A stretch of 64,000 nt of DNA from Brevibacterium yomogidense (GTDB lineage: Bacteria > Actinomycetota > Actinomycetes > Actinomycetales > Brevibacteriaceae), in contig NZ_JABASY010000005.1 in assembly GCF_016107685.1 (NCBI RefSeq), forward strand, positions 62,001 to 126,000, given 5' to 3'. The position numbers and the translations under genes were made by a program. Every line of letters starts with the position of its first letter. The stretch's first letter is position 1. The notes beneath the pieces were generated by a model. It saw only the letters and a list, made by a program, of their open reading frames with translations. It made no database searches and was not told the DNA's origin. Below, in pieces: positions 1 to 64,000 of the stretch.

Positions 1-440
1 AGCATCGCGATGACGGTCTCCGGGATCATCGGCATGTAGATCGCGACGCGGTCGCCCTGCGAGACACCCAGCGACGCGAGCGCGTTCGCGGCCTTCTTCA
101 CCTCCGTCGTGAGCTCCGCGTACGTGATCGAACGGGAGTCTCCCGGCTCACCCTCGAAGTGGATGGCCACACGATCGCCGTTGCCGGCCTCCACGTGCCG
201 GTCCAGGCAGTTGGCGGCGACATTGAGCTGGCCGTCGCCGAACCAGCGGGCGAACGGGGGATTCGACCAGTCGAGAGTCTCCGTGAACGGGGTCTTCCAG
301 TCGACCAGTGAGCGGGCCTTGTCCGCCCAGAACCCCAGACGGTCCTCCGCCGCAGCCTCATAGTCCGCGGCAGTGACATTCGCCTGAGCAGCGAACTCCG
401 CCGTGGGCGGGTACGTGTTCGAGTTCCTGCTTTCGGTCAT
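1..440 (-). CDS. acs: Acetyl-CoA synthetase, N-terminal part (runs off the window)
   Basis: Cytosolic AMP-forming acetate--CoA ligase: activates acetate with ATP and CoA to acetyl-CoA. Only the first ~146 residues are inside the window. The start is the ATG at 440 ([12 protein letters not shown]), with GGAAGGA about 9 nt upstream. The fragment shows the Acs N-terminal region: a [17 protein letters not shown] segment, then [14 protein letters not shown] and [13 protein letters not shown], all typical of Acs. It is divergent from the repeat protein at 727. The family assignment is firm; substrate preference cannot be judged without the C-terminal half. Confidence 0.93.
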
Positions 441-726
441 CGTTGTCGTCCTTCCCAGCATCTTCGATGGCAAGCCGCGAAACATTCATCGCCGACTTCG
501 GAAACGAGCTTATACCTCGTGCGGACGATCCGAACGGCAGGAGTTGCATCGCCGTTACCTCCTCGGGGGACCACGAGCCGACCACGCGTGCCCACTGACC
601 CTGAGAACCGGCTGATGGTCGCGCCGCTCTTGAGGCATGACACCGGTGCAATGCGATGATGGGGACGAAAGCACACACGACAGCGCCGACTCTGTGCTGG
701 CTGCGCGGAGTTCGGAAGGAGACGAG
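441..726. promoter_or_regulatory. Divergent intergenic region between acs and the SQGQ-repeat gene
   Basis: A 286-bp gap between two diverging genes; promoters for both must lie here. GGAAGGAGA at about 715-723 is the ribosome binding site that decides the ATG at 727 for the rightward gene, rather than in-frame starts further upstream. I see no convincing operator dyad or RNA gene. Confidence 0.4.
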
Positions 727-3531
727 ATGAGCACGCCCTATCAGCCCTCACAGGGCTCGGGCCACCAGGAATGGGGCCAGCCCGGCGCCGATCCGGCCGC
801 GCAGCACGGTTCCGCAGGAGTCCCGGCCCCGGGTGACGCCCAGCAGTCGGGTGATGCCCAGCAGTACGGACAGCAGCCGTACGGGGCTCCCGCTTACGGC
901 TCGCAGGGCCAGCAGTACGGATCCCAGGGGCAGGCGTACGGCTCGCAGGGCCAGCAGTACGGTGATCCGGCTCAGCAGTACGCACCGCCCCAGCAGTACG
1001 GGTCGCAGGGTCAGGCATATGGTTCGCAGGGTCAGCCTTTCGGTTCGCCGGACCAGCAGTTCGGTGCGCAGCCACCGCAGTACGGGTCCCAGGGACAGGC
1101 CTACGGGTCGCAGGGTCAGCCGTACGGGTCTCAGGGCCAGTCGTTCGGCGCGCAGGGCCAGAGCTACGCCCCGCAGGGGTACGGCGCAGGGGTGGAGCCG
1201 CAGGGGCAGCATCAGGGTGCGTACGGGTTCGGCCCGCAAGCCGGGTACGGCGCCGGTCCGCAGGGAGCCCACCCGATGCAGGCGGCGCAGACCCGCCCGA
1301 AGGCACCCGCGCGGCCCGGGAGCATGCTGGGGCCGCTCAGCCTCCGGGATCTCATGCTGCTCGGCGCTGCGCTCCTTGCCTTCCTCGGTCTCGTGACGCC
1401 CTTCTACCGTTTCGGGTTCCCGATGTCCTATCTGGAGGCCAGTGTCTTCACCTGGTCGTTCTGGGGCATGGGCATGGTGTTCCTGGGGATGCTCCCGATC
1501 ATCGTGGCGGCGCTCCTCACACTCCTGCACAAGACCGTTGCAGGCTTCCCCCCGAGGATCGGGTCGCTGAGCATCGCCCAGGCGACATCGGTGCTCGCCT
1601 CGGTCGCCTTCGCGGCGAACATCATCAGCGTCTTCACGAGTGCGTCGATGCTGCACGTGGGCGGGTGGCTCGCGTTCGTCGCCTCTCTCATCGCGTTCTT
1701 CTTCGGAGTGTTCACGTTCCTGCCGTTCCTAGCAGTCGAATACACGTCCCTGCCTGAGACACATACCCACCCGAAGGCTCGCAGCGCAGCCGGCGGGCAG
1801 CCGGCGGCCTCGCACGCGGCAGGTGCTGCCGGGTACGGGGCGGCAGCAGGGGCGGGTGCCGCAGCAGGTGCCGGGATGTACGGTGCCGCTGCGGCACAGC
1901 CGGGACAGCAGCACGGTTCCCACCCGCAGCAGTTCGGCTCGCAGGGTCAGGCTTACGGCTCTCAGCCGCAGCCGTACGGGTCGCAGGGTCAGGTCTACGG
2001 GTCACAGGGTCAGCAGTATGGCGACCCGGCCCAGCAGTACGGCGACCCCTCGCAGCAGTACGGGTCGCAGCCGCCGCAGTTCGGATCACAGGGCCAGCCG
2101 TATGGTGCGGAGGGCCAGGCGTACGGCTCGCAGGGCCAGGCATACGGCTCGCCGGAGCAGAGCGTGGGTGTCACCGCGTCCCAGTTCGCCGCTCCTGATC
2201 AGCAGGATGCCCCAGCGGATCAGTCCGGCGCGGAGCCGCAGAGCTTCCAGAGCCCCGCCTACACCCACACGGAACAGGGCGCGGCGCAGGCCGAGGCGCT
2301 GGGCGGACACACGGAAGCCGACCAGGACGAGACGGCCGTGATGCCTCCCGTGCAGGAACCGGACACCGAAGACGAGCAGAGCACTGCAGACGGCCAGGCC
2401 TACCTGGGGCGCGAGAGTGCCTCCGCCCCGGCCTACGCGCAGTCTGAGCCCACACAGTCCTTCGCTGCCGGTGCCTTCGACGCGGGCGCCTTCGGGGACC
2501 CGCAGCCCCTGCCGCAGGAGACCGCGTCCGGCGATGTCGACGAGGCCTCACCGCAGACGGACGCCCCCCGCGCAGGCGGTCCGTTCGTCGCGCCCCAGAC
2601 CTCGTCTGCGGACGCCCACGATTCGACGCCCGAGGCCGCAGCCGGCACCCAGCCCGGCGACGGCACCGCCCCGACGGACGCGAACACCGGCGAGGGAGCG
2701 GCAGCCCCTGCCGCGACCGGACCGTACATCATCGAGGACACCGTCGGTGCGGAGCCTGTCGTGACGGATCCGGACGCGGCCGGCGCGGCCTCTGATTCGG
2801 AGGTCGCGACAGCAGCCGACCCCGCCGACTCCACACGCGGTGGGGACGCAGCAGGACCCTCCGGACCACTGTTCGGTGCGACTGCCGGCGGTGCTGCGGC
2901 ATCCGCGGGGACCTTCGCGGGTGCGGCCGCACCCGCGAACGAGTCCGGCCCATCGAGTGGCGGTTCGCTGTTCGACGGTTCGGCACCCACCGGCGCAGAC
3001 GAGGCGGCGTCCGCGAGTGAACCCGCCTCCGCTGTCGCAGAGCCGCAGGAACAGGGCGAGACCGATCGGCCCGGCGATGCCGGTACCGACGCGGAGGTCA
3101 CCGACCAGCCTGCGTCCGACACCCACGCCCGCACCGAAGGGGAACCCGGCACCACCGGGGAGCCGGCTGCAGGGGCGGGAAGCCACTTGCGCGGCGACGA
3201 GCAGAGCGGTTCGGAGAACGAGCCCACACAGTGGTTCCGCATGGGTGCCGACGGCAACGCGTCCACGGAGCAGGAGGAATCCGCGGCGTCGTACGACGCG
3301 ACCCAGGGTGAGCCCACGCAGGCGTTCAACCCGGTCGTGTCGCAGATGTTCTGGTTCGCCGTGACGGAGCCGCGTCCGGCGGTGGATCCGGTGACGGGGC
3401 AGGAGATCTTCACCGTCACCCCGAACGAGTGGTTCCTCGCGCTGGAGGACCACGGGACGTTCTTCAAAGTCCGTGACGCGCACGGCCAGGAGGGCTACCT
3501 CAACAACGTGGAGGGCATCATCCGCGGCTGA
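727..3531 (+). CDS. Large membrane protein with two SQGQxYG-repeat tracts
   Basis: A 934-residue protein of unknown function. Residues ~35-165 and ~400-490 are low-complexity tracts built on a QxYGSQGQ repeat, rich in Gly, Ser, Tyr and Gln. Between them, residues ~204-339 hold four predicted membrane segments, starting with [17 protein letters not shown] long Ala/Glu/Asp-rich linker follows. The last ~60 residues (from [10 protein letters not shown]) form a compact conserved-looking domain containing [16 protein letters not shown]. Start chosen at ATG 727 for its GGAAGGAGA site. A membrane anchor with flexible tracts on both sides is what the sequence shows; any scaffold role is inference. 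Confidence 0.75.
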
Positions 3532-3554
3532 TCCCACCACTCCGACACAGCGAA

Positions 3555-3586
3555 CGCACCCGTCCGGCACTCTGCCGGGCGGGTGC
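3555..3586 (+). terminator. Hairpin after the repeat-protein gene
   Basis: GCACCCGTCCGGC pairs with GCCGGGCGGGTGC around the loop ACTCT, 24 nt after the stop codon. There is no T-tract, as is common for actinobacterial terminators. The rest of the gap to 3762 holds short CCACTCCGAC repeats and nothing else recognisable. Confidence 0.6.
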
Positions 3587-3762
3587 GTGCGTGTGAGGAC
3601 ACCGCTCCAGCTCCGCAGCTCCCTGCGCCACCACTCCGACTGCGCCACCACTCCGACTCCGGCCCTCCCACTCGAGGTCACAGGCCGGGGCTCAGCACGC
3701 GAGTTATCCACAGCTTCGACGACGCTGTTCCGAGTGCTGCGGGAGTGGCACAGAGTGGGCGC

Positions 3763-4866
3763 ATGACCCGGATCGCTCTGCTCACCCAGCTGCCCAGCCT
3801 CATCGACCAGTGCTCCGCGCTGGCCGACGGCATCGGAGTCACACTGTCCGTCGCCTCCCCGACGACCGGTGGCTGGCAGGACGCGGCACTCGTCCTGCTG
3901 GGGGAGGACGTCGTCGACCCTCCCAGCGGGATCCCCGCGCCGACCGTCCTCATCGCCGTGGACGACGTGTCCTCGGCGTCCCGCACCTCGGTGGACGCGT
4001 ACGCGGCGGCCACGCGGCTGGGAGCGGACCAGGTGGCGATCCTGCCCGCCGCCGCGGAATGGCTGGTGCAGCGGATGATCGCCGCCGTCGAACCCCCGGT
4101 CACCCCGGCGACGACAGTCGGGATCGTGCCCGGCTGCGGCGGTGCGGGGGCGACGGTGCTCGCCGCGGCACTGGCCGTCGAAGGACAGCGAGCCGGTCTG
4201 CGGACCGTGCTGGTCGACGGGGATCCGCTGGGTGGTGGCATCGACCTCGTGCTCGGGGCGGAGGCGACGGACGGTCTGCGCTGGCCGGCGCTGGCGGCGT
4301 CCAAGGGCAGCCTCCGGCCGTCGACGCTGCTCGACGTCCTCCCGCGGGTCGACGGGCTGGCACTCCTGTCGTGGGACCGCACCGACGCCGCCGAGGCCCC
4401 GCAGCAGGTGTTCGACACCGTCGTGGGTGCCGCTCAGCAGGCCTTCGACTTCGTCGTCATCGACCTGCCGCGCCATGCGGTGGGTGGGGCGGTGCGCGCG
4501 TGCCACCACGTGCAGATCGTCGTGCCCGCCCGCGTCCGGGCCGCCGTGGGGGCAGCACGCGTGGCCGGGCGGCTGCGGACGGGACACCACAACGTGGGCC
4601 TCGTGGTGCGGCAGGACGACCGGGGAGGTATCCCCGCACGGCAGGTCGCGGACGCGGTGGGACTGCCGCTCACCGCCCAGCTGCACACGGACAAGGGGCT
4701 CGCCGCGCGGGTGGACCGCGGCGAATCGCTGCCGGTCCGCCGGTCGTCCCTCGCCGCGGCGGCCGCGGACCTCGTGGAGATGTGGTTCCCGGACCTCGAC
4801 ACGTGGTCGTCACCTGTCGGGGCCCCGAGCCCGAGCGGATCACGACGGGGGAGGAGAGACCGATGA
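3763..4866 (+). CDS. ssd: Septum-site-determining / CpaE-like protein of the tad locus
   Basis: A 367-aa MinD/CpaE-like ATPase-family protein matching the Rv3660c (Ssd) position and layout. It is expected to place or regulate the Tad pilus machine. N-terminal ~120 residues are a receiver-like region, then a degenerate P-loop around residues 122-132 (GCGGAGATV) followed by LRTVLVDGDPLGGGIDLVLG, typical of MinD-like folds. The usual KGGxGKT lysine is absent, so ATP hydrolysis is doubtful, as in other Ssd proteins. ATG 3763 is preferred over upstream in-frame starts; its ribosome site is weak. Its stop overlaps the tadA start (ATGA), indicating translational coupling. Confidence 0.8.
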   Translation: MTRIALLTQLPSLIDQCSALADGIGVTLSVASPTTGGWQDAALVLLGEDVVDPPSGIPAPTVLIAVDDVSSASRTSVDAYAAATRLGADQVAILPAAAEWLVQRMIAAVEPPVTPATTVGIVPGCGGAGATVLAAALAVEGQRAGLRTVLVDGDPLGGGIDLVLGAEATDGLRWPALAASKGSLRPSTLLDVLPRVDGLALLSWDRTDAAEAPQQVFDTVVGAAQQAFDFVVIDLPRHAVGGAVRACHHVQIVVPARVRAAVGAARVAGRLRTGHHNVGLVVRQDDRGGIPARQVADAVGLPLTAQLHTDKGLAARVDRGESLPVRRSSLAAAAADLVEMWFPDLDTWSSPVGAPSPSGSRRGRRDR

Positions 4867-5714
4867 TAGGCCTCGGCGTGGGCGACGCACTCGGCAGGGC
4901 TGACGATATCGGCAGAGGCGACGGCCTCGACCGGCGCGACGGTGCGTGGCTCGACCCCGCTCTCGTCGCAGAGATCCGCGACGACCTCCTCGACCATCCG
5001 GGCCCACTCACGGAGTCCGCGGTCGCTCTGGCGGTGCGGCGGTCCGGGAGGGTGCTCGGTTCGGCGGCGATGCTGGAACTCGTGGCCCGACTCACCGCGC
5101 AGCTGTCCGGGGCCGGCCCCCTGCAGCCGCTGCTCGACAGGCCCGGAGTCACCGACGTGTTCGTCAACGGGCCGCGTGACGTGTGGGCGGACTTCGGTGA
5201 CGGCCTCGTGCAGGTGCCGATGAGCCTGGGTGCGGAATCGGACGTCCGCGCGCTCGCGGTGCGGCTGGCGGCGTCGGGAGGGCGACGGCTGGACGACTCG
5301 TCGCCGCTGGTCGACGTGCGCCTTCCTGACGGGATCCGCGTCAACGCCGTCATCCCGCCGCTGTCCGGTGAGGTCACTGTGCTGAGCTTCCGCATCCCGC
5401 GACCCCGGGCCTTCTCCCTCGAGGACCTCACCGCCGACGGGTTCGTCCCGCCCGCGCTCGTCACCCTCGTGGAGGAGACCGTGGAGCGCCGCGCGAACTT
5501 CCTGGTCTCCGGCGGGACCGGGTCGGGCAAGACGGTGCTGCTGGGGGCGATGCTGTCCGCCGCGCCCTCAGCCCACCGGCTGCTCATCGTCGAGGACTCC
5601 CGCGAGCTCGTCGTCGCCCACCCGCACGTCGTCCAGCTGTCCGCGCGGCAGGCGAACGTCGAAGGCGTGGGCGACGTGCCGATGACCACCCCCATACATC
5701 TGTCAACACACTAG
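4863..5714 (+). pseudogene. tadA: tadA (cpaF) 5' part, interrupted by element 1
   Basis: N-terminal ~275 residues of the Tad/type II secretion ATPase that powers pilin assembly at the cytoplasmic face. Start ATG 4863 overlaps the ssd stop and has GGAGGAGAG upstream. The intact part holds the N-terminal domain, the Walker A loop GGTGSGKT (residues 217-224) and VEDSRELVVAHPHVVQLSAR. The host reading frame ends near 5683-5689; seven element-encoded residues and a TAG follow. The missing half (GEVRGAEVRDML and the HAN motif) is at 18136-18555. The encoded product lacks the Walker B and His-box region and cannot be an active ATPase. Confidence 0.92.
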
Positions 5715-5715
5715 A
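5680..5715. other. attL of element 1
   Basis: Left junction where tadA coding sequence gives way to element sequence immediately before the integrase. Comparing the halves gives two in-frame joins: a CAC shared at 5687-5689 and 18132-18134, or an AT shared at 5682-5683 and 18136-18137. The AT join gives GDVPIRTLVRNALRMRPD, the spacing usual in TadA; the CAC join adds three residues. CACACT at 5707 and AGTGTG at 18119 may be integrase half-sites but are not symmetric about either core. Confidence 0.7.
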
Positions 5716-7083
5716 ATGGTGAGTATGACAAAGGCGGCGACGTATCTGCGGATCAGCTCGGACCCGACCGGCCAGCAGTTCGGCATCGGCACCCAGCGCA
5801 AGCACACCACGGCACTCGTAGAGGCGCGCGGGTGGCAGCTGGTGGAAGAGTACTCGGACAACGACACCAGCGCGTCTAAAGAGCGCGGGCCGGGGACTGC
5901 GTGGGCACGGATGCTGAACGACGCGAAGGCCGGCAAATTCGACGTGGTTGTTGCTGTGGACATGGACCGCCTGTTGCGACGCACACAGGACCTCGTGACG
6001 CTGATTGAAGCTGGCGTGAAGATCGCCACCGCCGACGGCGAGCTCGATTTGAGCACAGCTGATGGTGAGTTCCGAGGGTCCATGCTCGCAGCAATCGCTC
6101 GGTTCGAAGCATCACGGAAACGTGAACGACAGATGCGCGCATACCAGCAGCGCCGGGAACAGGGGATGCTGGTCAATCCACGCAAGGTGCTGGGCTATTC
6201 GGCGGACGGGTCCGATCTGGTCGAAGATGAAGCGGACGCGATCCGAAGGGCGTACACCGACTTCCTCGCCGGGGTGTCGTTGGGGCAGATCGCGCGGGAC
6301 TGGAACGCACAAGGGTTCGCCACCAGCAGAGGAAATCCTTTCAGGGTGGCGAGCGTGCGCTACGTGCTGTCGAGTCCCCGCAACGCTGGGATGATCCTTC
6401 ACCACGAGAGCGGCAACGTGTACCCAGGCAGCTTCCCCGCGATCGTTTCCGAGGATACGTGGAGGGCGGCGGCTGACAAGCTGCGTGACCCGGCGCGCAT
6501 CTCGCATTCGGGGACGCAACCGCGCTGGCTGCTTTCGGGCCAGGCTTGGTGCGGGCGGTGCGGGGAGCGGAAGATAAAGATCGGGGCGACGGACAACGGT
6601 GTCCGCAAGTACCGTTGCGGCTCGCACCTGTCCCGATTGGCGGAGCCTACGGATGAGTACATCTCGGAGCTGGTCATCGCGCGGTTGTCGGAGCCGGACG
6701 CTGTGGAGCTGTTCGCGCCCGACGGTGACGACATCGACCGTGAGGCGCTGCGGGATGAGCGAGTGACGGTCCAGGCCCGCATGGACGGGCTGGCGGGACT
6801 GTACGCAGACGGTGTGCTGGATGGCGACTCGGTGCGATCGACCTCAGCTGCGCTCCGGAAGCGCCTCAATGAGATTGACTCCACGCTGACGGAGGGGCCT
6901 TCGAGCATCCTGGAGGATGTCGCGTCGGCAGATGATGTCCGCGCCGTGTGGGATGGGCTGGACGCTGTACGTCGTAGAGCGGTGATGGATGCGCTGATGG
7001 AAGTGACTCTGCTTCCGGTCGGGCGTGGTCGCGGCGGCTTCGGGTTCGACTACCGGACGATCCACGTCGAGTGGAAGGAATGA
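5716..7083 (+). CDS. int: Large serine integrase of element 1
   Basis: A 455-aa site-specific serine recombinase that joins attP and attB through a Ser-DNA intermediate. Order: N-terminal resolvase domain with nucleophile Ser14 in YLRISSD and the RLLRRTQD segment, then a recombinase domain (SLGQIARDWNAQG, ending SSPRNAG), a zinc ribbon (CGRCGERK with a later YRC), and a C-terminal coiled-coil region. ATG 5716 follows the tadA-frame TAG directly; ATG 5725 with GGTGAG upstream is the alternative start. The position next to attL is normal for this family. It is only distantly similar to the element 2 integrase. Confidence 0.95.
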   Translation: MVSMTKAATYLRISSDPTGQQFGIGTQRKHTTALVEARGWQLVEEYSDNDTSASKERGPGTAWARMLNDAKAGKFDVVVAVDMDRLLRRTQDLVTLIEAGVKIATADGELDLSTADGEFRGSMLAAIARFEASRKRERQMRAYQQRREQGMLVNPRKVLGYSADGSDLVEDEADAIRRAYTDFLAGVSLGQIARDWNAQGFATSRGNPFRVASVRYVLSSPRNAGMILHHESGNVYPGSFPAIVSEDTWRAAADKLRDPARISHSGTQPRWLLSGQAWCGRCGERKIKIGATDNGVRKYRCGSHLSRLAEPTDEYISELVIARLSEPDAVELFAPDGDDIDREALRDERVTVQARMDGLAGLYADGVLDGDSVRSTSAALRKRLNEIDSTLTEGPSSILEDVASADDVRAVWDGLDAVRRRAVMDALMEVTLLPVGRGRGGFGFDYRTIHVEWKE

Positions 7084-7197
7084 GCGAGCATTATTGTATC
7101 GACGTAAATGCGACACGCCGGTAGCGGGCATAGAACGCTAGAGAAACTCGCACCCCTCGATTTATACTGGAATTAACCGGAACAAAGGGGAGTGGAC

Positions 7198-7824
7198 ATG
7201 ATGACGGAAGCGCAGCAGAAGGCGTGGAGCGAGTCCCAGAAGTACGCTCGCCGACGGGCGGAATACATCGGAATGCACGACTGGGAAGACCTCGCCACCG
7301 AGACATTCATGATCGTGAATGCAGACAAGCGCCTCGAAACGATGAGTCCCGCGTTGATTGTCAACCGCGTCAAGGAGGTCGTGAATCGCGAGGTGGCGAA
7401 GATGACCAAGACCGACCGCGAGGCTCGATCGGCGAACAAGTACACGCGCCGCCCGGATCGCATCGCCGGCTACAACGACACGAAGCTGCTGGCCTCCGGG
7501 GCCGACGTGGTTCACAGTATGTCCCCTGTCGAGTTCATCGATGACGTGGTTGAAGGTGCAACGTTCGACGGGCATGACATGCTGCGTTGCGACGACCCGC
7601 TGGTGATGGACTCGTGGATGGAACTGGATGAGGTTCGGCGACGCCGGATTTACGAGAAGGTCGTTGAGGGTGTCGTGCACCCGAAGTCTTCCCCGGAGCG
7701 CCGGAACGCTAACCGTGCGCTGTCGGAGTTCGTGGACCTCGTCAACTCTCGCGCGGATATTGCGGTGAGCATCGATGCGCTCACTGACGCGGGCGTGGAC
7801 ATTCCGTGGGTCCCCTCAGACTGA
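7198..7824 (+). CDS. Phage protein with sigma-region-2-like segment
   Basis: A 208-aa protein. Residues ~20-60 (DWEDLATETFMIV, then ALIVNRVKEVVNREV) resemble region 2 of sigma-70-family factors, where EDL-F-V and a helix with VAR/VNR are typical. The C-terminal half has basic segments (RRRRIYEKVVEG) but no clear region 4. It might be a phage transcription factor; this is weak inference. Start ATG 7198 has AAAGGGG about 7 nt upstream. A TATACT box at 7163 may be its promoter. It is separated from the integrase by 114 bp. Confidence 0.6.
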   Translation: MMTEAQQKAWSESQKYARRRAEYIGMHDWEDLATETFMIVNADKRLETMSPALIVNRVKEVVNREVAKMTKTDREARSANKYTRRPDRIAGYNDTKLLASGADVVHSMSPVEFIDDVVEGATFDGHDMLRCDDPLVMDSWMELDEVRRRRIYEKVVEGVVHPKSSPERRNANRALSEFVDLVNSRADIAVSIDALTDAGVDIPWVPSD

Positions 7825-7926
7825 CATGTGAGCAAGATCACACTCGATCGGTCTCGTTTCTCCCCGTTTGAACCAGGGGGTGGCGCAGACAGAGAGAGTG
7901 TAGGGGGAACAAGGACCCCCACATCG

Positions 7927-7997
7927 AAGCCTCCGGATCTTCACCGGGGGCTTTTTTGATGCCCGAAAGTCAGATCAACGGGAACGGATGGGGGTGA
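7927..7997 (+). terminator. Hairpin terminator plus MPESQINGNGWG leader ORF
   Basis: AAGCCTCCGG (7927-7936) pairs with CCGGGGGCTT (7944-7953), followed by a six-T run. ATGCCC begins at 7959 and opens a 12-residue leader ORF ending at 7997, two bases before the next gene's ATG. First of five such units in this operon. Confidence 0.75.
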
Positions 7998-7999
7998 AC

Positions 8000-8176
8000 A
8001 TGCGAGAAGTTATGACACGCGCGGAAGCCGCTGACTTCCTCCGCGTCGGCGAGAAGTGGCTGGCGAACAAGGCGTATGCGCCAGGCAGTCCCAAGTTCTT
8101 CAAGGTCGGAAAGCACGCGCGCTACCGCAGGAGCGATCTTGAAGCGTGGACTCGTCTTCAGGACGTGCAGAAGTAA
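8000..8176 (+). CDS. MerR/excisionase-type helix-turn-helix protein
   Basis: A 58-aa protein made of one winged HTH domain of the excisionase (HTH_17) type: MTRAEAADFLRVGEKWLANKA, then FFKVGKHARYRRSDLEAW. Such proteins act as recombination directionality factors or repressors in serine-integrase elements. The start at 8000 is chosen for GGGGGTGA just upstream; an in-frame ATG at 7988 overlaps the preceding leader ORF. It is a good candidate for the factor that turns the integrase towards excision, but that role is inferred from family and position only. Confidence 0.75.
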   Translation: MREVMTRAEAADFLRVGEKWLANKAYAPGSPKFFKVGKHARYRRSDLEAWTRLQDVQK

Positions 8177-8191
8177 TCAGACATGTACGCG

Positions 8192-8256
8192 AAAACCCCC
8201 GGAGGCGGCTACCTCTCGGGGGTTTTCTTATGCCCAAATCCGTGGAGGGATTTTGA
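8192..8256 (+). terminator. Hairpin terminator plus MPKSVEGF leader ORF
   Basis: AAAACCCCCG (8192-8201) pairs with CGGGGGTTTT (8217-8226), with an inner GAGG/CCTC stem. ATGCCC starts at 8230 and opens an 8-residue leader whose TGA (8254-8256) overlaps the TTG start of the next gene. Confidence 0.75.
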
Positions 8257-8375
8257 AAGCATCTCCGGCGAATCGTGGTGTGTCGCCGTACAAGGATCAT
8301 ATCGCACACCTGATTGCGAAGGCACCCCCGCTGACAGCAGCACAGCAGGCGAAGCTACGCGGACTGGTCCGATGA
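8253..8375 (+). CDS. Small APPLT-motif phage protein
   Basis: A 40-residue protein starting at TTG 8253 with GGAGGG about 5 nt upstream. It ends HIAHLIAKAPPLTAAQQAKLRGL, a short motif common at the end of small phage and mobile-element proteins of actinobacteria. The same motif (IVAAAPHLTAKQLSRLAP) ends the HTH protein of element 2, where it is fused to the HTH domain. The stop overlaps the next ATG. Function unknown. Confidence 0.6.
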   Translation: MKASPANRGVSPYKDHIAHLIAKAPPLTAAQQAKLRGLVR

Positions 8376-8602
8376 GCGTCCCTCAAGACGTTCACTTGAG
8401 GATCTACCGGGCCGCGACCGCGCTCGCTTATGCGCGGGGGTACGACGACGGCAGGCGGGCGCAGGCTCTCGATGACGAGGATCTGACTGAGGCGATCGGT
8501 CAGTGGGTGATGGACCGCGAAGCGCTGGGTAGGGACGTCGGTGCGGTGATGCGCGCGACGGTCGAAGACCTCAGAGCGATCTCATACCGACGACGGAACT
8601 AG
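8372..8602 (+). CDS. Small hypothetical phage protein
   Basis: A 76-aa mostly helical protein (RIYRAATALAYARGYDDGRR, then an acidic LDDEDLTEAIGQW). Coupled to the preceding gene by an ATGA overlap. An upstream in-frame extension to 8183 is rejected because it would read through the terminator hairpin. No recognised family. Confidence 0.6.
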   Translation: MSVPQDVHLRIYRAATALAYARGYDDGRRAQALDDEDLTEAIGQWVMDREALGRDVGAVMRATVEDLRAISYRRRN

Positions 8603-8690
8603 TGCGGCGGATCCGAGGGCGGAGACCTTCGGTGGAACGCGCACGCAAGCAACATCTGATGGCGCACAGTGGTGCGCGGTGAGGACACAC

Positions 8691-9695
8691 ATGTCTCTGA
8701 TGACAGAATACGGGGCTTACAACGGGACTTGGCTCATGGCCCAAGACTTCCCACCAACCGAATACGTTGTTGACGGGCTGATCCCGGAAGGGCTCACCTA
8801 CATCATCGCCGCCCCAAAAATCGGCAAATCCTGGATGGTCCTGGACCTCGCGATCGCAGTATCCCAGGGAACACCGTTCCTCGGAGCGATCCCCGTGAAG
8901 ACCAGGCCGACGCTCTACCTGGCGTTGGAAGACGGCCCCAGGCGAATACAGCGCCGCGCGCAGGGCCTCGACTGTTACACACTGCCCGACAACATCGTGT
9001 TCGTGCATCGAGTGAAGTCCGAGGACGCCACGGCACTGATGACAGAGTTTGCCGACTACTACGCCGGCCAACGCCCGCTGATCATCCTCGACACGCTGGG
9101 CAAGATCAAACCGCAGAAGGCCCCCGGCGCTGGCGCATACGAACACGACTATGCCGTGAGCGCCTCACTGAAAGACGTGGCCGACCGAGCTGACGGGTCT
9201 GTGGTCGTCGTTCATCACAACAGGAAAGCCGGGTCTGATGACTTCCTCGAAGACGTGAGCGGTACTCAGGGAATCGCGGGGGCAGCGGACACGATCATCG
9301 TCATCCGCCGCTCAAGGAACTCCCGGGATGCGGAGCTGCATGTTACGTCGCGCGACGCGTCAGAGGGCGCGTACGCCGCCCGGTTCGATGACGGCAAGTG
9401 GACTCTCACAGGAGCCGACCTCACGCAGGCTGCGCAGGCGTACGGGCAGCAGCAGGAGCAGAAGGGTCTGGGCGACGACAGTGCGGAAGTCCTCGCGTTC
9501 GCCGCGGAACGCCCCGAAGGTGTGCGCGCTGCGGACGTTGCGACACGCATGGGGTGGGAGCAGAACAAGGCTCGCACCTACCTTTCCAGACTGAACGATT
9601 CGGGGAAGCTCTCAAAGTCCGGCAGGGGTCTATATACCTGTGTTGCGACTGTTGCGACTGTTGCGTCCGAGGACTCGGAAGGGATGGAGGTCTGA
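8691..9695 (+). CDS. AAA+ / RepA-like replication ATPase
   Basis: A 334-aa RecA-fold ATPase of the RepA/AAA_25 group, which act as replicative helicases or initiators on plasmids and phages. It has a Walker A variant APKIGKSW, a Walker B-like segment PLIILDTLGKI, and VVVVHHNRKAG, the sensor-like stretch typical of this group. The C-terminal ~60 residues form a winged helix (GVRAADVATRMGWEQNKARTYLSRL) suited to binding DNA. The ATG at 8691 has AGGA upstream; an ATG at 8679 is also possible. The 3' end of the gene contains iteron-like repeats, so the protein may bind its own coding region as an origin. Confidence 0.8.
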   Translation: MSLMTEYGAYNGTWLMAQDFPPTEYVVDGLIPEGLTYIIAAPKIGKSWMVLDLAIAVSQGTPFLGAIPVKTRPTLYLALEDGPRRIQRRAQGLDCYTLPDNIVFVHRVKSEDATALMTEFADYYAGQRPLIILDTLGKIKPQKAPGAGAYEHDYAVSASLKDVADRADGSVVVVHHNRKAGSDDFLEDVSGTQGIAGAADTIIVIRRSRNSRDAELHVTSRDASEGAYAARFDDGKWTLTGADLTQAAQAYGQQQEQKGLGDDSAEVLAFAAERPEGVRAADVATRMGWEQNKARTYLSRLNDSGKLSKSGRGLYTCVATVATVASEDSEGMEV

Positions 9696-9727
9696 TGGTG
9701 AACGCAACACACGCAACACACGCAACA
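9641..9727. repeat. Opposed iteron sets: 3x TGTTGCG then 3x CGCAACA
   Basis: TGTTGCG occurs at 9641, 9650 and 9659 with exact 9-bp spacing. Its reverse complement CGCAACA occurs at 9703, 9712 and 9721, also with 9-bp spacing. AT-rich GGTCTATATACC lies just left (9628-9639). The repeats are translated as VATVATVAS at the end of the ATPase and ATHATHATR at the start of the next gene. The arrangement suggests a replication origin or operator for the ATPase. Confidence 0.65.
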
Positions 9728-9934
9728 CGCGTTGGGAAGCGCCTGTTCAACGAACAGCCAAGAAGACACAGGTTCAATCGCGAGCTTGCCCGATCCACAA
9801 GGGTGGAGCCCGCAGTCATGGCGGACGGCTCACCCGGCGTTGTCGTTTGGTACGGAGACAACATTCTCGTGATGACTGAAGCTGAAGCGATCGGACTGGC
9901 CAACGCGATCACCGACGTAATCGAGGACGCATGA
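9695..9934 (+). CDS. Small hypothetical protein with ATHATHATR N-terminus
   Basis: A 79-aa protein whose start overlaps the ATPase stop (TGATG). The first residues are encoded by the CGCAACA repeats; the rest reads GSPGVVVWYGDNILVMTEAEAIGLANAITDVIEDA, a pattern seen in small actinophage proteins of unknown function. Its stop overlaps the next start (ATGA). Confidence 0.6.
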   Translation: MVNATHATHATRVGKRLFNEQPRRHRFNRELARSTRVEPAVMADGSPGVVVWYGDNILVMTEAEAIGLANAITDVIEDA

Positions 9935-10101
9935 ACCGGGTGAAGGACCACCAGGGAGCAGCGTGGCCCGTCACCGGCTTCACATGCTCGATATGCAGGT
10001 GGCCGCTCGACGCGATATTGCGTGACGACGGTGCTCACCCGAACTGCGACCCTCAGCCCCGCGAAGGGGCTTTTTCTTTGCCCGAACGGAGCCAACGATG
10101 A
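9931..10101 (+). CDS. Small zinc-finger-like protein (overlaps a terminator)
   Basis: A 56-aa reading frame with CSICRWPLD and a later HPNC, a possible Cys-rich zinc site. Its ATG overlaps the previous stop and its TGA overlaps the next ATG. The last third of the frame coincides with the hairpin at 10055-10071, so the terminal eight codons may instead be read as a separate leader from TTG 10078. Function unknown. Confidence 0.5.
   Translation: MNRVKDHQGAAWPVTGFTCSICRWPLDAILRDDGAHPNCDPQPREGAFSLPERSQR
10055..10101 (+). terminator. Hairpin terminator plus TTGCCC leader ORF
   Basis: AGCCCC (10055-10060) pairs with GGGGCT (10066-10071), followed by TTTTCTTT. TTGCCC at 10078 opens a seven-codon leader whose TGA overlaps the ATG at 10098. 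Third of the five units. Confidence 0.7.
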
Positions 10102-10295
10102 ACTGCTCAAACTGCTCGCGGAAGATCCCACCGGGACGACCGCACTACGACCTGCCGGCCGACCTCAGGGTCTGCGCTCTATGCGCCTTCCACGCGCCTG
10201 TAGACGTGCACAGCCTCGCCGCCCCGACGTGCGACAAAGACCACGATGCGTGGCGACACCCTCGCGCTCTCGTCCTTCGCAGGGGCGGGCAGTGA
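10098..10295 (+). CDS. Small Cys-rich putative zinc-finger protein
   Basis: A 65-aa protein: MNCSNCSRKIPPG at the N-terminus and VCALCAF later give two CxxC pairs, a likely zinc ribbon. Coupled at both ends by stop/start overlaps. Probably a nucleic-acid or protein binding accessory of the element; no specific family recognised. Confidence 0.6.
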   Translation: MNCSNCSRKIPPGRPHYDLPADLRVCALCAFHAPVDVHSLAAPTCDKDHDAWRHPRALVLRRGGQ

Positions 10296-10372
10296 CGGTC
10301 GACGCGGTATCCACGATCTGCGAACTCGCGGCACTCGCCGTCTTCGGAACCTACATGCTCACCCGCAAATAA
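10292..10372 (+). CDS. 26-residue membrane peptide
   Basis: GTG start overlapping the previous stop (GTGA). The peptide is essentially one membrane helix (ICELAALAVFGTYML) ending TRK. Too short for family assignment. Support comes from the exact coupling and the hydrophobic pattern. Confidence 0.45.
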   Translation: MTVDAVSTICELAALAVFGTYMLTRK

Positions 10373-10392
10373 CGAAAGGAGGTGAACACGAT

Positions 10393-10572
10393 ATGAGTCT
10401 CAAATTCCAATGGTCACGCGGAGTCCGACTCCTCGACCACCCGGACGAACTCAATGAAGAAGAACTACGTGACGAGCTGATCCGCATATCTAACTATGCG
10501 AGTCTGCTTTTCTCCGACGTTGAAGCACACAAGATGACAATCAAGTGGTTAAGGAATTACGTCCGAAAATGA
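10393..10572 (+). CDS. Small hypothetical phage protein
   Basis: A 59-aa acidic-to-basic helical protein (DELNEEELRDELIRISNYASLL, then KMTIKWLRNYVRK). It has the strongest ribosome site in the region (AAAGGAGGTGA). The codons are AT-richer than in the neighbours. Stop overlaps the next start (ATGA). Confidence 0.6.
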   Translation: MSLKFQWSRGVRLLDHPDELNEEELRDELIRISNYASLLFSDVEAHKMTIKWLRNYVRK

Positions 10573-10739
10573 GTATCGAACAATACCGCACCGAACTGGC
10601 AGAACAACACGGCATCCGAGAGAAGTACATCCTCGGAAATACAGAACAGGAACTACGCGAATCAGCCGCAGAATACCTGCGATTTGTCGCTAACTACAAA
10701 GCAAAGATGGACCACAAGGAGAACCGATATGACGCATGA
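10569..10739 (+). CDS. Small hypothetical phage protein
   Basis: A 56-aa helical protein (MSIEQYRTELAEQHGIREKYI). Coupled to the gene before by ATGA and overlapping the next gene by 11 nt. Function unknown. Confidence 0.55.
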   Translation: MSIEQYRTELAEQHGIREKYILGNTEQELRESAAEYLRFVANYKAKMDHKENRYDA

Positions 10740-11646
10740 ACTTCTCGCCGCCGAAGAACTCAAGGCGAAGGCCGACCAGCTGCTTCACCCGCAGAAGGAA
10801 CGGGCGGATAAGGCACTCGCCGCCATCAGTAAGCGAATTTCCCAAATCCAATCGGAATGCCCTGAAGAACTGGTCCCCGTCAGCTCGGACAGGATCCTTC
10901 GCGGCGATGAACCGTTCGACGCAAAGACGTTCACGGCGGCACTCGCGCGTATCCGTGAGCGGCAGCCGTTCCAGGAGGAGATCGAGCGGCTCGGGCAGCT
11001 TGCTCTCGACCTCCGCGCCGAACGCAGGGAACGTCGTGGGTCCGGCCCGATCAGCGCAGTCTATGACTTCCTCAACGAACAGCTCGCGGCGCTCGTGCAG
11101 GAAGTCCGGCAGCTTGGGCATGTCCCCGCGACAGCCGAAGAAGCAGTGAGCGACCGGGCGTCGGCTGACGCTTACGCACGAGGGCAGAGACTGGTCGCTG
11201 TGTATGAGGCTATCCGCACCACGCAGATTGACGCGTGGCGGTCGGAAGGCGAGTGGAGTGCAGGGCACATGCCGGTATTCCGCGAGACGCTGACGGCTGA
11301 CGCGATCGAACGCGATCGCGTGTGGCTTCATCGATGGCAGTCAGTCCGCACCGCGCGGGTCAGCAGGCGGCAGGCGGTGAGCGACTTCATCCTCAAGCTG
11401 CCAGAAGTCAAGTTCGACTCAATTAACCAGGGGCCGGGGCCGTTCCCGAAGGGGGTCAATCGGGTGGCGTATCTGCGGTGGCTGGCGAACGAGTGTCAGC
11501 CGTGGGTGATCGGTCCCGAACAGGCTCGCAGAACGCACCGCGAATGGAAGGACGCGCTCACTTCCGCAGCGCCACCCGAACGCCGTGACGCAGAATCGCT
11601 CATGTATAGCGGCAGGCGGTCAGTGGGGCGGACGCTCGGGATCTAG
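10729..11646 (+). CDS. Hypothetical phage protein, 305 aa
   Basis: ATG 10729 with AAGGAG upstream. Highly charged and helical, with a probable coiled coil in the first half (RIRERQPFQEEIERLGQL) and conserved-looking W/R positions in the second (RDRVWLHRWQSVR, VAYLRWLANECQPWVIG). I do not recognise the family. Its place directly before the small terminase gene suggests a role in the late part of the element's cycle, but nothing in the sequence names it. Confidence 0.7.
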   Translation: MTHELLAAEELKAKADQLLHPQKERADKALAAISKRISQIQSECPEELVPVSSDRILRGDEPFDAKTFTAALARIRERQPFQEEIERLGQLALDLRAERRERRGSGPISAVYDFLNEQLAALVQEVRQLGHVPATAEEAVSDRASADAYARGQRLVAVYEAIRTTQIDAWRSEGEWSAGHMPVFRETLTADAIERDRVWLHRWQSVRTARVSRRQAVSDFILKLPEVKFDSINQGPGPFPKGVNRVAYLRWLANECQPWVIGPEQARRTHREWKDALTSAAPPERRDAESLMYSGRRSVGRTLGI

Positions 11647-11662
11647 CACGGGCAGCCACATC

Positions 11663-11691
11663 GGGGGGTACTCAGAATTTGAGTACCCCCC
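11663..11691 (+). terminator. Hairpin before the small terminase gene
   Basis: Perfect 11-bp stem: GGGGGGTACTC pairs with GAGTACCCCCC around AGAATTT. It ends the small-gene operon. Unlike the other five hairpins it is not followed by a TGCCC leader; the terminase gene itself begins ATGCCG at 11720. Confidence 0.7.
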
Positions 11692-11719
11692 TTGCTGTCC
11701 TCGGTAAGGAAGGGAAGGA

Positions 11720-12007
11720 ATGCCGAAACCACAAACACCCGACAACCTCGAAGGCGCGGGCCTCGACCTCTGGAAATCAATAACAGACGAATTCCACCTC
11801 GCGCCACCAGAACTGGCGCTACTCGAAGAGACATGCCGCGTCCGCACAAGAATCAGCGAACTCGACTCAATCGTTGCGACTGACGGACTCATGACAGAAT
11901 CAGCGCAAGGGCCACGAGTCCATCCAGCGCTGGTCGAAACACGGCAACAGCGATTGCTATATGCGAAGCTCGCAGCGCAACTCCGAATCCCGATGGACGA
12001 TCTATGA
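11720..12007 (+). CDS. terS: Phage small terminase subunit (P27-like)
   Basis: A 95-aa protein with the P27-family small-terminase pattern: AGLDLWKSITDEFHLAPPELALLEETCR, then RVHPALVETRQQRLLYAKLAAQLRIP. (The first stretch spans residues ~14-41.) Small terminases recognise the pac or cos site and hand DNA to the large subunit. No large subunit follows, so it would have to work with one supplied by another phage, as TerS does in Staphylococcus pathogenicity islands. GGAAGGGAAGGA precedes the ATG. Its stop overlaps the next gene. Confidence 0.7.
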   Translation: MPKPQTPDNLEGAGLDLWKSITDEFHLAPPELALLEETCRVRTRISELDSIVATDGLMTESAQGPRVHPALVETRQQRLLYAKLAAQLRIPMDDL

Positions 12008-12279
12008 GGCGTCGCGATGATGCGCCGTCAAGGCGTCCACTCCAAATACCTCCGCATATCTGGCGGCCAGAAGAAGGTGTGGAGTTCGCTGAATGGAAGG
12101 CTGCTTGGCACGACTGGTGGAACACGCTCCCTCCGGAGGATACTCAGCCGATCACTAATCCAGAAGGTGACAGAGTGCAGCGATCGATCATATTCATTCT
12201 TCACCATCAACGAGCGGTCCGAGACTCTTATGGGAGGAAGCGCCGAACAATGATCGAAGCGAGTGCCAGCCAGATATAA
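12004..12279 (+). CDS. Hypothetical protein downstream of small terminase
   Basis: A 91-aa protein coupled to the terminase gene by ATGA. Trp-rich centre (VEFAEWKAAWHDWWNTLPPED), basic C-terminus. Large terminase would be expected here in a complete phage; this protein is far too short and has no Walker motif. No family recognised. Confidence 0.55.
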   Translation: MRRRDDAPSRRPLQIPPHIWRPEEGVEFAEWKAAWHDWWNTLPPEDTQPITNPEGDRVQRSIIFILHHQRAVRDSYGRKRRTMIEASASQI

Positions 12280-12310
12280 TTAGAGGTAGGTGCATATCCG
12301 CGGGCACTTA

Positions 12311-12485
12311 GGCCTCGGTTGTCGATTACGCAAAGACGACAGCCGGGGCCGTTCTTATGCCCGGAATCCACTTCATTAGCCCCTCCGGGGGTGTCACTAC
12401 AAGGAGCACATACATGTATTGGTCTATCAATGAATCGAGATGCAAATGGCTGCTGTTGAACTCGGCACAGCATATGTCCAACTAA
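12311..12485 (+). terminator. Hairpin terminator plus 42-codon leader overlapping the tape measure start
   Basis: A 14-bp stem (12311-12324 with 12337-12350, two G-U pairs), then GTTCTT and ATGCCC at 12357. The leader ORF runs to 12485. A good ribosome site (AAGGAG, 12400) lies before an in-frame ATG at 12414. It overlaps the tape measure start by about 46 nt in another frame. Confidence 0.65.
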
Positions 12486-15400
12486 CGGCGAGTGCTCGCG
12501 GCCTGGGGAAGTCGGTCGCGAAGGAATTTGGTGCGGTCGATAAGCACGCGACATCGGCTGGCAGGAATGCGGGTAGCCGGCTCATGGCGGCGGCTGGTGC
12601 TGCGGCGAAGAAGGCTGCGGCTGGCGCTCTTGTGGCGGCGGGGGTCGCTGCTGGCGCGGCGGTCGTGTCCGGCTTCAAGTCCGCTGTGAACCAGCAGCAG
12701 GCGAAAGCGGTCCTGACGGGACTCTACGATGACGCGGCCAAGGCTGGCGACACGATGAAGCAGCTACGTGCCGTATCGAAGGCGTCTCCTCTGGACTACT
12801 CATCTTATTTGGAGGCGTCACAGGCGCTCGCGTATGCGGGGGTTGAGGGCACTGAAGCGGTCGGTGTGCTCAAGAACGTCGGCAAAACGATTGTTGGTGC
12901 TGGCGGCGATTCTGAGAAGCTGAATCAGGCGATGGGTGGCGTTCTCAAGGCCGTCAACAATGGCGGTATCGCCATGATGGATAGCCTGTCAATGATCTCG
13001 GAGTCCGGCGCGCCTATTCTTGCCGCTCTTGGTGAGGATATGGGCACGACCACCGATAAGGTGAAGAAGATGGCGTCTGAGGGCGCTATCAGCGTCGAGG
13101 ACGTTCTCAGAGTGTTGGGCGACGAGTCCAACACTGTCATGCAGAAGTATATCAAGGCTGGCGACAGCGCTTCCACTACGTTTGCGAATCAGTGGAAGAT
13201 GGCGACGGACAACATCTCGTCTTCCATTGGTGAAACTCTCGTGCCAATGCTCGACAGTATCGCACCAGCGATGAAGCCGATCAGTGACGCGATTGTTGAC
13301 GGCATCGAGAAACTTCCGGAGATCTTCGAGAAGGTCACTAACGCTGTTCGAGAAAACCTGGGTGTGCTGAAAAACCTGGGCATCGTGGTCGCCACGGCGA
13401 CGGCGGCATTCGCGACTTACAAGCTGACGGTCGCAGCTATCACGATTGGCACCGCAGCATGGAACGTCGTCACCAATGCGGCCCGGATCGCGACGGCAGG
13501 GTGGGCCGTTCAGCAACGGCTGCTTAACGCAGCGTTCAAGGCCAACCCGATCGGTATCGTGATTACGATCATTGCCGGACTGGTCGCGGCTGTCATCCTC
13601 GCCTATAACAACTTCGAATGGTTCCGAAACGTTGTGGATACGGCGTGGGCCGCGATCAAGAATGCGATCAGTGTCGTCGTTGACTGGTTTGTGAACACGG
13701 CGTGGCCGTGGATGAAGGAAATCATCACCGCGATTGGCGACTGGTTCGTCAACCTGTACCAGAACTACATCAAGCCCGCATGGGATGGCATTTGGGGTGC
13801 GATCCAGACGGCGTGGGGCTACATCGAGCCGGTGTTCAACTTCATCGTCACCGGTATTCGTGACCTCCTTATGGTGTACTTCCAGCTTCTGTGGGTGTAC
13901 ATCCAGCTCGTGTGGAAGGGAATCCAGATCGCCATTAAGGCGGCATGGGTTGTCATCAAGATCATCTTTGATGCGATTGTGGCGTTCGTTAAGAACGTTC
14001 TCGGCCCGATCTTCAACTGGCTGTGGAACAACATCATCAAGCCGGTGTGGAACTTCATCGTGAACTACATCAAGACCGCTTGGGCGGGGATGAAGATCAC
14101 GTTCCAGGCGATCAAGTCGTTTATCGATAATGTTCTGGGGCCAGTGTTCCGGTGGCTTCGAGATAACGTTGTCAAGCCTGTGTGGGACGGCATCAAAACC
14201 GCGATTGACACGGTGTGGAAGTTCGTTCGCGATAAGGTGTTCGACCCGATGGTGAACGCTGTGAAGAACACTCTTCCTAATGCGTTCGAAAAGGGCAAGG
14301 ACGCTATCGGTAAGGCGTGGGACAAGGTTCGCGACGTTGCGAAGAAGCCCATTAAGTTTGTCATCGACACGGTGATTAACAAGGGCATCATTGACAACTT
14401 CAACAAGATCGCCTCGACTTTCAACGTCGATAAGATCGACCGCGTTTCTCTCCCCAAGGGTTTCGCGACTGGCGGCTGGACCGGCGCGGGCCGCAAGTAT
14501 CAGCCTGCCGGTGTCGTCCACGCCGACGAGTATGTGATCCGCAAGGAGTCCCAGCAGAAGCTGAGCCGCACCTACGGTCGCGGCGTCCTGGACCACATGA
14601 ACCGCTTCGGCAGCATCCCCGGCCTGGGGTACGCCAAGGGCGGCATGGTGTGGAACAACCTATGGGGCATCGTCAAGGACGAATTCCCCTGGGCACGCCT
14701 CACATCCGCCTACCGCCCCGGATCCCGCACCGCCTCCGGCAACAGCTCCTACCACTCACGCGGAATGGCAGTGGACCTCGCAGGACCACGATCAATGGAC
14801 ATGCCAGCGATGATGAAGATCTTCAACTTCCTCGCGAAGAACTACGGGCAGTCCAAGGAGCTCATCCACTCCCCAGCGGGTGGCCGGCAGATCAAGAACG
14901 GACGCAACTACACCTACACAGGTGCAGTGAAGCGGATGCACTACAACCACGTGCACTGGGCGAACGACAAGCCATTCGGCGGGCCAACAGCCGCAGCCGA
15001 TGGAGGCGGAGGATTCGACTTCTCCGGACTCCTGTCACCGTTCAGTGGTCTCTTCGACAAGATCAAGGAGGGCATCGACACGACGGGTGCGTTCGGGAAG
15101 ATGGCCGCAGGAGCTGCGAAGAAGATGGTGCAAGCGCCTATCGACTGGATCACCGACAAGGCAGCGGCACTGGGTGAGTTCGTCTCCGGCGCTGTAGACA
15201 CAGTCTCAACGCGGTTCGCGAAGGAACAGGTCCGCACCATCGCTCACTCCCACGGCTGGGGCTTCGGTGAGCAGTGGAGGGCGATCGTGGAGCTTGTGCA
15301 GCGTGAGTCAACGTGGCGCACCGACGCGGCGAATCCCGATAGCACCGCACGCGGCCTGTTCCAGAAGATGACCAGCCTGCATGGGCCAGTGGAGAAGACC

Positions 15401-15760
15401 GCAGCAACCCAGGCGATCTGGGGACTGAACTACATCAAGCGCACGTACGGCAACCCAGCCGCAGCACTGCGCTTCCACGACCGCAACAACTACTACGCGA
15501 CGGGCGGACTCGTGAAGCCCACACTGTTCGACCGAGGCGGCATCCTCCAACCGGGTATGTCTCTGGTGGCCAACCAGACACGGAAGCCCGAGTACATCTT
15601 GCCCGCGCACGTCACCGAGAACCTTATGAACGGCGGCGGGGGCGGCTTCAAGATCGCAGAGCACATGACTGTGCAGGCGTTCGATATGACGGATGCCATG
15701 CGGGAGATGGAGCGGAGGGTGAAGCGGAAGGAGATGCTGCACGGCGGTGTGACAGTGTGA
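12440..15760 (+). CDS. Tail tape measure protein with peptidase and transglycosylase domains
   Basis: 1106 aa, the scale rod that sets tail length in siphophages and travels to the host wall at injection. N-terminal ~230 residues match tape measure starts (VELGTAYVQLTASARGLG); then two membrane segments (residues ~310-395) and a Trp-rich repeat region with recurrent NVLGP and VKPVW segments. Residues ~735-840 form an M15-type D,D-peptidase (YHSRGMAVDLAG, then HYNHVHW). Residues ~930-1010 form a lysozyme-like transglycosylase domain (VELVQREST). At about 0.15 nm per residue it would suit a tail of roughly 165 nm. ATG 12440 or 12446; both lack a strong ribosome site and sit inside the leader ORF. 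No other tail gene is present. Confidence 0.9.
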   Translation: MQMAAVELGTAYVQLTASARGLGKSVAKEFGAVDKHATSAGRNAGSRLMAAAGAAAKKAAAGALVAAGVAAGAAVVSGFKSAVNQQQAKAVLTGLYDDAAKAGDTMKQLRAVSKASPLDYSSYLEASQALAYAGVEGTEAVGVLKNVGKTIVGAGGDSEKLNQAMGGVLKAVNNGGIAMMDSLSMISESGAPILAALGEDMGTTTDKVKKMASEGAISVEDVLRVLGDESNTVMQKYIKAGDSASTTFANQWKMATDNISSSIGETLVPMLDSIAPAMKPISDAIVDGIEKLPEIFEKVTNAVRENLGVLKNLGIVVATATAAFATYKLTVAAITIGTAAWNVVTNAARIATAGWAVQQRLLNAAFKANPIGIVITIIAGLVAAVILAYNNFEWFRNVVDTAWAAIKNAISVVVDWFVNTAWPWMKEIITAIGDWFVNLYQNYIKPAWDGIWGAIQTAWGYIEPVFNFIVTGIRDLLMVYFQLLWVYIQLVWKGIQIAIKAAWVVIKIIFDAIVAFVKNVLGPIFNWLWNNIIKPVWNFIVNYIKTAWAGMKITFQAIKSFIDNVLGPVFRWLRDNVVKPVWDGIKTAIDTVWKFVRDKVFDPMVNAVKNTLPNAFEKGKDAIGKAWDKVRDVAKKPIKFVIDTVINKGIIDNFNKIASTFNVDKIDRVSLPKGFATGGWTGAGRKYQPAGVVHADEYVIRKESQQKLSRTYGRGVLDHMNRFGSIPGLGYAKGGMVWNNLWGIVKDEFPWARLTSAYRPGSRTASGNSSYHSRGMAVDLAGPRSMDMPAMMKIFNFLAKNYGQSKELIHSPAGGRQIKNGRNYTYTGAVKRMHYNHVHWANDKPFGGPTAAADGGGGFDFSGLLSPFSGLFDKIKEGIDTTGAFGKMAAGAAKKMVQAPIDWITDKAAALGEFVSGAVDTVSTRFAKEQVRTIAHSHGWGFGEQWRAIVELVQRESTWRTDAANPDSTARGLFQKMTSLHGPVEKTAATQAIWGLNYIKRTYGNPAAALRFHDRNNYYATGGLVKPTLFDRGGILQPGMSLVANQTRKPEYILPAHVTENLMNGGGGGFKIAEHMTVQAFDMTDAMREMERRVKRKEMLHGGVTV

Positions 15761-15770
15761 CGAGACTCCC

Positions 15771-15898
15771 GGGAGGGGTACCCCACCAGGGTACCCCTCC
15801 CCCGGATGCCCTTCCTCGCCCAGCGGCATTGGCGTCTAAGTGTGCGTGCTGCATGGAACATTTGGGCCTACCCGTGCGTGTCGAGGAGGACGCGATGA
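15771..15898 (+). terminator. Hairpin terminator plus 30-codon leader ending on the HNH start
   Basis: Perfect 13-bp stem: GGGAGGGGTACCC (15771-15783) with GGGTACCCCTCCC (15789-15801), 5-nt loop. ATGCCC at 15806 opens a 30-codon ORF whose TGA (15896-15898) overlaps the HNH gene's ATG at 15895. Fifth unit of the series. Confidence 0.7.
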
Positions 15899-16194
15899 GT
15901 ACATATCGGAATGACCATAGTTACGTGCAGCGCCGGGATGCGTTGCGGCGGGTCGCGATGAAGAAGGATCTTCCGTGTCATTTGTGTGGTGAGCGGATTG
16001 ATTATGGGGCGGTGTATACGGATCGTCGTGCGTTCACTGCTGATCATGTTGAGGCGGTGGGTGCGGGTGGCAGTATGACTGGTGTGTTGAAACCGAGTCA
16101 TCGTGCGTGTAATTCGCGTCGTGGTGCGAAGCCGTTGGCTGAGTATTTGGCTGGTCGGGTCGATCGGCCACGGGCGGGTGGGGCGTGGTGGTGA
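15895..16194 (+). CDS. HNH endonuclease
   Basis: A 99-aa HNH nuclease: LPCHLCGERIDYG, then FTADHVEAV, and PSHRACNSRRG give the CxxC, DH and H-N motif residues. Such proteins usually sit beside terminase and assist DNA packaging. The ATG at 15895 has GAGGAGG upstream; an in-frame extension from 15757 is rejected because it crosses the hairpin. Codon use is striking: many third positions are T or G (TGT, CAT, GAT, CGT), unlike neighbours, which suggests a separate origin. Confidence 0.85.
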   Translation: MSTYRNDHSYVQRRDALRRVAMKKDLPCHLCGERIDYGAVYTDRRAFTADHVEAVGAGGSMTGVLKPSHRACNSRRGAKPLAEYLAGRVDRPRAGGAWW

Positions 16195-16299
16195 GAGGCC
16201 CAATTTTCTGTGCATCGTGTGAATAACTCCCGCCAATGCCTTGGGGCGACGGAGCGGGGGGGGGTACGGGGGTGTGCGTCTGGCGCACTCCCTTCTCGC

Positions 16300-16403
16300 G
16301 GTGCCCTCTGTACTGCCGAGGGCACCCCTCTTTAAACGCCTGTGACTCCGTCGATCGACTGCGCCCCCGCATTGCCTTTCTGAGGCCGTGCGGGGGCGCT
16401 TTT
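16300..16403 (+). terminator. Two hairpin terminators between converging genes
   Basis: GGTGCCCTC (16300-16308) pairs with GAGGGCACC (16318-16326), followed by CCTCTTT. GCGCCCCCGCA (16361-16371) pairs with TGCGGGGGCGC (16389-16399), followed by TTTT. They end rightward transcription before the leftward operon. The rest of the gap 16195-16410 holds nothing else. Confidence 0.75.
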
Positions 16404-16410
16404 GTCGTTT

Positions 16411-17019
16411 CTAGACGTACTTCTCTACCGTCACTCGATCAGGGTGCAGGACGTACTCGTCTTCGCTGCGGTCATCGATCTTCGCGAGAATTGCGTGTGG
16501 TTCCGCAAATGTCGTCCACACTTCTCCTGGGCGGGGTGATTCGCGCATCTCGCCGGACGCGAACCGCTGCGCGGTTGCGAGGCTGGTGGTCCATGCCATC
16601 CCCTGTTTCCGATCGTCTGGTGCGCCTCGGTAGAGGCTGACCGGGTGTGTCGGCGGGTCGGTCATCTTGCCGTTGTCGGTGTATCCGATCGACTCGAACA
16701 TTTCGATCCAGTGGCGGGGTTCGACGCGGGCCTCGGGCCAGTCGCAGCCGGACCATGCGTCGCAGAGTCCTTGGGCGACCTCGGATGGTGTGAGCCTGTC
16801 CCAGTTGTCGTGGAGGATCTGGGGGAGGTCGTTCCTGCCCTGCATGTAGCAGAGTTCGTCCCATGTGTCGCCGGTCGGCTCGACGCGGGTGAGGTCGCTC
16901 ATTGCCTGCATGAGGCCGATGTGGTCGTCGCCGTATTCTTCGGAGAGGCGGTTGAACTCGTCCATCACCCACTTGTTGTGGCGTTCAATCTCTTCGGCTG
17001 TGATTTTCATACTCGTCAT
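16411..17019 (-). CDS. ADP-ribosyltransferase-like protein
   Basis: A 202-aa protein. The C-terminal ~80 residues have the order expected for an R-S-E class ADP-ribosyltransferase fold: LYRG (Arg), then AWTTSLATAQRFASG (S/T motif and helix), then SEDEYVLHPDRV (ExE-type glutamates). The N-terminal half is helical and unfamiliar. These enzymes use NAD+ to modify proteins or nucleic acids and serve as phage takeover or defence effectors. ATG 17019 has AAGGGG upstream. Third gene of the leftward operon, 27 nt after the ImmA/IrrE gene. The fold is a motif-level call; activity and target are unknown. Confidence 0.6.
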   Translation of the reverse strand: MTSMKITAEEIERHNKWVMDEFNRLSEEYGDDHIGLMQAMSDLTRVEPTGDTWDELCYMQGRNDLPQILHDNWDRLTPSEVAQGLCDAWSGCDWPEARVEPRHWIEMFESIGYTDNGKMTDPPTHPVSLYRGAPDDRKQGMAWTTSLATAQRFASGEMRESPRPGEVWTTFAEPHAILAKIDDRSEDEYVLHPDRVTVEKYV

Positions 17020-17046
17020 TGTTGCCCCTTCTGCCGGTTCGTGCGC

Positions 17047-17541
17047 TTACGCCTTACGCCGAAGCGGTGTGCGACGTTCGAGTGGTCGGCCTCGGAGTCG
17101 AGCCGCGTACCCGCGCCCAACCTGGTAGTCGAAGGTGCGTGTCTCTGCTTTCGTCAACGTGCGTAGTCGAGCGCGGACCATCTCATCGTTGACGTGGAGT
17201 TCTTCGGCTGCCTCTTCGATGCTGTCGGCCCACTTGCACGCATCAACGAGGGCTTCGAAGGAGATGAGTTTCACAGCGGCACGCTCGTTACACTCAGCTT
17301 CGACTGACGGTTTGAACCACGACTCCACTCCTGGGCCGAGTCGCCCGGGAGCCTCTTCGTGGATGTGGAAGTGTTCGAGTTCGTGTGCGAGCGTGGCGCG
17401 GCGTTCGCGCTGTAGGAGACGGGGGTCTACCCATACTGCGGCCTCCACGTCGGTGACGGCGTTCGCGTATTCGAGTTCCCATTCGTAGACGGTTACGCCG
17501 CGTTCGAGCAGTTCCGCCTCGGGGTCGTAGTGGGTGGTCAC
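17047..17541 (-). CDS. ImmA/IrrE-family metallopeptidase
   Basis: A 164-aa zinc peptidase with ATLAHELEHFHIHEE (HExxH) and a downstream SVEAECNERAAVKL helix that carries the third-ligand glutamate. ImmA-type enzymes cleave repressors and induce integrated elements. GTG 17541 with AAGGAG upstream is the start, overlapping the previous stop (GTGA); the much longer upstream frame is not credible. The C-terminal ~70 residues are basic and may bind a partner. Position next to attR fits a switch or immunity module. Confidence 0.85.
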   Translation of the reverse strand: MTTHYDPEAELLERGVTVYEWELEYANAVTDVEAAVWVDPRLLQRERRATLAHELEHFHIHEEAPGRLGPGVESWFKPSVEAECNERAAVKLISFEALVDACKWADSIEEAAEELHVNDEMVRARLRTLTKAETRTFDYQVGRGYAARLRGRPLERRTPLRRKA

Positions 17542-17729
17542 GGGGTAGCTCCTTCGCGGAGGCGGATCTCTTCGCGCAGGATCGTGAAAGCCTTGACCCG
17601 TTCCTGGGCTTCGTTGGTTGACCCTGTTTCGAGGAGTCGTGCGACGACGTAGGCGGTGTGGTTCATCTCGTCGCGTAGCTGCTGAGCTGTGAGGTCTGCG
17701 GCGTCTGTGGGTGTGAGTTGGTTTTGCAT
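17538..17729 (-). CDS. Small hypothetical protein, first gene of leftward operon
   Basis: A 63-aa protein from ATG 17729 with GGAGGAC upstream. Helical (LTAQQLRDEMNHTAYVVARLLE, then AFTILREEIRLREG) with no clear HTH. Translationally coupled to the ImmA/IrrE gene. In comparable operons this position often holds the repressor or antitoxin; I cannot show that here. Confidence 0.6.
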   Translation of the reverse strand: MQNQLTPTDAADLTAQQLRDEMNHTAYVVARLLETGSTNEAQERVKAFTILREEIRLREGATP

Positions 17730-17985
17730 GGTGTCCTCCGTTGGTGGGTGAGTAGGCGAAGCGGTCGCCCGAGGGGCGCAGAAGCTTTTGCCCCGTCCCC
17801 AAGCGCCCGCCGACCGAACCACGCTCCGACCGACAATCGGGTACGCCTATCGGACCCCCGCTGTGAAGGCGAGTGTCTGGTAGGCGTCCTGGTCGCGGCC
17901 CGGCCTGGCTGCGGCTCACCCTCCGAGTACGGGTGCTCGACGTGGATACTCGGCGTTCGCTGGTTTCGGCGTAGGAACGTAAAGA

Positions 17986-18107
17986 AGGACCGCCTCGGCA
18001 TTGAGTGCGGTCCTAGATCGTCAGGGGTCCAGTTGGTATGCTGGGCCTGCAATCGAGCTTCCGACTCGTTTGCCGTACCCCCGGAGGACTGCAATCCTCG
18101 CGGGGGG
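17986..18107. terminator. Terminators at the attR end of element 1
   Basis: AGGACCGC (17986-17993) pairs with GCGGTCCT (18007-18014); read leftward it is followed by TCTTT. A second hairpin (CCCCCGGAGGA near 18078 with TCCTCGCGGGGG near 18095) read rightward is followed by CTTCATATTT. They isolate the element from tadA. The rest of 17730-18125 holds the leftward operon's promoter and no credible gene. Confidence 0.55.
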
Positions 18108-18124
18108 CTTCATATTTAAGTGTG

Positions 18125-18145
18125 CTCATGACACTATCCGCACGC
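18125..18145. other. attR of element 1
   Basis: Right junction, where element sequence ending in AAGTGTGCTCATGAC meets tadA frame ATC CGC ACG CTG GTC (IRTLV). See attL for the two possible core assignments. Confidence 0.7.
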
Positions 18146-18555
18146 TGGTCCGCAACGCCCTCCGCATGCGCCCCGACCGCCTCGTCGTCGGCGAGGTCCG
18201 CGGCGCGGAGGTCCGCGACATGCTCACCGCGCTCAACACCGGGCACGAAGGCGGGTGCGCGACCGTGCACGCGAACACGACCGCTGCGGTGCCGAGCCGG
18301 CTCGAGGCCCTGGGCGCACTCGCCGGGATGAGCGCGCCCGCTGTGCACGCGCAGCTGTCGACCGCGATCGACCTGCTGCTGCACATTCGTCGTGACGCCG
18401 GCGGTCACGGCAGTCGGGGGATCGCCGAGGTCGCAGTCCCCGTGCTCGTCGACGACCGGGTCCGCACGAGCCTGGTCTGGGATCGGGCCGCCGGGTTCCA
18501 CCCGGACGGTGTCTCCCACCTGCAGCGCACCTTCGCGACGAAGGACCCCTCATGA
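18136..18555 (+). pseudogene. tadA: tadA (cpaF) 3' part
   Basis: C-terminal ~139 residues of the pilus ATPase: TLVRNALRMRPDRLVVGEVRG (residues split here from the N-terminal half), the Walker B/GEVRG segment, LTALNTGHEGG and TVHANT, which carries the conserved His. No native start remains. The frame joins the 5' part at 4863-5689. Its stop overlaps the tadB start (ATGA). Translation of tadB may depend on readthrough of this segment. Confidence 0.92.
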
Positions 18556-19328
18556 TCGTCCTGTTCGCGGCGTGTGGGATCGCCGTCGCCGGTGTGCTGC
18601 TCGTGACGGCGAGCCCCGCCGGCAGACGCCTGCGCACCCTGGCGCAGAGCGGACGGGCCATCGGAGGGACCGCGGGTGGTGACGGGGGCAGAGGCCAGCA
18701 GGGGACCTCGGCGGGTGGTGACGGGAGGGGCGGCCGGCAGGGGGCCACGGCGGATGGTGAGCTGCCGGCGACGCGAGGAGACTCAGCCGAGGACCCGCAC
18801 AGAGCGATCGCGGTCATCGACCGGGCGGCGGCGCTGCTGCGGATCGGGATGCCGCCGTCAGCGGTGACGATGCAGCTGGCGGAGGTGAGCGACGCGGACC
18901 TCGCCGCCGTCCTCACACGAGTCTCCCGGTCGATGAGCATGGGGGATGACCCGCAGACGGCGATCGGACGCCACGTCGGTGAGCTCCCCGTCCCGCTGGC
19001 GGACGTCCTCATCGGGATGGGCTCCGTCTGGGCGGTCGCGGAATCCGCCGGCGCACCGGCCGCGGACGTGCTGGAGCGCTACGCCCACAGCCGCCGGGAG
19101 ATCGCGGAGGCGGAGAGGGAGCGCGCCGTCGCGCTCGCCGGACCGCAGGCCACCGTCACGGTCCTCACGTGGCTGCCCGCCGCCGGGCTGGGGCTCGCGC
19201 TGCTCATCGGGGCCGACCCCCGCGCACTGCTGGGCTCACCCGTGGGACTCGCGTCGATCGGCTCCGGGATCATCCTCCTGCTCTGCGGACGCATGTGGAT
19301 GAAGAGGATGCTCGAGGGAGCGTCATGA
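18552..19328 (+). CDS. tadB: Tad pilus inner-membrane protein TadB-like
   Basis: A 258-aa T2SS-F-family platform protein. One N-terminal membrane helix, a Gly-rich linker (residues ~38-75), the cytoplasmic T2SSF domain (IDRAAALLRIGMPPSAV, then RREIAEAERERAVALAGPQA), and two C-terminal helices. It is shorter than Gram-negative TadB, as usual for actinobacteria. Coupled to tadA upstream and tadC downstream through ATGA overlaps. It anchors the TadA motor and feeds pilin into the fibre. Confidence 0.85.
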   Translation: MIVLFAACGIAVAGVLLVTASPAGRRLRTLAQSGRAIGGTAGGDGGRGQQGTSAGGDGRGGRQGATADGELPATRGDSAEDPHRAIAVIDRAAALLRIGMPPSAVTMQLAEVSDADLAAVLTRVSRSMSMGDDPQTAIGRHVGELPVPLADVLIGMGSVWAVAESAGAPAADVLERYAHSRREIAEAERERAVALAGPQATVTVLTWLPAAGLGLALLIGADPRALLGSPVGLASIGSGIILLLCGRMWMKRMLEGAS

Positions 19329-20038
19329 TCACCGCGCTCGTCATCGTCGTGTGCGTGGTGGGCGGGTGGATGCTGGTCCTGCGATCCCCGCAGACGGGCA
19401 GGCTGGCACGGCTCACGCGTGGTGGGGCTTCGGGCGACGGCTCGGGCACGGTCGGTGGTCCGGCTTGGGCCGGCGGTCCGGGCTCGGCCAACCGCTCGGA
19501 TTCGGCCAACCGCTCGGATTCGGCCAACCGCTCGGACTCTTCGCCGGGAGTGGCGGCCAGCCGTTCGCCGAGGTCGTCCCGGGTCGACGACCTCGCCTTC
19601 GATCTGGACCTGGTCGCAGTGTGCCTCCAGGCGGGACTGCCGGTGGAGCGGGCACTCGACCACACGGTCCGTGCGTCCGGTGACCGCTCCGGACTGGGGC
19701 ACCTGGCCCGTGCGGCGCGGTGGGGTGTGGACGACATGCGACTGGACGGGACCCGTGACGGGGGTGAGGGAGCCGGGGCGCCGGACCTCGCCTCCGTGGT
19801 CGCGGTGATGCGCTTCTCCGGTCGGACCGGGGTGGCTCTCGCACCGCTGCTGCAGGCGCACGCGGACGAGTTGCGGCGCAGCGAGCACCGGCGACGGCAG
19901 ATCGCTGCGGCCAGGCTGGGCGTCATGCTCGTCCTCCCGCTGGGGGTGTGCGTCCTGCCGGCCTTCGTCCTGCTGGGGGTCGTGCCCGTCCTGCTCACGC
20001 TGATCGGTGACCTCGCCCCCGCGTTCAGTGGGCTGTGA
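19325..20038 (+). CDS. tadC: Tad pilus inner-membrane protein TadC-like
   Basis: A 237-aa T2SS-F protein, partner of TadB. N-terminal helix (ITALVIVVCVVGGWMLVL), a linker with three SANRSD repeats, then the T2SSF domain (DLDLVAVCLQAGLPVERAL, ending ADELRRSEHRRRQIAAARLGVML) and two C-terminal helices. ATG 19325 overlaps the tadB stop; upstream in-frame starts lie inside tadB. The linker repeat is a recent 18-bp tandem expansion. Confidence 0.85.
   Translation: MITALVIVVCVVGGWMLVLRSPQTGRLARLTRGGASGDGSGTVGGPAWAGGPGSANRSDSANRSDSANRSDSSPGVAASRSPRSSRVDDLAFDLDLVAVCLQAGLPVERALDHTVRASGDRSGLGHLARAARWGVDDMRLDGTRDGGEGAGAPDLASVVAVMRFSGRTGVALAPLLQAHADELRRSEHRRRQIAAARLGVMLVLPLGVCVLPAFVLLGVVPVLLTLIGDLAPAFSGL
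19484..19537 (+). repeat. Three 18-bp tandem repeats inside tadC
   Basis: TCGGCCAACCGCTCGGAT three times in a row, encoding SANRSD in the linker. A likely slippage site that changes linker length. Confidence 0.8.
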
Positions 20039-20288
20039 AGCGTCACCGGGTGGTGGTGATGCTTCGCTCGGCTGTTGTGTGTCACAGGGTGATGGCAGAG
20101 GAGGGCGGAGTGCGTACCGATGGCTGTGGAGTGGCAGGTCGTCTTCCACAGGGCCCGGGTCACTCTTCTCCGAACAGGGGAGAACAGCGACATTCGTGGG
20201 ACGGCACCCGTTCGGGGAGCCGACGCCGCGGGAAGGCCCCGCGGGTTCGGGGGACGAGGGGTGCCTCGTCCGAAGGAAGGGGAACATC
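20039..20288 (+). promoter_or_regulatory. Intergenic region before the Flp pilin gene
   Basis: A 250-bp gap between tadC and the pilin gene, larger than any other inside this locus, so the abundant pilin probably has its own promoter here. GAAGGGGA lies just before the ATG at 20289. I see no clear -35/-10 pair or operator. Confidence 0.35.
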
Positions 20289-20468
20289 ATGACGAGGACG
20301 TCATTCGACGACACCGTGGGGCACGAATCCACCGCGGTCGACGAGAAGGTGCCGGACGCGTCGCCGGCAGACGGGGTGGTCGTCCGCGCCGGGTCGGTAC
20401 GGGAGTGCCTGGCCGATGACACAGGAGCGACCACGGCAGAATACGCGATCACGACGCTTGCCAGTTGA
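20289..20468 (+). pseudogene. flp: Flp-type pilin (DUF4244) 5' part, interrupted by element 2
   Basis: Residues 1-58 of a DUF4244 Flp-like pilin: a 45-residue leader, then DDTGATTAEYAITTLA, the conserved TAEYA processing and helix-start region. The native frame ends with GCC at 20460-20462, followed by one element-encoded Ser and a TGA. The other half (ACGFAALLVIVLKSDPL) is at 40510-40614. The split falls in the hydrophobic helix, so no functional pilin can be made from this half. Confidence 0.92.
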
Positions 20469-20490
20469 TACTATGCTAGAGCATACTTAG
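20446..20490. other. attL of element 2
   Basis: The host half ends at GCC (20460-20462). The element arm starts AGTTGATACTATGC and then TAGAGCATACTT at 20477. On the other side, the reverse complement of the right arm also has TAGAGCATACTT exactly 14 nt from the same GCC. The dyad is symmetric about the core, as expected for a serine-integrase attP. Confidence 0.85.
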
Positions 20491-20499
20491 GATGGAACC

Positions 20500-21969
20500 G
20501 TGACTTGTGCCGCAATCTACGTCCGCCAGTCGATCGACCAGGATCAGGGCATCTCGCAGCAGCTCGCCGACTGCCGGGAGGAGGCTCGCCGCCGTGGTTG
20601 GCGGATCCTACACGAGTTCAAGGACAATGACACCTCCGGGAGCAAGGCGCGAGGGGCCGGGACCGGCTGGGCGGACATGCTCTCGGCCTATGACCGGGGC
20701 GAGTTCGACGTGCTGATCGTCGTGGACGTGGACCGTCTCACGCGCCGCCTCGCCGACGTGCTCGAACTGCGCCAGAAGCGCGAGATCAGGATCGTGACCG
20801 TACGCGGCGCTATCGACACCCAGGACGACGACTTCATGCTCAAGCAGCTTGTCCTCCTCGCTGAGCGCGAGGTGCAGGTCAAGACCCGACGCGCGCGCCG
20901 CTACGCCATCGAACGGCGCAAGCAGGGCCACCCAAGCCCCGGCCACACGCCCTACGGGTACCGCTGGCTGCCCGCCTCGCAGCGCGACGCGAACGGCACC
21001 CGGTTCGAGATCGTCGAGGACGAGGCGGCCGACGTGCGACGCATCTTCGGAGACTTTCTCGCGGGCGCGCCTCTCGGCCAGATCGCGCGTGACCTGAACC
21101 GTGCCGCACGGACCACACGAGCGGGGAAGCCGTGGAGGCGCACCACGGTGCGTCGGATGTTGATGAACCCTCACTACGCTGGGCTCCTGCCGCCCGCGCA
21201 GCAGGTCGCCGCGGGGCACTACGACCTCGCCAAGATCGACCTCGACGAGTGCGAGGCCGGCGCGTGGGAGCCGATCGTTTCCCGCGCCTATGTCAGCGCA
21301 GCTCGGGCGCAGCTCGTCGGGCGCGAACCCGTCCACAACGGCACCGCGCGCCGCTGGCTGCTCTCCGGTCTCGCCGTCTGCGCGACCTGCCGAGAGCCCG
21401 TGTACGCAGCCTCGGGGAAGAGCCACCCGACGAAGCGCGTCGACGGATCGGGCAAGGCCGCCTCGAAGCGATACCACACTTACCGCTGCCGCAACAATCA
21501 CTTCCACCGCGCAGGCGACCCCATCGATGAAGCCGTCACGCTGATCTGCATCCGCAGGCTCCAGGAGCCCGACGCCTCAACGCTGCTCGCGCAGGCCGCG
21601 GACGACGGAGAGAGCCCGAGTGAGCTCAACGCGCAGCTGGCAGACCTCGACAGGCGCGAGCAGGGCATCTACAACCTCCTCGCCACCCGAGGCAATACCG
21701 GGAACGCCATGCACGCTCTCGAGACCCTCGACGATGAGCGCGCCGATCTCGAAGCCCGCCTCCAGAAGGTCATCCAGCACGATCCGCTTGCCGAGGCCGT
21801 CCACAGCGGCGACGCGGAGGCATGGTGGGACGCCGCGAGCCTTGGGCGCAGGCGTACCGTCGTTGAGGAACTCATGACCGTGGTGATCCGACCGGTCCGG
21901 AAGGGTCAACGTACCCCGACCGTCGAGAAGGTCATTCCCACCATCGCGATCGAGTGGGTCCAGGACTGA
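20500..21969 (+). CDS. int: Large serine integrase of element 2
   Basis: A 489-aa serine recombinase. Nucleophile Ser11 in AIYVRQSID, DRLTRRLAD in the catalytic core, a recombinase domain (GQIARDLNRAARTTRAGKPW, then MNPHYAG), a zinc ribbon (CATCREPVYA with later YRCRNNH), and a C-terminal coiled coil. GTG start at 20500 with AGGATGG upstream, 38 nt from the attL core. It differs clearly in length and sequence from the element 1 integrase, so the two elements arrived independently. Confidence 0.95.
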   Translation: MTCAAIYVRQSIDQDQGISQQLADCREEARRRGWRILHEFKDNDTSGSKARGAGTGWADMLSAYDRGEFDVLIVVDVDRLTRRLADVLELRQKREIRIVTVRGAIDTQDDDFMLKQLVLLAEREVQVKTRRARRYAIERRKQGHPSPGHTPYGYRWLPASQRDANGTRFEIVEDEAADVRRIFGDFLAGAPLGQIARDLNRAARTTRAGKPWRRTTVRRMLMNPHYAGLLPPAQQVAAGHYDLAKIDLDECEAGAWEPIVSRAYVSAARAQLVGREPVHNGTARRWLLSGLAVCATCREPVYAASGKSHPTKRVDGSGKAASKRYHTYRCRNNHFHRAGDPIDEAVTLICIRRLQEPDASTLLAQAADDGESPSELNAQLADLDRREQGIYNLLATRGNTGNAMHALETLDDERADLEARLQKVIQHDPLAEAVHSGDAEAWWDAASLGRRRTVVEELMTVVIRPVRKGQRTPTVEKVIPTIAIEWVQD

Positions 21970-22226
21970 CCAGCAGGTCGCTTAGTCATATCGAAAAAGG
22001 GAATTCGATCCTTCGCTCCCTTTGGCGTTCAAGATAGCAATCAGGTTTAATGTCCGTATAAGGGGTGCATTCACCCCAGACGATGAACCTGTCGTGCCAC
22101 GAGGCACTGGTCAACCCTCGCTCGAAGTCACCACTAGAACACAACCCGTCGTGACCATCGCAGTTGGCGCTCCAGGCTATGTTAAAAGCAGAGGTGGGTC
22201 ACATCGCCCCGGCAAGGGGCGACCTC
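21970..22226. other. Gene-free stretch after the integrase
   Basis: 257 bp, lower GC than its surroundings at first (AAGATAGCAATCAGGTTTAATG). I find no gene, RNA or dyad I can defend. Confidence 0.3.
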
Positions 22227-22424
22227 TCAGCGGCTCCCCTCGAACGGGTCCACAACGGTGTGCACGCCGTGCTCCAGGCACACGAAACCGATCCGGATGC
22301 CCGCGTCCGTCGTGAACGGCTCCGGCTCGCAGTCCGCGCCGCAGTCAGAGCACGTCCGATAGTCCTCGTCCTGTGAGACTCGGACCTCGAGCCCGTCCGG
22401 GTTATCGTGCTGATCGTGCGCCAT
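22227..22424 (-). CDS. Small Cys-rich protein
   Basis: A 65-aa acidic protein with YRTCSDCGADCEPEPF and a later FVCLEHG, giving a likely zinc site. ATG at 22424. Composition and reading frame look genuine, not like a shadow of another gene. It resembles small conserved proteins on actinobacterial mobile elements; function unknown. Confidence 0.55.
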   Translation of the reverse strand: MAHDQHDNPDGLEVRVSQDEDYRTCSDCGADCEPEPFTTDAGIRIGFVCLEHGVHTVVDPFEGSR

Positions 22425-22787
22425 ACCCGCAAGCTTATGAGGTCAGCAGGCCCAGGTGAAGGCCCCGATGGCCAGGTGTTCGAGGTCGGCGCCGACTGGA
22501 GCTTTCGTGTAAGAGTACCGCCTGATCAGGGGGTTCCTGGAGGATGCTGGGTTGTTCGCTTCCCAAGCAGCGCCTTGCATCTGGCCTTCAGCGCCTTCGT
22601 CCGCCTGTCACTGAAGGGAGGATAGATGGAGGGTTTGGGTTCAGTCCTTGCGGTCGCGACACGGGTCGTCCATCGGCTCGACTGAACTGTCAACGAGTGA
22701 AGACGCACGCGCGAACTCGAGAGATGGACAGCACCCGTCTCCTCGGCCGACCTGATTAAGGTGCGGTCGACCTGTAGTCTGATCTAC
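22425..22787 (+). promoter_or_regulatory. Upstream region and likely leaderless promoter of the restriction gene
   Basis: 363 bp with no credible gene. TAGTCT at about 22774 lies roughly 10 nt before GTG 22788, which has no ribosome site, so a leaderless transcript starting at or near that GTG is likely. Confidence 0.4.
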
Positions 22788-23948
22788 GTGGACGAGAACA
22801 TACCCCAGACGCCTCGACGCAAACGAGGGGGCAAGCAGCCGTTCTCTTCGTTTGCAGAGGATCTGAACTTCCCCGCTGGCTTCTCTGACCGAGTAGCAGG
22901 CGAGAACGATCCGAAGCTCGGAGAGGCCAAGGACTGGCTCGTCAACGGTCGCTCGCAGCAGCAGAACTTCTGGCCCGCGCTCTCGCTAGCTCTCCTCTCA
23001 CAAGCGGAAGAGACGCTCAGCATAGCGGGCGAAGATAGTGTCGACGATGTATTCGACACATTCGAGATCGAGAGGACCGGCCGCACCGGGCGGGCCGTCA
23101 ACACGCTGAACTTCATCGTAAACGGCACAAAGATTACCCTTCGGCCCCGTTTCAACCCTGCGGCAGATGCCATTCGCATCGAGATGCGCCGTGATCACCC
23201 GTCCGCTGCACCTCACGCCACACAAGCATGGCGTGATTATCGACCGTTGATCGAGATGATCTACGCGATGTCTCCTGCTGCTCGTGCGCGCTTCGCTGAG
23301 TATGTGTGGGACACGGGCGTGAACGCCGCCGAAGAGCGCACCTGGGCAAAGCAGGCAGAGCGTATCGTGCGACCCTTCGAGTACGTCCTCGCTAATTTCG
23401 ATACCCACAACGCGAGGCCCGGAGGAGCGCTGTTCCAAGGACTCGTATTCGGCTACTTCCGCGCTGACTCACCAAACCTGACGCTCGAGTCCCACGCAGT
23501 CAATACCGGCTCCTCGCGTGCTGACATGCCAGGCGACGTGGCGGGCTTCCGTGGGGGCGAAGTGGAACTGGCTGTCGAGGTAAAGGACTACGGCATCCCG
23601 ATCGAGGACGTCGAGAACATCCTCGTGGACTTTCTCGAGGATCTTACTGATGCGCCGAACGCGACCGCTGTCGTCGTGGCCGACTCGGTCGATCAGGAAA
23701 GCCGTGACCGTCTTTCCGAGTCGAACATCATCGCCCTCGGACGTGACGACCTCCGTGCTCGGGTGATCACCTGGGACCTCCCGAAGCAGCAGGAGGCGCT
23801 CCGCGGAGCCCTCTACTACCTCGGTCGCATTCAGAAGAGCACTGCACTGGTCAAGCGCCTCACGGAGTTCCTCGAGACGGAGGGCATCTCCACAGGCGTC
23901 ATTGACCAGCCGACGGTCAGAGACGACGACGCATCGATCCCGAGTTAG
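22788..23948 (+). CDS. Type II restriction endonuclease (PD-(D/E)xK)
   Basis: A 386-aa protein facing a DNA methyltransferase gene tail to tail. A nuclease core is visible near residues 250-270: GDVAGFRGGEVELAVEVKDY has an acidic residue, then E264-V-K266, the (D/E)xK motif. Upstream, RPFEYVLANFD and GALFQGLVFGYFRADSPNL look like conserved family segments; I cannot name the subfamily or the site cut. GTG 22788 preferred (leaderless); GTG 22761 is also open. The last 4 nt overlap the methyltransferase 3' end. Confidence 0.75.
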   Translation: MDENIPQTPRRKRGGKQPFSSFAEDLNFPAGFSDRVAGENDPKLGEAKDWLVNGRSQQQNFWPALSLALLSQAEETLSIAGEDSVDDVFDTFEIERTGRTGRAVNTLNFIVNGTKITLRPRFNPAADAIRIEMRRDHPSAAPHATQAWRDYRPLIEMIYAMSPAARARFAEYVWDTGVNAAEERTWAKQAERIVRPFEYVLANFDTHNARPGGALFQGLVFGYFRADSPNLTLESHAVNTGSSRADMPGDVAGFRGGEVELAVEVKDYGIPIEDVENILVDFLEDLTDAPNATAVVVADSVDQESRDRLSESNIIALGRDDLRARVITWDLPKQQEALRGALYYLGRIQKSTALVKRLTEFLETEGISTGVIDQPTVRDDDASIPS

Positions 23949-25081
23949 TCCTCTTCGAGTCGGATAGTCATCTCGGAAAGCCGCGGGATCGCCTCCCGAG
24001 AGATGTTGATGTACTCGGGATCGCGTTCGACGCCTATCGACGAGTATCCGACCGCCTCCGCGGCTGCGAGCGTCGAGCCCGAACCAGCGAACGGATCCAG
24101 CACGATCCCCTGTCCCGTCGGCAGGGATGCCCGCACGACCCGCCGCAGGAATCCCTGGGGCTTCAGCGAGGGATGAGGCGCGATCGCGCGTTCCTTGCCT
24201 CGTGCGGGGGGACCCTTGATCACATCGCCGAAGGGCTGCTCATCGCTGATCCGGCGGAAGCCGCCAGTACCCCACTTGCGAAGATTCTCGGCGACCGTCC
24301 CTTCGATCGGTTTGCGGTAGAGCAGCCAGGGCTCCCATTGGGAACGAGGCATCACCGACACGTCTGAGAACTCCTCGTGCGCTCCCTTCGGACGGTCACC
24401 GCCCCGTAGCGTCTGCACCAGCCTGATGACCTCCCCTCGGCGCTCGAGCCCACCCGCCGTCAGAGCCGCCGATACAACATAAGAGACCAGAGGATTCGCC
24501 GCGACGAGCACGTTCCCGCCCGGAACGAGTACACGATTGACCAACTGCGCCCACTCCGTGAAGAAATCCGAGATTGTCTGGTAGTCCTCCGGCGTCATCG
24601 TCGTGAAACGCGGAAGCGGGGAGCGAGTGCTGCCGTCAAGAGTCGGCGGAATCCGCCAGAGGCCACCCTGGCCGCGGCGAAGCTTGCTCTGCTCACGAGC
24701 CGAGTACTCCGCTGCTCCATAAGGCGGATCGGTTACGACGGCATGGATGCTGTTCGGCTCACGACGAGCCAGCCACTCGAGGCTGTCATCGTGGAAAAGC
24801 GTCGCTTTGCCGTATGTGAACGCCGGGGCCTCAAGACTCGCGACACGCGAGGCCAGTGCATACATCCCCCGGTTGACACGAACGATCGTGGTACCCACGT
24901 TGAGCCGCAGCGAGGAGCGCACGCTCGACGGCGAGATGGCACGGCCCAGGATCGCGTTCACGCCCTCCTGGATCTCGCCCGTGGTGAGTCCGATCTCCCG
25001 AGCCTGAGCGAGCGTGGCGATGATCGCATCGCGCACGTCGCCGGATCGCACAGTCTCGCGTGAGGTAGTTAAAGACGTCAT
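23945..25081 (-). CDS. DNA methyltransferase (beta-class N4/N6) with N-terminal HTH
   Basis: A 378-aa S-adenosylmethionine-dependent DNA methyltransferase that protects host DNA from the adjacent nuclease. Motif IV TDPPYG (residues 117-122) comes before motif I DPFAGSGST (~331-337), the beta-class order. Residues ~13-80 form a winged helix (LTTGEIQEGVNAILGRAISPSSVRSSL is the region), an added DNA-binding domain found on some autoregulating methyltransferases. The ATG lies inside a GACGTC repeat that is duplicated upstream, a likely operator for this domain. Confidence 0.88.
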   Translation of the reverse strand: MTSLTTSRETVRSGDVRDAIIATLAQAREIGLTTGEIQEGVNAILGRAISPSSVRSSLRLNVGTTIVRVNRGMYALASRVASLEAPAFTYGKATLFHDDSLEWLARREPNSIHAVVTDPPYGAAEYSAREQSKLRRGQGGLWRIPPTLDGSTRSPLPRFTTMTPEDYQTISDFFTEWAQLVNRVLVPGGNVLVAANPLVSYVVSAALTAGGLERRGEVIRLVQTLRGGDRPKGAHEEFSDVSVMPRSQWEPWLLYRKPIEGTVAENLRKWGTGGFRRISDEQPFGDVIKGPPARGKERAIAPHPSLKPQGFLRRVVRASLPTGQGIVLDPFAGSGSTLAAAEAVGYSSIGVERDPEYINISREAIPRLSEMTIRLEED

Positions 25082-25118
25082 GACGTCAATATAGCATGAA
25101 ACAGACGTCGTGACGTCA
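25074..25118 (-). promoter_or_regulatory. Paired 15-bp palindromic operator at the methyltransferase start
   Basis: GACGTCATGACGTCA (25074-25088) and GACGTCGTGACGTCA (25104-25118), 30 bp apart, about three helical turns. The first covers the start codon; TATATT, a leftward -10 box, lies between them. Arrangement fits autorepression by the methyltransferase's HTH domain. Confidence 0.65.
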
Positions 25119-25198
25119 GATGACTATCTCGAAAGAGAGGCGGTCAGGGTCGCGCCGACCATCTCTCCTCGATCTTACGCCACGGGCTCTGCGACCTA

Positions 25199-25360
25199 TC
25201 ATTCGCGCAGGCCAGCGCCGCTACTGGTCTCGACAGAATGGACCATGTGGCCGACAACCCCAGGCGACCTCCCCGATGCGAGCGAGGTACTGTTGCTGGG
25301 CAGCGCGACGCCGGAGCGGGGCTTGGCATTCGTCGCCTCTGTGATCCACTCATCGCTCAT
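25199..25360 (-). CDS. Small ORF coupled to the resolvase
   Basis: A 53-codon frame (MSDEWITEATNAKPRSG) whose ATG overlaps the resolvase stop. The composition is ambiguous and it may be a remnant of a longer gene. The flanking 25119-25198 holds nothing else. Confidence 0.3.
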   Translation of the reverse strand: MSDEWITEATNAKPRSGVALPSNSTSLASGRSPGVVGHMVHSVETSSGAGLRE

Positions 25361-25950
25361 GCTTCCTGGTCCTCGTCGTCCGCCATCTCGGCGGCTGTCA
25401 CCTCCGCCAGCGCCTTGTGTACGGCACCCACGGAGGCGCCGACCCCTGCTGCGATGACCCTGATCGACTCGCCGCGCTCTCGCCTCGAGAGGATCGCCGC
25501 GCGCTTGTCGTCGTCGATCACACGCGGCCGCCCGCCGACCCTGCCCCGCTTCCGTGCCGCTTCGAGCCCGTTCCGCGTCTTGCGCACGATGTCGCGTCGA
25601 CGGTCCTCGGCCAGCGCGAGTGCCATGTCCAGCACGAAGCTGCGTTCGGTGTGCTCCCCCGCGGCGATGCCCTCGAGCACCTTCACCGCGATGCCGCGCT
25701 CGAAGAGGTCGTTGAGGACAATGAGCCCCTCGAGCAGGTTCCTGCCGAGCCGGTCGACCTCCTGCACGGTGAGCATGTCCCCATCGCGCATGTAGTCGAG
25801 TGCCTCCTGGAGCCCGGGCCGGTGGTCGACCGCGAGCTTCCCGCTGACCTTCTCCTCGAAGACCTTGACGCAGATCGGGTCGAGCGCGTCGTGCTGGCGC
25901 TCGGTTTCCTGCTTCTTGGTGCTGACGCGGACAAGTCCGACGAGCGCCAT
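25357..25950 (-). CDS. Small serine resolvase
   Basis: A 197-aa resolvase/invertase. Catalytic Ser10 in GLVRVSTKKQ, core segment QEVDRLGRNLLEGLIVLNDL, and a C-terminal HTH (GESIRVIAAGVGASVGAVHKAL). ATG 25950 has GGAGGGGGC upstream. A large dyad sits directly upstream at 25966-26016. It lies outside the nearby transposon, so it belongs to element 2 itself or to an older insertion. Confidence 0.88.
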   Translation of the reverse strand: MALVGLVRVSTKKQETERQHDALDPICVKVFEEKVSGKLAVDHRPGLQEALDYMRDGDMLTVQEVDRLGRNLLEGLIVLNDLFERGIAVKVLEGIAAGEHTERSFVLDMALALAEDRRRDIVRKTRNGLEAARKRGRVGGRPRVIDDDKRAAILSRRERGESIRVIAAGVGASVGAVHKALAEVTAAEMADDEDQEA

Positions 25951-25965
25951 GCCCCCTCCGTTCAT

Positions 25966-26016
25966 CAAACCTGTTCAACTGCTACTTCCGAGACTACAGG
26001 TTGTTGAACGGGTTTG
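25966..26016. repeat. Inverted repeat upstream of the resolvase (candidate res site)
   Basis: CAAACCTGTTCAAC (25966-25979) pairs with GTTGAACGGGTTTG (26003-26016), one mismatch in 14. Position and size suit a resolvase crossover or accessory site, and it would overlap the gene's promoter. Confidence 0.6.
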
Positions 26017-26045
26017 TGAACATCCACGAGGTCCGGATCCTCTTG

Positions 26046-26097
26046 TGTGACTTCGTCTGCTGAATGGCGGGGTTCTTCGGTCGCTTCGTGGCGGGGT
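26046..26097. repeat. Left transposon end with tandem transposase sites
   Basis: Two adjacent 24-bp-spaced copies: CTTCGTCTGCTGAATGGCGG at 26051 and CTTCGGTCGCTTCGTGGCGG at 26075, each completed by GGT. Repeated end sites are usual for Mu/Tn7/Tn402-type transposases. The second reaches the stop codon of the tniB-like gene. Confidence 0.75.
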
Positions 26098-26915
26098 CAG
26101 GTGACACCGATGACCAGGGTGCTCTGTGCGGCTTCGATGACGTCGTTGGTGATGGTGTCGAGTTCGTTGATCTTCAGGACCCGCTGGATCTGGGGGAAGA
26201 GGCGTTCGAGAAGCCGGAAGTTGCCGCGGGTGATCCGTGCGATGGCTGCGATGGCTTGGGCGTCGGTGAAGTCGTCGGGGTCGAGGGTCTTGCCGAGAGA
26301 TCGCCAGTGTCGCTCGAGGACGAACAGCAGTTCGTCTTGTCCCAGGGGCCGGTACTGGTGGGCGAAGCCGACTCGGCTGTAGAACTGGGGGTAGTGGCTG
26401 AACTGCTTCTCCAGTCCGGGCATGCCGATCAGGATGAGGGCGATGTCGTCGCGGTCGTAGCGATCACGCAGCAGTTCCAGCGCGGCAGGACGCAGTCGTT
26501 CGGCCTCGTCGACGATGATCAGCTCCACGTAGTTCCTGCCGTCTCGCCATCCCCAGGCCTCGGGAGTGACCGTGCCGGGAGGTACGAGGTGCTGCTCGAT
26601 GCACATGTTGGTGCGGGTGATGGCTTGGGTCAGCTCGTCCTTCAGGGTCCGCGGGGTGGTCAGCACGCTGGGGGTGTAGAGCACGGTGCGGCTCCGATTC
26701 AAGGCGGCGTAGATCTTGACGTCGCTCTCTGCGCGTGGCCCCCAGTAGGTCAGCAGGTCATGAGCCTTCTCGTAGTGCGCGTAGCGGCGCGCGGAGAGCG
26801 TCTTTCCTACGCCGGCTGATCCGAAGCACAAACCGATGGTGTGCCCGCGGCGCACGGCGTCGGCGAACTCGGTGAAGCGGCGGTGCTCCTTGGTGACGAT
26901 GAAGCGCTGGCTCAC
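26097..26915 (-). CDS. tniB: TniB-like transposition ATPase
   Basis: A 272-aa AAA+ ATPase of the TniB/MuB/TnsC group, which selects target DNA and activates the transposase. Walker A GSAGVGKT (residues 32-39), Walker B VELIIVDEAERL, sensor LILIGMPGLE, and a C-terminal lid (ITRGNFRLLERLF). Starts 22 nt after the transposase stop in the same operon. Confidence 0.85.
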   Translation of the reverse strand: MSQRFIVTKEHRRFTEFADAVRRGHTIGLCFGSAGVGKTLSARRYAHYEKAHDLLTYWGPRAESDVKIYAALNRSRTVLYTPSVLTTPRTLKDELTQAITRTNMCIEQHLVPPGTVTPEAWGWRDGRNYVELIIVDEAERLRPAALELLRDRYDRDDIALILIGMPGLEKQFSHYPQFYSRVGFAHQYRPLGQDELLFVLERHWRSLGKTLDPDDFTDAQAIAAIARITRGNFRLLERLFPQIQRVLKINELDTITNDVIEAAQSTLVIGVT

Positions 26916-26937
26916 CTGAGGTCCTCCTTGTAGATCT

Positions 26938-28308
26938 TCAACGCCGACCTCGGCGCCGGAGTCGGTACTTCGGTGATCCGTGGTGTCTCGTAGGTGCGGC
27001 CACGAGGGCGATGCGTTCGTTGATGCCGGCTCGCAGCGCTCGGCGGCGGGCGTTGCGCGCGGCCTGGATCTCCTTGAGGCTGACCTTTTGATCGTGGTGC
27101 TCTTGGTTGACGGCCTTGCAGACGAATTCGTCGTGATCGAAGACGCGGATCTCGGTGATGTCGCGGGGGTCGTAGCGGATCACGACCGAGCGTCCGACGT
27201 AGCCGGCCAAAGTTGGCGAGACGTAGCGCAGGCCCTGGAAGCGGATGCCATCGCGGCGCACGACGCGGGTCTTGGCGACGGTCAACAGCAGTCCGTCGAG
27301 GTCTTCCAGGCTCTCGGGCATTCGGGGCAGCCAGCCATCGGCGATCCACGCGCTGCGCGGGGAGGTTCCGAGCTCGCTGTGCGTGCGGTCGTTGTAGGTG
27401 GCCACGAACGCCTCCAGGGCGCTATCGAGGGCGGCCAGGGACAGTTTCGGTGTCGGCCACGGCTGCCCTTCGGCGATGTGTCCGGGCAGGGCGGCGAGTA
27501 GCTCGGTGTTGATGGTGCCGAAGAACCGCTCGATCTTGCCCCGTCCCTGGGGCCGGGCGACGGTGGAGTGGATCAGTCGGATATGGAGGTCGACGGCGGT
27601 GTGGGCGAGCTGGTCACTGGTGAAGTCGCTGCCGTGGTCGACGTAGAGCACGTCGGGCAGGCCGCACATCGGCCAGGCCGGGTCGGTCTTGTGCCAGATC
27701 GCTTGGCGCAGCGCCAGGGCGGTGTTCATCGCCGACGGTGCGCCCAGGAAGACTGTGTAGCCGCAGACCGCCCGGGAGCAGTCGTCGAGGATCGTTGTCA
27801 GCCATGGCCGTGCGGGCTTGCCGTCGGTGCCCACCACCAGGATGTCGAGCATGGTGTGATCGGATTGCCACATCGCGTTGGGCAGCTCTGCTTGCCGGCG
27901 TAGCACCAGCTCGTGCTTGTCGCGGTAGGACGCTGCGCCCTCCAGGGCGAGGGTGACCATGCCGGGATCCAGGGTCCGCACGATGTCCCACACCACCGAG
28001 TAGGAGGGGACCGGCCACCTCCGGGCGGCGCAGATGCCGGTAACTTTGCGATGGATCGTGGCGATGGCCGGCCGCGGCTTGCTCAGTGCCAGGCCCTCGA
28101 TCAGGTCGACGAGGTCAGGCGGAAGGCGGCGGGAGCCGGTGTCCGCTCGTGAGGCTGTCTCCAGTCCGGCGTAGCCATCGGCGCGGTAGCGGGCGTGCCA
28201 GCGCTCCAGGGTGCGCAGCCCAACCCCGGTCTCGCGAGCTAAGCGCGCGAGGGGCACCTGGTCCTCGACGTGGAGCCTGAGGATTCGCCACCGCGCTCGA
28301 GCGTCCAT
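26938..28308 (-). CDS. tniA: TniA-like DDE transposase
   Basis: A 456-aa transposase of the Mu/Tn402 integrase-core type. N-terminal HTH domains (VPLARLARETGVGLRTLERW) bind the ends. The catalytic triad is visible: Asp in AMWQSDHTMLDI, Asp in DVLYVDHGSDF, Glu in GRGKIERFFGTIN. A Mu-type beta-barrel segment follows (GLRYVSPTLAGYVGRSVVIRY spans it) and a basic tail. ATG 28308 is preferred; a 41-residue upstream extension overlaps the resolvase gene. Confidence 0.9.
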   Translation of the reverse strand: MDARARWRILRLHVEDQVPLARLARETGVGLRTLERWHARYRADGYAGLETASRADTGSRRLPPDLVDLIEGLALSKPRPAIATIHRKVTGICAARRWPVPSYSVVWDIVRTLDPGMVTLALEGAASYRDKHELVLRRQAELPNAMWQSDHTMLDILVVGTDGKPARPWLTTILDDCSRAVCGYTVFLGAPSAMNTALALRQAIWHKTDPAWPMCGLPDVLYVDHGSDFTSDQLAHTAVDLHIRLIHSTVARPQGRGKIERFFGTINTELLAALPGHIAEGQPWPTPKLSLAALDSALEAFVATYNDRTHSELGTSPRSAWIADGWLPRMPESLEDLDGLLLTVAKTRVVRRDGIRFQGLRYVSPTLAGYVGRSVVIRYDPRDITEIRVFDHDEFVCKAVNQEHHDQKVSLKEIQAARNARRRALRAGINERIALVAAPTRHHGSPKYRLRRRGRR

Positions 28309-28315
28309 CACGCAC

Positions 28316-28912
28316 CTACTGCAAGGCGTTCTCGCGCCCGCGCTCGGCGCGCTGAAGGGCGCGGTAGACCGTGGAGCGGCCCACGCTGAACAGCTCGGCC
28401 AGCTCGCCCACGGTGTGCTCGTCGGCGGCATGTAGCTGGACGAGGTGAGCCTCCTGCCGGGCAGTCAGCTTCGGTGACTTCCCGCGCAGCCGGCCCTTGG
28501 CCTTGGCGACCTTCATCCCCTCGCGGGTGCGGGCACGGATGAGGTCGGCTTCGAACTCGGCGACCATCGCCAGCACGTTGAACAACAGCTTCCCCATCGG
28601 GTCGGTCGGGTCATACACCGATCCGGCGATACTCAGCTTCACTTCCCGCGCCGCGAGGTCGTCGGCGATCTGGTGGGCATCACGGACCGAACGCGCCAGC
28701 CGATCGAGCTTGGTGACCACGAACGTATCGCCGTCCCGACACGCTGCCAGCGCCTGCCGCAGGCCCTCACGGTCGGCGTTGCGACCCGTGAGCCCGTGAT
28801 CGACGTAGATGCGCTTGGGATCGACGCCGAACGCCGCGAGCCCGTCACGCTGCGCGGTCAGGTCCTGCTCGTCGGTGGAGACTCGGGCATAGCCGACCTT
28901 CAACGGAGACAT
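28316..28912 (-). CDS. tnpR: Transposon resolvase
   Basis: A 198-aa serine resolvase (Ser12 in GYARVSTDEQ; VTKLDRLARSVRDA; FNVLAMVAEFEADLIR; C-terminal HTH HTVGELAELFSVGRSTVYRAL). It resolves cointegrates formed by replicative transposition. First gene of the leftward transposition operon; res-like repeats lie directly upstream. Confidence 0.93.
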   Translation of the reverse strand: MSPLKVGYARVSTDEQDLTAQRDGLAAFGVDPKRIYVDHGLTGRNADREGLRQALAACRDGDTFVVTKLDRLARSVRDAHQIADDLAAREVKLSIAGSVYDPTDPMGKLLFNVLAMVAEFEADLIRARTREGMKVAKAKGRLRGKSPKLTARQEAHLVQLHAADEHTVGELAELFSVGRSTVYRALQRAERGRENALQ

Positions 28913-28929
28913 GCTCCCCAGTGTGTCAC

Positions 28930-29050
28930 ATAGCCTCCCGTCACCGGACAGTTCACCGGACGGGTCTTACGGGACAGCCCGCCAGGCGTGCCGTCGTTCC
29001 TCCCGATCAGCAGCGGTGGTGTCCGGTGAGGGTTCCGCTTACGGGACGCC
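28930..29050. repeat. Candidate res site of the transposon
   Basis: CACCGGAC occurs twice near 28940-28960 (CACCGGACAGTTCACCGGAC) followed by GGGTCTTACGGGAC; the same blocks recur near 29020-29045 as TGTCCGGTGAGGG and CCGCTTACGGGAC. Repeated and inverted 8-14-bp blocks upstream of tnpR fit multi-subsite res. The rest of 28913-29135 has no gene. Confidence 0.55.
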
Positions 29051-29135
29051 AGCCTTCGGCGTGGCTGTGGACGCGTGGGCAACTGCGGCGCACCCAATAC
29101 TGGCGTCCTGTCGGTGCGTCCACGAAGATGGTTGC

Positions 29136-29570
29136 ATGGGCATTTCACCGAACTTCACCATCGTCACCCTCGGCGTCGCCGACTTAGAGCGCAGCATCGC
29201 GTTCTACCGCGGACTCAGCTGGGAGCAACGAGGGGACCCGTCTGCCGGCATCACCTGGTTCCGCACCTCGGGCACATGGATCGGCCTGTACGGTTACGCC
29301 GAACTGGCCGCCGACGTCGGTGTGCCCGCCGATCCGGCTACTGCCTATCGCGGAATCACGTTGGCGCTCAACTTCGGCACTGAGCAGGAGGTCGATACGG
29401 CGCTGGCCGAGGCTGTCCAAGCCGGTGCACGATTGGTGAAGCCAGCAGAGCGTGCCGATTGGGGCGGTTACTCCGGGTACTTTGCCGACCCCGACGGACA
29501 TCTGTGGGAGACCGCTTTCGCCCCGTCCTTTCCGGTCGCCGACGATGGCACCATCGATATCCGGGGCTGA
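29136..29570 (+). CDS. VOC / glyoxalase-family protein
   Basis: A 144-aa vicinal-oxygen-chelate protein: TIVTLGVADLERSIAFYRGL at the N-terminus and YSGYFADPDGHLWETAF at the C-terminus, the two halves of the fold, with metal-ligand-like Glu near the end. The family includes lyases, dioxygenases and drug-binding resistance proteins; substrate unknown. Carried as cargo beside the cadmium genes. Weak ribosome site at ATG 29136. Confidence 0.8.
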   Translation: MGISPNFTIVTLGVADLERSIAFYRGLSWEQRGDPSAGITWFRTSGTWIGLYGYAELAADVGVPADPATAYRGITLALNFGTEQEVDTALAEAVQAGARLVKPAERADWGGYSGYFADPDGHLWETAFAPSFPVADDGTIDIRG

Positions 29571-29695
29571 TTCGCTTGGACCGGAAGGTTGGTGGACTCG
29601 CGGCTCCTTCACCCTCCAGTTCGTGCCGCAAGGGGATCCCCTTACGGGCATGCGATCTGGGCTGACGCCTGTGACCGAGTGTTCAGCACGCGCTG

Positions 29696-29719
29696 TATAG
29701 TTCAGTGCATGCTGACTAT
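29696..29719 (+). promoter_or_regulatory. cmtR promoter/operator dyad
   Basis: TATAGT (29696) is a likely -10 box about 8 nt before the ATG at 29709, so the mRNA is probably leaderless. An inverted repeat ATAGTTCAG ... CTGACTAT (29697-29719) covers this box and the start codon, as expected for an autorepressing ArsR-family sensor. Confidence 0.55.
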
Positions 29720-30068
29720 GGCTTCGCGTCTCGACGTGATGAACCGCCTGGGTCGTGCACTGGCCGACCCCACTCGATCCCGGATCATCTTGACCCTGCT
29801 CGACCATCCCGCTTACCCGGCGGAACTGGCCCGAGATCTGGACCTGACACGCCCGAACGTGTCCAACCACCTGGCATGCCTGCGCGATTGCGGGATCGTC
29901 GTCTCCGAGCCCGAGGGTCGTCGGACACGATATGAGATCGCCGATTCGCACCTGGCGCAGGCGCTGACGGCACTGGTCGATGCCACCCTGGCGGTGGACG
30001 AAGACGCCCCGTGCATCGATCCCGCCTGCTCGCTTCCCCGATGTGACGTAGCTGGGGAGGGCGCATGA
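29709..30068 (+). CDS. cmtR: Cd/Pb-sensing ArsR-family repressor
   Basis: A 119-aa winged-helix repressor closely patterned on M. tuberculosis CmtR (LGRALADPTRSRI, then LTRPNVSNHLACLRDCGIV). The metal-site cysteines are all present: CLRDC in the recognition-helix region and Cys in DEDAPC near the C-terminus. Metal binding releases it from DNA. Its stop overlaps cadD, so it controls the exporter by autoregulation. Confidence 0.9.
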   Translation: MLTMASRLDVMNRLGRALADPTRSRIILTLLDHPAYPAELARDLDLTRPNVSNHLACLRDCGIVVSEPEGRRTRYEIADSHLAQALTALVDATLAVDEDAPCIDPACSLPRCDVAGEGA

Positions 30069-30667
30069 TCCTCACCTCGGTCTTGCAGGCGATGGGCCTG
30101 TTCGCAGCGACCAACATCGACGACATCATCGTGCTCTCCCTCTTCTTCGCGCGAGGGGCAGGCCAGCGCGGCACTACCGCCCGCATTCTGGCCGGCCAGT
30201 ACCTCGGATTCGCCGGCATCCTCGGCGCCGCGATCCTGGTGACCATCGGCGCCGGAGCATTCCTGCCCTCGGCAGCCATCCCGTACTTCGGTCTCATCCC
30301 TCTGGGCCTCGGCCTCTGGGCCGCATGGCAGGCCTGGCGCGGAGACGATGACGACGATGACGACGAGGCCAAGGTTGCCGGCAAAAAGGTCCGCGTGTGG
30401 ACAGTCGCAGGCGTCACCCTTGCCAACGGCGGCGACAACATCGGCGTCTACACCCCTGTCTTCCTCAGCGTGGAACCTCTCGCAGTAGTCGCCTACTGCA
30501 TCGTCTTCCTCGCGCTCGTCGCGGTCCTGGTGGCCCTGGCAAAGTTCGTCGCCACCCGCCCCCCGATCGCCGAAGTGCTCGAACGCTGGGAGCACATCCT
30601 CTTCCCCATTGTTCTCATCGGCCTCGGCATCGTGATCCTCGTCAGCGGCGGAGCCTTCGGACTCTGA
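30065..30667 (+). CDS. cadD: CadD-family cadmium resistance transporter
   Basis: A 200-aa membrane protein with five to six helices. TNIDDIIVLSLFF near the N-terminus and LANGGDNIGVYTPVF in the middle are the paired acidic motifs of CadD. An Asp-rich cytoplasmic loop (residues ~99-106) may bind metal. The family exports Cd2+. Coupled to cmtR by ATGA overlap. Confidence 0.9.
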   Translation: MILTSVLQAMGLFAATNIDDIIVLSLFFARGAGQRGTTARILAGQYLGFAGILGAAILVTIGAGAFLPSAAIPYFGLIPLGLGLWAAWQAWRGDDDDDDDEAKVAGKKVRVWTVAGVTLANGGDNIGVYTPVFLSVEPLAVVAYCIVFLALVAVLVALAKFVATRPPIAEVLERWEHILFPIVLIGLGIVILVSGGAFGL

Positions 30668-30941
30668 CGTAGCGGCAGCGATCCAAACGGCCCCGACCGG
30701 GCGCACCCCTTTCGGTTCAGACCGCGACACCTACCTGCAGCCAGTCCTGCGTGATCGCGGCAACAAGACCGCCACGGAGCGCTACAAAAACCCCGCCACC
30801 AAGCGAACGAAGCCACACCTCTTGCGTCGGCGGATCGTCCCGACGTTCGGCAACCTACCGTTTATTGAACGGAACGCATTCGATCGGCGGAGCCGCTCGC
30901 GAGGACCGCGATGAACCGGTCACACGAGAGAAGGAGCTGCC
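30668..30941. other. Transposon right end and ardA upstream region
   Basis: Holds the transposon terminal repeat (about 30785-30817), the right copy of the CCTCTTG target duplication (30818-30824) and about 115 bp of element 2 sequence before ardA with AGAAGGAG as its ribosome site. No gene. Confidence 0.6.
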
Positions 30942-31493
30942 ATGACCGCTGAGACCACCATCGACACGACGCCCCGCGCCTGGATCGGCTGCCTGCACTG
31001 CTACAACGACGGTCGGCTCGTCGGCGAATGGTTCGACGCCGAGGGCGCGGACGAGATCACCCTGGCCGACGTGCACGGAGGCGCTGCGCACTTCCGCTCC
31101 GACTGCGAGGAGATGTGGGTCATGGACCACGAGAACATCCCAGTCCGCGGCGAGATGAGTCCCTACGACGCTGCCCAGTGGGCTGAAGCCCTGGCCGCCG
31201 TCGACGAGCACCTGCGGCCAGCGCTGTGCGCCTGGGTCGAGACCGGCGCCTACGTCGCTGAGGGCTTCTCCGACCTCCCCAGCATCCCCGACTTCGAGGA
31301 GCGGTACTGCGGCGAGCACGAGACCTTCACGTTCTACGCCCATGAACTCGCCGAGGGCATCGGACTACTGCACGACGTGCCTGAAGAGGTAGTGCGCTAC
31401 TTCAACTGGGATTCGTGGACTCGTGACCTCGGCTACGACTACACCACCGCCGACAGCCCCAGTGGGGGCGTGTTCGTCTTCCGTAACCAGTAA
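30942..31493 (+). CDS. ardA: Antirestriction protein ArdA
   Basis: A 183-aa acidic DNA mimic that blocks type I restriction enzymes during entry into a new host. Family segments: AWIGCLHCYNDGRLVGEWFDA, FEERYCGEHETF (each within the ArdA core), and the ending YFNWDSWTRDLGYDY with GGVFVFR. Strongly acidic composition fits. It has AGAAGGAG upstream. A short copy of its C-terminal coding region is found at 32591-32645. Confidence 0.9.
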   Translation: MTAETTIDTTPRAWIGCLHCYNDGRLVGEWFDAEGADEITLADVHGGAAHFRSDCEEMWVMDHENIPVRGEMSPYDAAQWAEALAAVDEHLRPALCAWVETGAYVAEGFSDLPSIPDFEERYCGEHETFTFYAHELAEGIGLLHDVPEEVVRYFNWDSWTRDLGYDYTTADSPSGGVFVFRNQ

Positions 31494-31550
31494 TGCCGGA
31501 CAAGTCGCGGATCTTCAACGGGCAGACATGGCGACACGTACCTGCGCCGG

Positions 31551-32471
31551 CACTGCACAGCGGTGCCACCGTTGTCGTGGCCGTCGTGGAGCCCCACGCG
31601 ATCGAGTCGTGCGCCCGGAGGCGCCACGGTTGCGCGCTTCGACCTGTGCCACTGCACAGCGGTGCCACCGTTGTCGTGGCCGTCGTGGAGCCCCAGGCGA
31701 TCGAGTCGTGCAACCCTGCAGCGACCGTGCAACGTCAGATCGGCTCGTTGCACCGGTGGTTGCACGGCGCTCTTCCGCGTGATTGCAACGTTCTCCGGGG
31801 TGTTGCTGAGGGCTTGTGCGACTGTGCAACCAGAGGCGCGAAAGTTATCAACATAGACGCAGAGTGAAGCACGTTCAATCGCCCTACATTTTTTCTTGAA
31901 GGGTCGTTGCACAGTTGCACAGTACTGTCTCTTCGAGGTCAAGATCGTTGAGATCACACGGCAAAACGCTGTGCAACCACCTGTGCAACGAGTCTGAAAT
32001 CTGTGCAACCGTGCAATGACTCGTTGCGCACGACCGCACGCCACAGCGGTGCGCTTCGACCCGTGCCACTGCACAGCGGTGCCACGGTTGTCGTGGCCCT
32101 CGTGGAGCAGCACGCGATCGAGTCACGCCCCGGAGATAGTACGCAATCATCGTTCTTTCATGGCCGTTCGCGGACCCAGATCATGACCCTTTCCTGGCCC
32201 CTTCGTGGTACCTGGCGGGCCGTGATCGAGGCCCTTGAGTGGCCCTTGATCGACACGGCGGTGTCACGACCGCACGCCACGGTTGAGCGCTCGACCCGTG
32301 CCCGCTGCACAGCGGTGCCACGGTTGTCGTGGCCCTCGTGGAGCAGCACGCGATCGAGTCATGCCCCGGAGATAGTACGCAATCATCGTTCTTTCATGGC
32401 CGTTCGCAGACCCAGATCATGGCCCTTTGCTGGCCCCTTCGTGGTACCTGGCGGGCCGTGGTCGAGGCCCT
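31551..32471 (+). repeat. Four ~60-bp direct repeats and a 167-bp duplication
   Basis: A unit beginning CACTGCACAGCGGTGCCAC and ending GCGATCGAGTC occurs at about 31551, 31650, 32067 and 32305. The last two are part of a 167-bp duplication (32069-32235 and 32305-32471) differing at only a few positions. No convincing gene lies in 31494-32590; ORFs here are repeat shadows. Confidence 0.75.
31708..32009. repeat. Cluster of ten GTGCAAC/GTTGCAC heptamers
   Basis: Exact GTGCAAC at 31708, 31727, 31824, 31971, 31983 and 32003; its complement GTTGCAC at 31747, 31759, 31906 and 31914; a near copy at 32011. Ten copies in about 300 bp with an AT-rich ACATTTTTTCTTGAA in the middle (31887). Looks like an iteron origin or a dense operator. 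Confidence 0.65.
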
Positions 32472-32590
32472 ACTCGATACCCGCGACGTACCGCAGGGAG
32501 CACTCAGCGGGCCGCGGGCGAGGGCCCCCGATTGCCTGCTGCTCAACGAGCGCCGACGGCAAGCCCTGGCTTTCCAACTGGGCGTCGTGC

Positions 32591-32645
32591 GCTCGTGACC
32601 TCGGCTACGACTACACCACGGTCGCCAGTCCAAGCGGCGGCTGGT
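32591..32645 (+). pseudogene. ardA: ardA 3' fragment
   Basis: Encodes RDLGYDYTTVASPSGGWW, matching the end of the intact ArdA (RDLGYDYTTADSPSGGVF). No upstream portion of the gene remains. It marks the end of an old duplication of the ardA region that also produced the repeats between. Confidence 0.8.
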
Positions 32646-32647
32646 GG

Positions 32648-32947
32648 CTACTCGGGGTAGGGCCGAGGCACTACCCGACGGCCGACCGGCTTGCGCATGA
32701 CCGGCCCGTCCTGCTCCTCCGGCAGTTCGTCGCGCAACGTGCCGCTGATCAGCTCAACGGGATCGAGGCCAAGGTGCCCCGCGACTTCGTCGAGCGTATC
32801 GAGAGTCAGATTCCGCTCGCCCCGCTCGATGCCCGCAACGTACCGAGGGGAGAGTCCGACGCGATGGGCGAGCGCCTCCTGGGAGAGGCTCCAGTGCCGT
32901 CGCTGACGCCTGAGATTCGCGCCTAGCCGCCGCCTGAGATCACCCAC
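32648..32947 (-). CDS. XRE-family transcriptional regulator
   Basis: A 99-aa HTH_3 protein: LGANLRRQRRHWSLSQEALAH, then GLSPRYVAGIERGERNLTLDTL. The C-terminal ~30 residues are Pro/Arg-rich with no enzymatic domain. GTG start at 32947. Palindromes directly upstream (32967-33019) are likely operators. Probably a repressor of element 2 functions. Confidence 0.85.
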   Translation of the reverse strand: MGDLRRRLGANLRRQRRHWSLSQEALAHRVGLSPRYVAGIERGERNLTLDTLDEVAGHLGLDPVELISGTLRDELPEEQDGPVMRKPVGRRVVPRPYPE

Positions 32948-32966
32948 AATTCAAGCGTGGCGAACG

Positions 32967-33019
32967 GCACGTCAGTGTACCAGGCACAATGACGTGCTAG
33001 GTGGCACGTTAATGTGCCA
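32967..33019. promoter_or_regulatory. Operator palindromes of the XRE regulator
   Basis: TGGCACGTTAATGTGCCA (33002-33019) is a palindrome except its central bases, and GCACGTCA (32967-32974) pairs with TGACGTGC (32990-32997). Both lie between the repressor and the rightward membrane-protein gene and share GCACGT, so one repressor could control both sides. Confidence 0.6.
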
Positions 33020-33098
33020 ATATGGTTCTGTGACTTGTGACCCATGCAAACCCCCGGTCGGAGCGCATCCGGCCGCGAATGAGAGGCAATAACCCCTG

Positions 33099-33392
33099 AT
33101 GATGATCCTGCTTCTAGCCATCGCCATCGTCGGCCCGTTCGTCGCCGCACTCCTCGTCCGCACGCTGCTGCCGGCGCCGAAGCCGGGCGTCGGTCTCGTG
33201 CTCCTCCTCGGGCTCGCAGGCGGCATCGGCGGCTTGCTCGTCGGCTTCCTCCTCGGCCTGGCGATCACGCCGAACGCCCCCGCTGGCCCCTGGCTCGCTG
33301 GTGGAGCCGTCGTGGGCGGCGCGGTGCTGACCTGGCTCGTCGGCCGCGCGGTGTCGAAGCGCCGCGGGGCAGCCCAGCAGGTCGCCCGATGA
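33099..33392 (+). CDS. Small membrane protein
   Basis: A 97-aa protein with three hydrophobic segments (MILLLAIAIVGPFVAALLV; VGLVLLLGLAGGIGGLLVGF; WLAGGAVVGGAVLTWLVG) and a basic C-terminus. Coupled to the lipoprotein gene by ATGA. Function unknown. Confidence 0.7.
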   Translation: MMILLLAIAIVGPFVAALLVRTLLPAPKPGVGLVLLLGLAGGIGGLLVGFLLGLAITPNAPAGPWLAGGAVVGGAVLTWLVGRAVSKRRGAAQQVAR

Positions 33393-33748
33393 TCCGTCGA
33401 GCCGCGGCGGCGCTCTCCGGTGCCGCCCTCATGCTGGCGATGGCCGGGTGCAGCAGCACCATCGAGATGCCCCGTGCGTCGTCCGACTACCTCGAACAGG
33501 ACGCCAACGCGGTCATCGAAGAGCTACAGGAGGCCGGGTTCGAGAACATCTACCTGGAGCAGGGCACCGAGCTCTGGTTCAACAACCTCAACCACACCGA
33601 GAACACCGTCGAGGCAATCACCCTAGACGGCATGTCGACGTTCGAAGCGGGCGAAGCCGCAGACGCCGATTCCAACATCGTGATCACGTACTACTGGTGC
33701 ACGGACTACGGCTGCGCAGGCGATTTCCTCTTCGACGAAGGTTGGTAA
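33389..33748 (+). CDS. Small lipoprotein
   Basis: A 119-aa protein with a signal peptide and lipobox LAMAGC (Cys21). The mature part is acidic, with DANAVIEELQEAGFENIYLE, a PASTA-like pattern, and a CTDYGC pair near the end that may form a disulfide. It overlaps the previous gene. Likely exported and membrane-anchored; role unknown. Confidence 0.7.
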   Translation: MIRRAAAALSGAALMLAMAGCSSTIEMPRASSDYLEQDANAVIEELQEAGFENIYLEQGTELWFNNLNHTENTVEAITLDGMSTFEAGEAADADSNIVITYYWCTDYGCAGDFLFDEGW

Positions 33749-33805
33749 TCGGAAGCCTAACTCCGTCGAACCGAAATAGCACATCGAAGATTAAGGACCA
33801 CCCTA

Positions 33806-34996
33806 TTGACCTCACACAGAGCCTCACGCAGAGCACTGGCACTCACCTCGCTTCTGACCATCGGCGCACTCGGCCTCGCCGGATGCTCGGGCGCGGCGGA
33901 CGGGCCCGCGCTCGAGTCCGACGAGCAGCAGCAGTCCCAGGAGCAGGAGCCCGCCGAGGAACAGCTCGCGTTCGAGCGCGATGACCTCGGTGACCTGCCC
34001 GACGACGTCTTCGGTGACGTCGTCTGGGCTCACGACCTCGGTCTCATGGCCAGTGAGGTCAGTCTGGTCCAGGGCGATCGCACCTTCGTGGTCCGCAACG
34101 GCGACGCTGCAGGCGAGAAGGTCCTCGTGGCCCTCGACGCGGACGGCCAGGAGGTCTGGACGACGGACTTCGCTGAAGACTCAGGTCACTTCCTGGGTGG
34201 TCACTTCGCCGTCCTCAACGAGGGAGGCTCCGAGTCCGAGGGGCTCACCCAGACCGAGAAGGTCGACACGGTTCAGCTGCTGTCCTACGACGACGGCAGC
34301 GTCGCCGACGAGTTCGACGAGGTGCGCATCTCGAAGGGCTGGCTCATGTCGAGAAACGATGACGGCTCCGGCGGTGACGACGACATGTCGGCTTTCTACG
34401 ATGAGAACACTGGTGAGAAGCGCCCCTATGGGATGTCCAAGCCCCCTGGCGGTACACCGGATGATCCGCTTCCCGTCGCCGGTGTGCCGAATCCGGACGG
34501 AAAGCTGAGGGATCTGTCCTATCACATGCGTGTGCCGGGTCTCGATCTCGCCTTCCTGTCGCATTCGGTCAACAGTCCGGAACCGATCACGGCCGCGGAC
34601 GTGGGTACGGGCGAGGTCCGCTACACGTTCGAGTGCGTTGACGACCTCACCGGTGGTGGCGATGGAGGCTTCGGGACACGCAGTCCCAACGGTGAGTACG
34701 CGGTCTACGGCAACGTCGTCGTCTCGGCCGATGAGGGTCATTGCTACGGCGACCAATCCTCCGGTGAGCGGACCCCGAAGCTCAGTGCCGTCGATGACTC
34801 CGGTCTCGCCTTCGGGAAAGTCGAGGCTGACCCCGATGTCAAGGAGTCGGCGATCATGATCGACTTCGGTGCACCGGGTGTCGAGGGTGTTCTCTACGAT
34901 GGCGCTGCTCCGCTGGGCGTCATGGACGGCGGGATCGCTGTCTTCCAGGTCTACACCGAAGAGGGCAGCTTCGTCGTCGGAGTCGAGCTGCGGTAA
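33806..34996 (+). CDS. Lipoprotein, beta-propeller-like
   Basis: A 396-aa lipoprotein with lipobox GLAGC after a twin-basic signal. A Gln/Glu-rich linker follows, then repeated strands such as VLVALDADGQEVWTTDF and YTFECVDDL, like PQQ-type propeller blades. TTG start with AAGGACC upstream. Surface or wall-associated; no known partner in the element. Confidence 0.7.
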   Translation: MTSHRASRRALALTSLLTIGALGLAGCSGAADGPALESDEQQQSQEQEPAEEQLAFERDDLGDLPDDVFGDVVWAHDLGLMASEVSLVQGDRTFVVRNGDAAGEKVLVALDADGQEVWTTDFAEDSGHFLGGHFAVLNEGGSESEGLTQTEKVDTVQLLSYDDGSVADEFDEVRISKGWLMSRNDDGSGGDDDMSAFYDENTGEKRPYGMSKPPGGTPDDPLPVAGVPNPDGKLRDLSYHMRVPGLDLAFLSHSVNSPEPITAADVGTGEVRYTFECVDDLTGGGDGGFGTRSPNGEYAVYGNVVVSADEGHCYGDQSSGERTPKLSAVDDSGLAFGKVEADPDVKESAIMIDFGAPGVEGVLYDGAAPLGVMDGGIAVFQVYTEEGSFVVGVELR

Positions 34997-35013
34997 CCCG
35001 AACTACGCCAACG

Positions 35014-35055
35014 ACCCTCGCGCTGTTCTCAGAACGGCGCGAGGGTTGTGCTTTT
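35014..35055. terminator. Terminator between the lipoprotein and relaxase genes
   Basis: ACCCTCGCGC (35014-35023) pairs with GCGCGAGGGT (35037-35046), followed by TTGTGCTTTT. It sits between converging genes and may work in both directions. Confidence 0.75.
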
Positions 35056-35059
35056 CCCG

Positions 35060-36439
35060 TCACTGCGGCGGTTTCGGCGCCTGCCAGTCCTTGCGCCCGG
35101 CAGAGGGGCGCTTGACCGACGATGCAGGCTCAAGCAGGTACTCGGCCCACTTCTGCACGAGCTGGCCGGCGATGTCGTCGGCCTCCTTCATCTGCTCCCG
35201 GCTCGGCTGCTCCGGCCACGGCAGAGCCAGGTCCGCCGCGGCCGGCCGCAATGATTCGAGGAACAGCCTGTGCAGGATGAACTGCCGCTGCTGCTGCAGG
35301 TACTTCAGCCTGCGCTGCTCGCGTTCCCGGCGCGTTGCGATGCGATCGTACTGCGCGAGCTGCTCCTTGTGCTCGCGCAGCGCACGCTCGTGCCCCCGCA
35401 CCACCCGCTGCCGACGTGCCAGCTCCTCGGCGTCGAGGTCGGGCTCCGGCACCGCGGCCGGCTCCTCGACCACGGGCTCGGGCTCCGGTGCCGGTGCGCG
35501 AAACGCCGGAGCGGGCCGGGGCACCTCCTCCTGCTCTGCCTCGGGCTCGGGAGCCGCCTGCTGCGGCGGATCCTGCTCCTCGTCGCTCTGCGGAGCCGCC
35601 ACGGGGCGGCCGAGGCGCGCGACGATCTCCTCGTAGCCGTACGCGGTGCCGAGGCCCTGACGGCCGCCCGCACGGGCACGGTGGGGCTTACCGTCCTGCC
35701 CGGCGAACTCGTAGGCGAGCCCGCGCTTCTGGGCGTGCTTTTCCGTGACGACGACGCCGTCGGCGGCCATGCGCTCCTTGAAATCCTCGAAGTCTGAGGC
35801 CGCCGCCGCGTGCTCGTCAATCCGCTCCTTGAGGTCATCCCGCCAGACGTACCTACCCTCGTCCCGCCGGCGCTCGTCGCTCGGGATCATGTGGTCCGAG
35901 CCGGCGTGCGCCTTCATGTGCGCTTCGTTGTCGAAGCCGCGGCGGTCGAGCAGCACCTCGTCAAGCATGTTGCGCGACGTGAATACGTGCCGTTGGGACT
36001 CGTGCAGCGCGTAGCCGGCGGGCCGCACCGTGCCGTCGTACAGCCGCGAGGGGCCATGCCCGACGTTCGCTGTGGCGACGTGGGCGTGCCAGAGCCCGGC
36101 GCGGCCGTCCTGCTGCACGACGACGAGCGAGGCATGACCGCTGTAGGCGCGCTCGGCGAAGGCCCGCGCGTCGTCGAGCACCATGCGTCCTGCGTCGGGA
36201 TCGTCGGGGTCTGCCTCGTCGCGGCTGTACGACAGGATCGTATGCAGCGCTTCGACCTTGAGCCGCTTGCCGTGTTCCGAGCGCGCGAGGCTGACCGCGC
36301 GCCGCCAGCCGCCCGGCGTGCACTCGACCCCGGCGTCGTAGAGGTAGCGCTGACCGCTGTCGTCGTGGGCCGGTTCATCGCGCATGTACGTGCACAGCCT
36401 GCTCGCGTTCGTCGACGTGGACTGGATGAGCGCTACCAC
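35060..36439 (-). CDS. mobA: Mobilization relaxase
   Basis: A 459-aa relaxase that nicks oriT and leads the strand into a recipient through a helper's channel. Residues ~60-125 show HTILSYSRDEADPDDPDAG and GLWHAHVATANVG; the clustered HxH is the relaxase metal motif. Tyr18 in RLCTYMRDE is a candidate nucleophile. The C-terminal half is Pro/Glu-rich, then a coiled coil (RQRVVRGHERALREHKEQL). GTG start overlaps the mobC stop. No primase domain. MOB family not assigned. Confidence 0.8.
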   Translation of the reverse strand: MVALIQSTSTNASRLCTYMRDEPAHDDSGQRYLYDAGVECTPGGWRRAVSLARSEHGKRLKVEALHTILSYSRDEADPDDPDAGRMVLDDARAFAERAYSGHASLVVVQQDGRAGLWHAHVATANVGHGPSRLYDGTVRPAGYALHESQRHVFTSRNMLDEVLLDRRGFDNEAHMKAHAGSDHMIPSDERRRDEGRYVWRDDLKERIDEHAAAASDFEDFKERMAADGVVVTEKHAQKRGLAYEFAGQDGKPHRARAGGRQGLGTAYGYEEIVARLGRPVAAPQSDEEQDPPQQAAPEPEAEQEEVPRPAPAFRAPAPEPEPVVEEPAAVPEPDLDAEELARRQRVVRGHERALREHKEQLAQYDRIATRREREQRRLKYLQQQRQFILHRLFLESLRPAAADLALPWPEQPSREQMKEADDIAGQLVQKWAEYLLEPASSVKRPSAGRKDWQAPKPPQ

Positions 36440-36957
36440 CGCGCACCCAATCGGATGAGGAGCGTCGAGAGCTGCTTATCGAGCCTCTCGATCTGGTCGC
36501 GCAGCGCCCCGAGCTCGTGCACCGCGTCGGCCACGACGGGGCCGTGCTTCGCCAGGTTCGCGAGCGCGGCCCGTGCCTGGTCCGAGCGCGTCCGCGGATC
36601 TTCTTTGAGAGCCGCCGCCGCAAGGTTCGTGCGCCTCGAAATCTGGTTCACGTTGGCCCCGACACGACCGACCTCAGGCGTGAGCGCGCCCAGCACCTCA
36701 GCGACCTCCCGGGCCAGCTCGCTGCCCGCCCGGCGTTGCTCAGGTGTGAGGTCGGTCGTCTGAGGATCGGCCCGGCTGAACAGGTCGTGGACGATCTGCT
36801 CCGTGCGCCGCCGGCCGCTCGCGGCCCGCCGCTCGTCGAGCTTGGCCGCCTCCTCCTGCGTGAGCCGCAGCATGACGTTTTTCGAGCGCTTCTCTTCCGC
36901 GCTCTTGCACCGCTTCGCGCGCTCCTCATCGGGCATCGAATGCCCCTTCCTCGGCAT
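36433..36957 (-). CDS. mobC: Relaxosome protein MobC
   Basis: A 174-aa MobC-type protein: an N-terminal RHH-like segment (NVMLRLTQEEAAKLDERRAA) and the hallmark VGRVGANVNQISRRTN, followed by a coiled coil. MobC opens DNA at oriT for the relaxase. First gene of the mobilization operon; the two giant hairpins upstream are the candidate oriT. Confidence 0.85.
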   Translation of the reverse strand: MPRKGHSMPDEERAKRCKSAEEKRSKNVMLRLTQEEAAKLDERRAASGRRRTEQIVHDLFSRADPQTTDLTPEQRRAGSELAREVAEVLGALTPEVGRVGANVNQISRRTNLAAAALKEDPRTRSDQARAALANLAKHGPVVADAVHELGALRDQIERLDKQLSTLLIRLGARW

Positions 36958-37129
36958 CGCTCTGCCCTCCCTTCTCGCACCCTCCGGCGCGCTCGTTTCT
37001 GCACTCCGTGCGGGCCAGCGCGCTCACGCGCACGGCCCTGCTACTCCGTCGTCCATCCGCCCTCCTCCGCATGCTCCACGGCCGCCGACTCCGGTGCGGG
37101 CACCGGCTCATCGACCCCGTCGCGGCTCG

Positions 37130-37253
37130 GCCTTATAAACCACCCCCGGCCTGGTGGCCGGTGGCGGCTTATAAGGCCTCACGGCGAGCTGATCACGTGC
37201 GTAACGCGGGGGGCTTATAAAGTCCCCCCTCGTTACACACGCGATCAGCTCGC
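37130..37253. repeat. Two adjacent giant hairpins (candidate oriT)
   Basis: Hairpin 1: 37130-37151 pairs with 37156-37177, 22-bp arms with three imperfect positions (two can be G-U) and a TGGT loop; base sequence GCCTTATAA. Hairpin 2: 37184-37213 pairs with 37224-37253, 30-bp arms with a few mismatches, including GCGAGCTGATC/GATCAGCTCGC and a GGGGGG/CCCCCC pair, loop CTTATAAAGT. They lie upstream of mobC. Other sequence in 36958-37335 has no gene. Confidence 0.7.
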
Positions 37254-37335
37254 TCAGGAGGCGCTGCCTCCCGAGACCCTCCGCCCCGCGAGCGGGGCCC
37301 CGACGGGCGGCTGAGCCGCCCGTGCAACCTGCGGA

Positions 37336-37635
37336 TCACAGGCGGCCTCCGCCGTCATGATCCTGACCCGCGTGGACCGTCGAATCTCCGAGGCTGTGGG
37401 CCACGGATTCGTCGTTCTCGTGGGCCACCAGCTCGGTGTCTCCGTGGCCCGCGGCGTCGCTGCTCGGCAGTGAGGCCCGTGCCGCGTCGATACGCGCCGC
37501 GGTGCCCGTGACGTCCGGGGCGAGGAGGTCGGCGACCTCCCGGCCGAACGCCTCGTACTCGCGCTTCGTCTGCGCGCGCTGCTTACGCTTCAGCTCCGCG
37601 ATCTGGTTCGCGAGAGCGTCGCTGTTCTGTGCCAT
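37336..37635 (-). CDS. Small coiled-coil protein of element 2
   Basis: A 99-aa protein with an N-terminal coiled coil (LANQIAELKRKQRAQTKREY) and an acidic His-rich tail. GGAAGGAG precedes the ATG. It lies between primase and the candidate oriT and could be an auxiliary mobilization or replication factor; no family recognised. Confidence 0.65.
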   Translation of the reverse strand: MAQNSDALANQIAELKRKQRAQTKREYEAFGREVADLLAPDVTGTAARIDAARASLPSSDAAGHGDTELVAHENDESVAHSLGDSTVHAGQDHDGGGRL

Positions 37636-37683
37636 AACCTGCTCCTTCCGAGAGCTATTAGGTCCTGTTAGGTGATCCGACGA

Positions 37684-39828
37684 CTACGAGACGCGCTCGG
37701 TCGCCGGAGGTACGTGATGCTCCTGCCGGGCGATGTGCGTCTGGATCGCCGCAAGCGTCGCCTGCCCCTCGGCGAACTGCTCTGCGCGGGCCTCGGCCGA
37801 CTCTTCGGCTGTGCTGCTCGGCGGGGCCGAAGCTGCGTCGTCGGCGTCCGCATGAAGGGCCGACATGCGAATGACTCCTGTAGGCTGGTCGGCCAGCTTC
37901 GACCGGACCCCAAGCGGCAGCTGCTGTCCCACCTGCCCGGGCCAACCTTTGAGGCCGAACTCCTGCGTCAGGGGCTCCCACCTGTGGCACTTCGTCATGG
38001 TGCGCCACCGCCGCCTGGTATCCGGATCGACGTGCCACTCCTCATCCGCTTCGATCACGCTCGCGATGTGCTCGATGAACTGTCGGTTCGAGATCGGACG
38101 CCCGGAAGGGTGCTGCTCCTTGAACCAGCCCTTGAACAGGTCGTAGAGGAACGTGAACGGCAGCAGGTCCCACTGGAAGGACTCGCGGAACTCGAACCAG
38201 AACGCGCGCACCGGGTCGTTGAAAGCCTTGTAGTCATCGAGCATCTTCTGGCTGGAGGCCGGCACGTCGAGTGCGTAGTAGTCGTCCATGAACGTCCGCT
38301 CCGGCGTGCCGAGGACGCGGACGAGGACGTACTGGAGCACGTCCTCGCGCTGGAGGAACTCGTCCTTGATGTAGCGCTTCTCGATGCCGGTGAAGCACTT
38401 CTCGAAGGGGATGAACACCTGCCTGCGGTAGAACGACTCCGAGCGGTCGGAGACCAGGGGCTTCTCGTTGAGACACTGGACCATGAAGCCCCAGAACTGG
38501 AAGCTGATCGGGTCCTTGTGCTTGCGGTCGACCATGAGGTAGTCGTGGGTGGTGATCGCCTTGAGATTCGCCGCCTTGTCAACGTAGGTGCCCACGTCGT
38601 TCTCGTCGGTGAGGATGGCTGTGGCCCCGGCCAGCTGCTGCAGGGAGAACTGCTCACCCATCTTCGCCAGCGGCAGGGATACACATGAGCGCAGTCCGAT
38701 GAGGTTGCGCATCATCGCCACGAGTGTGCCCTTGCCGTTGTTGCCGCGGGTGGAGTAGAACCACGCCGACTTGTTCCAGGAGACGTAGGGGCGCAGGGTC
38801 GCGCCGACGATCTGCCAGAGCAGGTCGACGATCTCGGGGTCGTCGGACAGCGAGCGCATCCAGGACTCGACCGACCAGGTCTGGCCCCCGCACACGGAAC
38901 CTTCCACGCAGTCGGCGCGGATGCAGCCGTCGACGTGGGGTTCGTCGATGGCGACGTCGCGGGCGTCCGAGTTGTAGTTGACGGCCGCCTTGCCGGTGAT
39001 GACGTACTCCGGTGAGAACGGCATGAGCAGCTTGGTGCGGTAGTCGAAGATCCCGTTGCCCAGCGGCAGCAGGTCGGGGTCGATCGTGCGCTGACGGCGC
39101 GGGGCCAGGGAGCGCACGCGGTTCTCGACTTCCTTGACGGCACTGTCGTTGAGGTCGGGGGCGTAGGCCCGGGCCAGCGTGGCGATGTGGTCGACGTTGA
39201 GCTCGTAGAGCCCGGCGTTCTCCCCGGTCGTGCAGTAGACCGAGAGCATGTCGCGCTCGGCGGTCTGGCCGGGGGCGTAGATGTTGACCACGTGGTGGAT
39301 CTCGGTGATGATGCGCGCCACTGCCAAGGGCGGCAGGGTTGTGAGCCGCCTGAAAGGCCGCAGCGCGTCTGAGGCCTTCATCTCTGTGCCGTCCTCGTCG
39401 AACTCCTTGATAAAGAGCTTGCGGAACTGCGCGATGTTGGCGTTCACGAAGCGGGACAGGGCGCGCCCGATGGCGACCTCGCAGCCCGAGAACGTGGTGT
39501 TCTTATACGACTTCTCGATGAGTTCACGCGAAGGCTTCGCGCCCTGAGGCGGAGGCGGTGCGACGGCGTAGCGATGCTCGACGAGCTGACCCCGCAAACC
39601 TCCCCAAGGACCGCCGGGAGCGAAGAACGCGCGGACCAGCCTGTCAAGGAGATCGGGATACAACAGATCGGTAATCCTCGCCGCGCCCACCGCGCCGCGC
39701 ACATCGACGTAGTCGTCGACCCCCTGGGAGATCTCGTCCAAACTGGCGCGTGCGGTAGACCTGTCGGCAGAGCTTGCCTTGTTCTTTGGAACCCCGGGTG
39801 CCCGCCCGGGGTTTTTCCTTGCGTTCAT
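37684..39828 (-). CDS. P4-type primase/helicase (SF3)
   Basis: A 714-aa phage/plasmid replication protein of the D5/P4 group. The SF3 helicase core shows Walker A YSTRGNNGKGTLV (about residue 360) and Walker B TAILTDENDVG, followed by HKDPISFQFWGFMVQCLNE and the D5-type C-terminal segment (YRRQVFIPF). The N-terminal third has no clear archaeo-eukaryotic primase motif. It would drive replication of the excised element. The ATG overlaps the HTH-protein stop. Confidence 0.85.
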   Translation of the reverse strand: MNARKNPGRAPGVPKNKASSADRSTARASLDEISQGVDDYVDVRGAVGAARITDLLYPDLLDRLVRAFFAPGGPWGGLRGQLVEHRYAVAPPPPQGAKPSRELIEKSYKNTTFSGCEVAIGRALSRFVNANIAQFRKLFIKEFDEDGTEMKASDALRPFRRLTTLPPLAVARIITEIHHVVNIYAPGQTAERDMLSVYCTTGENAGLYELNVDHIATLARAYAPDLNDSAVKEVENRVRSLAPRRQRTIDPDLLPLGNGIFDYRTKLLMPFSPEYVITGKAAVNYNSDARDVAIDEPHVDGCIRADCVEGSVCGGQTWSVESWMRSLSDDPEIVDLLWQIVGATLRPYVSWNKSAWFYSTRGNNGKGTLVAMMRNLIGLRSCVSLPLAKMGEQFSLQQLAGATAILTDENDVGTYVDKAANLKAITTHDYLMVDRKHKDPISFQFWGFMVQCLNEKPLVSDRSESFYRRQVFIPFEKCFTGIEKRYIKDEFLQREDVLQYVLVRVLGTPERTFMDDYYALDVPASSQKMLDDYKAFNDPVRAFWFEFRESFQWDLLPFTFLYDLFKGWFKEQHPSGRPISNRQFIEHIASVIEADEEWHVDPDTRRRWRTMTKCHRWEPLTQEFGLKGWPGQVGQQLPLGVRSKLADQPTGVIRMSALHADADDAASAPPSSTAEESAEARAEQFAEGQATLAAIQTHIARQEHHVPPATERVS

Positions 39829-40133
39829 CGCTGCGCCACCTCCGCGGGGACGAAGGCGGGCGCCAGGCGAGAGAGCTGCTTCGCGGTCAGGTGAGGCGCA
39901 GCCGCGACGATCCGCTCGATAGCGGCGTCAACTGCGGCCTTCGACTCGGGTGCGCGGAGGGCTTCGAGATCGGCGACGCGTACGAGGTAGCTGCGGCCAT
40001 CCTTGCGTATGTACGGCAGCTGACCACAGTGGATGCGATTGCGGAGAGTGGAGTACGAGCCGTACCGACGAGTAGCGGCGGCTTCGGGGAGCGTCAGCTC
40101 GGCGTCGAGCTGCGGGTGATCGTAGCGAGGCAT
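39825..40133 (-). CDS. HTH excisionase-like protein
   Basis: A 102-aa protein: a MerR/excisionase-type HTH (LTLPEAAATRRYGSYSTLRN, then KDGRSYLVRVADLEAL) joined to a C-terminal IVAAAPHLTAKQLSRLAP motif. In element 1 these two parts are separate adjacent genes. Candidate directionality factor or regulator of the replication operon. A nested dyad at 40167-40213 lies upstream. Confidence 0.75.
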   Translation of the reverse strand: MPRYDHPQLDAELTLPEAAATRRYGSYSTLRNRIHCGQLPYIRKDGRSYLVRVADLEALRAPESKAAVDAAIERIVAAAPHLTAKQLSRLAPAFVPAEVAQR

Positions 40134-40166
40134 CGGCTTGCCAGTCCTTTCGGTCTGACAGCGGCG

Positions 40167-40213
40167 CTAATACCGCAACGTCTCCAGTATCCCTGGAGCT
40201 GTCTAGGTATTAG
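40167..40213. promoter_or_regulatory. Nested dyad upstream of the HTH gene
   Basis: Outer arms CTAATACC (40167-40174) and GGTATTAG (40206-40213); inner arms CTCCAG (40182-40187) and CTGGAG (40193-40198), all centred near 40190. Likely operator, or excisionase binding site, for the leftward replication operon. From 40214 to the attR nothing else is recognisable. Confidence 0.6.
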
Positions 40214-40477
40214 CCAACCTTGCCGTCTCGCGGGGGCTCGCTACTGCCATGCATCCCGCACAGAGCGCTCATTTGGCCGCTCTCTGCCACCACCCGCCTG
40301 ATGCTTCAGCTTCCGACTCAGACACTCACGGGTGATTGAGCTCGTCGGGGCCTATCCAGGTCGCGTTCGCTTTGGACGACCCGCGTGCTGGAACCGCGGG
40401 TCGAAGGGTTCGCTGTTTGCGTCCGCCCGACCGGCCGGCCGAGCTTGCATCGAGCTTAGCGCGTTATGACGCGTTGA

Positions 40478-40509
40478 GTCAAGTATGCTCTAAGTCGATA
40501 CATAGCGCC
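40478..40509. other. attR of element 2
   Basis: Element arm AAGTATGCTCTA then AGTCGATACATAGC, and core GCC (40507-40509), then host pilin codons GCG TGC GGC TTC. Mirror image of the arm at attL. Confidence 0.85.
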
Positions 40510-40614
40510 GCGTGCGGCTTCGCGGCGCTGCTGGTCATCGTGCTCAAGAGCGACCCGCTCAAGGACATGATCACAGGGGTCATCACCACCGCGCTGGGTC
40601 TGGGCGGAGCCTGA
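40510..40614 (+). pseudogene. flp: Flp-type pilin 3' part
   Basis: The last 34 residues of the pilin (ACGFAALLVIVLKSDPLKDM and TGVITTALGLGGA), the rest of the hydrophobic helix and tail. Joins in frame with the 5' part after the GCC core. An open frame extends leftward to 40336 in element sequence, but it lacks the pilin leader and processing site. Confidence 0.9.
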
Positions 40615-40615
40615 C

Positions 40616-41089
40616 ATGGTGCCGCGCACCGGCCCCCGCGGCGAAGGCTCCCGCGCTCATGGTGCGGGCGTACCCACTCGTGAGCGGGCAACCCGTCCTG
40701 AGGGAGACACCCGTGCCCGTGCTGGGTCTGCTCGCTCACGTGCTGGGGCCCTCCCCAGACACGACGAGGGGGCCGCCGCCGCGGAGTTCGCGATGGTGAT
40801 GCCTGCCCTGGTGCTGGTCATCGGGATCGTCGTGGGGGCCGGTGCGATCGGTGCGACCCAGCTGCGTGCCATGGATGCAGCGCGTGGTGCGGCACGGGAG
40901 GTAGCCCGTGGGGAACCTCAGACCACTGTCATCGAAGAGGCGCGGAAGCGGGCAGGAGAATCCGCGCGGGTCCTCATCGACGAGGACGGCGGGTACGCGG
41001 AGGTCACCGTCGAAGTGCCGCTGCCAGAAGTCCTCGCACCGATCACGGAATCCGTCACCGCGCAGGCGACCGCGCGGAAGGAGGGATGA
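40616..41089 (+). CDS. tadE: TadE-like pseudopilin
   Basis: A 157-aa protein. After an unusually long ~48-residue Arg/Gly-rich N-terminus comes DEGAAAAEFAMVMPALVLVIG, the TadE Glu-containing helix, then RAMDAARGAAREVARGEP and a small beta domain. ATG 40616 is 1 nt after the pilin stop; the true start may be further in. Membrane-anchored minor component of the pilus. Confidence 0.8.
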   Translation: MVPRTGPRGEGSRAHGAGVPTRERATRPEGDTRARAGSARSRAGALPRHDEGAAAAEFAMVMPALVLVIGIVVGAGAIGATQLRAMDAARGAAREVARGEPQTTVIEEARKRAGESARVLIDEDGGYAEVTVEVPLPEVLAPITESVTAQATARKEG

Positions 41090-41559
41090 GCGTGGACGCT
41101 GAGCGCACGGTCATCGGGGGCTCCGGTGCAGGGGGCGAAGGTGCCGCCCCACCGGATGAAGCCGTCGGTCCATGGAATGCAGGCGCCGGTCGATTGAGCG
41201 AAGGCGTCGGTCGTCGTGATGAAGGCTCCAGCACGGTGCCGGCAGTGGGCGTCGCCGCCGTCGCCGTGGCGCTCGCCCTCATGGTCGGGACGATCGGGCA
41301 GGGGCTGGGTGCCCGGTCACGGGCGGATACGGCAGCGGACCTGGCAGCACTCGCCGCAGCCCAGGTGGCAGGAGACGACGGGTGTGGAATCGCAGAGGAG
41401 GTGGCGAAGCGCAACGGTGCGACAGTCACGGAGTGCATCACGCGACCGGATCTGGGCAAGGCGACGGTGACGGTGGAGGTGCCTTCAGGAGTGCGGGTCC
41501 CGGGGAAGCCCGACGCTCTGAAGGTGTCCGCGAAAGCGGTCGCGGGACGTGCCGAGTGA
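41086..41559 (+). CDS. TadE/TadG-like protein (Rv3654c position)
   Basis: A 157-aa protein with a long Gly-rich N-terminus, then DEGSSTVPAVGVAAVAVALAL, a single helix, followed by QGLGARSRADTAADLAALAAAQ, the signature of helicase/secretion-neighbourhood TadE-like proteins. Coupled to tadE by ATGA. Last gene of the pilus operon. Confidence 0.8.
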   Translation: MSVDAERTVIGGSGAGGEGAAPPDEAVGPWNAGAGRLSEGVGRRDEGSSTVPAVGVAAVAVALALMVGTIGQGLGARSRADTAADLAALAAAQVAGDDGCGIAEEVAKRNGATVTECITRPDLGKATVTVEVPSGVRVPGKPDALKVSAKAVAGRAE

Positions 41560-41651
41560 CAGGTGCGGTGCGAACAGGTCGGGGAGGAGATCCGACAGAG
41601 AAGAGTGCGTGTGTCAGCCGAACACCGTCTGGTCAGCCCAAGACAGCCTCG

Positions 41652-44135
41652 TCAGCCCAAGACCGTCCGGAGCAAGCGGGCGGCGGCGTCCTTCTCCAAG
41701 GGCTCATTGCCGTTGCCGCACTTGGGCGACTGGACGCAGGACGGGCACCCGGTCACACACTCACAGGCCTCGATGGCCTCACGGGTCGCCATCTGCCACG
41801 CGGTGAACGCCTCGAAGCCGCGTTCGGCGAACCCCGCACCGCCCGGCTGGCCGTCATGGACGAAGACCGTCGCCACCCCGGTGTCGGCGTGCCGGGCCGT
41901 CGACACACCACCGATGTCCCACCGGTCACAGCCGGCGAACAGCGGCAGCAGACCGATCGCGGCGTGTTCCGCAGCATGGACGGCACCCGGAAGATCCGCA
42001 GGGGTGACATCCGCGTCCTCGACCAGGGCGTCCGGCGCCGTCCACCACACAGCCGTCGTCTGCAGCACCTGGGAGGGCAGCTCCAGCTGATATTCGCCCA
42101 GCACCGTGCCACTGCCGGACTGCCGCATGCGATAGCCCGTCACCTGCGACGTCACCTCGACATCGCCCCAGCTCACGGACGCGCCGGACGGAAGCGGCAC
42201 CGTCGCCCGGGTGTGCAGGATCCCGATCTCCGTCACCGACTGGGATTCCGTCGTGTAGTCGACGTGCCGCTGCTCCACGAGTGCGACCCGCTCCGCCGGA
42301 TCCAGGTCGAGCACGACGAACGTGCGGCCCTGGTGGACGTAGACCGCGCCGGGGTGGCTCTGATGGTGGCTGCCCGCATCGTCGACCGTGCCCAGCAGCG
42401 CACCGGTCTCCTCCTCGACCAGCCGGATCGTCCCACCCCCGCTGGAGCGGATATCCGATAGATCCGCCGGGTTCTTCGCCTTCGCCCAGAACCACCCGCT
42501 CGGCCTGCTGCGCAGCATCCGCGCGGCGGTGAGCTGTTCGACGATGTGCGGGGCGGTGTCGGGGAAGAGGGCGAGGTCATCGCGGGTGAGCGGGACCTCG
42601 GCGGCCGCCGCACACAGGTGCCCGGCCAGCACATACGGGTTCCCCGGATCGATGACGACCGCGTCGACCGCCTTGTCGAAGATCGCCTCCGGGTGGTGGA
42701 CCAGGTACGTGTCGAGCGGGTCGTCGCGGGCGACGAGCACCGCGATCCACTCCTGGCCCGCACGTCCCGCACGCCCGGCCTGCTGCCACAGCGATGCGAG
42801 GGTGCCGGGCCACCCCGCGATGATGACCGCGTCCAGCCCGGAGATGTCGATGCCCAGTTCCAGGGCGTTCGTCGAAGCGACCGTGAGCAGACGGCCGCTG
42901 CGCAGCGCCGACTCCAGCAGCCGGCGCTCCTCCGGGAGGTACCCGCCGCGATAGGCGGCGATCGTGCGGACGAGGGAGTCATCCACGCGGGCCACCTCGT
43001 CCTTCACGATCGAGGCGAGAGCCTCCGCCCCGCGGCGGGAGGCGATGAAACCGATCGCCCGCCTGCCCGCGCAGGTGGTGTCGGTGAGGAGGTCCGCGGC
43101 CTCGGCGAGGGACGACCGGCGGGCCTCCGACACCTGGGTGGACGGCACCTCCGGCACGGGGGCCGTGCCTGTGGTGGCGGTGCCGGGCACGGAATCCGCC
43201 CACGGGTCGTCGGGAGACGCATCGGTCACGGACGCCACCGCAAGCGGAGAGCCGGGGTCGTGAGCGGGGCTGGGAGCGGTGGGCGCCTCGGCGGCGGTCT
43301 CCTGCGATATGCCGGACCGGAACGGGTCGAGCCCCGGCAGCAGGGGCGGCTCCCACAGGAGGAACTCGCCGGCGGCACGCGGCGAGGCATCGTCGACCAC
43401 CGCGCGGGCGGGGGCACCGATGAGGCGGGAGAAGACCTCGGCGGGATCACCCGCCGTCGCGGACGCACCGATGACCGCGGGGGACGCCCCGTAGTGGCGG
43501 GCCAGCCGCAGGAGCCTGCGGAGGATGAGGGAGACGTGGGAGCCGAACACACCGCGATACCGGTGGGCCTCGTCGACGACGACGAACTCCAGCCGCTTGA
43601 GGACGGAGGAGAACCGCTCGTGGCCCGGCAGCAGCGACCGGTGGAGCATGTCCGGGTTCGTGAGGATGACGTTCGCGTGACGGCGGGCCCAATCGCGATC
43701 GGCACGCGGTGTGTCCCCGTCGTAGGTGGTGGGGCGCAGCCCCTGGAGGACCAGCTCGTGCAGGGAGGTGAGCTGGTCCGCGGCCAGGGCCTTCGTGGGG
43801 GAGAGGTAGAGCGTCGTCGACCCGCGGCCTGACGGTGCGGACGTCCCGCGGACCGCCGCGTCGAGGACGGGCATGAGGTAGCCCAGCGATTTCCCCGACG
43901 CGGTCCCCGTCGCGACGATGACGTTCTCACCGGCATGGGCGAGATCGGCGGTCTCCACCTGATGGGCGTAGGGGAGTTCGATCCCGGCGGAGACGAACGC
44001 GTCGCGCACCGGCGGGAGCAGCCACCCGGGCCAGTCGACCGTGCGGCCGGGACGGGAGGGCAGCGCCTCGACGTGCGTCACCCGGTCGGCACGATCGCCG
44101 AACCGGGTGAGGATGTCGAAGAGCTCAGAGGGCAT
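41652..44135 (-). CDS. DEAD/DEAH-box helicase with DUF1998-type C-terminus
   Basis: An 827-aa SF2 helicase. Motif I ATGTASGKS, motif Ia YLSPTKALAADQ, motif II VVVDEAHRY, motif VI-like QQAGRAGRAGQ. The C-terminal domain carries four cysteines in CVTGCPSCVQSPKC, probably a metal site. ATG 44135 gives the family-typical N-terminus (MPSELFDILTRFG); the 121-residue upstream extension overlaps other genes. Conserved neighbour of actinobacterial tad loci (Rv3649), convergent here with the pilus operon. Confidence 0.92.
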   Translation of the reverse strand: MPSELFDILTRFGDRADRVTHVEALPSRPGRTVDWPGWLLPPVRDAFVSAGIELPYAHQVETADLAHAGENVIVATGTASGKSLGYLMPVLDAAVRGTSAPSGRGSTTLYLSPTKALAADQLTSLHELVLQGLRPTTYDGDTPRADRDWARRHANVILTNPDMLHRSLLPGHERFSSVLKRLEFVVVDEAHRYRGVFGSHVSLILRRLLRLARHYGASPAVIGASATAGDPAEVFSRLIGAPARAVVDDASPRAAGEFLLWEPPLLPGLDPFRSGISQETAAEAPTAPSPAHDPGSPLAVASVTDASPDDPWADSVPGTATTGTAPVPEVPSTQVSEARRSSLAEAADLLTDTTCAGRRAIGFIASRRGAEALASIVKDEVARVDDSLVRTIAAYRGGYLPEERRLLESALRSGRLLTVASTNALELGIDISGLDAVIIAGWPGTLASLWQQAGRAGRAGQEWIAVLVARDDPLDTYLVHHPEAIFDKAVDAVVIDPGNPYVLAGHLCAAAAEVPLTRDDLALFPDTAPHIVEQLTAARMLRSRPSGWFWAKAKNPADLSDIRSSGGGTIRLVEEETGALLGTVDDAGSHHQSHPGAVYVHQGRTFVVLDLDPAERVALVEQRHVDYTTESQSVTEIGILHTRATVPLPSGASVSWGDVEVTSQVTGYRMRQSGSGTVLGEYQLELPSQVLQTTAVWWTAPDALVEDADVTPADLPGAVHAAEHAAIGLLPLFAGCDRWDIGGVSTARHADTGVATVFVHDGQPGGAGFAERGFEAFTAWQMATREAIEACECVTGCPSCVQSPKCGNGNEPLEKDAAARLLRTVLG

Positions 44136-44197
44136 AGGCCCATCGTAGAGAGGCGCGGGGCCGGGTGAGGCGCGGGCGAGCATCACCGTGGGGTGGC

Positions 44198-44515
44198 TTA
44201 CTGCTCCGGAGTGAATGTGTCGCCGGACAGGGGTGCGTGAGCCGACCATCCGGAGGGCTTCCCTCCGTCTTCCGCGATGAGCCGTGCGAGGAGTGCGTCC
44301 GTTGCGTGTTGGGCCGCCGCCAGCCTGTCGAAGGCCGCTGCCGCGGGGAGGCCGGACCCCTCCCGTGTGATGCGGAAGCGGCATGACGGCCCGTCCTCGT
44401 GCTCGACCTCGTATCCGCTGCCCGACTCGTCTGCGACGCGCGCGGCCAGCCGTTCGCCGTCCGCGTGATGGGCGTGAGCGAGCGAGGGGGAGCGCCATTC
44501 GAAGTCGGGCGTCAG
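44198..44515 (-). CDS. Small hypothetical protein with no standard start codon
   Basis: About 105 residues. From TPDFEWRSPSLAHAHHADG to the end the sequence looks like a real soluble protein (YEVEHEDGPSCRFRITREG, LLARLIAEDGGKPSGW). No ATG, GTG or TTG lies at its N-terminus; the only natural choice is CTG 44515, overlapping the MFS gene's stop codon. Translation by coupling from the MFS gene is possible. Family unknown. Confidence 0.5.
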   Translation of the reverse strand: MTPDFEWRSPSLAHAHHADGERLAARVADESGSGYEVEHEDGPSCRFRITREGSGLPAAAAFDRLAAAQHATDALLARLIAEDGGKPSGWSAHAPLSGDTFTPEQ

Positions 44516-45840
44516 AACCGTACGCGTTCGCGCACGGCGAGAACAGTGCCGGTCACTGCCAGCGCCGCGGCGGTGACGAGGACACCGGTCGTCGTGGCGC
44601 CGGCGGCGAGGACGAGGCCCGCCAGGACGCCACCCAGCCACAGTCCCGCATCCACGGACAGGTTCCACACGACCGAGGCGCGTCCCGGGTCGGTTCTGCG
44701 CATCGCCGTGTGCAGGGCGACCGTCTGTGCGGTGCCGATGCCCACACCCAGGACGACCGCTGACACTGCGACGAGGGAGATTGCGCTGCCGAGCACCCCG
44801 GTGATGCCGCCGGCGAGGATGAGCACGGTTGCGAGGAGGATCGTGCCGGACCGTGTGAGGCGGGGTTCCGCGAATCCGCCCAGCCAGCGGCCGCCCGCGG
44901 TTCCGAGCTGGACGAGCAGGATCGTCGCTGCGGGGCCCACGGAGTCCGTTGCGAGGACCGGCAGACTCGTGATCCCGTGCGACAGGAACAGGACCGCCAG
45001 CAGCAGGAAGACGAGTGTGAGCGACAGCAGCCGAAGTGCTCCCGCGGTCGAGGTGGCCTGCCCGTCGCGTGACGACGAGTGCGGAGGCTCGTCGGGCGGT
45101 GCAGTGGTGGGGTCATGAGGTGTGGGGCCGGTGGGAGGGGTGTCCTGGGGCGCGGTGTCAGTGGGAGGGGTGGGGGCCTCGGCGGCGGGGTCGAGGGAGG
45201 CGTCCGCACTGGGAGGGGCAGTGGTGCTGGGGGTGGGTGCGCGTCCCACGCTGGAAGGGATCCCCAGGGCGGCGACAGCGCCCAGCCCGCACAGGACCGC
45301 AGCGGTCACGCCCAGGACGGCAGGGGAGGCGCTCACACCCAGCTGCACTCCGGCCGGCGACCCCAGAGCCGTCGCCAGCACCGTGACCAGGCCGTACACG
45401 CCCAGAGCCCTGCCGAGCCCCGGGCCGGTCACCAACAGGCCGACACCCTGGGAGCCTGCGACGATGAGGATCCCGAAGCCCGCACCGGCGACCGCGCCTC
45501 CTGCCAGGAGTGCGATCAGTCCGGCGCCGTGGACCGTCCCCGTGCCGGCGATTCCTGCGACGAGCGTGCCGGTGAGGAGCAGCACCAGCGAACCCGTGAC
45601 GACACCGCGCAATGTGAACCGCCGGACCAGCGCCGGAGTGCCCACCTGCACCGCGATGACGCATGTCATGAGGACGCCCACGAACGCGCTGCCCAGGCCG
45701 GGAGTGTCCGTCCGGGTCACGGGGATGAGTGAATAGAGGGTGAAGAACGTGGCGACCCCGACGGAGACGGCCGCCGTGAGCGCCACGAAGGGCACACGCA
45801 CACCCGCCCCGTTCGGGTCCTCCCCGTCGAATCGACTCAT
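44512..45840 (-). CDS. MFS transporter
   Basis: A 442-aa major facilitator with about 12 membrane helices in two halves, separated by a long Pro/Thr-rich cytoplasmic loop (residues ~200-265). RRFTLRGVVTGS and RALGVYGLVTVLATALG follow MFS patterns. Probably a drug or metabolite exporter; substrate unknown. ATG 45840. Confidence 0.85.
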   Translation of the reverse strand: MSRFDGEDPNGAGVRVPFVALTAAVSVGVATFFTLYSLIPVTRTDTPGLGSAFVGVLMTCVIAVQVGTPALVRRFTLRGVVTGSLVLLLTGTLVAGIAGTGTVHGAGLIALLAGGAVAGAGFGILIVAGSQGVGLLVTGPGLGRALGVYGLVTVLATALGSPAGVQLGVSASPAVLGVTAAVLCGLGAVAALGIPSSVGRAPTPSTTAPPSADASLDPAAEAPTPPTDTAPQDTPPTGPTPHDPTTAPPDEPPHSSSRDGQATSTAGALRLLSLTLVFLLLAVLFLSHGITSLPVLATDSVGPAATILLVQLGTAGGRWLGGFAEPRLTRSGTILLATVLILAGGITGVLGSAISLVAVSAVVLGVGIGTAQTVALHTAMRRTDPGRASVVWNLSVDAGLWLGGVLAGLVLAAGATTTGVLVTAAALAVTGTVLAVRERVRF

Positions 45841-45889
45841 GTCCGCATCGTAGGAGGTGAGGAGGCTGAGGCGAGCATCCGGCGGGAAA

Positions 45890-45975
45890 CTACGTCCGCG
45901 TACAGGACCGGCCCACTGCCGGGAGCGGTCCTGTACGCGGACGTAGGCGGTGGAGTGTCCTGTGCGCGGACGTAG
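45890..45975. repeat. 20-bp inverted repeat plus third copy
   Basis: CTACGTCCGCGTACAGGACC (45890-45909) and its exact complement at 45927-45946, with a third, direct copy of the latter (one change) at 45957-45975. It lies between two leftward genes, downstream of efeB and upstream of the MFS gene. Confidence 0.75.
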
Positions 45976-46013
45976 GCGATCAGGTCAGAGCGAGCGTCCC
46001 GGCGGAGTCACCG

Positions 46014-47252
46014 TCAGAACAGCGTCTCGCCGATGAAGCCTCCCTCCGCGCACCCGGGTGGGATCGCGAAGACGGCAGAGCCCACGGGCGTCGTCCACTG
46101 ATTGAGGAGGTCGAGTTCGTCGAGCCTCCGCTGGACAGGCACGAAACCCTCATCGACATCCGCCTGATAGGCGAGGAACAGCAGGCCCGCGTCGGATATC
46201 TCCGCGTCGCCCGCAGCGGCCTCACCCGCAGCGCCCGCATTCGCCGCCCCCACCACGTCGTCGTCGTAGTTGTAGCTGCGACGCAGCATGGTGGGGCGCT
46301 CGTCGTCACCGCGTGCGCGGGCGATGTGGGAGAAGTCCGGGATGACGGTGAACCCGTGCGGTCCGATTGCCTCGAAGTCCGGTTCGTCGAACTCGCCCTC
46401 CCCGGTGAGCGGGGCGCCGTCCGACTGGCGCCTGCCCATCGCCTGGTCCCGCCCGGGTGTGTCCAGCCGGTCCCACCCGTCCAGGTCCATCCGGATCCGC
46501 CGGAACACCAGTGAGGTGCCGCCGGCCATCCACCCGTCGGCCACCCAGACGCGTGCGGGGAAGTCGTCGTCCTCGGGCCGCGGGTTGACGGTCCCGTCGA
46601 TCTGGCCGAACAGGTTACGCATCGTGGTGCCAGACTTCTCGGACCCCCGCGATCTGCGGAAGCCCGACTGCCGCCACCGGAGCGTCGCCGCCGACCGCGC
46701 GGTCTTCAGCAGCATCCGGGCGGCGTGGGCGACGGTGACCTGGTCGTCGGCTGCGATGTGCAGCAGCAGGTCCCCGTCGTTCCACTTCTCCTCCAACCGG
46801 TCGATGCCGAACGCCGGCAGTGGACGCAGCCACGACGGCAGGGCCGATTCGCCTGCCACCCGGCGGACCAGCTCCGGGCCGAAACCCAGCGTCACCGTGA
46901 GGCGGGCGGGTGTCGCCGCGAGCTCCGGCTCCGTGTCCGCGAGCGCACCCCGCCCTGCGGTCAGTCGGGAGGCGTCGTCCGTGAGCACCTGCAGCAGCCT
47001 GCGGATCGCCTCGCGGTCGGTCTCGTCCCGCAGTGTCAGCGCGATGAAGGTCGCGAACGCCTGCGGGTCGGTGGTGACGCCCGCCTGATGCGTCCCGTGG
47101 AACGGCACCGTGTCCGCCCCGACGGCGAGGAGCGCCGCCTCCGCCGAGGCGTCCTGGTCATCGCCGCGCGCCGTGCATGCCGTCAGCGCCGCGAAGCCGG
47201 CACCGGCCGCCGCACCGCCCAGCAGCATCCGCCGCCTGCTCGGCCCGGTCAT
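46014..47252 (-). CDS. efeB: Dyp-type haem peroxidase, EfeB-like, Tat-exported
   Basis: A 412-aa dye-decolorizing peroxidase. Twin-arginine signal PSRRRMLLGGAAAG ending in a possible lipobox (LTACT). Catalytic GQIDGT near residue 217, haem-ligand His in FSHIARA, and Arg in MLRRSYNYD. EfeB oxidises Fe2+ or handles haem in the EfeUOB system; no efeU or efeO is nearby. Its start overlaps the stop of the copper-chaperone gene. Confidence 0.88.
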   Translation of the reverse strand: MTGPSRRRMLLGGAAAGAGFAALTACTARGDDQDASAEAALLAVGADTVPFHGTHQAGVTTDPQAFATFIALTLRDETDREAIRRLLQVLTDDASRLTAGRGALADTEPELAATPARLTVTLGFGPELVRRVAGESALPSWLRPLPAFGIDRLEEKWNDGDLLLHIAADDQVTVAHAARMLLKTARSAATLRWRQSGFRRSRGSEKSGTTMRNLFGQIDGTVNPRPEDDDFPARVWVADGWMAGGTSLVFRRIRMDLDGWDRLDTPGRDQAMGRRQSDGAPLTGEGEFDEPDFEAIGPHGFTVIPDFSHIARARGDDERPTMLRRSYNYDDDVVGAANAGAAGEAAAGDAEISDAGLLFLAYQADVDEGFVPVQRRLDELDLLNQWTTPVGSAVFAIPPGCAEGGFIGETLF

Positions 47253-47875
47253 GACTGCCCACCATCGCCGAGGCCGCCGTCACCTTCCCGCCCCGCGTGC
47301 GCGTCCTCGTCGTGGTCTGCCTCGTCGTCCTGGTCCCCATGGTCGTTGTGGTCTCCATGGTCGTGGTCCTCGTCGTCGCTGTACGATTCGTCCGCTCCGG
47401 CGAAGTCGCGGATCGCCGCGTCGTACTCCAGCCGCGAGTCATCGGAGAAGATCAGTGTGATGTCGACGGAGTCACCGGCGCTCAGCGGCCCGTCGAAGTC
47501 CATGAACATGATGTGGTCGCCTCCGGGGGCCAGTTCGAGGGAGTCGCCCGCCGCGATGTCGAACCCGCCCTCCTTCTCCTCCATCGACATGGAGCCGGAG
47601 CCGTCATCGGACGTCTGGTGGAGTTCGATGTCCTCGGACACCGACGATTCGACGGCGACGAGGGTGACGTCCTCCTCGCCGGTGTTCTCCAGCAGCCCGA
47701 ACGACGACGTCATGCCGTCCTCGGCCGCCTTGACCCACGGGTCGTCGACCGTGATCACCGACGCCGCGTCGGCAGCGGGATCACCCGATGCGCCGGATGC
47801 GCTGCACCCCGTGAGAGCGAGGAGCGCGACGGAGGCGAGTGCGGGCAGGACGACAGCAGTTCTGTGAGTGCGCAT
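47249..47875 (-). CDS. PCu(A)C copper chaperone lipoprotein
   Basis: A 208-aa extracytoplasmic copper-binding protein. Lipobox LLALTGC; PCu(A)C domain with His in IELHQTSDDG, the Met pair in GSMSMEE, and HIMFMDF. A His/Asp-rich tail (DHDHGDHNDHGD) adds metal sites. Such proteins deliver Cu(I) to cytochrome oxidase. Start at ATG 47875 with AAAGGCG upstream. Operon with efeB. Confidence 0.88.
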   Translation of the reverse strand: MRTHRTAVVLPALASVALLALTGCSASGASGDPAADAASVITVDDPWVKAAEDGMTSSFGLLENTGEEDVTLVAVESSVSEDIELHQTSDDGSGSMSMEEKEGGFDIAAGDSLELAPGGDHIMFMDFDGPLSAGDSVDITLIFSDDSRLEYDAAIRDFAGADESYSDDEDHDHGDHNDHGDQDDEADHDEDAHAGREGDGGLGDGGQS

Positions 47876-48050
47876 GAGTGCGCCTTTCTGTGTGTCCGGG
47901 TGCGTGCGAGCGCGCAGTGCTGTTCTCGCGTGAGCGCGATTGGCCAGCAGTGCTGAGGCACTGCGCGGCATGAGCACGAACACCCGGTGAAGAATGTGGA
48001 CCGGTGTGCCTTCAAAGCCGGAGGTCCCTCGGTATGGGAGGGGCTGACCG

Positions 48051-48773
48051 TCAGGCGAAGGCGAGTGGGCGCACCGGGGGCCCGCGGTCCACACGGGTCG
48101 AACGGACCACGCCCAGGGAAGGCGGGGTGTCGACTTCGCAGCCCTCGCCCACCAGCGGGCGGCCGCGGGGGACGACGACGGCAGGAGCCAGCACGCGGCA
48201 CAGCGGCGCGAGCGCGCGGCCGAGCATCCGCAGCAGACCCGCGAGGGACCTCATGACGATCTCTGACCGGTGCAGCACCGCGATCGTCACGACCGCCGCC
48301 ACGATGTGCGCGAACAGCATCGCCGTCCCACCGTGCGCGGCATGACCGCCCAGCTCGGCACCCCCCGCGGTGACCGCGGAGGCGAAATCTGCGGGGACTC
48401 CGCCCACGTGGTGGTGGGCGTGGAGGTCGGCGGCGGCTGCGGCCTCGGCGACGGAGCGACCTGCACCGGGGGCGGAAGCGGCAGCCGCATCGAAGATCCC
48501 GTGGAATGCGGACTGGCTGATCGCCACGGACGCCGTGAGCCGGACGAGGGACGGCTTCCTCCCGCCCAGCGCGACACACACGAAGACCGCCAGCAGGAGC
48601 GGCAGCCCGACACCCAAGAGGGTCGGAGTGTGGCCGCCGGCGGCGACGTGGGAGAAGAGCGCGACGAACGTCGCGAAAGCACCGGCGGCGATTCCGCGCA
48701 TCAGACGCGTGTGATGCGACCCCAGCAGAGCGTCGTCGAAGGTGGGGCCGTCGAACCTCGACATCGCCCGCAT
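48051..48773 (-). CDS. His-rich integral membrane protein
   Basis: A 240-aa protein with about five helices (TRLMRGIAAGAFATFVALFS; LLGVGLPLLLAVFVCVALGG; MLFAHIVAAVVTIAVLH) and a periplasmic LHAHHHVGG loop. Located beside a copper chaperone, so a metal-related role is plausible. ATG 48773 or 48764. Confidence 0.7.
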   Translation of the reverse strand: MRAMSRFDGPTFDDALLGSHHTRLMRGIAAGAFATFVALFSHVAAGGHTPTLLGVGLPLLLAVFVCVALGGRKPSLVRLTASVAISQSAFHGIFDAAAASAPGAGRSVAEAAAAADLHAHHHVGGVPADFASAVTAGGAELGGHAAHGGTAMLFAHIVAAVVTIAVLHRSEIVMRSLAGLLRMLGRALAPLCRVLAPAVVVPRGRPLVGEGCEVDTPPSLGVVRSTRVDRGPPVRPLAFA

Positions 48774-48866
48774 CGTCTCAGATCCGGGCCGCTCCTCGGG
48801 ACGCGCCCGGGATGCGGACGGAGCCGACCACAGGCTGGACGAGTCCGTGGCCTCTACGATGGCGGG

Positions 48867-50657
48867 GTGAGCTCCCCTCTGTCTGCACCAGCGCATTCCT
48901 CCGCCCCCGCGCTCCCGCCCGTGCCCACCCTGTCCGCGCGCACACTCGAGGCCCTCGCGGCTGCACTCCACACCGCGCGCTGCACACCGGCCGGTCTGCG
49001 AGGGCTGTGGGGCACGGACGCCGACGCGGCACTCGACGCGAACGACCCGGCCCCCGCCCGCCGCCACTGCCGGGCGGTGCTCGCCCGGGACAGCGCCACA
49101 CGTGACACTGGCGCCCATGACGAGGGCAATGCCCCCGTCGACAGCGACAGCTCCCGCCGCGACAGGAGCCTTGCTGCGGTCGCGCTCCTCTTCCTCCTCG
49201 ACGCACCCGTCGATCGGACGCATGTGGTCGAGGCGGTGGGTGCCTCCCTCGTGGACGAACTCACCGACGCGGGACTGCTGGCGGTGGAGCGTCCGGCCGA
49301 GGACGACGCCCCGGAAAGCACCGCGTCCGTGCGGTCCGTCCTCTCCCTCACCCCGCATCCGCTGCCCGTGGGAGTGCCCCGCGGCATGGCGCCCGGCGAC
49401 GACACGCTCCTCCTCTTCGCCGACCACGGCACCCTCACCCGCCCCGACGTCCTCGACGGCGACTACGTGCTGGGCTACGGCGGCGCCGGCCGCACCCTGC
49501 TCGACATCACCCCGCGCGACCGGGTGGCGCTCGCCGCCGAGATCGGCACCGGCTGCGGCATCCAGGCCGCCCTGCTGGCCCGCCACGCGGACCACGTCAT
49601 CGCCACCGACCTGTCACAGCGGGCCCTCGACATCGCGCGCCTCACCATCGGGCTCGCCGGGGTCGCCGACCGGGTCGAGTTCCGCAGAGGCTCCCTCTAC
49701 GAACCCCTCCCCGAACGCGTCGACCTGCTGGTCTCCAACCCTCCCTTCGTCATCACCCCGCGCACCGAGGACGGAAAGACCACCGCCGCCGAGGCCGTGG
49801 CCGGCTCGGGTGCGGTCGCCTACGGGTATCGGGATGGCGGCCTGGCGGGCGATGCGATCATGCGGACGATGGTCGCCGGTGCGCCCGCCCGCCTGCGGGA
49901 CGACGGCACCGCCGTCATGCTGGGCAACTGGGAGTACGGCACGGGTCGGACCCCGCCCACGGACTGGGTGGGCGCGAGCGCGGAGGGGACGGAGACCTCG
50001 GCGATGGTGATCGAGAGGCAGCGGATGCTGCCTGCGGAGTACGCGCGGACCTGGATCCGGGACGGGGGAGTGGCCCGGGCCTCGGCGCGGTGGCACGCCG
50101 ACGTCGACCGGTGGCTCAGCGACTTCGCGGACCGCGGCGTCGACGAGGTCGGATTCGGCTGGGTGCTGCTGCACCGGCACGGTGCGTCGGGCGAGGCCAC
50201 GGCGGAAGGGGCCGCACAGACGGACACGTCCTCCGCATCCCTGCGGGACTTCGCCGCGATCGATTCCGGACCCGGATCGAACCCGGCCGGGCTCGCCGCG
50301 TTCCTCGAGACCCGGATGGCACTCCTCGAATGGCTCGCAGGGGCCACCGACGGGGAACTCGCGGACACCGCCTTCCAGCTGGCACCGGACGTGACCGAGC
50401 ACCGCCACCTGCGTCCCGGTGCTGAAGACCCCACCATGATCACGATCGAACAGGGCGGCGGACTCGCGCAGACCTTCCAGGCCGATCCGGCGCTGGCGGG
50501 GTTCCTCGGAGTCTGCGACGGCACCCTCACCCTCGCGCAGATCGCAGCCGCGCTCGCCCACCTCCTGGGCGTCGACGACACAGCGCTCACCGCACAGCTC
50601 GCCGACCAGGTGCGCGCACTCGTCCCCGCGGCCGTCATCGTCCCGGCAGCCGACTGA
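48867..50657 (+). CDS. SAM-dependent methyltransferase, HemK/RsmC-like
   Basis: A 596-aa protein. N-terminal ~190 residues are an accessory domain; then motif I AEIGTGCGIQAALLA, ATDLSQRALDIAR, and motif IV LLVSNPPFVI, the NPPF of N-methyltransferases acting on amide or guanine N. A distinct C-terminal domain (from about residue 440) follows. GTG 48867 is the start; the region upstream overlaps the divergent membrane-protein gene. Conserved neighbour of actinobacterial topA. Substrate unknown. Confidence 0.85.
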   Translation: MSSPLSAPAHSSAPALPPVPTLSARTLEALAAALHTARCTPAGLRGLWGTDADAALDANDPAPARRHCRAVLARDSATRDTGAHDEGNAPVDSDSSRRDRSLAAVALLFLLDAPVDRTHVVEAVGASLVDELTDAGLLAVERPAEDDAPESTASVRSVLSLTPHPLPVGVPRGMAPGDDTLLLFADHGTLTRPDVLDGDYVLGYGGAGRTLLDITPRDRVALAAEIGTGCGIQAALLARHADHVIATDLSQRALDIARLTIGLAGVADRVEFRRGSLYEPLPERVDLLVSNPPFVITPRTEDGKTTAAEAVAGSGAVAYGYRDGGLAGDAIMRTMVAGAPARLRDDGTAVMLGNWEYGTGRTPPTDWVGASAEGTETSAMVIERQRMLPAEYARTWIRDGGVARASARWHADVDRWLSDFADRGVDEVGFGWVLLHRHGASGEATAEGAAQTDTSSASLRDFAAIDSGPGSNPAGLAAFLETRMALLEWLAGATDGELADTAFQLAPDVTEHRHLRPGAEDPTMITIEQGGGLAQTFQADPALAGFLGVCDGTLTLAQIAAALAHLLGVDDTALTAQLADQVRALVPAAVIVPAAD

Positions 50658-50809
50658 GATCGGTTCCGACCATGAGCTCGTCAACGAGCACCCCAGCGAG
50701 CGCCACGGAATACCCGGCGGTCAGCTGGTGCTACATTGTGCACACATCCGACCGCGGCAGGATTCGCCGTGCCCGAAAGCGAGCGGATGACATCAGGTGA
50801 AAGGAATAC

Positions 50810-53683
50810 ATGGCCGCCACCACAAGCCCCCGCCGACTCGTCATCGTCGAGTCACCCACCAAAGCCCGCACGATTGTGGGGTACCTGGGGGACGGCTATG
50901 ACGTGACCGCCTCTGTCGGTCACATCCGCGACCTGCCCCAGCCGTCGGAGCTGCCCGCGGACATGAAGAAGGGCCCATACGGACGGTTCGCCGTCGACGT
51001 GGATTCCGACTTCACCCCCTACTACAGGGTCGACCCGGACAAGAAGAAGAAGGTCACGGAGCTCAAGAAGCTCCTCAAGGACGCCGACGAGCTCTACCTC
51101 GCAACGGATGAGGACCGCGAAGGCGAAGCCATCGCGTGGCACCTGCTCGAAGTGCTCAAGCCCAAGATCCCCGTCAAGCGCATGGTGTTCCACGAGATCA
51201 CCCGGGAAGCGATCGAACGCGCCCTGGAGAACACCCGCGAACTGGACGTCGACCTGGTCGACGCGCAGGAGACCCGCCGGATCCTCGACCGCCTCTACGG
51301 CTACGAGGTCTCCCCGGTGCTGTGGCGCAAGGTCCGTGCAGGCCTGTCCGCCGGCCGTGTCCAGTCCGTCGCGACCCGCCTGGTCGTCGAGCGTGAGCGC
51401 GAGCGCATGGCGTTCGTGTCCGCGGACTACTGGGACCTCGACATCGAACTGGCCGAGGCCGGCGGCGGCACCGCCTTCAAGGCCCGCCTCGACACCGTCG
51501 ACGGATCGAAGGTCGCCTCCGGCCGCGACTTCGACGACCGCGGACAGCTGAAGAAGGCGTCCAAGGCAGTCGTGCTGGACGAGCCGCAGGCCACGTCGCT
51601 CGCAGCCGCTCTCACCGGACCCGCGCAGCAGGCGCTCTCCGTCAGCTCGCTGGAGACGAAGCCGTACACCCGGCGCCCCGCCGCACCCTTCACCACGTCG
51701 ACCCTGCAGCAGGAGGCCGGTCGCAAGCTGCGCATGTCCGCCCGCCAGGCGATGCGGGTCGCACAGTCCCTGTACGAGAACGGCTACATCACGTACATGC
51801 GTACGGACTCCACCCAGCTGTCCGGCCAGGCGATCTCCGCCGCACGCCGTCAGATCGGTGAGCTGTACGGAGCGGAGTACGTCCCCAGCAAGCCCCGCAT
51901 GTACGGGTCGAAGGCAAAGGCCGCACAGGAGGCCCACGAGGCGATCCGCCCGTCCGGCGACTCGTTCCGCACTCCGGCGCAGGTGTCGTCCTCGATCGGC
52001 GGCGACGAGTTCCGCCTCTACGAACTCATCTGGAAGCGCACCGTCGCCTCGCAGATGGCCGACGCGAAGGGCTCGACCGCGACGATGAGGATCGGAGCGG
52101 ACCTCGCTGCGGCCTCGGCGGAGCTGGCCGGCGGGGGCTGGACGGCGGCGCCTGCGACGGCCGGATTCACGACCTCGGGCACGGTCATCACGTTCCGCGG
52201 CTTCCTCGCAGCCTACGAAGAGGGTCGCGACGTCGACCGCTACTCCGACCGCAAGGACGGCAAGGACGGCGAATCCCGCCTGCCGAACGTCAAGGAGGGC
52301 GACGCGATCGCCGTCGAGCGGGCGGAAGCGGACGGCCACACGACCGCACCGCCACCGCGCTTCACGGAAGCGAGCCTGGTCAAGCGACTCGAAGAGCTGG
52401 GGATCGGCCGCCCGTCGACGTACGCTGCGACGATCTCCACGATCCAGGACCGCGGATACGTGACGAACCGCGGCAACGCGCTGGTGCCCAGCTGGGTGGC
52501 GTTCTCCGTCACCCGGCTGCTCGAGGACCATTTCGAAGGGCTGGTCGACTACCAGTTCACAGCCGACCTCGAAGCGGACCTCGACCAGATCGCCGGGGGA
52601 CGTGAGGACCGCACACAGTGGCTCCACGACTTCTACTTCGGCGGTGAGGGCGAAGGTGTGAAGCCCGGCCTCAAGGCCGTCGTCGAAGACCTGGGCGACA
52701 TCGACGCCCGGGAGATCAACACCGTGCGCATCGCGGACGGCATCGTCCTGCGCGTGGGCCGCTACGGCCCGTACCTGGAAATCGCGCCGGAGAAGGAGGG
52801 GGACGACCCGGGCCGCGTGTCCGTGCCGGACGACCTCGCCCCCGACGAGCTCACCGAAGAAGCGGCGCGCGAACTCATCCGGACGCAGGGCATCGGTGAC
52901 CGCGAACTGGGCGTCGACCCGGAGACCGGTCACACGATCGTCGCGAAGTCCGGCCGGTTCGGCCCCTACGTGACCGAAGTGCTTCCCGAGCCGGAGGAGA
53001 AGCCCAAGCGGGGCGCCAAGAAGCCCAAGCCGCGCACCGCCTCCCTCTTCAAGTCGATGGAGCCCACCACGGTGACGCTCGAGCAGGCGCTGCGTCTGCT
53101 CACCCTGCCGCGCGTGGTCGGTGAGGACGCCGAAGGCACCCCCATCACCGCGCAGAACGGCCGCTACGGCCCGTACCTCAAGAAGGGGACGGACTCCCGG
53201 TCGCTGGAGCGGGAGGAGCAGATCTTCGGGATCACCCTCGAAGAGGCGCTGGAGATCTACTCGAAGCCCAAGCAGCGTCGCGGCGCACAGGCAGCACCGC
53301 CGCTCAAGGAGCTGGGCGAGGACCCGGAGTCGAAGAAGCCGGTCGTCGTGAAGGACGGGCGCTTCGGCCCCTACGTGACCGACGGCACGACGAACGCGAC
53401 CCTGCGCAAGGACGACTCCGTCGACGGCATCACCGCCACACGCGCTTTCGAACTCCTCGCGGAGAAGCGCGCCAAGGGGCCGGCGAAGAAGCGCACGACG
53501 ACACGGAAGACGACCGCGTCGAAGACCACGGCAGCGAAGAAGCCCGCAGCGAAGAAGACGGCTGCGAAGACCACGGCTGCGAAGTCGTCAACGGCGAAGT
53601 CGACGGGCACCACGTCGACGGCGAAGAAGACGACTGCCGCGAAGAAGACGACGGGGAAGAGCTCGACGCCCAAGACCCCGTGA
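50810..53683 (+). CDS. topA: DNA topoisomerase I
   Basis: A 957-aa type IA topoisomerase that relaxes negative supercoils. Toprim domain from the N-terminus (LVIVESPTKARTIVGYLG; YLATDEDREGEAIAWHLLE), catalytic Tyr329 in ITYMRTDST, then repeated C-terminal domains with GRYGPYL and GRFGPYVT. The last ~65 residues are a Lys/Ala/Thr tail typical of actinobacteria, needed for DNA binding and processivity in that group. No cysteine zinc fingers. AAGGAA precedes ATG 50810. Confidence 0.97.
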   Translation: MAATTSPRRLVIVESPTKARTIVGYLGDGYDVTASVGHIRDLPQPSELPADMKKGPYGRFAVDVDSDFTPYYRVDPDKKKKVTELKKLLKDADELYLATDEDREGEAIAWHLLEVLKPKIPVKRMVFHEITREAIERALENTRELDVDLVDAQETRRILDRLYGYEVSPVLWRKVRAGLSAGRVQSVATRLVVERERERMAFVSADYWDLDIELAEAGGGTAFKARLDTVDGSKVASGRDFDDRGQLKKASKAVVLDEPQATSLAAALTGPAQQALSVSSLETKPYTRRPAAPFTTSTLQQEAGRKLRMSARQAMRVAQSLYENGYITYMRTDSTQLSGQAISAARRQIGELYGAEYVPSKPRMYGSKAKAAQEAHEAIRPSGDSFRTPAQVSSSIGGDEFRLYELIWKRTVASQMADAKGSTATMRIGADLAAASAELAGGGWTAAPATAGFTTSGTVITFRGFLAAYEEGRDVDRYSDRKDGKDGESRLPNVKEGDAIAVERAEADGHTTAPPPRFTEASLVKRLEELGIGRPSTYAATISTIQDRGYVTNRGNALVPSWVAFSVTRLLEDHFEGLVDYQFTADLEADLDQIAGGREDRTQWLHDFYFGGEGEGVKPGLKAVVEDLGDIDAREINTVRIADGIVLRVGRYGPYLEIAPEKEGDDPGRVSVPDDLAPDELTEEAARELIRTQGIGDRELGVDPETGHTIVAKSGRFGPYVTEVLPEPEEKPKRGAKKPKPRTASLFKSMEPTTVTLEQALRLLTLPRVVGEDAEGTPITAQNGRYGPYLKKGTDSRSLEREEQIFGITLEEALEIYSKPKQRRGAQAAPPLKELGEDPESKKPVVVKDGRFGPYVTDGTTNATLRKDDSVDGITATRAFELLAEKRAKGPAKKRTTTRKTTASKTTAAKKPAAKKTAAKTTAAKSSTAKSTGTTSTAKKTTAAKKTTGKSSTPKTP

Positions 53684-53746
53684 CGGCTGCGGGTGTCGAA
53701 TCCGGCTGGGAGCGACGCCCTCCGCCAAGCGGATGAACGCTGCGGC

Positions 53747-54553
53747 TCAGAGGCGGTGGGCGTCGAGGTAGGTCCGGGCGGCCTCGGCGTCGGCGGGATC
53801 GAGTTGCCCCGGCACGAGGTCGTACTCGCGGGAGTACGCGGCTCGCAGGGCGTCCTCCACGGTCTCCACGGTGAGCCCGGGGTGGAGTTCGGAGATCGAG
53901 CCGCCGGTCCGCGGTTCCCACGCGAGGCCCAGTGCCGCCTGCACATCGGTGAGCACTGCGCGGATCGGGTCGGGGTCCTCGACGATGATCGACGACGAGA
54001 ACAGCCACGCTCCGCCCACCACGCGCTGTGCGGTGCCGATCGCCTTGATCTCCCCGCCCACGTTGACGCTGTGCTCTCCCGGGCAGTACTCGCCCGGGAT
54101 CTCGCCCATCCGCGCGTCGATGCCGATGTCCCGCAGCGCCGCCGCGTACATCTCGCCGAACCGCACGAACCGGTCCTGGGTCTCCGTGAGGAACGCGGTC
54201 GTCGGCTCGATGTGGTCGATGACGAGACTGCCCGGGTGATACGCGGCCACACGCCCGCCCAGAGTCCGCAGTGCCGGGGTGAAATCGTGCGCGCGGGCTG
54301 CCTCGATCGCGGGCCGGAACCCGTCGAGGAACCGATCGCGCGCACCGAAGGCGACCGTGGGGGCCGGTCGGTAGATCCTCAGGGTGGGGCCGCGCCTGCC
54401 GTCGCGCACCGCGTCGAGCAGGGCCCGCGCCATCGCGAGGTCGGTGAGGGCGTCGCCCGGGCCGTGCCGCAGCACGGAGAGAGCCCCCCGCTGCCCGCCG
54501 CCGAGGTCCCCTGCCCTATCCATATCCGCCGCCGGCTTCGTCTCTGTTCGCAC
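53747..54553 (-). CDS. lplA: Lipoate--protein ligase family protein
   Basis: A 268-aa biotin/lipoate ligase-fold protein. LRIYRPAPTVAFGARD, LRTLGGRVAAYHPGSL and NVGGEIKAIGTAQRVVGGAW fit the family; the Lys in GGEIKAIGTAQR is the usual catalytic lysine. Attaches lipoate (or octanoate) to 2-oxoacid dehydrogenases or the glycine cleavage H protein. GTG 54553 lies 7 nt after a TACTCT -10 box, so the mRNA is likely leaderless; ATG 54523 is the alternative. Confidence 0.82.
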   Translation of the reverse strand: MRTETKPAADMDRAGDLGGGQRGALSVLRHGPGDALTDLAMARALLDAVRDGRRGPTLRIYRPAPTVAFGARDRFLDGFRPAIEAARAHDFTPALRTLGGRVAAYHPGSLVIDHIEPTTAFLTETQDRFVRFGEMYAAALRDIGIDARMGEIPGEYCPGEHSVNVGGEIKAIGTAQRVVGGAWLFSSSIIVEDPDPIRAVLTDVQAALGLAWEPRTGGSISELHPGLTVETVEDALRAAYSREYDLVPGQLDPADAEAARTYLDAHRL

Positions 54554-54667
54554 GGTCTCAGAGTAGTCGGGAGACCGCGCGACGGCCGGCGCAGGGAGCA
54601 GGCCGCCGCTGCGCCGCGACCGCTGACGTCCCCGTCCGTGTCCGGGCTCGCAGGTAGGCTTGAAGAC
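54554..54667. promoter_or_regulatory. Divergent leaderless promoters (lplA and tmk fusion)
   Basis: TACTCT read leftward stands 7 nt before GTG 54553; TAGGCT read rightward stands 7 nt before GTG 54668. Neither gene has a ribosome binding site. Both transcripts probably begin at their start codons. Confidence 0.6.
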
Positions 54668-57445
54668 GTGAATGATCAAGGATCCTCGCACCCCCGATCG
54701 AACCGCCCGCAGGACGAGCGTCCTGCCGGTGGGGCGCCAGCAGCAGACGTCCTGGGCGTCTTCACCGTCGAAGTGGGCGCCTGGCTCACCATCCTCACGG
54801 CTGCGGCCCTGGGTTTCGCTTCGGCGGGTGCGTTCGGCGTCTCCGCGTTCGTGGACTCCTCGCAGATGTCGGGGATCCATGCGCTCACCGGCGACGGCGG
54901 CCTCGCCTCCCGTCCGGCGGTCCTCCTCTACGCGGCGGTCCTCGCAGCAGCCGTGGCCGGCCTGTTCGTCCCCCAGGACAAGCTGAGCGGCAGGGCAGCG
55001 CTGCGCGTCGCACTGGGTGCGTCGATCGTCGTCGTGGGCCTCGCCATCGCACTGGTATTCACCGTCTCCGCGATCCTCGCGGTCGTCGTGGGCCTGGGAG
55101 TGGGCGCCACTTTCGCGGCGGTGCTGAGCCTCATCGTCAACACCCGTGTGAAGCCGTGGCGCAGCGCCGGTGTCGCCGCAGCCGTCATGGTGTTCACCAC
55201 CTACGCCGCACAGCTGCTGGGCGGCGTGAGCGGTGGGCACGGCGCGATCCGCTGGCTCCTGCTGCTGGGGAGCCTCGTGATGACAGCCGGCGTCGTCGTG
55301 CTCCTCGTGAAGACGCCGGACGGGGGCGTGCATCTGCCGGACACCGGCGCGCACGTCCTGGACCGCGCAGGGATCGCCCGGCCCGGGGCACAGGTCACCA
55401 GCGCCTGGCCCTGCCATCTCCTCTTCGCGGTGCTGGGCGCGGTCGGCGTCCTCGCACAGCCGACCGTCGCAGATCTGGGCTTCGGGCAGGCCGGGATGTC
55501 CGTCATCCTGTGCGCTGTGCTCCTGGGCTGGGCCGTCGGCTTCGAGACGGGACCGGATTTCGCGCCCGGCATGACCCGCACCCGACTCACCTCGTTCGCC
55601 CTCATCGCCGCAGGTGTCCTCACGGTGTCCACGGGCGTGCTCACGGAGCTGTCCGGCACCGCGATCCTCTCCGGCGGCGTCGCGTTCCTCGTGGGCCTGG
55701 GCGTGCGTGCCCAGCGGTACCACTTCTCGCGCCGGATCGGCGCGATCGTAGGCATGGCGGCCGCGGTCATCATCACCGCCGTCGGCTTCACGGCAGAGCT
55801 CCCCCTGAGCGCATACGCGTCGTGGGACATCCATCCCGCCGGTCTCTCCTACGTGCTCATCGGTGCGATCGCGCTGATCGCCGGAGTGATCTCCCTCTTC
55901 ACGTTCGGCCCCACCGGGATCCACGGGATCGGCGTCGACGTCGTCCACGCATTCCGAGTGCCCCAGGCCGCGGGCCGCAGGGCAGCGGCAGCCGGCACGG
56001 GACCGGGTGAAGCCGGTGCGCAGCATGCCGGTGCGCCGGACACCGGAGCACAGGACATCGGCGCGCAGGACACCGGTCGAGGCACGGGGGCCGCACCGGA
56101 AGCTCTGGGAGCAGCGGAAGCTCCGGGGTCGGCGGATGCGGTCGCGCACGGAGATCCAGCGGCGGTCGCAGCGACGACACTGGCATCGGCGCTGGGCGCG
56201 GATGCCGCGCCATCGGGCTCACCGGATTCCCCGTCCGGCAGCCGGGGGCTGTTCGTCGCGATCGAAGGCGGCGACGGGACCGGCAAGAGCACACAGATCC
56301 ACCTCCTCGCGGACGCACTGCGGGACAGGGGGCACGCGGAAGTCGTCACCACTCGCGAACCCGGCGGCACGGAAGCGGGCCGGATGCTGCGATCCGTGGT
56401 CCTGGACGGGGACGGTGTCACACCCCGGGCGGAGGCCCTGGTGTTCGCCGCCGACCGTGCCCACCACGTCGCCTCGCTCATCCGACCGATCGTCGCCCGC
56501 GGCGGCATCGTCATCACCGACCGGTACATCGACTCCTCGCGCGCCTATCAGGCGGCCGGGCGGGAACTGGGCGATGACGAGATCGTCGCACTGTCGACCT
56601 GGGCGACGGAGGGACTGCGCCCGGACCTCACGATCGTGCTGGATGCGAATCCCGCCGTCACCCGGCAGCGCACCAGCAGCCGCGGCGACGAGAACCACCT
56701 CGACGCCCTCGACCACTTCTTCCACACGACGGTGAGGCAGTCGTTCCTGGCATTCGCGGCAGCGTCCCCCGACCGCTACGTCGTCATCGACGCCGGACGG
56801 GACATCGACACCATCGCAGACGCCGTCCTCCAGGCGGTGGAAGACCACCTCGCAGGTGCGGCGAAAGAGGACTCACAGCAGGACTCGTTCTCAGGCCCCC
56901 TGCAGCCTGCGGGCCCGTCCCCTGTCGCCTCGTCTCACACAGCAGGGCCGACCGCCGGGGGTGCCGCGCCCGCCGGTGCACCCGTCGTCGCGGATGACGC
57001 GCCGACCGTCGTCCACCGTGTACCCGCAGAAGCGGGCAGCGAAGACGAGACCCGGGCAGTGCGTCGCGCCGCGCCCGCGACGGATGAGGGGAGTGAAGGC
57101 GAGACCCGAGTCGTGCGACGCGCGGAGGCGGATGCCCCGCACGGTTCTGCACCCCACGTTCCCGCCCCTCATGCGTCCGCGCCGCACAGCTCTTCGCCGC
57201 AGGGCTCCCCGCCACACCCCGGATACGCGCCGCCTCCGCCTCCGCCCGTCGTGGACACGTCAGAGGCTCCCACGACCGTCCAGAGCGCGGTCCCCCCGCA
57301 GCGTGACGTGACCACCGCTGCACGGCAGACGAGCAGGGAACGGCTGCGTGCGCAGGCGGAGATCGAACGACAGGCGCGCGAACGGCTGCGCGCACAGCGA
57401 GGCCACGACCGCGGACCCGACCACGGTGGCCCGGTGCCACGATGA
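54668..57445 (+). CDS. tmk: Membrane domain fused to thymidylate kinase
   Basis: A 925-aa fusion. Residues ~30-420 have about ten membrane helices of MFS-like character (VEVGAWLTILTAAALGFASA is the first). After an Ala/Gly-rich linker, residues ~528-735 are a complete dTMP kinase: P-loop IEGGDGTGKSTQ, TREPGGTEAGRML, TDRYIDSSRAYQ. A Pro/Ala-rich tail with a terminal Arg/Gln coiled coil follows. The kinase makes dTDP for DNA synthesis; membrane tethering is a known actinobacterial arrangement. Leaderless GTG start; overlaps holB. Confidence 0.92.
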   Translation: MNDQGSSHPRSNRPQDERPAGGAPAADVLGVFTVEVGAWLTILTAAALGFASAGAFGVSAFVDSSQMSGIHALTGDGGLASRPAVLLYAAVLAAAVAGLFVPQDKLSGRAALRVALGASIVVVGLAIALVFTVSAILAVVVGLGVGATFAAVLSLIVNTRVKPWRSAGVAAAVMVFTTYAAQLLGGVSGGHGAIRWLLLLGSLVMTAGVVVLLVKTPDGGVHLPDTGAHVLDRAGIARPGAQVTSAWPCHLLFAVLGAVGVLAQPTVADLGFGQAGMSVILCAVLLGWAVGFETGPDFAPGMTRTRLTSFALIAAGVLTVSTGVLTELSGTAILSGGVAFLVGLGVRAQRYHFSRRIGAIVGMAAAVIITAVGFTAELPLSAYASWDIHPAGLSYVLIGAIALIAGVISLFTFGPTGIHGIGVDVVHAFRVPQAAGRRAAAAGTGPGEAGAQHAGAPDTGAQDIGAQDTGRGTGAAPEALGAAEAPGSADAVAHGDPAAVAATTLASALGADAAPSGSPDSPSGSRGLFVAIEGGDGTGKSTQIHLLADALRDRGHAEVVTTREPGGTEAGRMLRSVVLDGDGVTPRAEALVFAADRAHHVASLIRPIVARGGIVITDRYIDSSRAYQAAGRELGDDEIVALSTWATEGLRPDLTIVLDANPAVTRQRTSSRGDENHLDALDHFFHTTVRQSFLAFAAASPDRYVVIDAGRDIDTIADAVLQAVEDHLAGAAKEDSQQDSFSGPLQPAGPSPVASSHTAGPTAGGAAPAGAPVVADDAPTVVHRVPAEAGSEDETRAVRRAAPATDEGSEGETRVVRRAEADAPHGSAPHVPAPHASAPHSSSPQGSPPHPGYAPPPPPPVVDTSEAPTTVQSAVPPQRDVTTAARQTSRERLRAQAEIERQARERLRAQRGHDRGPDHGGPVPR

Positions 57446-58590
57446 GCGTCTGGGATGAACTGGTCGGCCAGGAACGCGCGGTCGACGAGTTGTCGCGCGC
57501 CTCCGCCGCCGGCAGCACCGGAATGACGCACGCGTGGCTCATCACGGGGCCGCCCGGCTCAGGACGCTCCAATGCCGCCCGCGCCTTCGCCGCGGCCCTC
57601 CTCACACCCGACGCCGGGGAGGCGGACTCGCCGGCCGTCCAACGGGCACTGCGGGGGACGCACGAATCGATGACCGTGCTGTCGACCCAGAAGTCGCTCA
57701 TCTCGATCGACGAGGTCCGCGCACTCGTGTCGACCGCACACCAGGCGCCCGTGAACGCGCCCTGGCGGGTCGTCATCATCGAAGACGCTGACCGCATGGC
57801 CGAACGCACCTCCAACGTCCTCCTCAAGGCGATCGAGGAGCCCCCGCCGTCGACCGTGTGGATCCTGTGCGCACCCAGCCCGGAGGACGTGCTCACGACC
57901 ATCCGCTCGCGGTGCCGCAACGTCACACTCCGCATCCCCAGTCCGGACGCGGTCGCAGCCCTGCTGCGGGAGAAGGCCGGTGTCGACGCGGACACCGCAC
58001 GCTGGGCGGCGCACGCCTCCCAGAGTCACATCGGCAGGGCCCGCCACCTCGCCACCTCGCCGAACGCGCGATCAGAACGCACCTTCGTCCTCGACATCCC
58101 GCGCCACCTCACCTCCGTCGGCTCTACCATCCGCATCGCCGCGCGCATCGTCGACGTCGCGAAGGATCGGGCGAAGGCGCGCACGGAGGAACGCAACGCG
58201 CAGGAGAAGGAGCGGCTGCTCACGACGCTCGGCGTCGAAGCCGGGGGAAAGATCCCGCCCAGCGCGCGCGCCCAGATCCGCCGTCTCGAAGAAGAGCAGA
58301 AGAGGCGGGACGTGCGTGCCCGCAACGACGAGCTCGACTCGATCTTCATCGAGCTGCTGTCCCTCTACCGCGACGTCCTCGCTGCACAACTGGGTGCCGA
58401 CACCGGACGGATCAACGTGGACGAAGACGAACGCATCGCGAAGCTCGCGGCAGAAGGCGACTCGACGGCGACGCTCAAGAGGATCGATGTCCTCCGTCAG
58501 GCGCGTGAGCGGCTCGCGACCAACATGTCATCGGCGCTCGTCGTGGAGGCCGCGTTCGTCGGCCTGTCGAACCCCTGGATCACGGACTGA
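57442..58590 (+). CDS. holB: DNA polymerase III subunit delta'
   Basis: A 382-aa clamp-loader subunit. P-loop GPPGSGRS (residues 36-43), VVIIEDADRMAERTSNVLLKAIEEPP (here the Walker B and sensor region) and TIRSRCRNV with the SRC motif. The Cys zinc cluster of the E. coli protein is missing, as often in actinobacteria. Translationally coupled to tmk by ATGA. Confidence 0.95.
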   Translation: MSVWDELVGQERAVDELSRASAAGSTGMTHAWLITGPPGSGRSNAARAFAAALLTPDAGEADSPAVQRALRGTHESMTVLSTQKSLISIDEVRALVSTAHQAPVNAPWRVVIIEDADRMAERTSNVLLKAIEEPPPSTVWILCAPSPEDVLTTIRSRCRNVTLRIPSPDAVAALLREKAGVDADTARWAAHASQSHIGRARHLATSPNARSERTFVLDIPRHLTSVGSTIRIAARIVDVAKDRAKARTEERNAQEKERLLTTLGVEAGGKIPPSARAQIRRLEEEQKRRDVRARNDELDSIFIELLSLYRDVLAAQLGADTGRINVDEDERIAKLAAEGDSTATLKRIDVLRQARERLATNMSSALVVEAAFVGLSNPWITD

Positions 58591-58627
58591 CCGAGTCGCT
58601 GCGTCACGGACCGACCGAGTCCCCGGA

Positions 58628-59824
58628 TCACCGACTGACGCGGTGGCCCTGCACGGCCTCCTCTGGGTGAGCCGCCGCGTCCGGCCGGGGGACCGGGTTC
58701 TGCAGGAGTGAAGCGACCAGCGTCGCGGTCAGCTCGACGCGCCGCGGGATCCACGACAGCAGAGCGTGCTCGTCGTCCGCATGGGACCCGCCGCCCACGG
58801 TGCCCAACCCGTCGAGGGTGGGGGTGCCCATCCCCGCGGCGAAGTTCGCATCCGACCCTCCGCCTACACGCACCGAGCCCAGCGGCGGATGTCCCAGGGC
58901 CTCGGCAGCCTCTTGCGCGCGCACGAGGAGGTCCTCTGCGAACCTCTCCTCGAGCGGTGGCCGGTTGATGCCGCCGTGGAGCACGATCCGCGCCCCCGGG
59001 TTCTGCGTTTCGAGTGCTCTCATCTGAGAATCGACCCGCTGCTGCTCGTCCACCGTGAGCGCCCGGGAATCCACGCCGACGGTCGCCCGCGCCGGCACCG
59101 TGTTCGTCGTCGTCCCCGACTGCATGACCGCCGGGACGACCGTGGTGCTGCCGTCCGGCGAGCCGATCTGCTCGATCCGCAGCACCTGCTGGGCCACTTC
59201 GACCGTCGCATTCACGCCGCGCTCCGGTTCGACCCCGGCGTGGGCGGCCCGGCCGATGACCTCCAGCTGGTAGATCGCCACCCCCTTGCGCGCGACCTTC
59301 ACCTCGCCGTCCGTGCCTCCGGATTCGAAGACGAGGACGGCCTCCACCTCCTGGGCGAGACTCTCGATGAGGGACTGCGAGGTGGGTGAACCCAGCTCCT
59401 CATCCGCCGTGATGAGGATGCTCACTCCGTCGAGCGCCTTCTCACCGGAGCGGCGGAGCAGTTCGCCCACCGCATGGAACGCGATGAGGATCCCGCCCTT
59501 CATGTCGTCCGTGCCGGGCCCGCTCACGACGTCGCCGGAGACGGACCAGGGCATCGTCGCCAGGGTTCCGCGGGGCCAGACAGTGTCGTGGTGACCGAGC
59601 AGCAGCACGCGGCGGGGGCCTGTGCCGATGTGGAAGAGCACGTGTGGGAACCCCTCTACCGATCGGATGCTGGGCCGCACACCCGTGATCTGTTCGCCGA
59701 TCTCTGCGATGAGCCGGGCGCTGGCTGCGAGGGATCGCGGGTCGTTCGACGGTGACTCGCATTCGACGAGCGTCCGGAACTGGGTGAGGAACTCCTTGAC
59801 CCTCTCCTGCGAGAATCTGATCAC
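58628..59824 (-). CDS. M20-family metallopeptidase
   Basis: A 398-aa zinc carboxypeptidase/amidohydrolase of the CPG2 type. LLLGHHDTVWP and GTDDMKGG give the first metal His and bridging Asp, ITADEELGS the catalytic Glu pair, GGGSDANF and SHADDEHA the later ligands. GTG 59824 is chosen (AGAGG 9 nt upstream); GTG 59836 is also in frame. Releases amino acids or hydrolyses acylated ones; substrate unknown. Confidence 0.88.
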   Translation of the reverse strand: MIRFSQERVKEFLTQFRTLVECESPSNDPRSLAASARLIAEIGEQITGVRPSIRSVEGFPHVLFHIGTGPRRVLLLGHHDTVWPRGTLATMPWSVSGDVVSGPGTDDMKGGILIAFHAVGELLRRSGEKALDGVSILITADEELGSPTSQSLIESLAQEVEAVLVFESGGTDGEVKVARKGVAIYQLEVIGRAAHAGVEPERGVNATVEVAQQVLRIEQIGSPDGSTTVVPAVMQSGTTTNTVPARATVGVDSRALTVDEQQRVDSQMRALETQNPGARIVLHGGINRPPLEERFAEDLLVRAQEAAEALGHPPLGSVRVGGGSDANFAAGMGTPTLDGLGTVGGGSHADDEHALLSWIPRRVELTATLVASLLQNPVPRPDAAAHPEEAVQGHRVSR

Positions 59825-60002
59825 GCTCGTGCACACCTCTGCTCGTCGGGAACCTGACAGCCGTCGTCACGAGGTTACGCGAAAGTCGTCACGGATACCG
59901 GCGCGTATGGGGCAGACGGACACCGAGGAGCGTGGAACTGTCAGCTACCGAGGCGCGCGGAACTGCGAGTTCCATCGTGTTCCGAGGGGGTGCCGATCAC
60001 AC

Positions 60003-60722
60003 TCAGAAGGCGAAGGCGAGCTTCGCGGCGACCAGCAGCATGACGGCGGCGATGCCCAGGTCGATCGCGCGCCAGACGCGGGGGCTGCGCAGCACGGGGG
60101 CGAGCAGGTGCGCGCCCCACCCGAGTCCCGCGAACCACACGAGCGACCCAAGCATGGCGCCCCCGGCGAACACCCATCGCGGCTCGTGCTGGTTGGCGAT
60201 CGTGCCCAGCATGACGACGGTGTCCAGGTACACGTGCGGGTTGAGGAACGTGAGCGCCGCCGTCGCGACTGCGATCGACCCGGCGCTGCGCACGAGAACC
60301 TGCCCCCGGGAGCCCGTATCCATGTTGTTCTGCCCCCGGGAGCCCGTACCGCCCGCCACGCCTGCACCCGCACCCGCGTCGTCTCGTCCCTGCGCATCCG
60401 CATCATTCTCCGCATGCGGGTCGAGGGACTCGTCGTGGCCGAACGCGGCGCGGATGCTCGTGTACGCGAACCACACGAGGTAGGCGACGCCGCCCCACCG
60501 CATGATCTGGACGATCCACGGGGCGCGTTCGAACACGATCCCGATCCCGGCGGTGCCCAGCGCGATCAGCGCGATGTCTGCGAGAGCGCAGACGATCACG
60601 ACGACCGCGACGTGCTCGCGGCGGATGCCCTGGCGCAGGACGAAGGCGTTCTGGGGCCCGATGGCGATGATGAGTCCGATGCCGGTCGCGAAGCCGACGG
60701 CGAGCAGGGTGAGGAGGGTCAT
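60003..60722 (-). CDS. lysE: LysE/ArgO-family amino acid exporter
   Basis: A 239-aa exporter with about six helices (GFATGIGLIIAIGPQNAFVLRQG; ALTFLNPHVYLDTVVMLG), the LysE signature segments. It exports lysine or arginine. A cytoplasmic loop contains an 18-bp direct repeat (SRGQ twice). Divergent from a LysR regulator, the standard lysE-lysG layout. ATG 60722. Confidence 0.9.
   Translation of the reverse strand: MTLLTLLAVGFATGIGLIIAIGPQNAFVLRQGIRREHVAVVVIVCALADIALIALGTAGIGIVFERAPWIVQIMRWGGVAYLVWFAYTSIRAAFGHDESLDPHAENDADAQGRDDAGAGAGVAGGTGSRGQNNMDTGSRGQVLVRSAGSIAVATAALTFLNPHVYLDTVVMLGTIANQHEPRWVFAGGAMLGSLVWFAGLGWGAHLLAPVLRSPRVWRAIDLGIAAVMLLVAAKLAFAF
60301..60348 (-). repeat. 18-bp direct repeat inside lysE
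   Basis: TGCCCCCGGGAGCCCGTA at 60301-60318 and 60331-60348, 30 bp apart and so in frame, in the hydrophilic loop between helices three and four. Confidence 0.8.
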
Positions 60723-60793
60723 GAGCACGAACGTACGGTGCGCGGGCGTGTGAAGTCCATGTGCATCGCCTTCAGCTGGTTAAGGTGATCTTC

Positions 60794-61705
60794 ATGGACC
60801 GAGGTGTGAGAGCGGAGAACCCCAGCATCGCCCAGCTGGCCGCGCTCGTCGCAGTGGTCGACGAGGGCGGGTTCGACGCGGCGGCCTTCGCCCTGGGTGT
60901 GAGCACGTCGGCCGTCTCCCAGCGGATCCGCGCCCTCGAGACGACGATGGGACACATCCTCGTCGTCCGCTCGACCCCGCCCCGGGCCACGACCGCGGGG
61001 GAATCGGTGCTCGCGACCGCGCGGCAGGTCGTCGCACTCGTGGAGACCCTGGCCCCCGCCGCCGAGGCGCCCCTGCGTTCCGCTCTGCCCGTCGCCGTCG
61101 GGGCCGACGCCCTGGGCACGTGGCTGTCCGACGTGATCGTCGAGGCCGCGGACTGGGACGACGTCGTCCTGCGGGTGCGGGTCGAGGACCAGGACGTCGG
61201 TCACCAGGCGCTGGCGCGCGGTGACGTGCTGGGCGCTCTCAGCTCCCTGCCCACCGCGCAGACGGGCTGCACCGCCACGCCGTTGGGGAAGATGCGGTAC
61301 GTGCCGGTCGTGTCGGAGCAGCTCGCCGCACGCCACCTCACCGACGAGGGCGGTCTCGACCTCGCGTCCTGCCCCGTCCTCACGTTCGGCGCCGCCGACG
61401 AACTGCAGCACCGGGTGCTGCGGGCGTGGTGCGACGAGCACGACGTGACGGCGGACCCTCCGACCCACATGCTCGGCGAGCAGCAGGGGTTCGTCACCGG
61501 CCTGCGCGCAGGGCTGGGGTGGGGGTGCATCCACGAACAGCTCCTGGGTGACCTTCCGGAGGTCGGGGACCTCGTCCGGATCCCCGGTCTGCCGATGCTG
61601 GACGTGGAACTGCACTGGCACCGGTGGGCGATGGAGCTGCCCGCACTCGAACGTTTCAGTGAGGCGGTGGAGGCCGCCGCGCAGAGGGCGCTCAGGCCGT
61701 TTTGA
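60794..61705 (+). CDS. lysG: LysR-type regulator, LysG/ArgP-like
   Basis: A 303-aa activator of the divergent exporter. N-terminal HTH (LAALVAVVDEGGFDAAAFAL, then VSTSAVSQRIRALE), C-terminal effector domain with ALPVAVGADALGTWL. In this family high lysine or arginine switches on lysE. ATG 60794; the 71-bp gap to lysE holds both promoters and the operator. Confidence 0.9.
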   Translation: MDRGVRAENPSIAQLAALVAVVDEGGFDAAAFALGVSTSAVSQRIRALETTMGHILVVRSTPPRATTAGESVLATARQVVALVETLAPAAEAPLRSALPVAVGADALGTWLSDVIVEAADWDDVVLRVRVEDQDVGHQALARGDVLGALSSLPTAQTGCTATPLGKMRYVPVVSEQLAARHLTDEGGLDLASCPVLTFGAADELQHRVLRAWCDEHDVTADPPTHMLGEQQGFVTGLRAGLGWGCIHEQLLGDLPEVGDLVRIPGLPMLDVELHWHRWAMELPALERFSEAVEAAAQRALRPF

Positions 61706-61741
61706 CGCCGTCACCGGGACGGGGTTAAGCTTTTCCGCGTT

Positions 61742-61814
61742 GCCTCCTTAGCTCAGTCGGCAGAGCGTTTCACTCGTAATGAAAAGGTCGTCGGTTCGAT
61801 TCCGACAGGAGGCT
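61742..61814 (+). tRNA. tRNA-Thr (CGT)
   Basis: Cloverleaf: acceptor GCCTCCT/AGGAGGC, D arm GCTC...GAGC, anticodon stem TTTCA/TGAAA with loop CTCGTAA (anticodon CGT at 61775-61777), T arm GTCGG/CCGAC with loop TTCGATT, discriminator T. CCA is not encoded. Confidence 0.95.
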
Positions 61815-61821
61815 CAGAGCA

Positions 61822-61855
61822 GGAAGCCCCGTCACCACCAGGTGGCGGGGCTTCC
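61822..61855 (+). terminator. Terminator after tRNA-Thr
   Basis: A 15-bp stem, GGAAGCCCCGTCACC with GGTGGCGGGGCTTCC (one G-U), loop ACCA, 7 nt after the tRNA. The remainder of the gap to 62013 shows nothing else. Confidence 0.8.
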
Positions 61856-62013
61856 GTCGTCCCAACCGCGCCAGACCGGAGGGCTCACCCGCGTCGGACC
61901 GGTGCCCGTCAACGGGTTATCGGACGCCGTCGTCCCGACACGCGGTGCACCCCTGACGAAGAGCGCTGTACTTCACTACGATCAGGGGAGGACCCGGACC
62001 TGGAGGAGGCGCT

Positions 62014-62919
62014 GTGCAGCTGAGCGGAGACGTGATCGTCGGAGTCGACGGTTCTGACCAGAGTGCGGAAGCCGCGGCGTGGGCACTCAAGGAGCTCCGC
62101 GGCTCCGGGCACGCCCTGCGACTGGTGCACGTCATCACGCCCGCACATCTGGAGATCGACGACGAAGCGGAGCTCACGGAGACCGGTCGGATGGTCCTCG
62201 TCGGGCTGTCGGACCGCCTGGGCGACCTGGACTCGAGCCACCCGGACGGCGCTTCGGGCACGGAGATCCTCACCGAGGTCGTCGTGGGCGATGCGGGGGA
62301 AGAACTCGCGATGCGCGCCGACGACGCGGGCCTGCTGGTGCTGGGCCGCCACGGTGCGGGCCGCGTCAACAGCGGGCGGATCGGCACGGTGAGCTTCGGG
62401 CTGCCCGGGCACGCGCTCAGTGCTGTCCTCGTGCACACGGTGAGGAACGGAAGCGAATTCGACGACCCGGTCGAGCACCCCTCGGTGGCGAGCGGCGGCG
62501 GGACCGGCGGAATCGTGGTCGGCCTCGACACCTCGGAGTACGCGGGAGTCGCCGCACTCGACGCGGCGTCGCTGGCGGTGGGCAGCGGGCGACCGCTGCG
62601 GATCCTCGTCGGAGTGGACGCGCTGGGCGACCGCGAGGCGACGCAGGCCCGAGCAGAAGCGGACCTCGCGTGGCTGCGCGACGCCTACCCCGGCCTCGAG
62701 GCGGACATCGAGTTCCCCTCCGGCGATCCGGCCGAACTCCTCATCGACGCCTCCGACGGCGCGGACGTCGTCGTCGTCGGCAAGCGCGGCAGAGGTGTCT
62801 TCGCCGCGATGACCTCCCAGCTGGGACGGACCAGCTCCGCCGTCCTCACCGGAGCACACTCCAGCGTCCTCCTCGTCCCCTACCGACGCGACCCGCGCCT
62901 GGGCGCACGCTCCGCGTGA
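62014..62919 (+). CDS. Tandem universal stress protein
   Basis: A 301-aa protein with two Usp domains. Domain 1: VIVGVDGSDQSAEAAAWAL; domain 2: GGIVVGLDTSEYAGVAAL and VVVVGKRGRGVFAAMTSQLG, where the GxRGxG-type ATP-binding loop is modified. GTG start with GGAGGAGG upstream. Overlaps the next gene (GTGA). Confidence 0.88.
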   Translation: MQLSGDVIVGVDGSDQSAEAAAWALKELRGSGHALRLVHVITPAHLEIDDEAELTETGRMVLVGLSDRLGDLDSSHPDGASGTEILTEVVVGDAGEELAMRADDAGLLVLGRHGAGRVNSGRIGTVSFGLPGHALSAVLVHTVRNGSEFDDPVEHPSVASGGGTGGIVVGLDTSEYAGVAALDAASLAVGSGRPLRILVGVDALGDREATQARAEADLAWLRDAYPGLEADIEFPSGDPAELLIDASDGADVVVVGKRGRGVFAAMTSQLGRTSSAVLTGAHSSVLLVPYRRDPRLGARSA

Positions 62920-63575
62920 CCGGGGCGCCGCTCACCGACTTCCCGAGGCCTTCACTCGCCGTCGACACGGCGACGTTCACGGTCACGGACCGCGGCCTCG
63001 AGATCGTGCTGGTGACGGAGGACGTGGGCCTCGCGCTGCCGGGCACGTTCGTCCACGAACGGGAGAGGCTCCACGACGCGGTGCTGCGCAGCCTGCGGAC
63101 GAAGGCGGGTATCACCGGACGAGAACCCGAACAGCTCCAGGTCTTCGACGACCCGGACCGCGACCCCCGCGGGTGGGTCGTGACGGTCGCCCACCTCGAC
63201 GTGGTGCCCGGGTCCGTCGTGGCGGAGGGGCTGCAGGGCGGCAGCATCACGCTGGTCCCGGTGGGCGACGTCGAGGTCGACGGCGGAGTGCGCCTGCCCT
63301 ACGATCACCCGCGCGTCTTCGTCGAAGCGCTGCGCCGCGTGCGTGCTGCCTACGCGGAGTACCCGGACCCCTGGGGGCTGCTGCCGGAGACGTTCAGCCT
63401 GGGCGACCTGCAGACCCTCCACGAATCCGTCGCGGGGACGGAACTGCCGCGGGACACGTTCCGTCGCGGGATGAAGAGGTATCTCGAGGCGACCGGAGAC
63501 TTCACCGACGGCCGCCGCGGCCGCCCTTCCCGCCTGTACCGGAACCCTCCGGGCAGGCACTCACGACAGCAGTGA
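62916..63575 (+). CDS. NUDIX-domain transcriptional regulator, NrtR-like
   Basis: A 219-aa protein. NUDIX fold (LPGTFVHERERLHDAVLRSL) without the full GX5EX7REUXEEXGU catalytic box, then a C-terminal winged helix (FSLGDLQTLHESVAGTELPR, RRGMKRYLEATG, RPSRLYR). This layout is that of NrtR-type repressors sensing nucleotide-sugar or NAD-related ligands. Its target is not evident. Coupled to the Usp gene. Confidence 0.82.
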   Translation: MTGAPLTDFPRPSLAVDTATFTVTDRGLEIVLVTEDVGLALPGTFVHERERLHDAVLRSLRTKAGITGREPEQLQVFDDPDRDPRGWVVTVAHLDVVPGSVVAEGLQGGSITLVPVGDVEVDGGVRLPYDHPRVFVEALRRVRAAYAEYPDPWGLLPETFSLGDLQTLHESVAGTELPRDTFRRGMKRYLEATGDFTDGRRGRPSRLYRNPPGRHSRQQ

Positions 63576-63663
63576 GGCGAACGCTCCGAGTGTCAGGAGT
63601 GGAGACCCAGGAGTCGAGCCTCGGGCGTCGATCCTCGGAGATCGATCCCCCGGAAGTCGAACC

Positions 63664-64000
63664 TCAGAAGTCGATCTTCTCCCAGCCGCGGCGCTGCGGC
63701 TGCCGCAGCTCGTCCTTCGACCGGTAGACGATGTACGGCCGGGTGAGGAACCCCAGCGGCACCGTGAACACGTGGACCAGCCGAGTGAACGGCCACAGTG
63801 CGAACAGCAGGATCGCGGTGAACACGTGGACCTGGAAGCCCGGGGGAGCCGCCGCCATGAGACCGACGTCCGGCTGGAAGGCCCAGAACTGGCGGAACCA
63901 CACGGAGATGCCCTCGCGGTAGTCGTAGTGACCGATCGCCGACTCCACGATCGTCGAATACACGCCGGCGAGGATCGTCACCGCGAGCATGGCGTACATG
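63664..64000 (-). CDS. narI: Respiratory nitrate reductase gamma subunit, C-terminal part
   Basis: The last ~111 residues of the membrane cytochrome b subunit that passes quinol electrons to NarGH. HVFTAILLFALWPFTRLVHVFTVPL carries the haem-ligand histidines (segment spans residues roughly 60-84 of the fragment), followed by RPYIVYRSKD and a basic tail. The 5' end lies outside the window. Confidence 0.9.
   Translation of the reverse strand, partial: MYAMLAVTILAGVYSTIVESAIGHYDYREGISVWFRQFWAFQPDVGLMAAAPPGFQVHVFTAILLFALWPFTRLVHVFTVPLGFLTRPYIVYRSKDELRQPQRRGWEKIDF

Follow-up and report, generated by a model that had tools for sequence, protein, structure and literature searches.

A 12.45-kb element (5,688–18,143) in the window, the 64,000-nucleotide stretch of Brevibacterium yomogidense DNA analysed here, interrupts a host tadA/cpaF-type ATPase gene and, read from its genes, is most likely an integrative phage satellite. 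It encodes its own small terminase subunit (TerS) and a siphophage-type tape measure protein (TMP), while PHROGs on ten of its proteins and Pfam on sixteen revealed no recognisable gene for a large terminase (TerL), portal or capsid. TMP elements without recognised head genes occur in at least four actinobacterial families, which suggests that TMP carriage is widespread among actinobacterial satellites, has several independent origins and can provide the sole recognisable tail gene.

Precise integration into an ATPase gene

Copies of the interrupted T2SSE ATPase gene that are 79–89% identical and uninterrupted are present in four genomes of the genus, and comparison with uninterrupted genes placed both junctions to the base. 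The original prediction had set the ends at 5684..18135; the element itself held up, and its exact ends, 5,688 and 18,143, differ by 4 and 8 bases. The 2-bp core agrees with what a serine integrase would leave, and the lack of direct repeats longer than 7 bp at the element ends is expected for such an enzyme. The features are as follows.

4870..5687, + strand: 5' portion of the disrupted T2SSE/TadA-type ATPase gene, start approximate (Pfam T2SSE 1.2e-21)
5688..5689: attL core dinucleotide AC, junction of host tadA/cpaF-type gene and element (comparison with uninterrupted genes, L183–L188)
5716..7083, + strand: large serine integrase (Pfam Resolvase 2.5e-25, Recombinase 5.3e-17; phrog_95 8.7e-89)
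7192..7824, + strand: ORF of 210 aa (no family match; no match in 56 other genomes of the genus)
7988..8176, + strand: Xis-like HTH_17 protein (Pfam HTH_17 4.2e-7; phrog_66 excisionase 6.6e-6)
8679..9695, + strand: AAA_25 RepA/helicase-like replication ATPase (Pfam AAA_25 3.4e-24)
10684..11646, + strand: ORF of 320 aa upstream of TerS, start possibly at 10729 (no match in Pfam, PHROGs or PADLOC)
11720..12007, + strand: TerS, small terminase subunit (phrog_1496 4.8e-16)
12004..12279, + strand: small ORF of 91 aa (MRRR...), overlapping the TerS stop by 4 bases
12440..15760, + strand: TMP, 1,106 aa, no internal stop (Pfam TMP_3 3.8e-18)
15757..16194, + strand: HNH endonuclease directly after TMP (phrog_338 1.4e-15)
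16411..17019, − strand: accessory ORF of 202 aa (phrog_4776 4.7e-10, a family without assigned function)
17047..17919, − strand: ImmA/IrrE-like metallopeptidase (Pfam Peptidase_M78 5.3e-4, just under cut-off; PADLOC capP 2.3e-4)
18142..18143: attR core dinucleotide AC (comparison with uninterrupted genes)
18144..18555, + strand: 3' portion of the disrupted T2SSE ATPase gene (Pfam T2SSE 4.3e-21 over profile positions 199–277)

The element thus has the attributes by which we recognise a satellite: it is bounded by an integrase, falls within 7–20 kb, carries replication and regulatory genes and has an incomplete virion gene set. Its AAA_25 ATPase points the same way. Relatives 52% and 46% identical lie in the cf-PICI-like elements L042 and L043, others in the head-coding elements L077 and L083 and in four TMP elements without recognised head genes (L079, L080, L122 and L131), and a search of viral contigs gave no match. 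Precise integration, an ATPase common to satellite-like elements, the return of the TerS–TMP layout in other genera and the absence of frame decay together uphold the satellite nature first proposed for this locus.

TerS and a tape measure protein without recognised head genes

The predicted combination of TerS, TMP and an HNH nuclease was confirmed, and no other virion gene was found among the element proteins searched, a set that covers all but a few short ORFs (for example at 9.9–10.4 and 16.2–16.6 kb) and in which o139, o109, o108, o64, the ImmA-like ORF and o94r were searched in libraries other than PHROGs. The cf-PICI gene set (capsid, portal, protease, TerL and connectors) was not recognised among these proteins, and no tail assembly chaperone, tube or hub gene was recognised in the element.

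TMP is identified by two domain models above their cut-offs, TMP_3 and TIGR02675 (4.3e-8), and by long colinear matches to phage TMPs, as expected of a siphophage TMP; it is 45.5% identical over 92% to the TMP of Brevibacterium phage Rousseau. Two wall-hydrolase domains had been predicted in it. The first is firm (NF052397, aggregation-promoting-factor C-terminal-like, 5.8e-16; phrog_12661 transglycosylase, 5.3e-12), whereas the second, Peptidase_M15-like, is weak by profile (0.027), although the protein contains the pattern SxxHxxGxAxD...HxH, which we take to be a Peptidase_M15-like motif. The nearest TMPs sit in full phages or prophages (L034, L035, L037–L039 and L041), as expected for a recruited gene, while no other element protein had a match at E 0.01 in the 20-kb phage stretches L034–L041 and L044–L048.

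TerS also matches Pfam Terminase_4 (0.0031) and TIGR01558 (2e-4), both under curated cut-offs, and is 54% identical to the TerS of Frondihabitans locus L210. Its family extends to full phages at 4 of 20 loci (L176, L178, L180 and L181), and a member lies beside a prophage of the genus in G051 (5e-7); of fifteen loci searched with the TerS profile at E 0.1, nine full-phage loci, L034, L035, L037–L039, L041 and L048 among them, gave no match. Single-sequence searches with TerS, the small ORF and the 210-aa and 320-aa ORFs found no relative in 56 other genomes of the genus, and a first scan of genome contigs with TerS alone gave no match.

The 91-aa ORF matched no family in Pfam, PHROGs or PADLOC. 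Similar small ORFs, 13–22% identical to it, occupy the same place in many other TerS loci. Because ORFs in this position and with the MRRR start also stand beside TerS where TMP is absent, it is probably not a tail assembly chaperone. The 320-aa ORF had one chance-level NCBIfam match (E 0.033) and, having no family match, is at most a conjectural candidate for a divergent capsid protein. Other TerS loci encode different proteins at its position, none with a significant match to it, and L078 has a capsid-type protein at the corresponding place.

The layout recurs in other actinobacteria

The original prediction suggested looking for the layout in other actinobacterial genomes, and TerS with TMP but without recognised head genes is found in other genera. 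L210 (Frondihabitans sp. Leaf304), where an element with a serine integrase lies inside a comM-type gene, and L207 (Mycolicibacillus koreensis) show the same succession of TerS, small ORF and TMP. In L080, L131, L162 and L167, TMP follows TerS with at most one called ORF between them. Scanned with PHROGs, 10 proteins of L131, 8 of L162 and 5 each of L167, L210 and L207 yielded no large terminase, portal or capsid family; for L080 the lack of head genes was judged only from BLAST and ORF sizes. Other TMP elements, L079, L117, L118 and L121–L124, have no TerS of the window family. The window layout is therefore not a one-off deletion, and the signature TerS, small ORF, TMP without head genes flags elements that might otherwise be filed as defective prophages.

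Six elements besides that of the window have defined ends. Direct repeats of 24–39 bp flank L117, L121, L124, L162 and L167, those at L118 and L123 (14–15 bp) are too short to count, and none were found at L131 or L122; the left ends of L079 and L080 reach contig ends, and no integrase of their own was identified. L079 carries TMP without TerS, and TMP is missing from the majority of TerS loci examined; each gene can thus do without the other.

Genes in the compared loci were called with a simple in-house caller, and the in-house profiles were small (TerS 16 rows, TerL 25, portal 20, capsid 23, TMP 27), which makes "not recognised" by them weaker than by PHROGs. The TMP profile seeds wrongly included a non-TMP ORF of 1,298 aa from L038, and TMP labels from this profile alone, such as that of L216, are insecure; those of L131, L162, L167, L193, L207 and L210 were confirmed in PHROGs. 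L193, where no integrase was recognised within its 20 kb, is a weaker case and lies outside the TMP tree, as the in-house TMP profile did not label it. L130, L127 and L216 were assigned to no class.

Satellite tape measures have several origins

In a tree of 15 satellite and 22 phage TMPs, a single satellite clade was rejected (p-AU 8e-31), and at least six changes were forced on the tree. The window TMP is sister to prophage TMPs, one of them from its own genus, and that of the Mycolicibacillus element is sister to a mycobacteriophage TMP. Satellite TMPs thus have several origins. They were also more clustered than shuffled labels (6 of 500 shuffles were as low), so inheritance or exchange between satellites, and not new recruitment, accounts for part of their spread. 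Between L079 and L080, the one satellite pair compared (the window TMP lay outside this comparison), a TMP dN/dS of 0.09 indicates purifying selection.

A model for chimeric tails

We think it probable that the element is a satellite that uses chimeric tails, built from a helper tail and the satellite TMP, with TerS redirecting packaging; the tail step is drawn by analogy. On infection by or induction of a helper siphophage, the serine integrase and Xis-like protein would, from their families, excise the element, and the AAA_25 ATPase would drive its replication. TerS would steer the helper large terminase towards element DNA, so that heads made by the helper are filled with it, and the element TMP would compete with or replace the helper TMP on the helper initiator complex, chaperones and tube. 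Satellite particles would then receive a chimeric tail whose length and core for DNA ejection and wall penetration come from the satellite, a step with experimental footing in Vibrio PLEs only. The TMP was probably recruited from siphophages infecting the host's own genus. With it, the satellite would be likely to evade defences or exclusion systems aimed at the helper TMP and to put the helper at a disadvantage.

A broader proposal, which we hold only tentatively, is that actinobacterial satellites, on at least three replication backbones, may repeatedly have taken the TMP of their own hosts' siphophages as the one tail gene that they require. TMP might play for tails the part that TerS plays for heads: a protein that must be the satellite's own, sets tail length and ejection or wall crossing, and allows escape from exclusion or immunity directed against the helper TMP. 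With these elements, it becomes directly testable why a satellite should require a tape measure of its own.

Alternative explanations

A defective prophage could have the same gene content if one deletion had removed the genes from TerL to the tail chaperone, with TerS and TMP at its two ends, and the tail genes after TMP had also been lost. The nearest TMPs do sit in full phages and prophages, members of the TerS family occur in full phages and near a prophage of the genus, and the co-resident siphophage helper sought in this genome was not found. The original prediction held that simple deletion would be indicated by close relatives that are complete prophages carrying the missing genes precisely at this place, or by decay of the TMP frame. 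Such relatives exist for TMP alone, the rest of the element having no match in the phage stretches (E 0.01), whereas the ATPase matched two satellite-like elements. There are also no decayed frames, TMP being intact, and no other virion gene was recognised among the proteins searched to mark a former prophage. With integration precise at a 2-bp core, a layout that recurs in unrelated hosts with different TMPs, and selection on TMP in one satellite pair, we reject a deletion remnant and regard a defective prophage as improbable.

Alternatively, TMP might not be built into particles at all, its excess instead titrating the helper chaperone, hub or tube and poisoning tail assembly. That no chaperone, tube or hub of its own was recognised, that L079 has TMP without TerS and that defence systems targeting tail assembly are published (PMC11364771) would fit such a decoy, but it seems unlikely given that full-length TMPs are kept, the window's with hydrolase domains, and that PLE particles contain the PLE TMP and transduce efficiently only with it (PMC12987554). 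It is more doubtful still that a homing-type HNH cassette brought TMP into a TerS-only satellite as a passenger with no satellite function. The HNH gene does lie directly 3' of TMP, HNH genes lie near TMP in phages Rousseau and Footloose, and genes for homing nucleases are concentrated around TMP and other essential genes (PMC10448857). Nevertheless, this HNH has just two relatives in the loci retrieved, in L201 and L176, and both adjoin terminase genes, a setting more in keeping with packaging than with homing; no HNH gene was noticed beside TMP in L210, L207, L162 or L167 (by inspection, without HNH profiles), and TMP is intact and, in the pair L079/L080, under purifying selection.

Comparison with known satellites

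To our knowledge, the 2026 study of PLEs was the first to show a satellite altering its helper's tail. The original prediction regarded a satellite TMP as a new hijacking tool, but Vibrio PLEs build their TMP into chimeric tails, and deletion of tmp lowers transduction by 96–99.9% (PMC12987554); TMP genes in putative E. coli satellites and in cf-PICIs are also published (PMC10448857 and PMC12987554). Given this demonstration in unrelated satellites, the principle is not new; what appears to be new is the capsid-less actinobacterial form of siphophage type, together with the repeated origin of that form. No work found that links phage satellites with Brevibacterium or Microbacterium appeared to concern such elements, and a few papers joined satellites, TMP and actinobacteria.

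The likeness to PLEs, satellites with their own TMP, is drawn from gene content rather than sequence kinship. PLEs code for a tail assembly chaperone and some also for a baseplate hub (PMC12987554), neither of which was recognised in the window element. Their helper is ICP1, with contractile tails, in a Vibrio host, and their replication initiator is RepA; the window element, in an actinobacterial genome, has a TMP of actinobacterial siphophage type, an AAA_25 replication gene and, unlike PLEs, TerS. The cf-PICIs, reported with putative tmp genes (PMC12987554), likewise depend on helper tails, and the head-coding elements L042, L043, L077 and L083 share the window ATPase family; the window element differs in having no recognised TerL, portal, protease or capsid gene.

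PICIs are defined by a tyrosine integrase and AlpA/Stl-type regulation, and we know of no SaPI with a TMP. The window element shares with TerS-coding PICIs and SaPIs an own TerS (phrog_1496), small size, an integrase and a replication gene, but its integrase is of the serine type, no capsid-size redirector was recognised, and among its searched proteins there was no AlpA- or Stl-like match, only the HTH_17 Xis-like protein. Putative RepA_N satellites of E. coli are similarly att-bounded, with TMP and an incomplete set of tail genes, but have capsid and decoration genes and a baseplate component, and no terminase genes (PMC10448857). MulchRoom and MiniFlayer of Streptomyces are also satellites of actinobacteriophages, but code for capsid and both terminase subunits, and the paper describing them does not use the term tape measure (PMC10690885).

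Accessory genes

The true start of the ImmA/IrrE-like metallopeptidase is probably inside its ORF. The neighbouring 202-aa ORF is possibly ADP-ribosyltransferase-like and has relatives in L173, L174 and L175.

An integrated element splits an ATPase gene

The window lies on contig C14 of a 3.7-Mb genome whose genus, going by the nearest phage, is probably Brevibacterium. Its segment 5,688-18,143 splits a T2SSE/TadA-type ATPase gene, and empty-site comparison revealed the same gene unbroken at the exact insertion point in six relatives of the genus. GC per kb is 55-65% inside the element, versus 66-75% over both the first 6 kb and the 18-22 kb stretch. An AC dinucleotide is the only sequence that the two junctions have in common; a 2-bp core of this kind is the mark of large serine recombinases, and the first gene of the element encodes one.

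Gene order in the element, followed by features with their window coordinates
Large serine recombinase
Unknown 210-aa ORF
Xis-like HTH protein
AAA_25 replication ATPase
Small ORFs
Unknown 320-aa ORF
TerS (small terminase subunit)
91-aa ORF overlapping the TerS stop
1,106-aa TMP (tape measure protein)
HNH
2-3 opposite-strand ORFs
16411-17019, minus strand: 202-aa ORF, pattern YRG ... TTS ... EDEYVLHP, no ADP-ribosyltransferase family match
17047-17919, minus strand: ImmA/IrrE-like peptidase with a HELEH motif
20500-21969: second serine recombinase, outside the element, shortly before a restriction-modification pair

No chaperone, hub or capsid-size factor was recognised in the element, which leaves the 320-aa and 91-aa ORFs as candidates for these roles. 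In many TerS loci the slot upstream of TerS (window 10684-11646) holds an ORF of ~160-430 aa of very variable sequence, possibly a capsid-size factor; a capsid-type protein fills it in L078. We take the pattern of the 202-aa ORF to recall ADP-ribosyltransferases, and its relatives occur in three other TerS loci (L173, L174, L175) and in L043. No partner repressor for the peptidase was recognised in the element. Window 20500-25081 also holds a gene pair for a type II restriction enzyme and its methyltransferase (PADLOC 2e-39 and 5e-118); this is perhaps a separate defence island downstream.

The tape measure gene is intact and has phage kin

The original prediction of a 1,106-aa tape measure held, and the gene is intact: two curated models match above cut-off, the protein is colinear with the TMP of its nearest phage, Brevibacterium phage Rousseau (45.5% identity over 92%), and the frame stays open for 1,106 codons, its third-position GC resembling that of coding sequence. 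Its kin are slightly longer (1,167 and 1,177 aa in the phage-type loci L034 and L035, 1,114 aa in Rousseau), with insertions of >15 aa that map to window residues 439-563; residues 100-300 and 600-900 are the stretches best conserved in L034 and L035. In genus genome G053, prophage L037 carries a TMP identical to the one in L035.

TMP matches occur in 17/57 genus genomes (own genome included). The TMP lies amid recognisable large terminase (TerL), portal, capsid or Dit genes in L037, L038, L039 and L041; a TerL fragment is the only head or packaging gene recognised in L040, and L044 and L045 have no recognised head gene yet a phage-like gene order. In G054, locus L193 carries an 893-aa TMP (phrog_58 2e-63) and a DUF3631 gene, with chromosomal genes directly after the TMP and no integrase recognised.

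Related layouts recur without recognised head genes

The window TerS weakly matches three mycobacteriophage records (6e-3), and a related TerS adjoins a prophage in G051. With a first TerS profile, 41/396 genomes of the order had matches, 44 in all. Among 20 TerS loci from the order, two (L162, L167) combine TerS and TMP without recognised head genes, four (L176, L178, L180, L181) have TerL and portal and are probably full phages, and two (L171, L179) have a capsid gene but neither TerL nor portal; TMP, TerL, portal and capsid are all unlabelled in 11, and one (L177) is label-free. L078, L171 and L179 are satellite-like loci in which TerS goes with a capsid gene and neither TerL nor portal was recognised. 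A profile scan of genome contigs gave 24 TerS loci, at least three from genomes already seen in other sets: TMP accompanies TerS in two (L207, L210), a TMP-like ORF lies 6 kb upstream of TerS in L216, TerL and portal occur in L224 and a capsid gene in L225, while 19 show none of these labels, several ending <2 kb past TerS so that a TMP could be missed. The seed set of the TMP profile wrongly included one non-TMP ORF. By these label counts over 20 and 24 loci, only a minority of TerS elements carry a TMP, and the window-type TerS family is not confined to satellites.

Among the loci of these two sets, TerS and TMP occur together, with no head genes recognised, in L210, L207, L162 and L167. L210 and L207 are the best parallels. 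L210 (Frondihabitans sp. Leaf304) splits a comM-type gene and encodes a serine integrase, replication ATPase, HTH protein, 194-aa ORF, TerS (54% identical to the window TerS), 90-aa ORF and 1,293-aa TMP. L207, on a 10.7-kb contig of Mycolicibacillus koreensis, encodes a tyrosine integrase, DUF3631 protein, TerS, 87-aa ORF and 1,110-aa TMP. An OLD-like ATPase, read from sequence, is a cargo gene near the end of the L210 element (17478-20132).

Genome G373, whose genus is probably Microbacterium, holds two elements, L079 and L080, each with kin of the window ATPase and an 855-aa TMP; TerS is present in L080 and absent from L079, and no head gene was seen in either by BLAST or ORF size. Of the 149 genomes of this genus, 18 match the L080 TMP at E 1e-10 or better. 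The 17 further loci fetched comprise eight that resemble full prophages, given the head genes recognised in them or their gene order (L115, L116, L119, L120, L125, L126, L128, L129), seven that resemble elements without head genes (L117, L118, L121-L124, L131) and two assigned to neither class (L127, L130). PHROGs scans of a subset of ORFs from the seven elements (4, 5, 2, 2, 3, 8 and 10 proteins, in the order listed) revealed integrase, TMP, TerS, replication and regulator families, and no large terminase, portal or capsid. Head or packaging families gave two weak matches: L124 to a small-terminase family (phrog_57, 0.0013) and L162 to a head-tail connector family (phrog_37616, 0.0077). Phage Footloose is the nearest phage to the L131 TMP and is the basis for naming Microbacterium as the probable genus. 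Five elements have direct repeats of 24-39 bp at their ends, namely L117 (at tRNA-Met), L121 (tRNA-Tyr), L124 (tRNA-Val), L162 and L167, which puts their lengths at 10.3-16.3 kb; L118, L122, L123 and L131 have no convincing bounding repeat. L117 also carries a Fic-domain protein as cargo (13975-15213, Pfam 5e-16).

Satellite tape measures have several origins

We placed 15 satellite TMPs in a tree with 22 others from phages or presumed prophages. On this tree the satellite label changes at least eight times (the search was quick and had no bootstrap, many rows are unlike in composition, and the sample was gathered with TMP and TerS queries), six changes being forced by well-supported branches. 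A constraint that keeps satellite TMPs together was rejected, with a p-AU of 7.7e-31. L034 and L035 carry the TMPs that are sister to that of the window (SH-aLRT 97), which scores 911 bits to L034 and, among satellite TMPs, 60 bits at best; the L207 TMP is sister to that of mycobacteriophage TChen, and those of L117 and L118 to that of prophage L116 (SH-aLRT 100 each). The tree thus indicates that satellite TMPs arose from several origins, without giving the true number. Shuffled labels averaged 11.9 changes, and 6/500 shuffles were as low as observed; because the label is more clustered than chance, satellites also share TMPs through descent or exchange.

The replication genes of the TMP-carrying satellites fall into three classes: AAA_25 or a related ATPase (window, L079, L080, L122, L124, L131, L210), DUF3631 (L162, L167, L207, plus L193) and an O-like initiator (L117, L118, L121, L123). 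Between L079 and L080, dN/dS is 0.046 for the ATPase and 0.09 for the TMP, and the latter value means that satellites, or this pair at any rate, retain the TMP for its function.

A satellite with chimeric tails is the most probable explanation

The best explanation, which we hold to be reasonably probable, is a satellite that builds chimeric tails on a helper and redirects packaging. Judging from gene families, integrase and Xis would excise the element, the ATPase would replicate it and TerS would redirect packaging; by analogy with PLEs, a helper would supply tails in which the satellite TMP replaces its own. For PLEs, PMC12987554 demonstrated this TMP replacement through mass spectrometry, westerns, deletion and the measurement of tail length. 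Our favoured idea is that an own TMP serves escape from TMP-directed immunity or exclusion. When a helper was sought in the element's own genome, TMP and PF20155 searches each returned the element's TMP as the sole match; a joined Rousseau TerL, portal and capsid query gave no match but had no positive control and is hence uninformative.

That the element is instead a prophage remnant left by deletion seems unlikely. Still less credible is that the TMP is a passenger carried in by an HNH cassette, with no satellite function: HNH relatives adjoin terminase genes in L201 and L176, which argues against this and points to a role for HNH in packaging.

TMPs in satellites are already published for PLEs and some cf-PICIs (PMC12987554) and for putative E. 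coli satellites (PMC10448857). We found no TMP-coding satellites of actinobacteria in a literature search whose scope left out most subscription papers and bioRxiv-only preprints.

ATPase kin include elements with head genes

Kin of the window ATPase occur in 3/57 genus genomes and, at E 1e-20 or better, in 20/396 genomes of the order (own genome counted in both). Two such elements, L042 and L043, have tyrosine integrase, ATPase, TerL and capsid genes, with a portal too in L043, and no TMP within the 20 kb examined. The large terminase appears split into adjacent ORFs of 249 and 228 aa in L042 (9489-10925) and of 264 and 223 aa in L077 (10445-11907). Because both halves are alike (65% and 57% identity) between these two satellite-like elements, this is perhaps a stable two-gene terminase and not decay.
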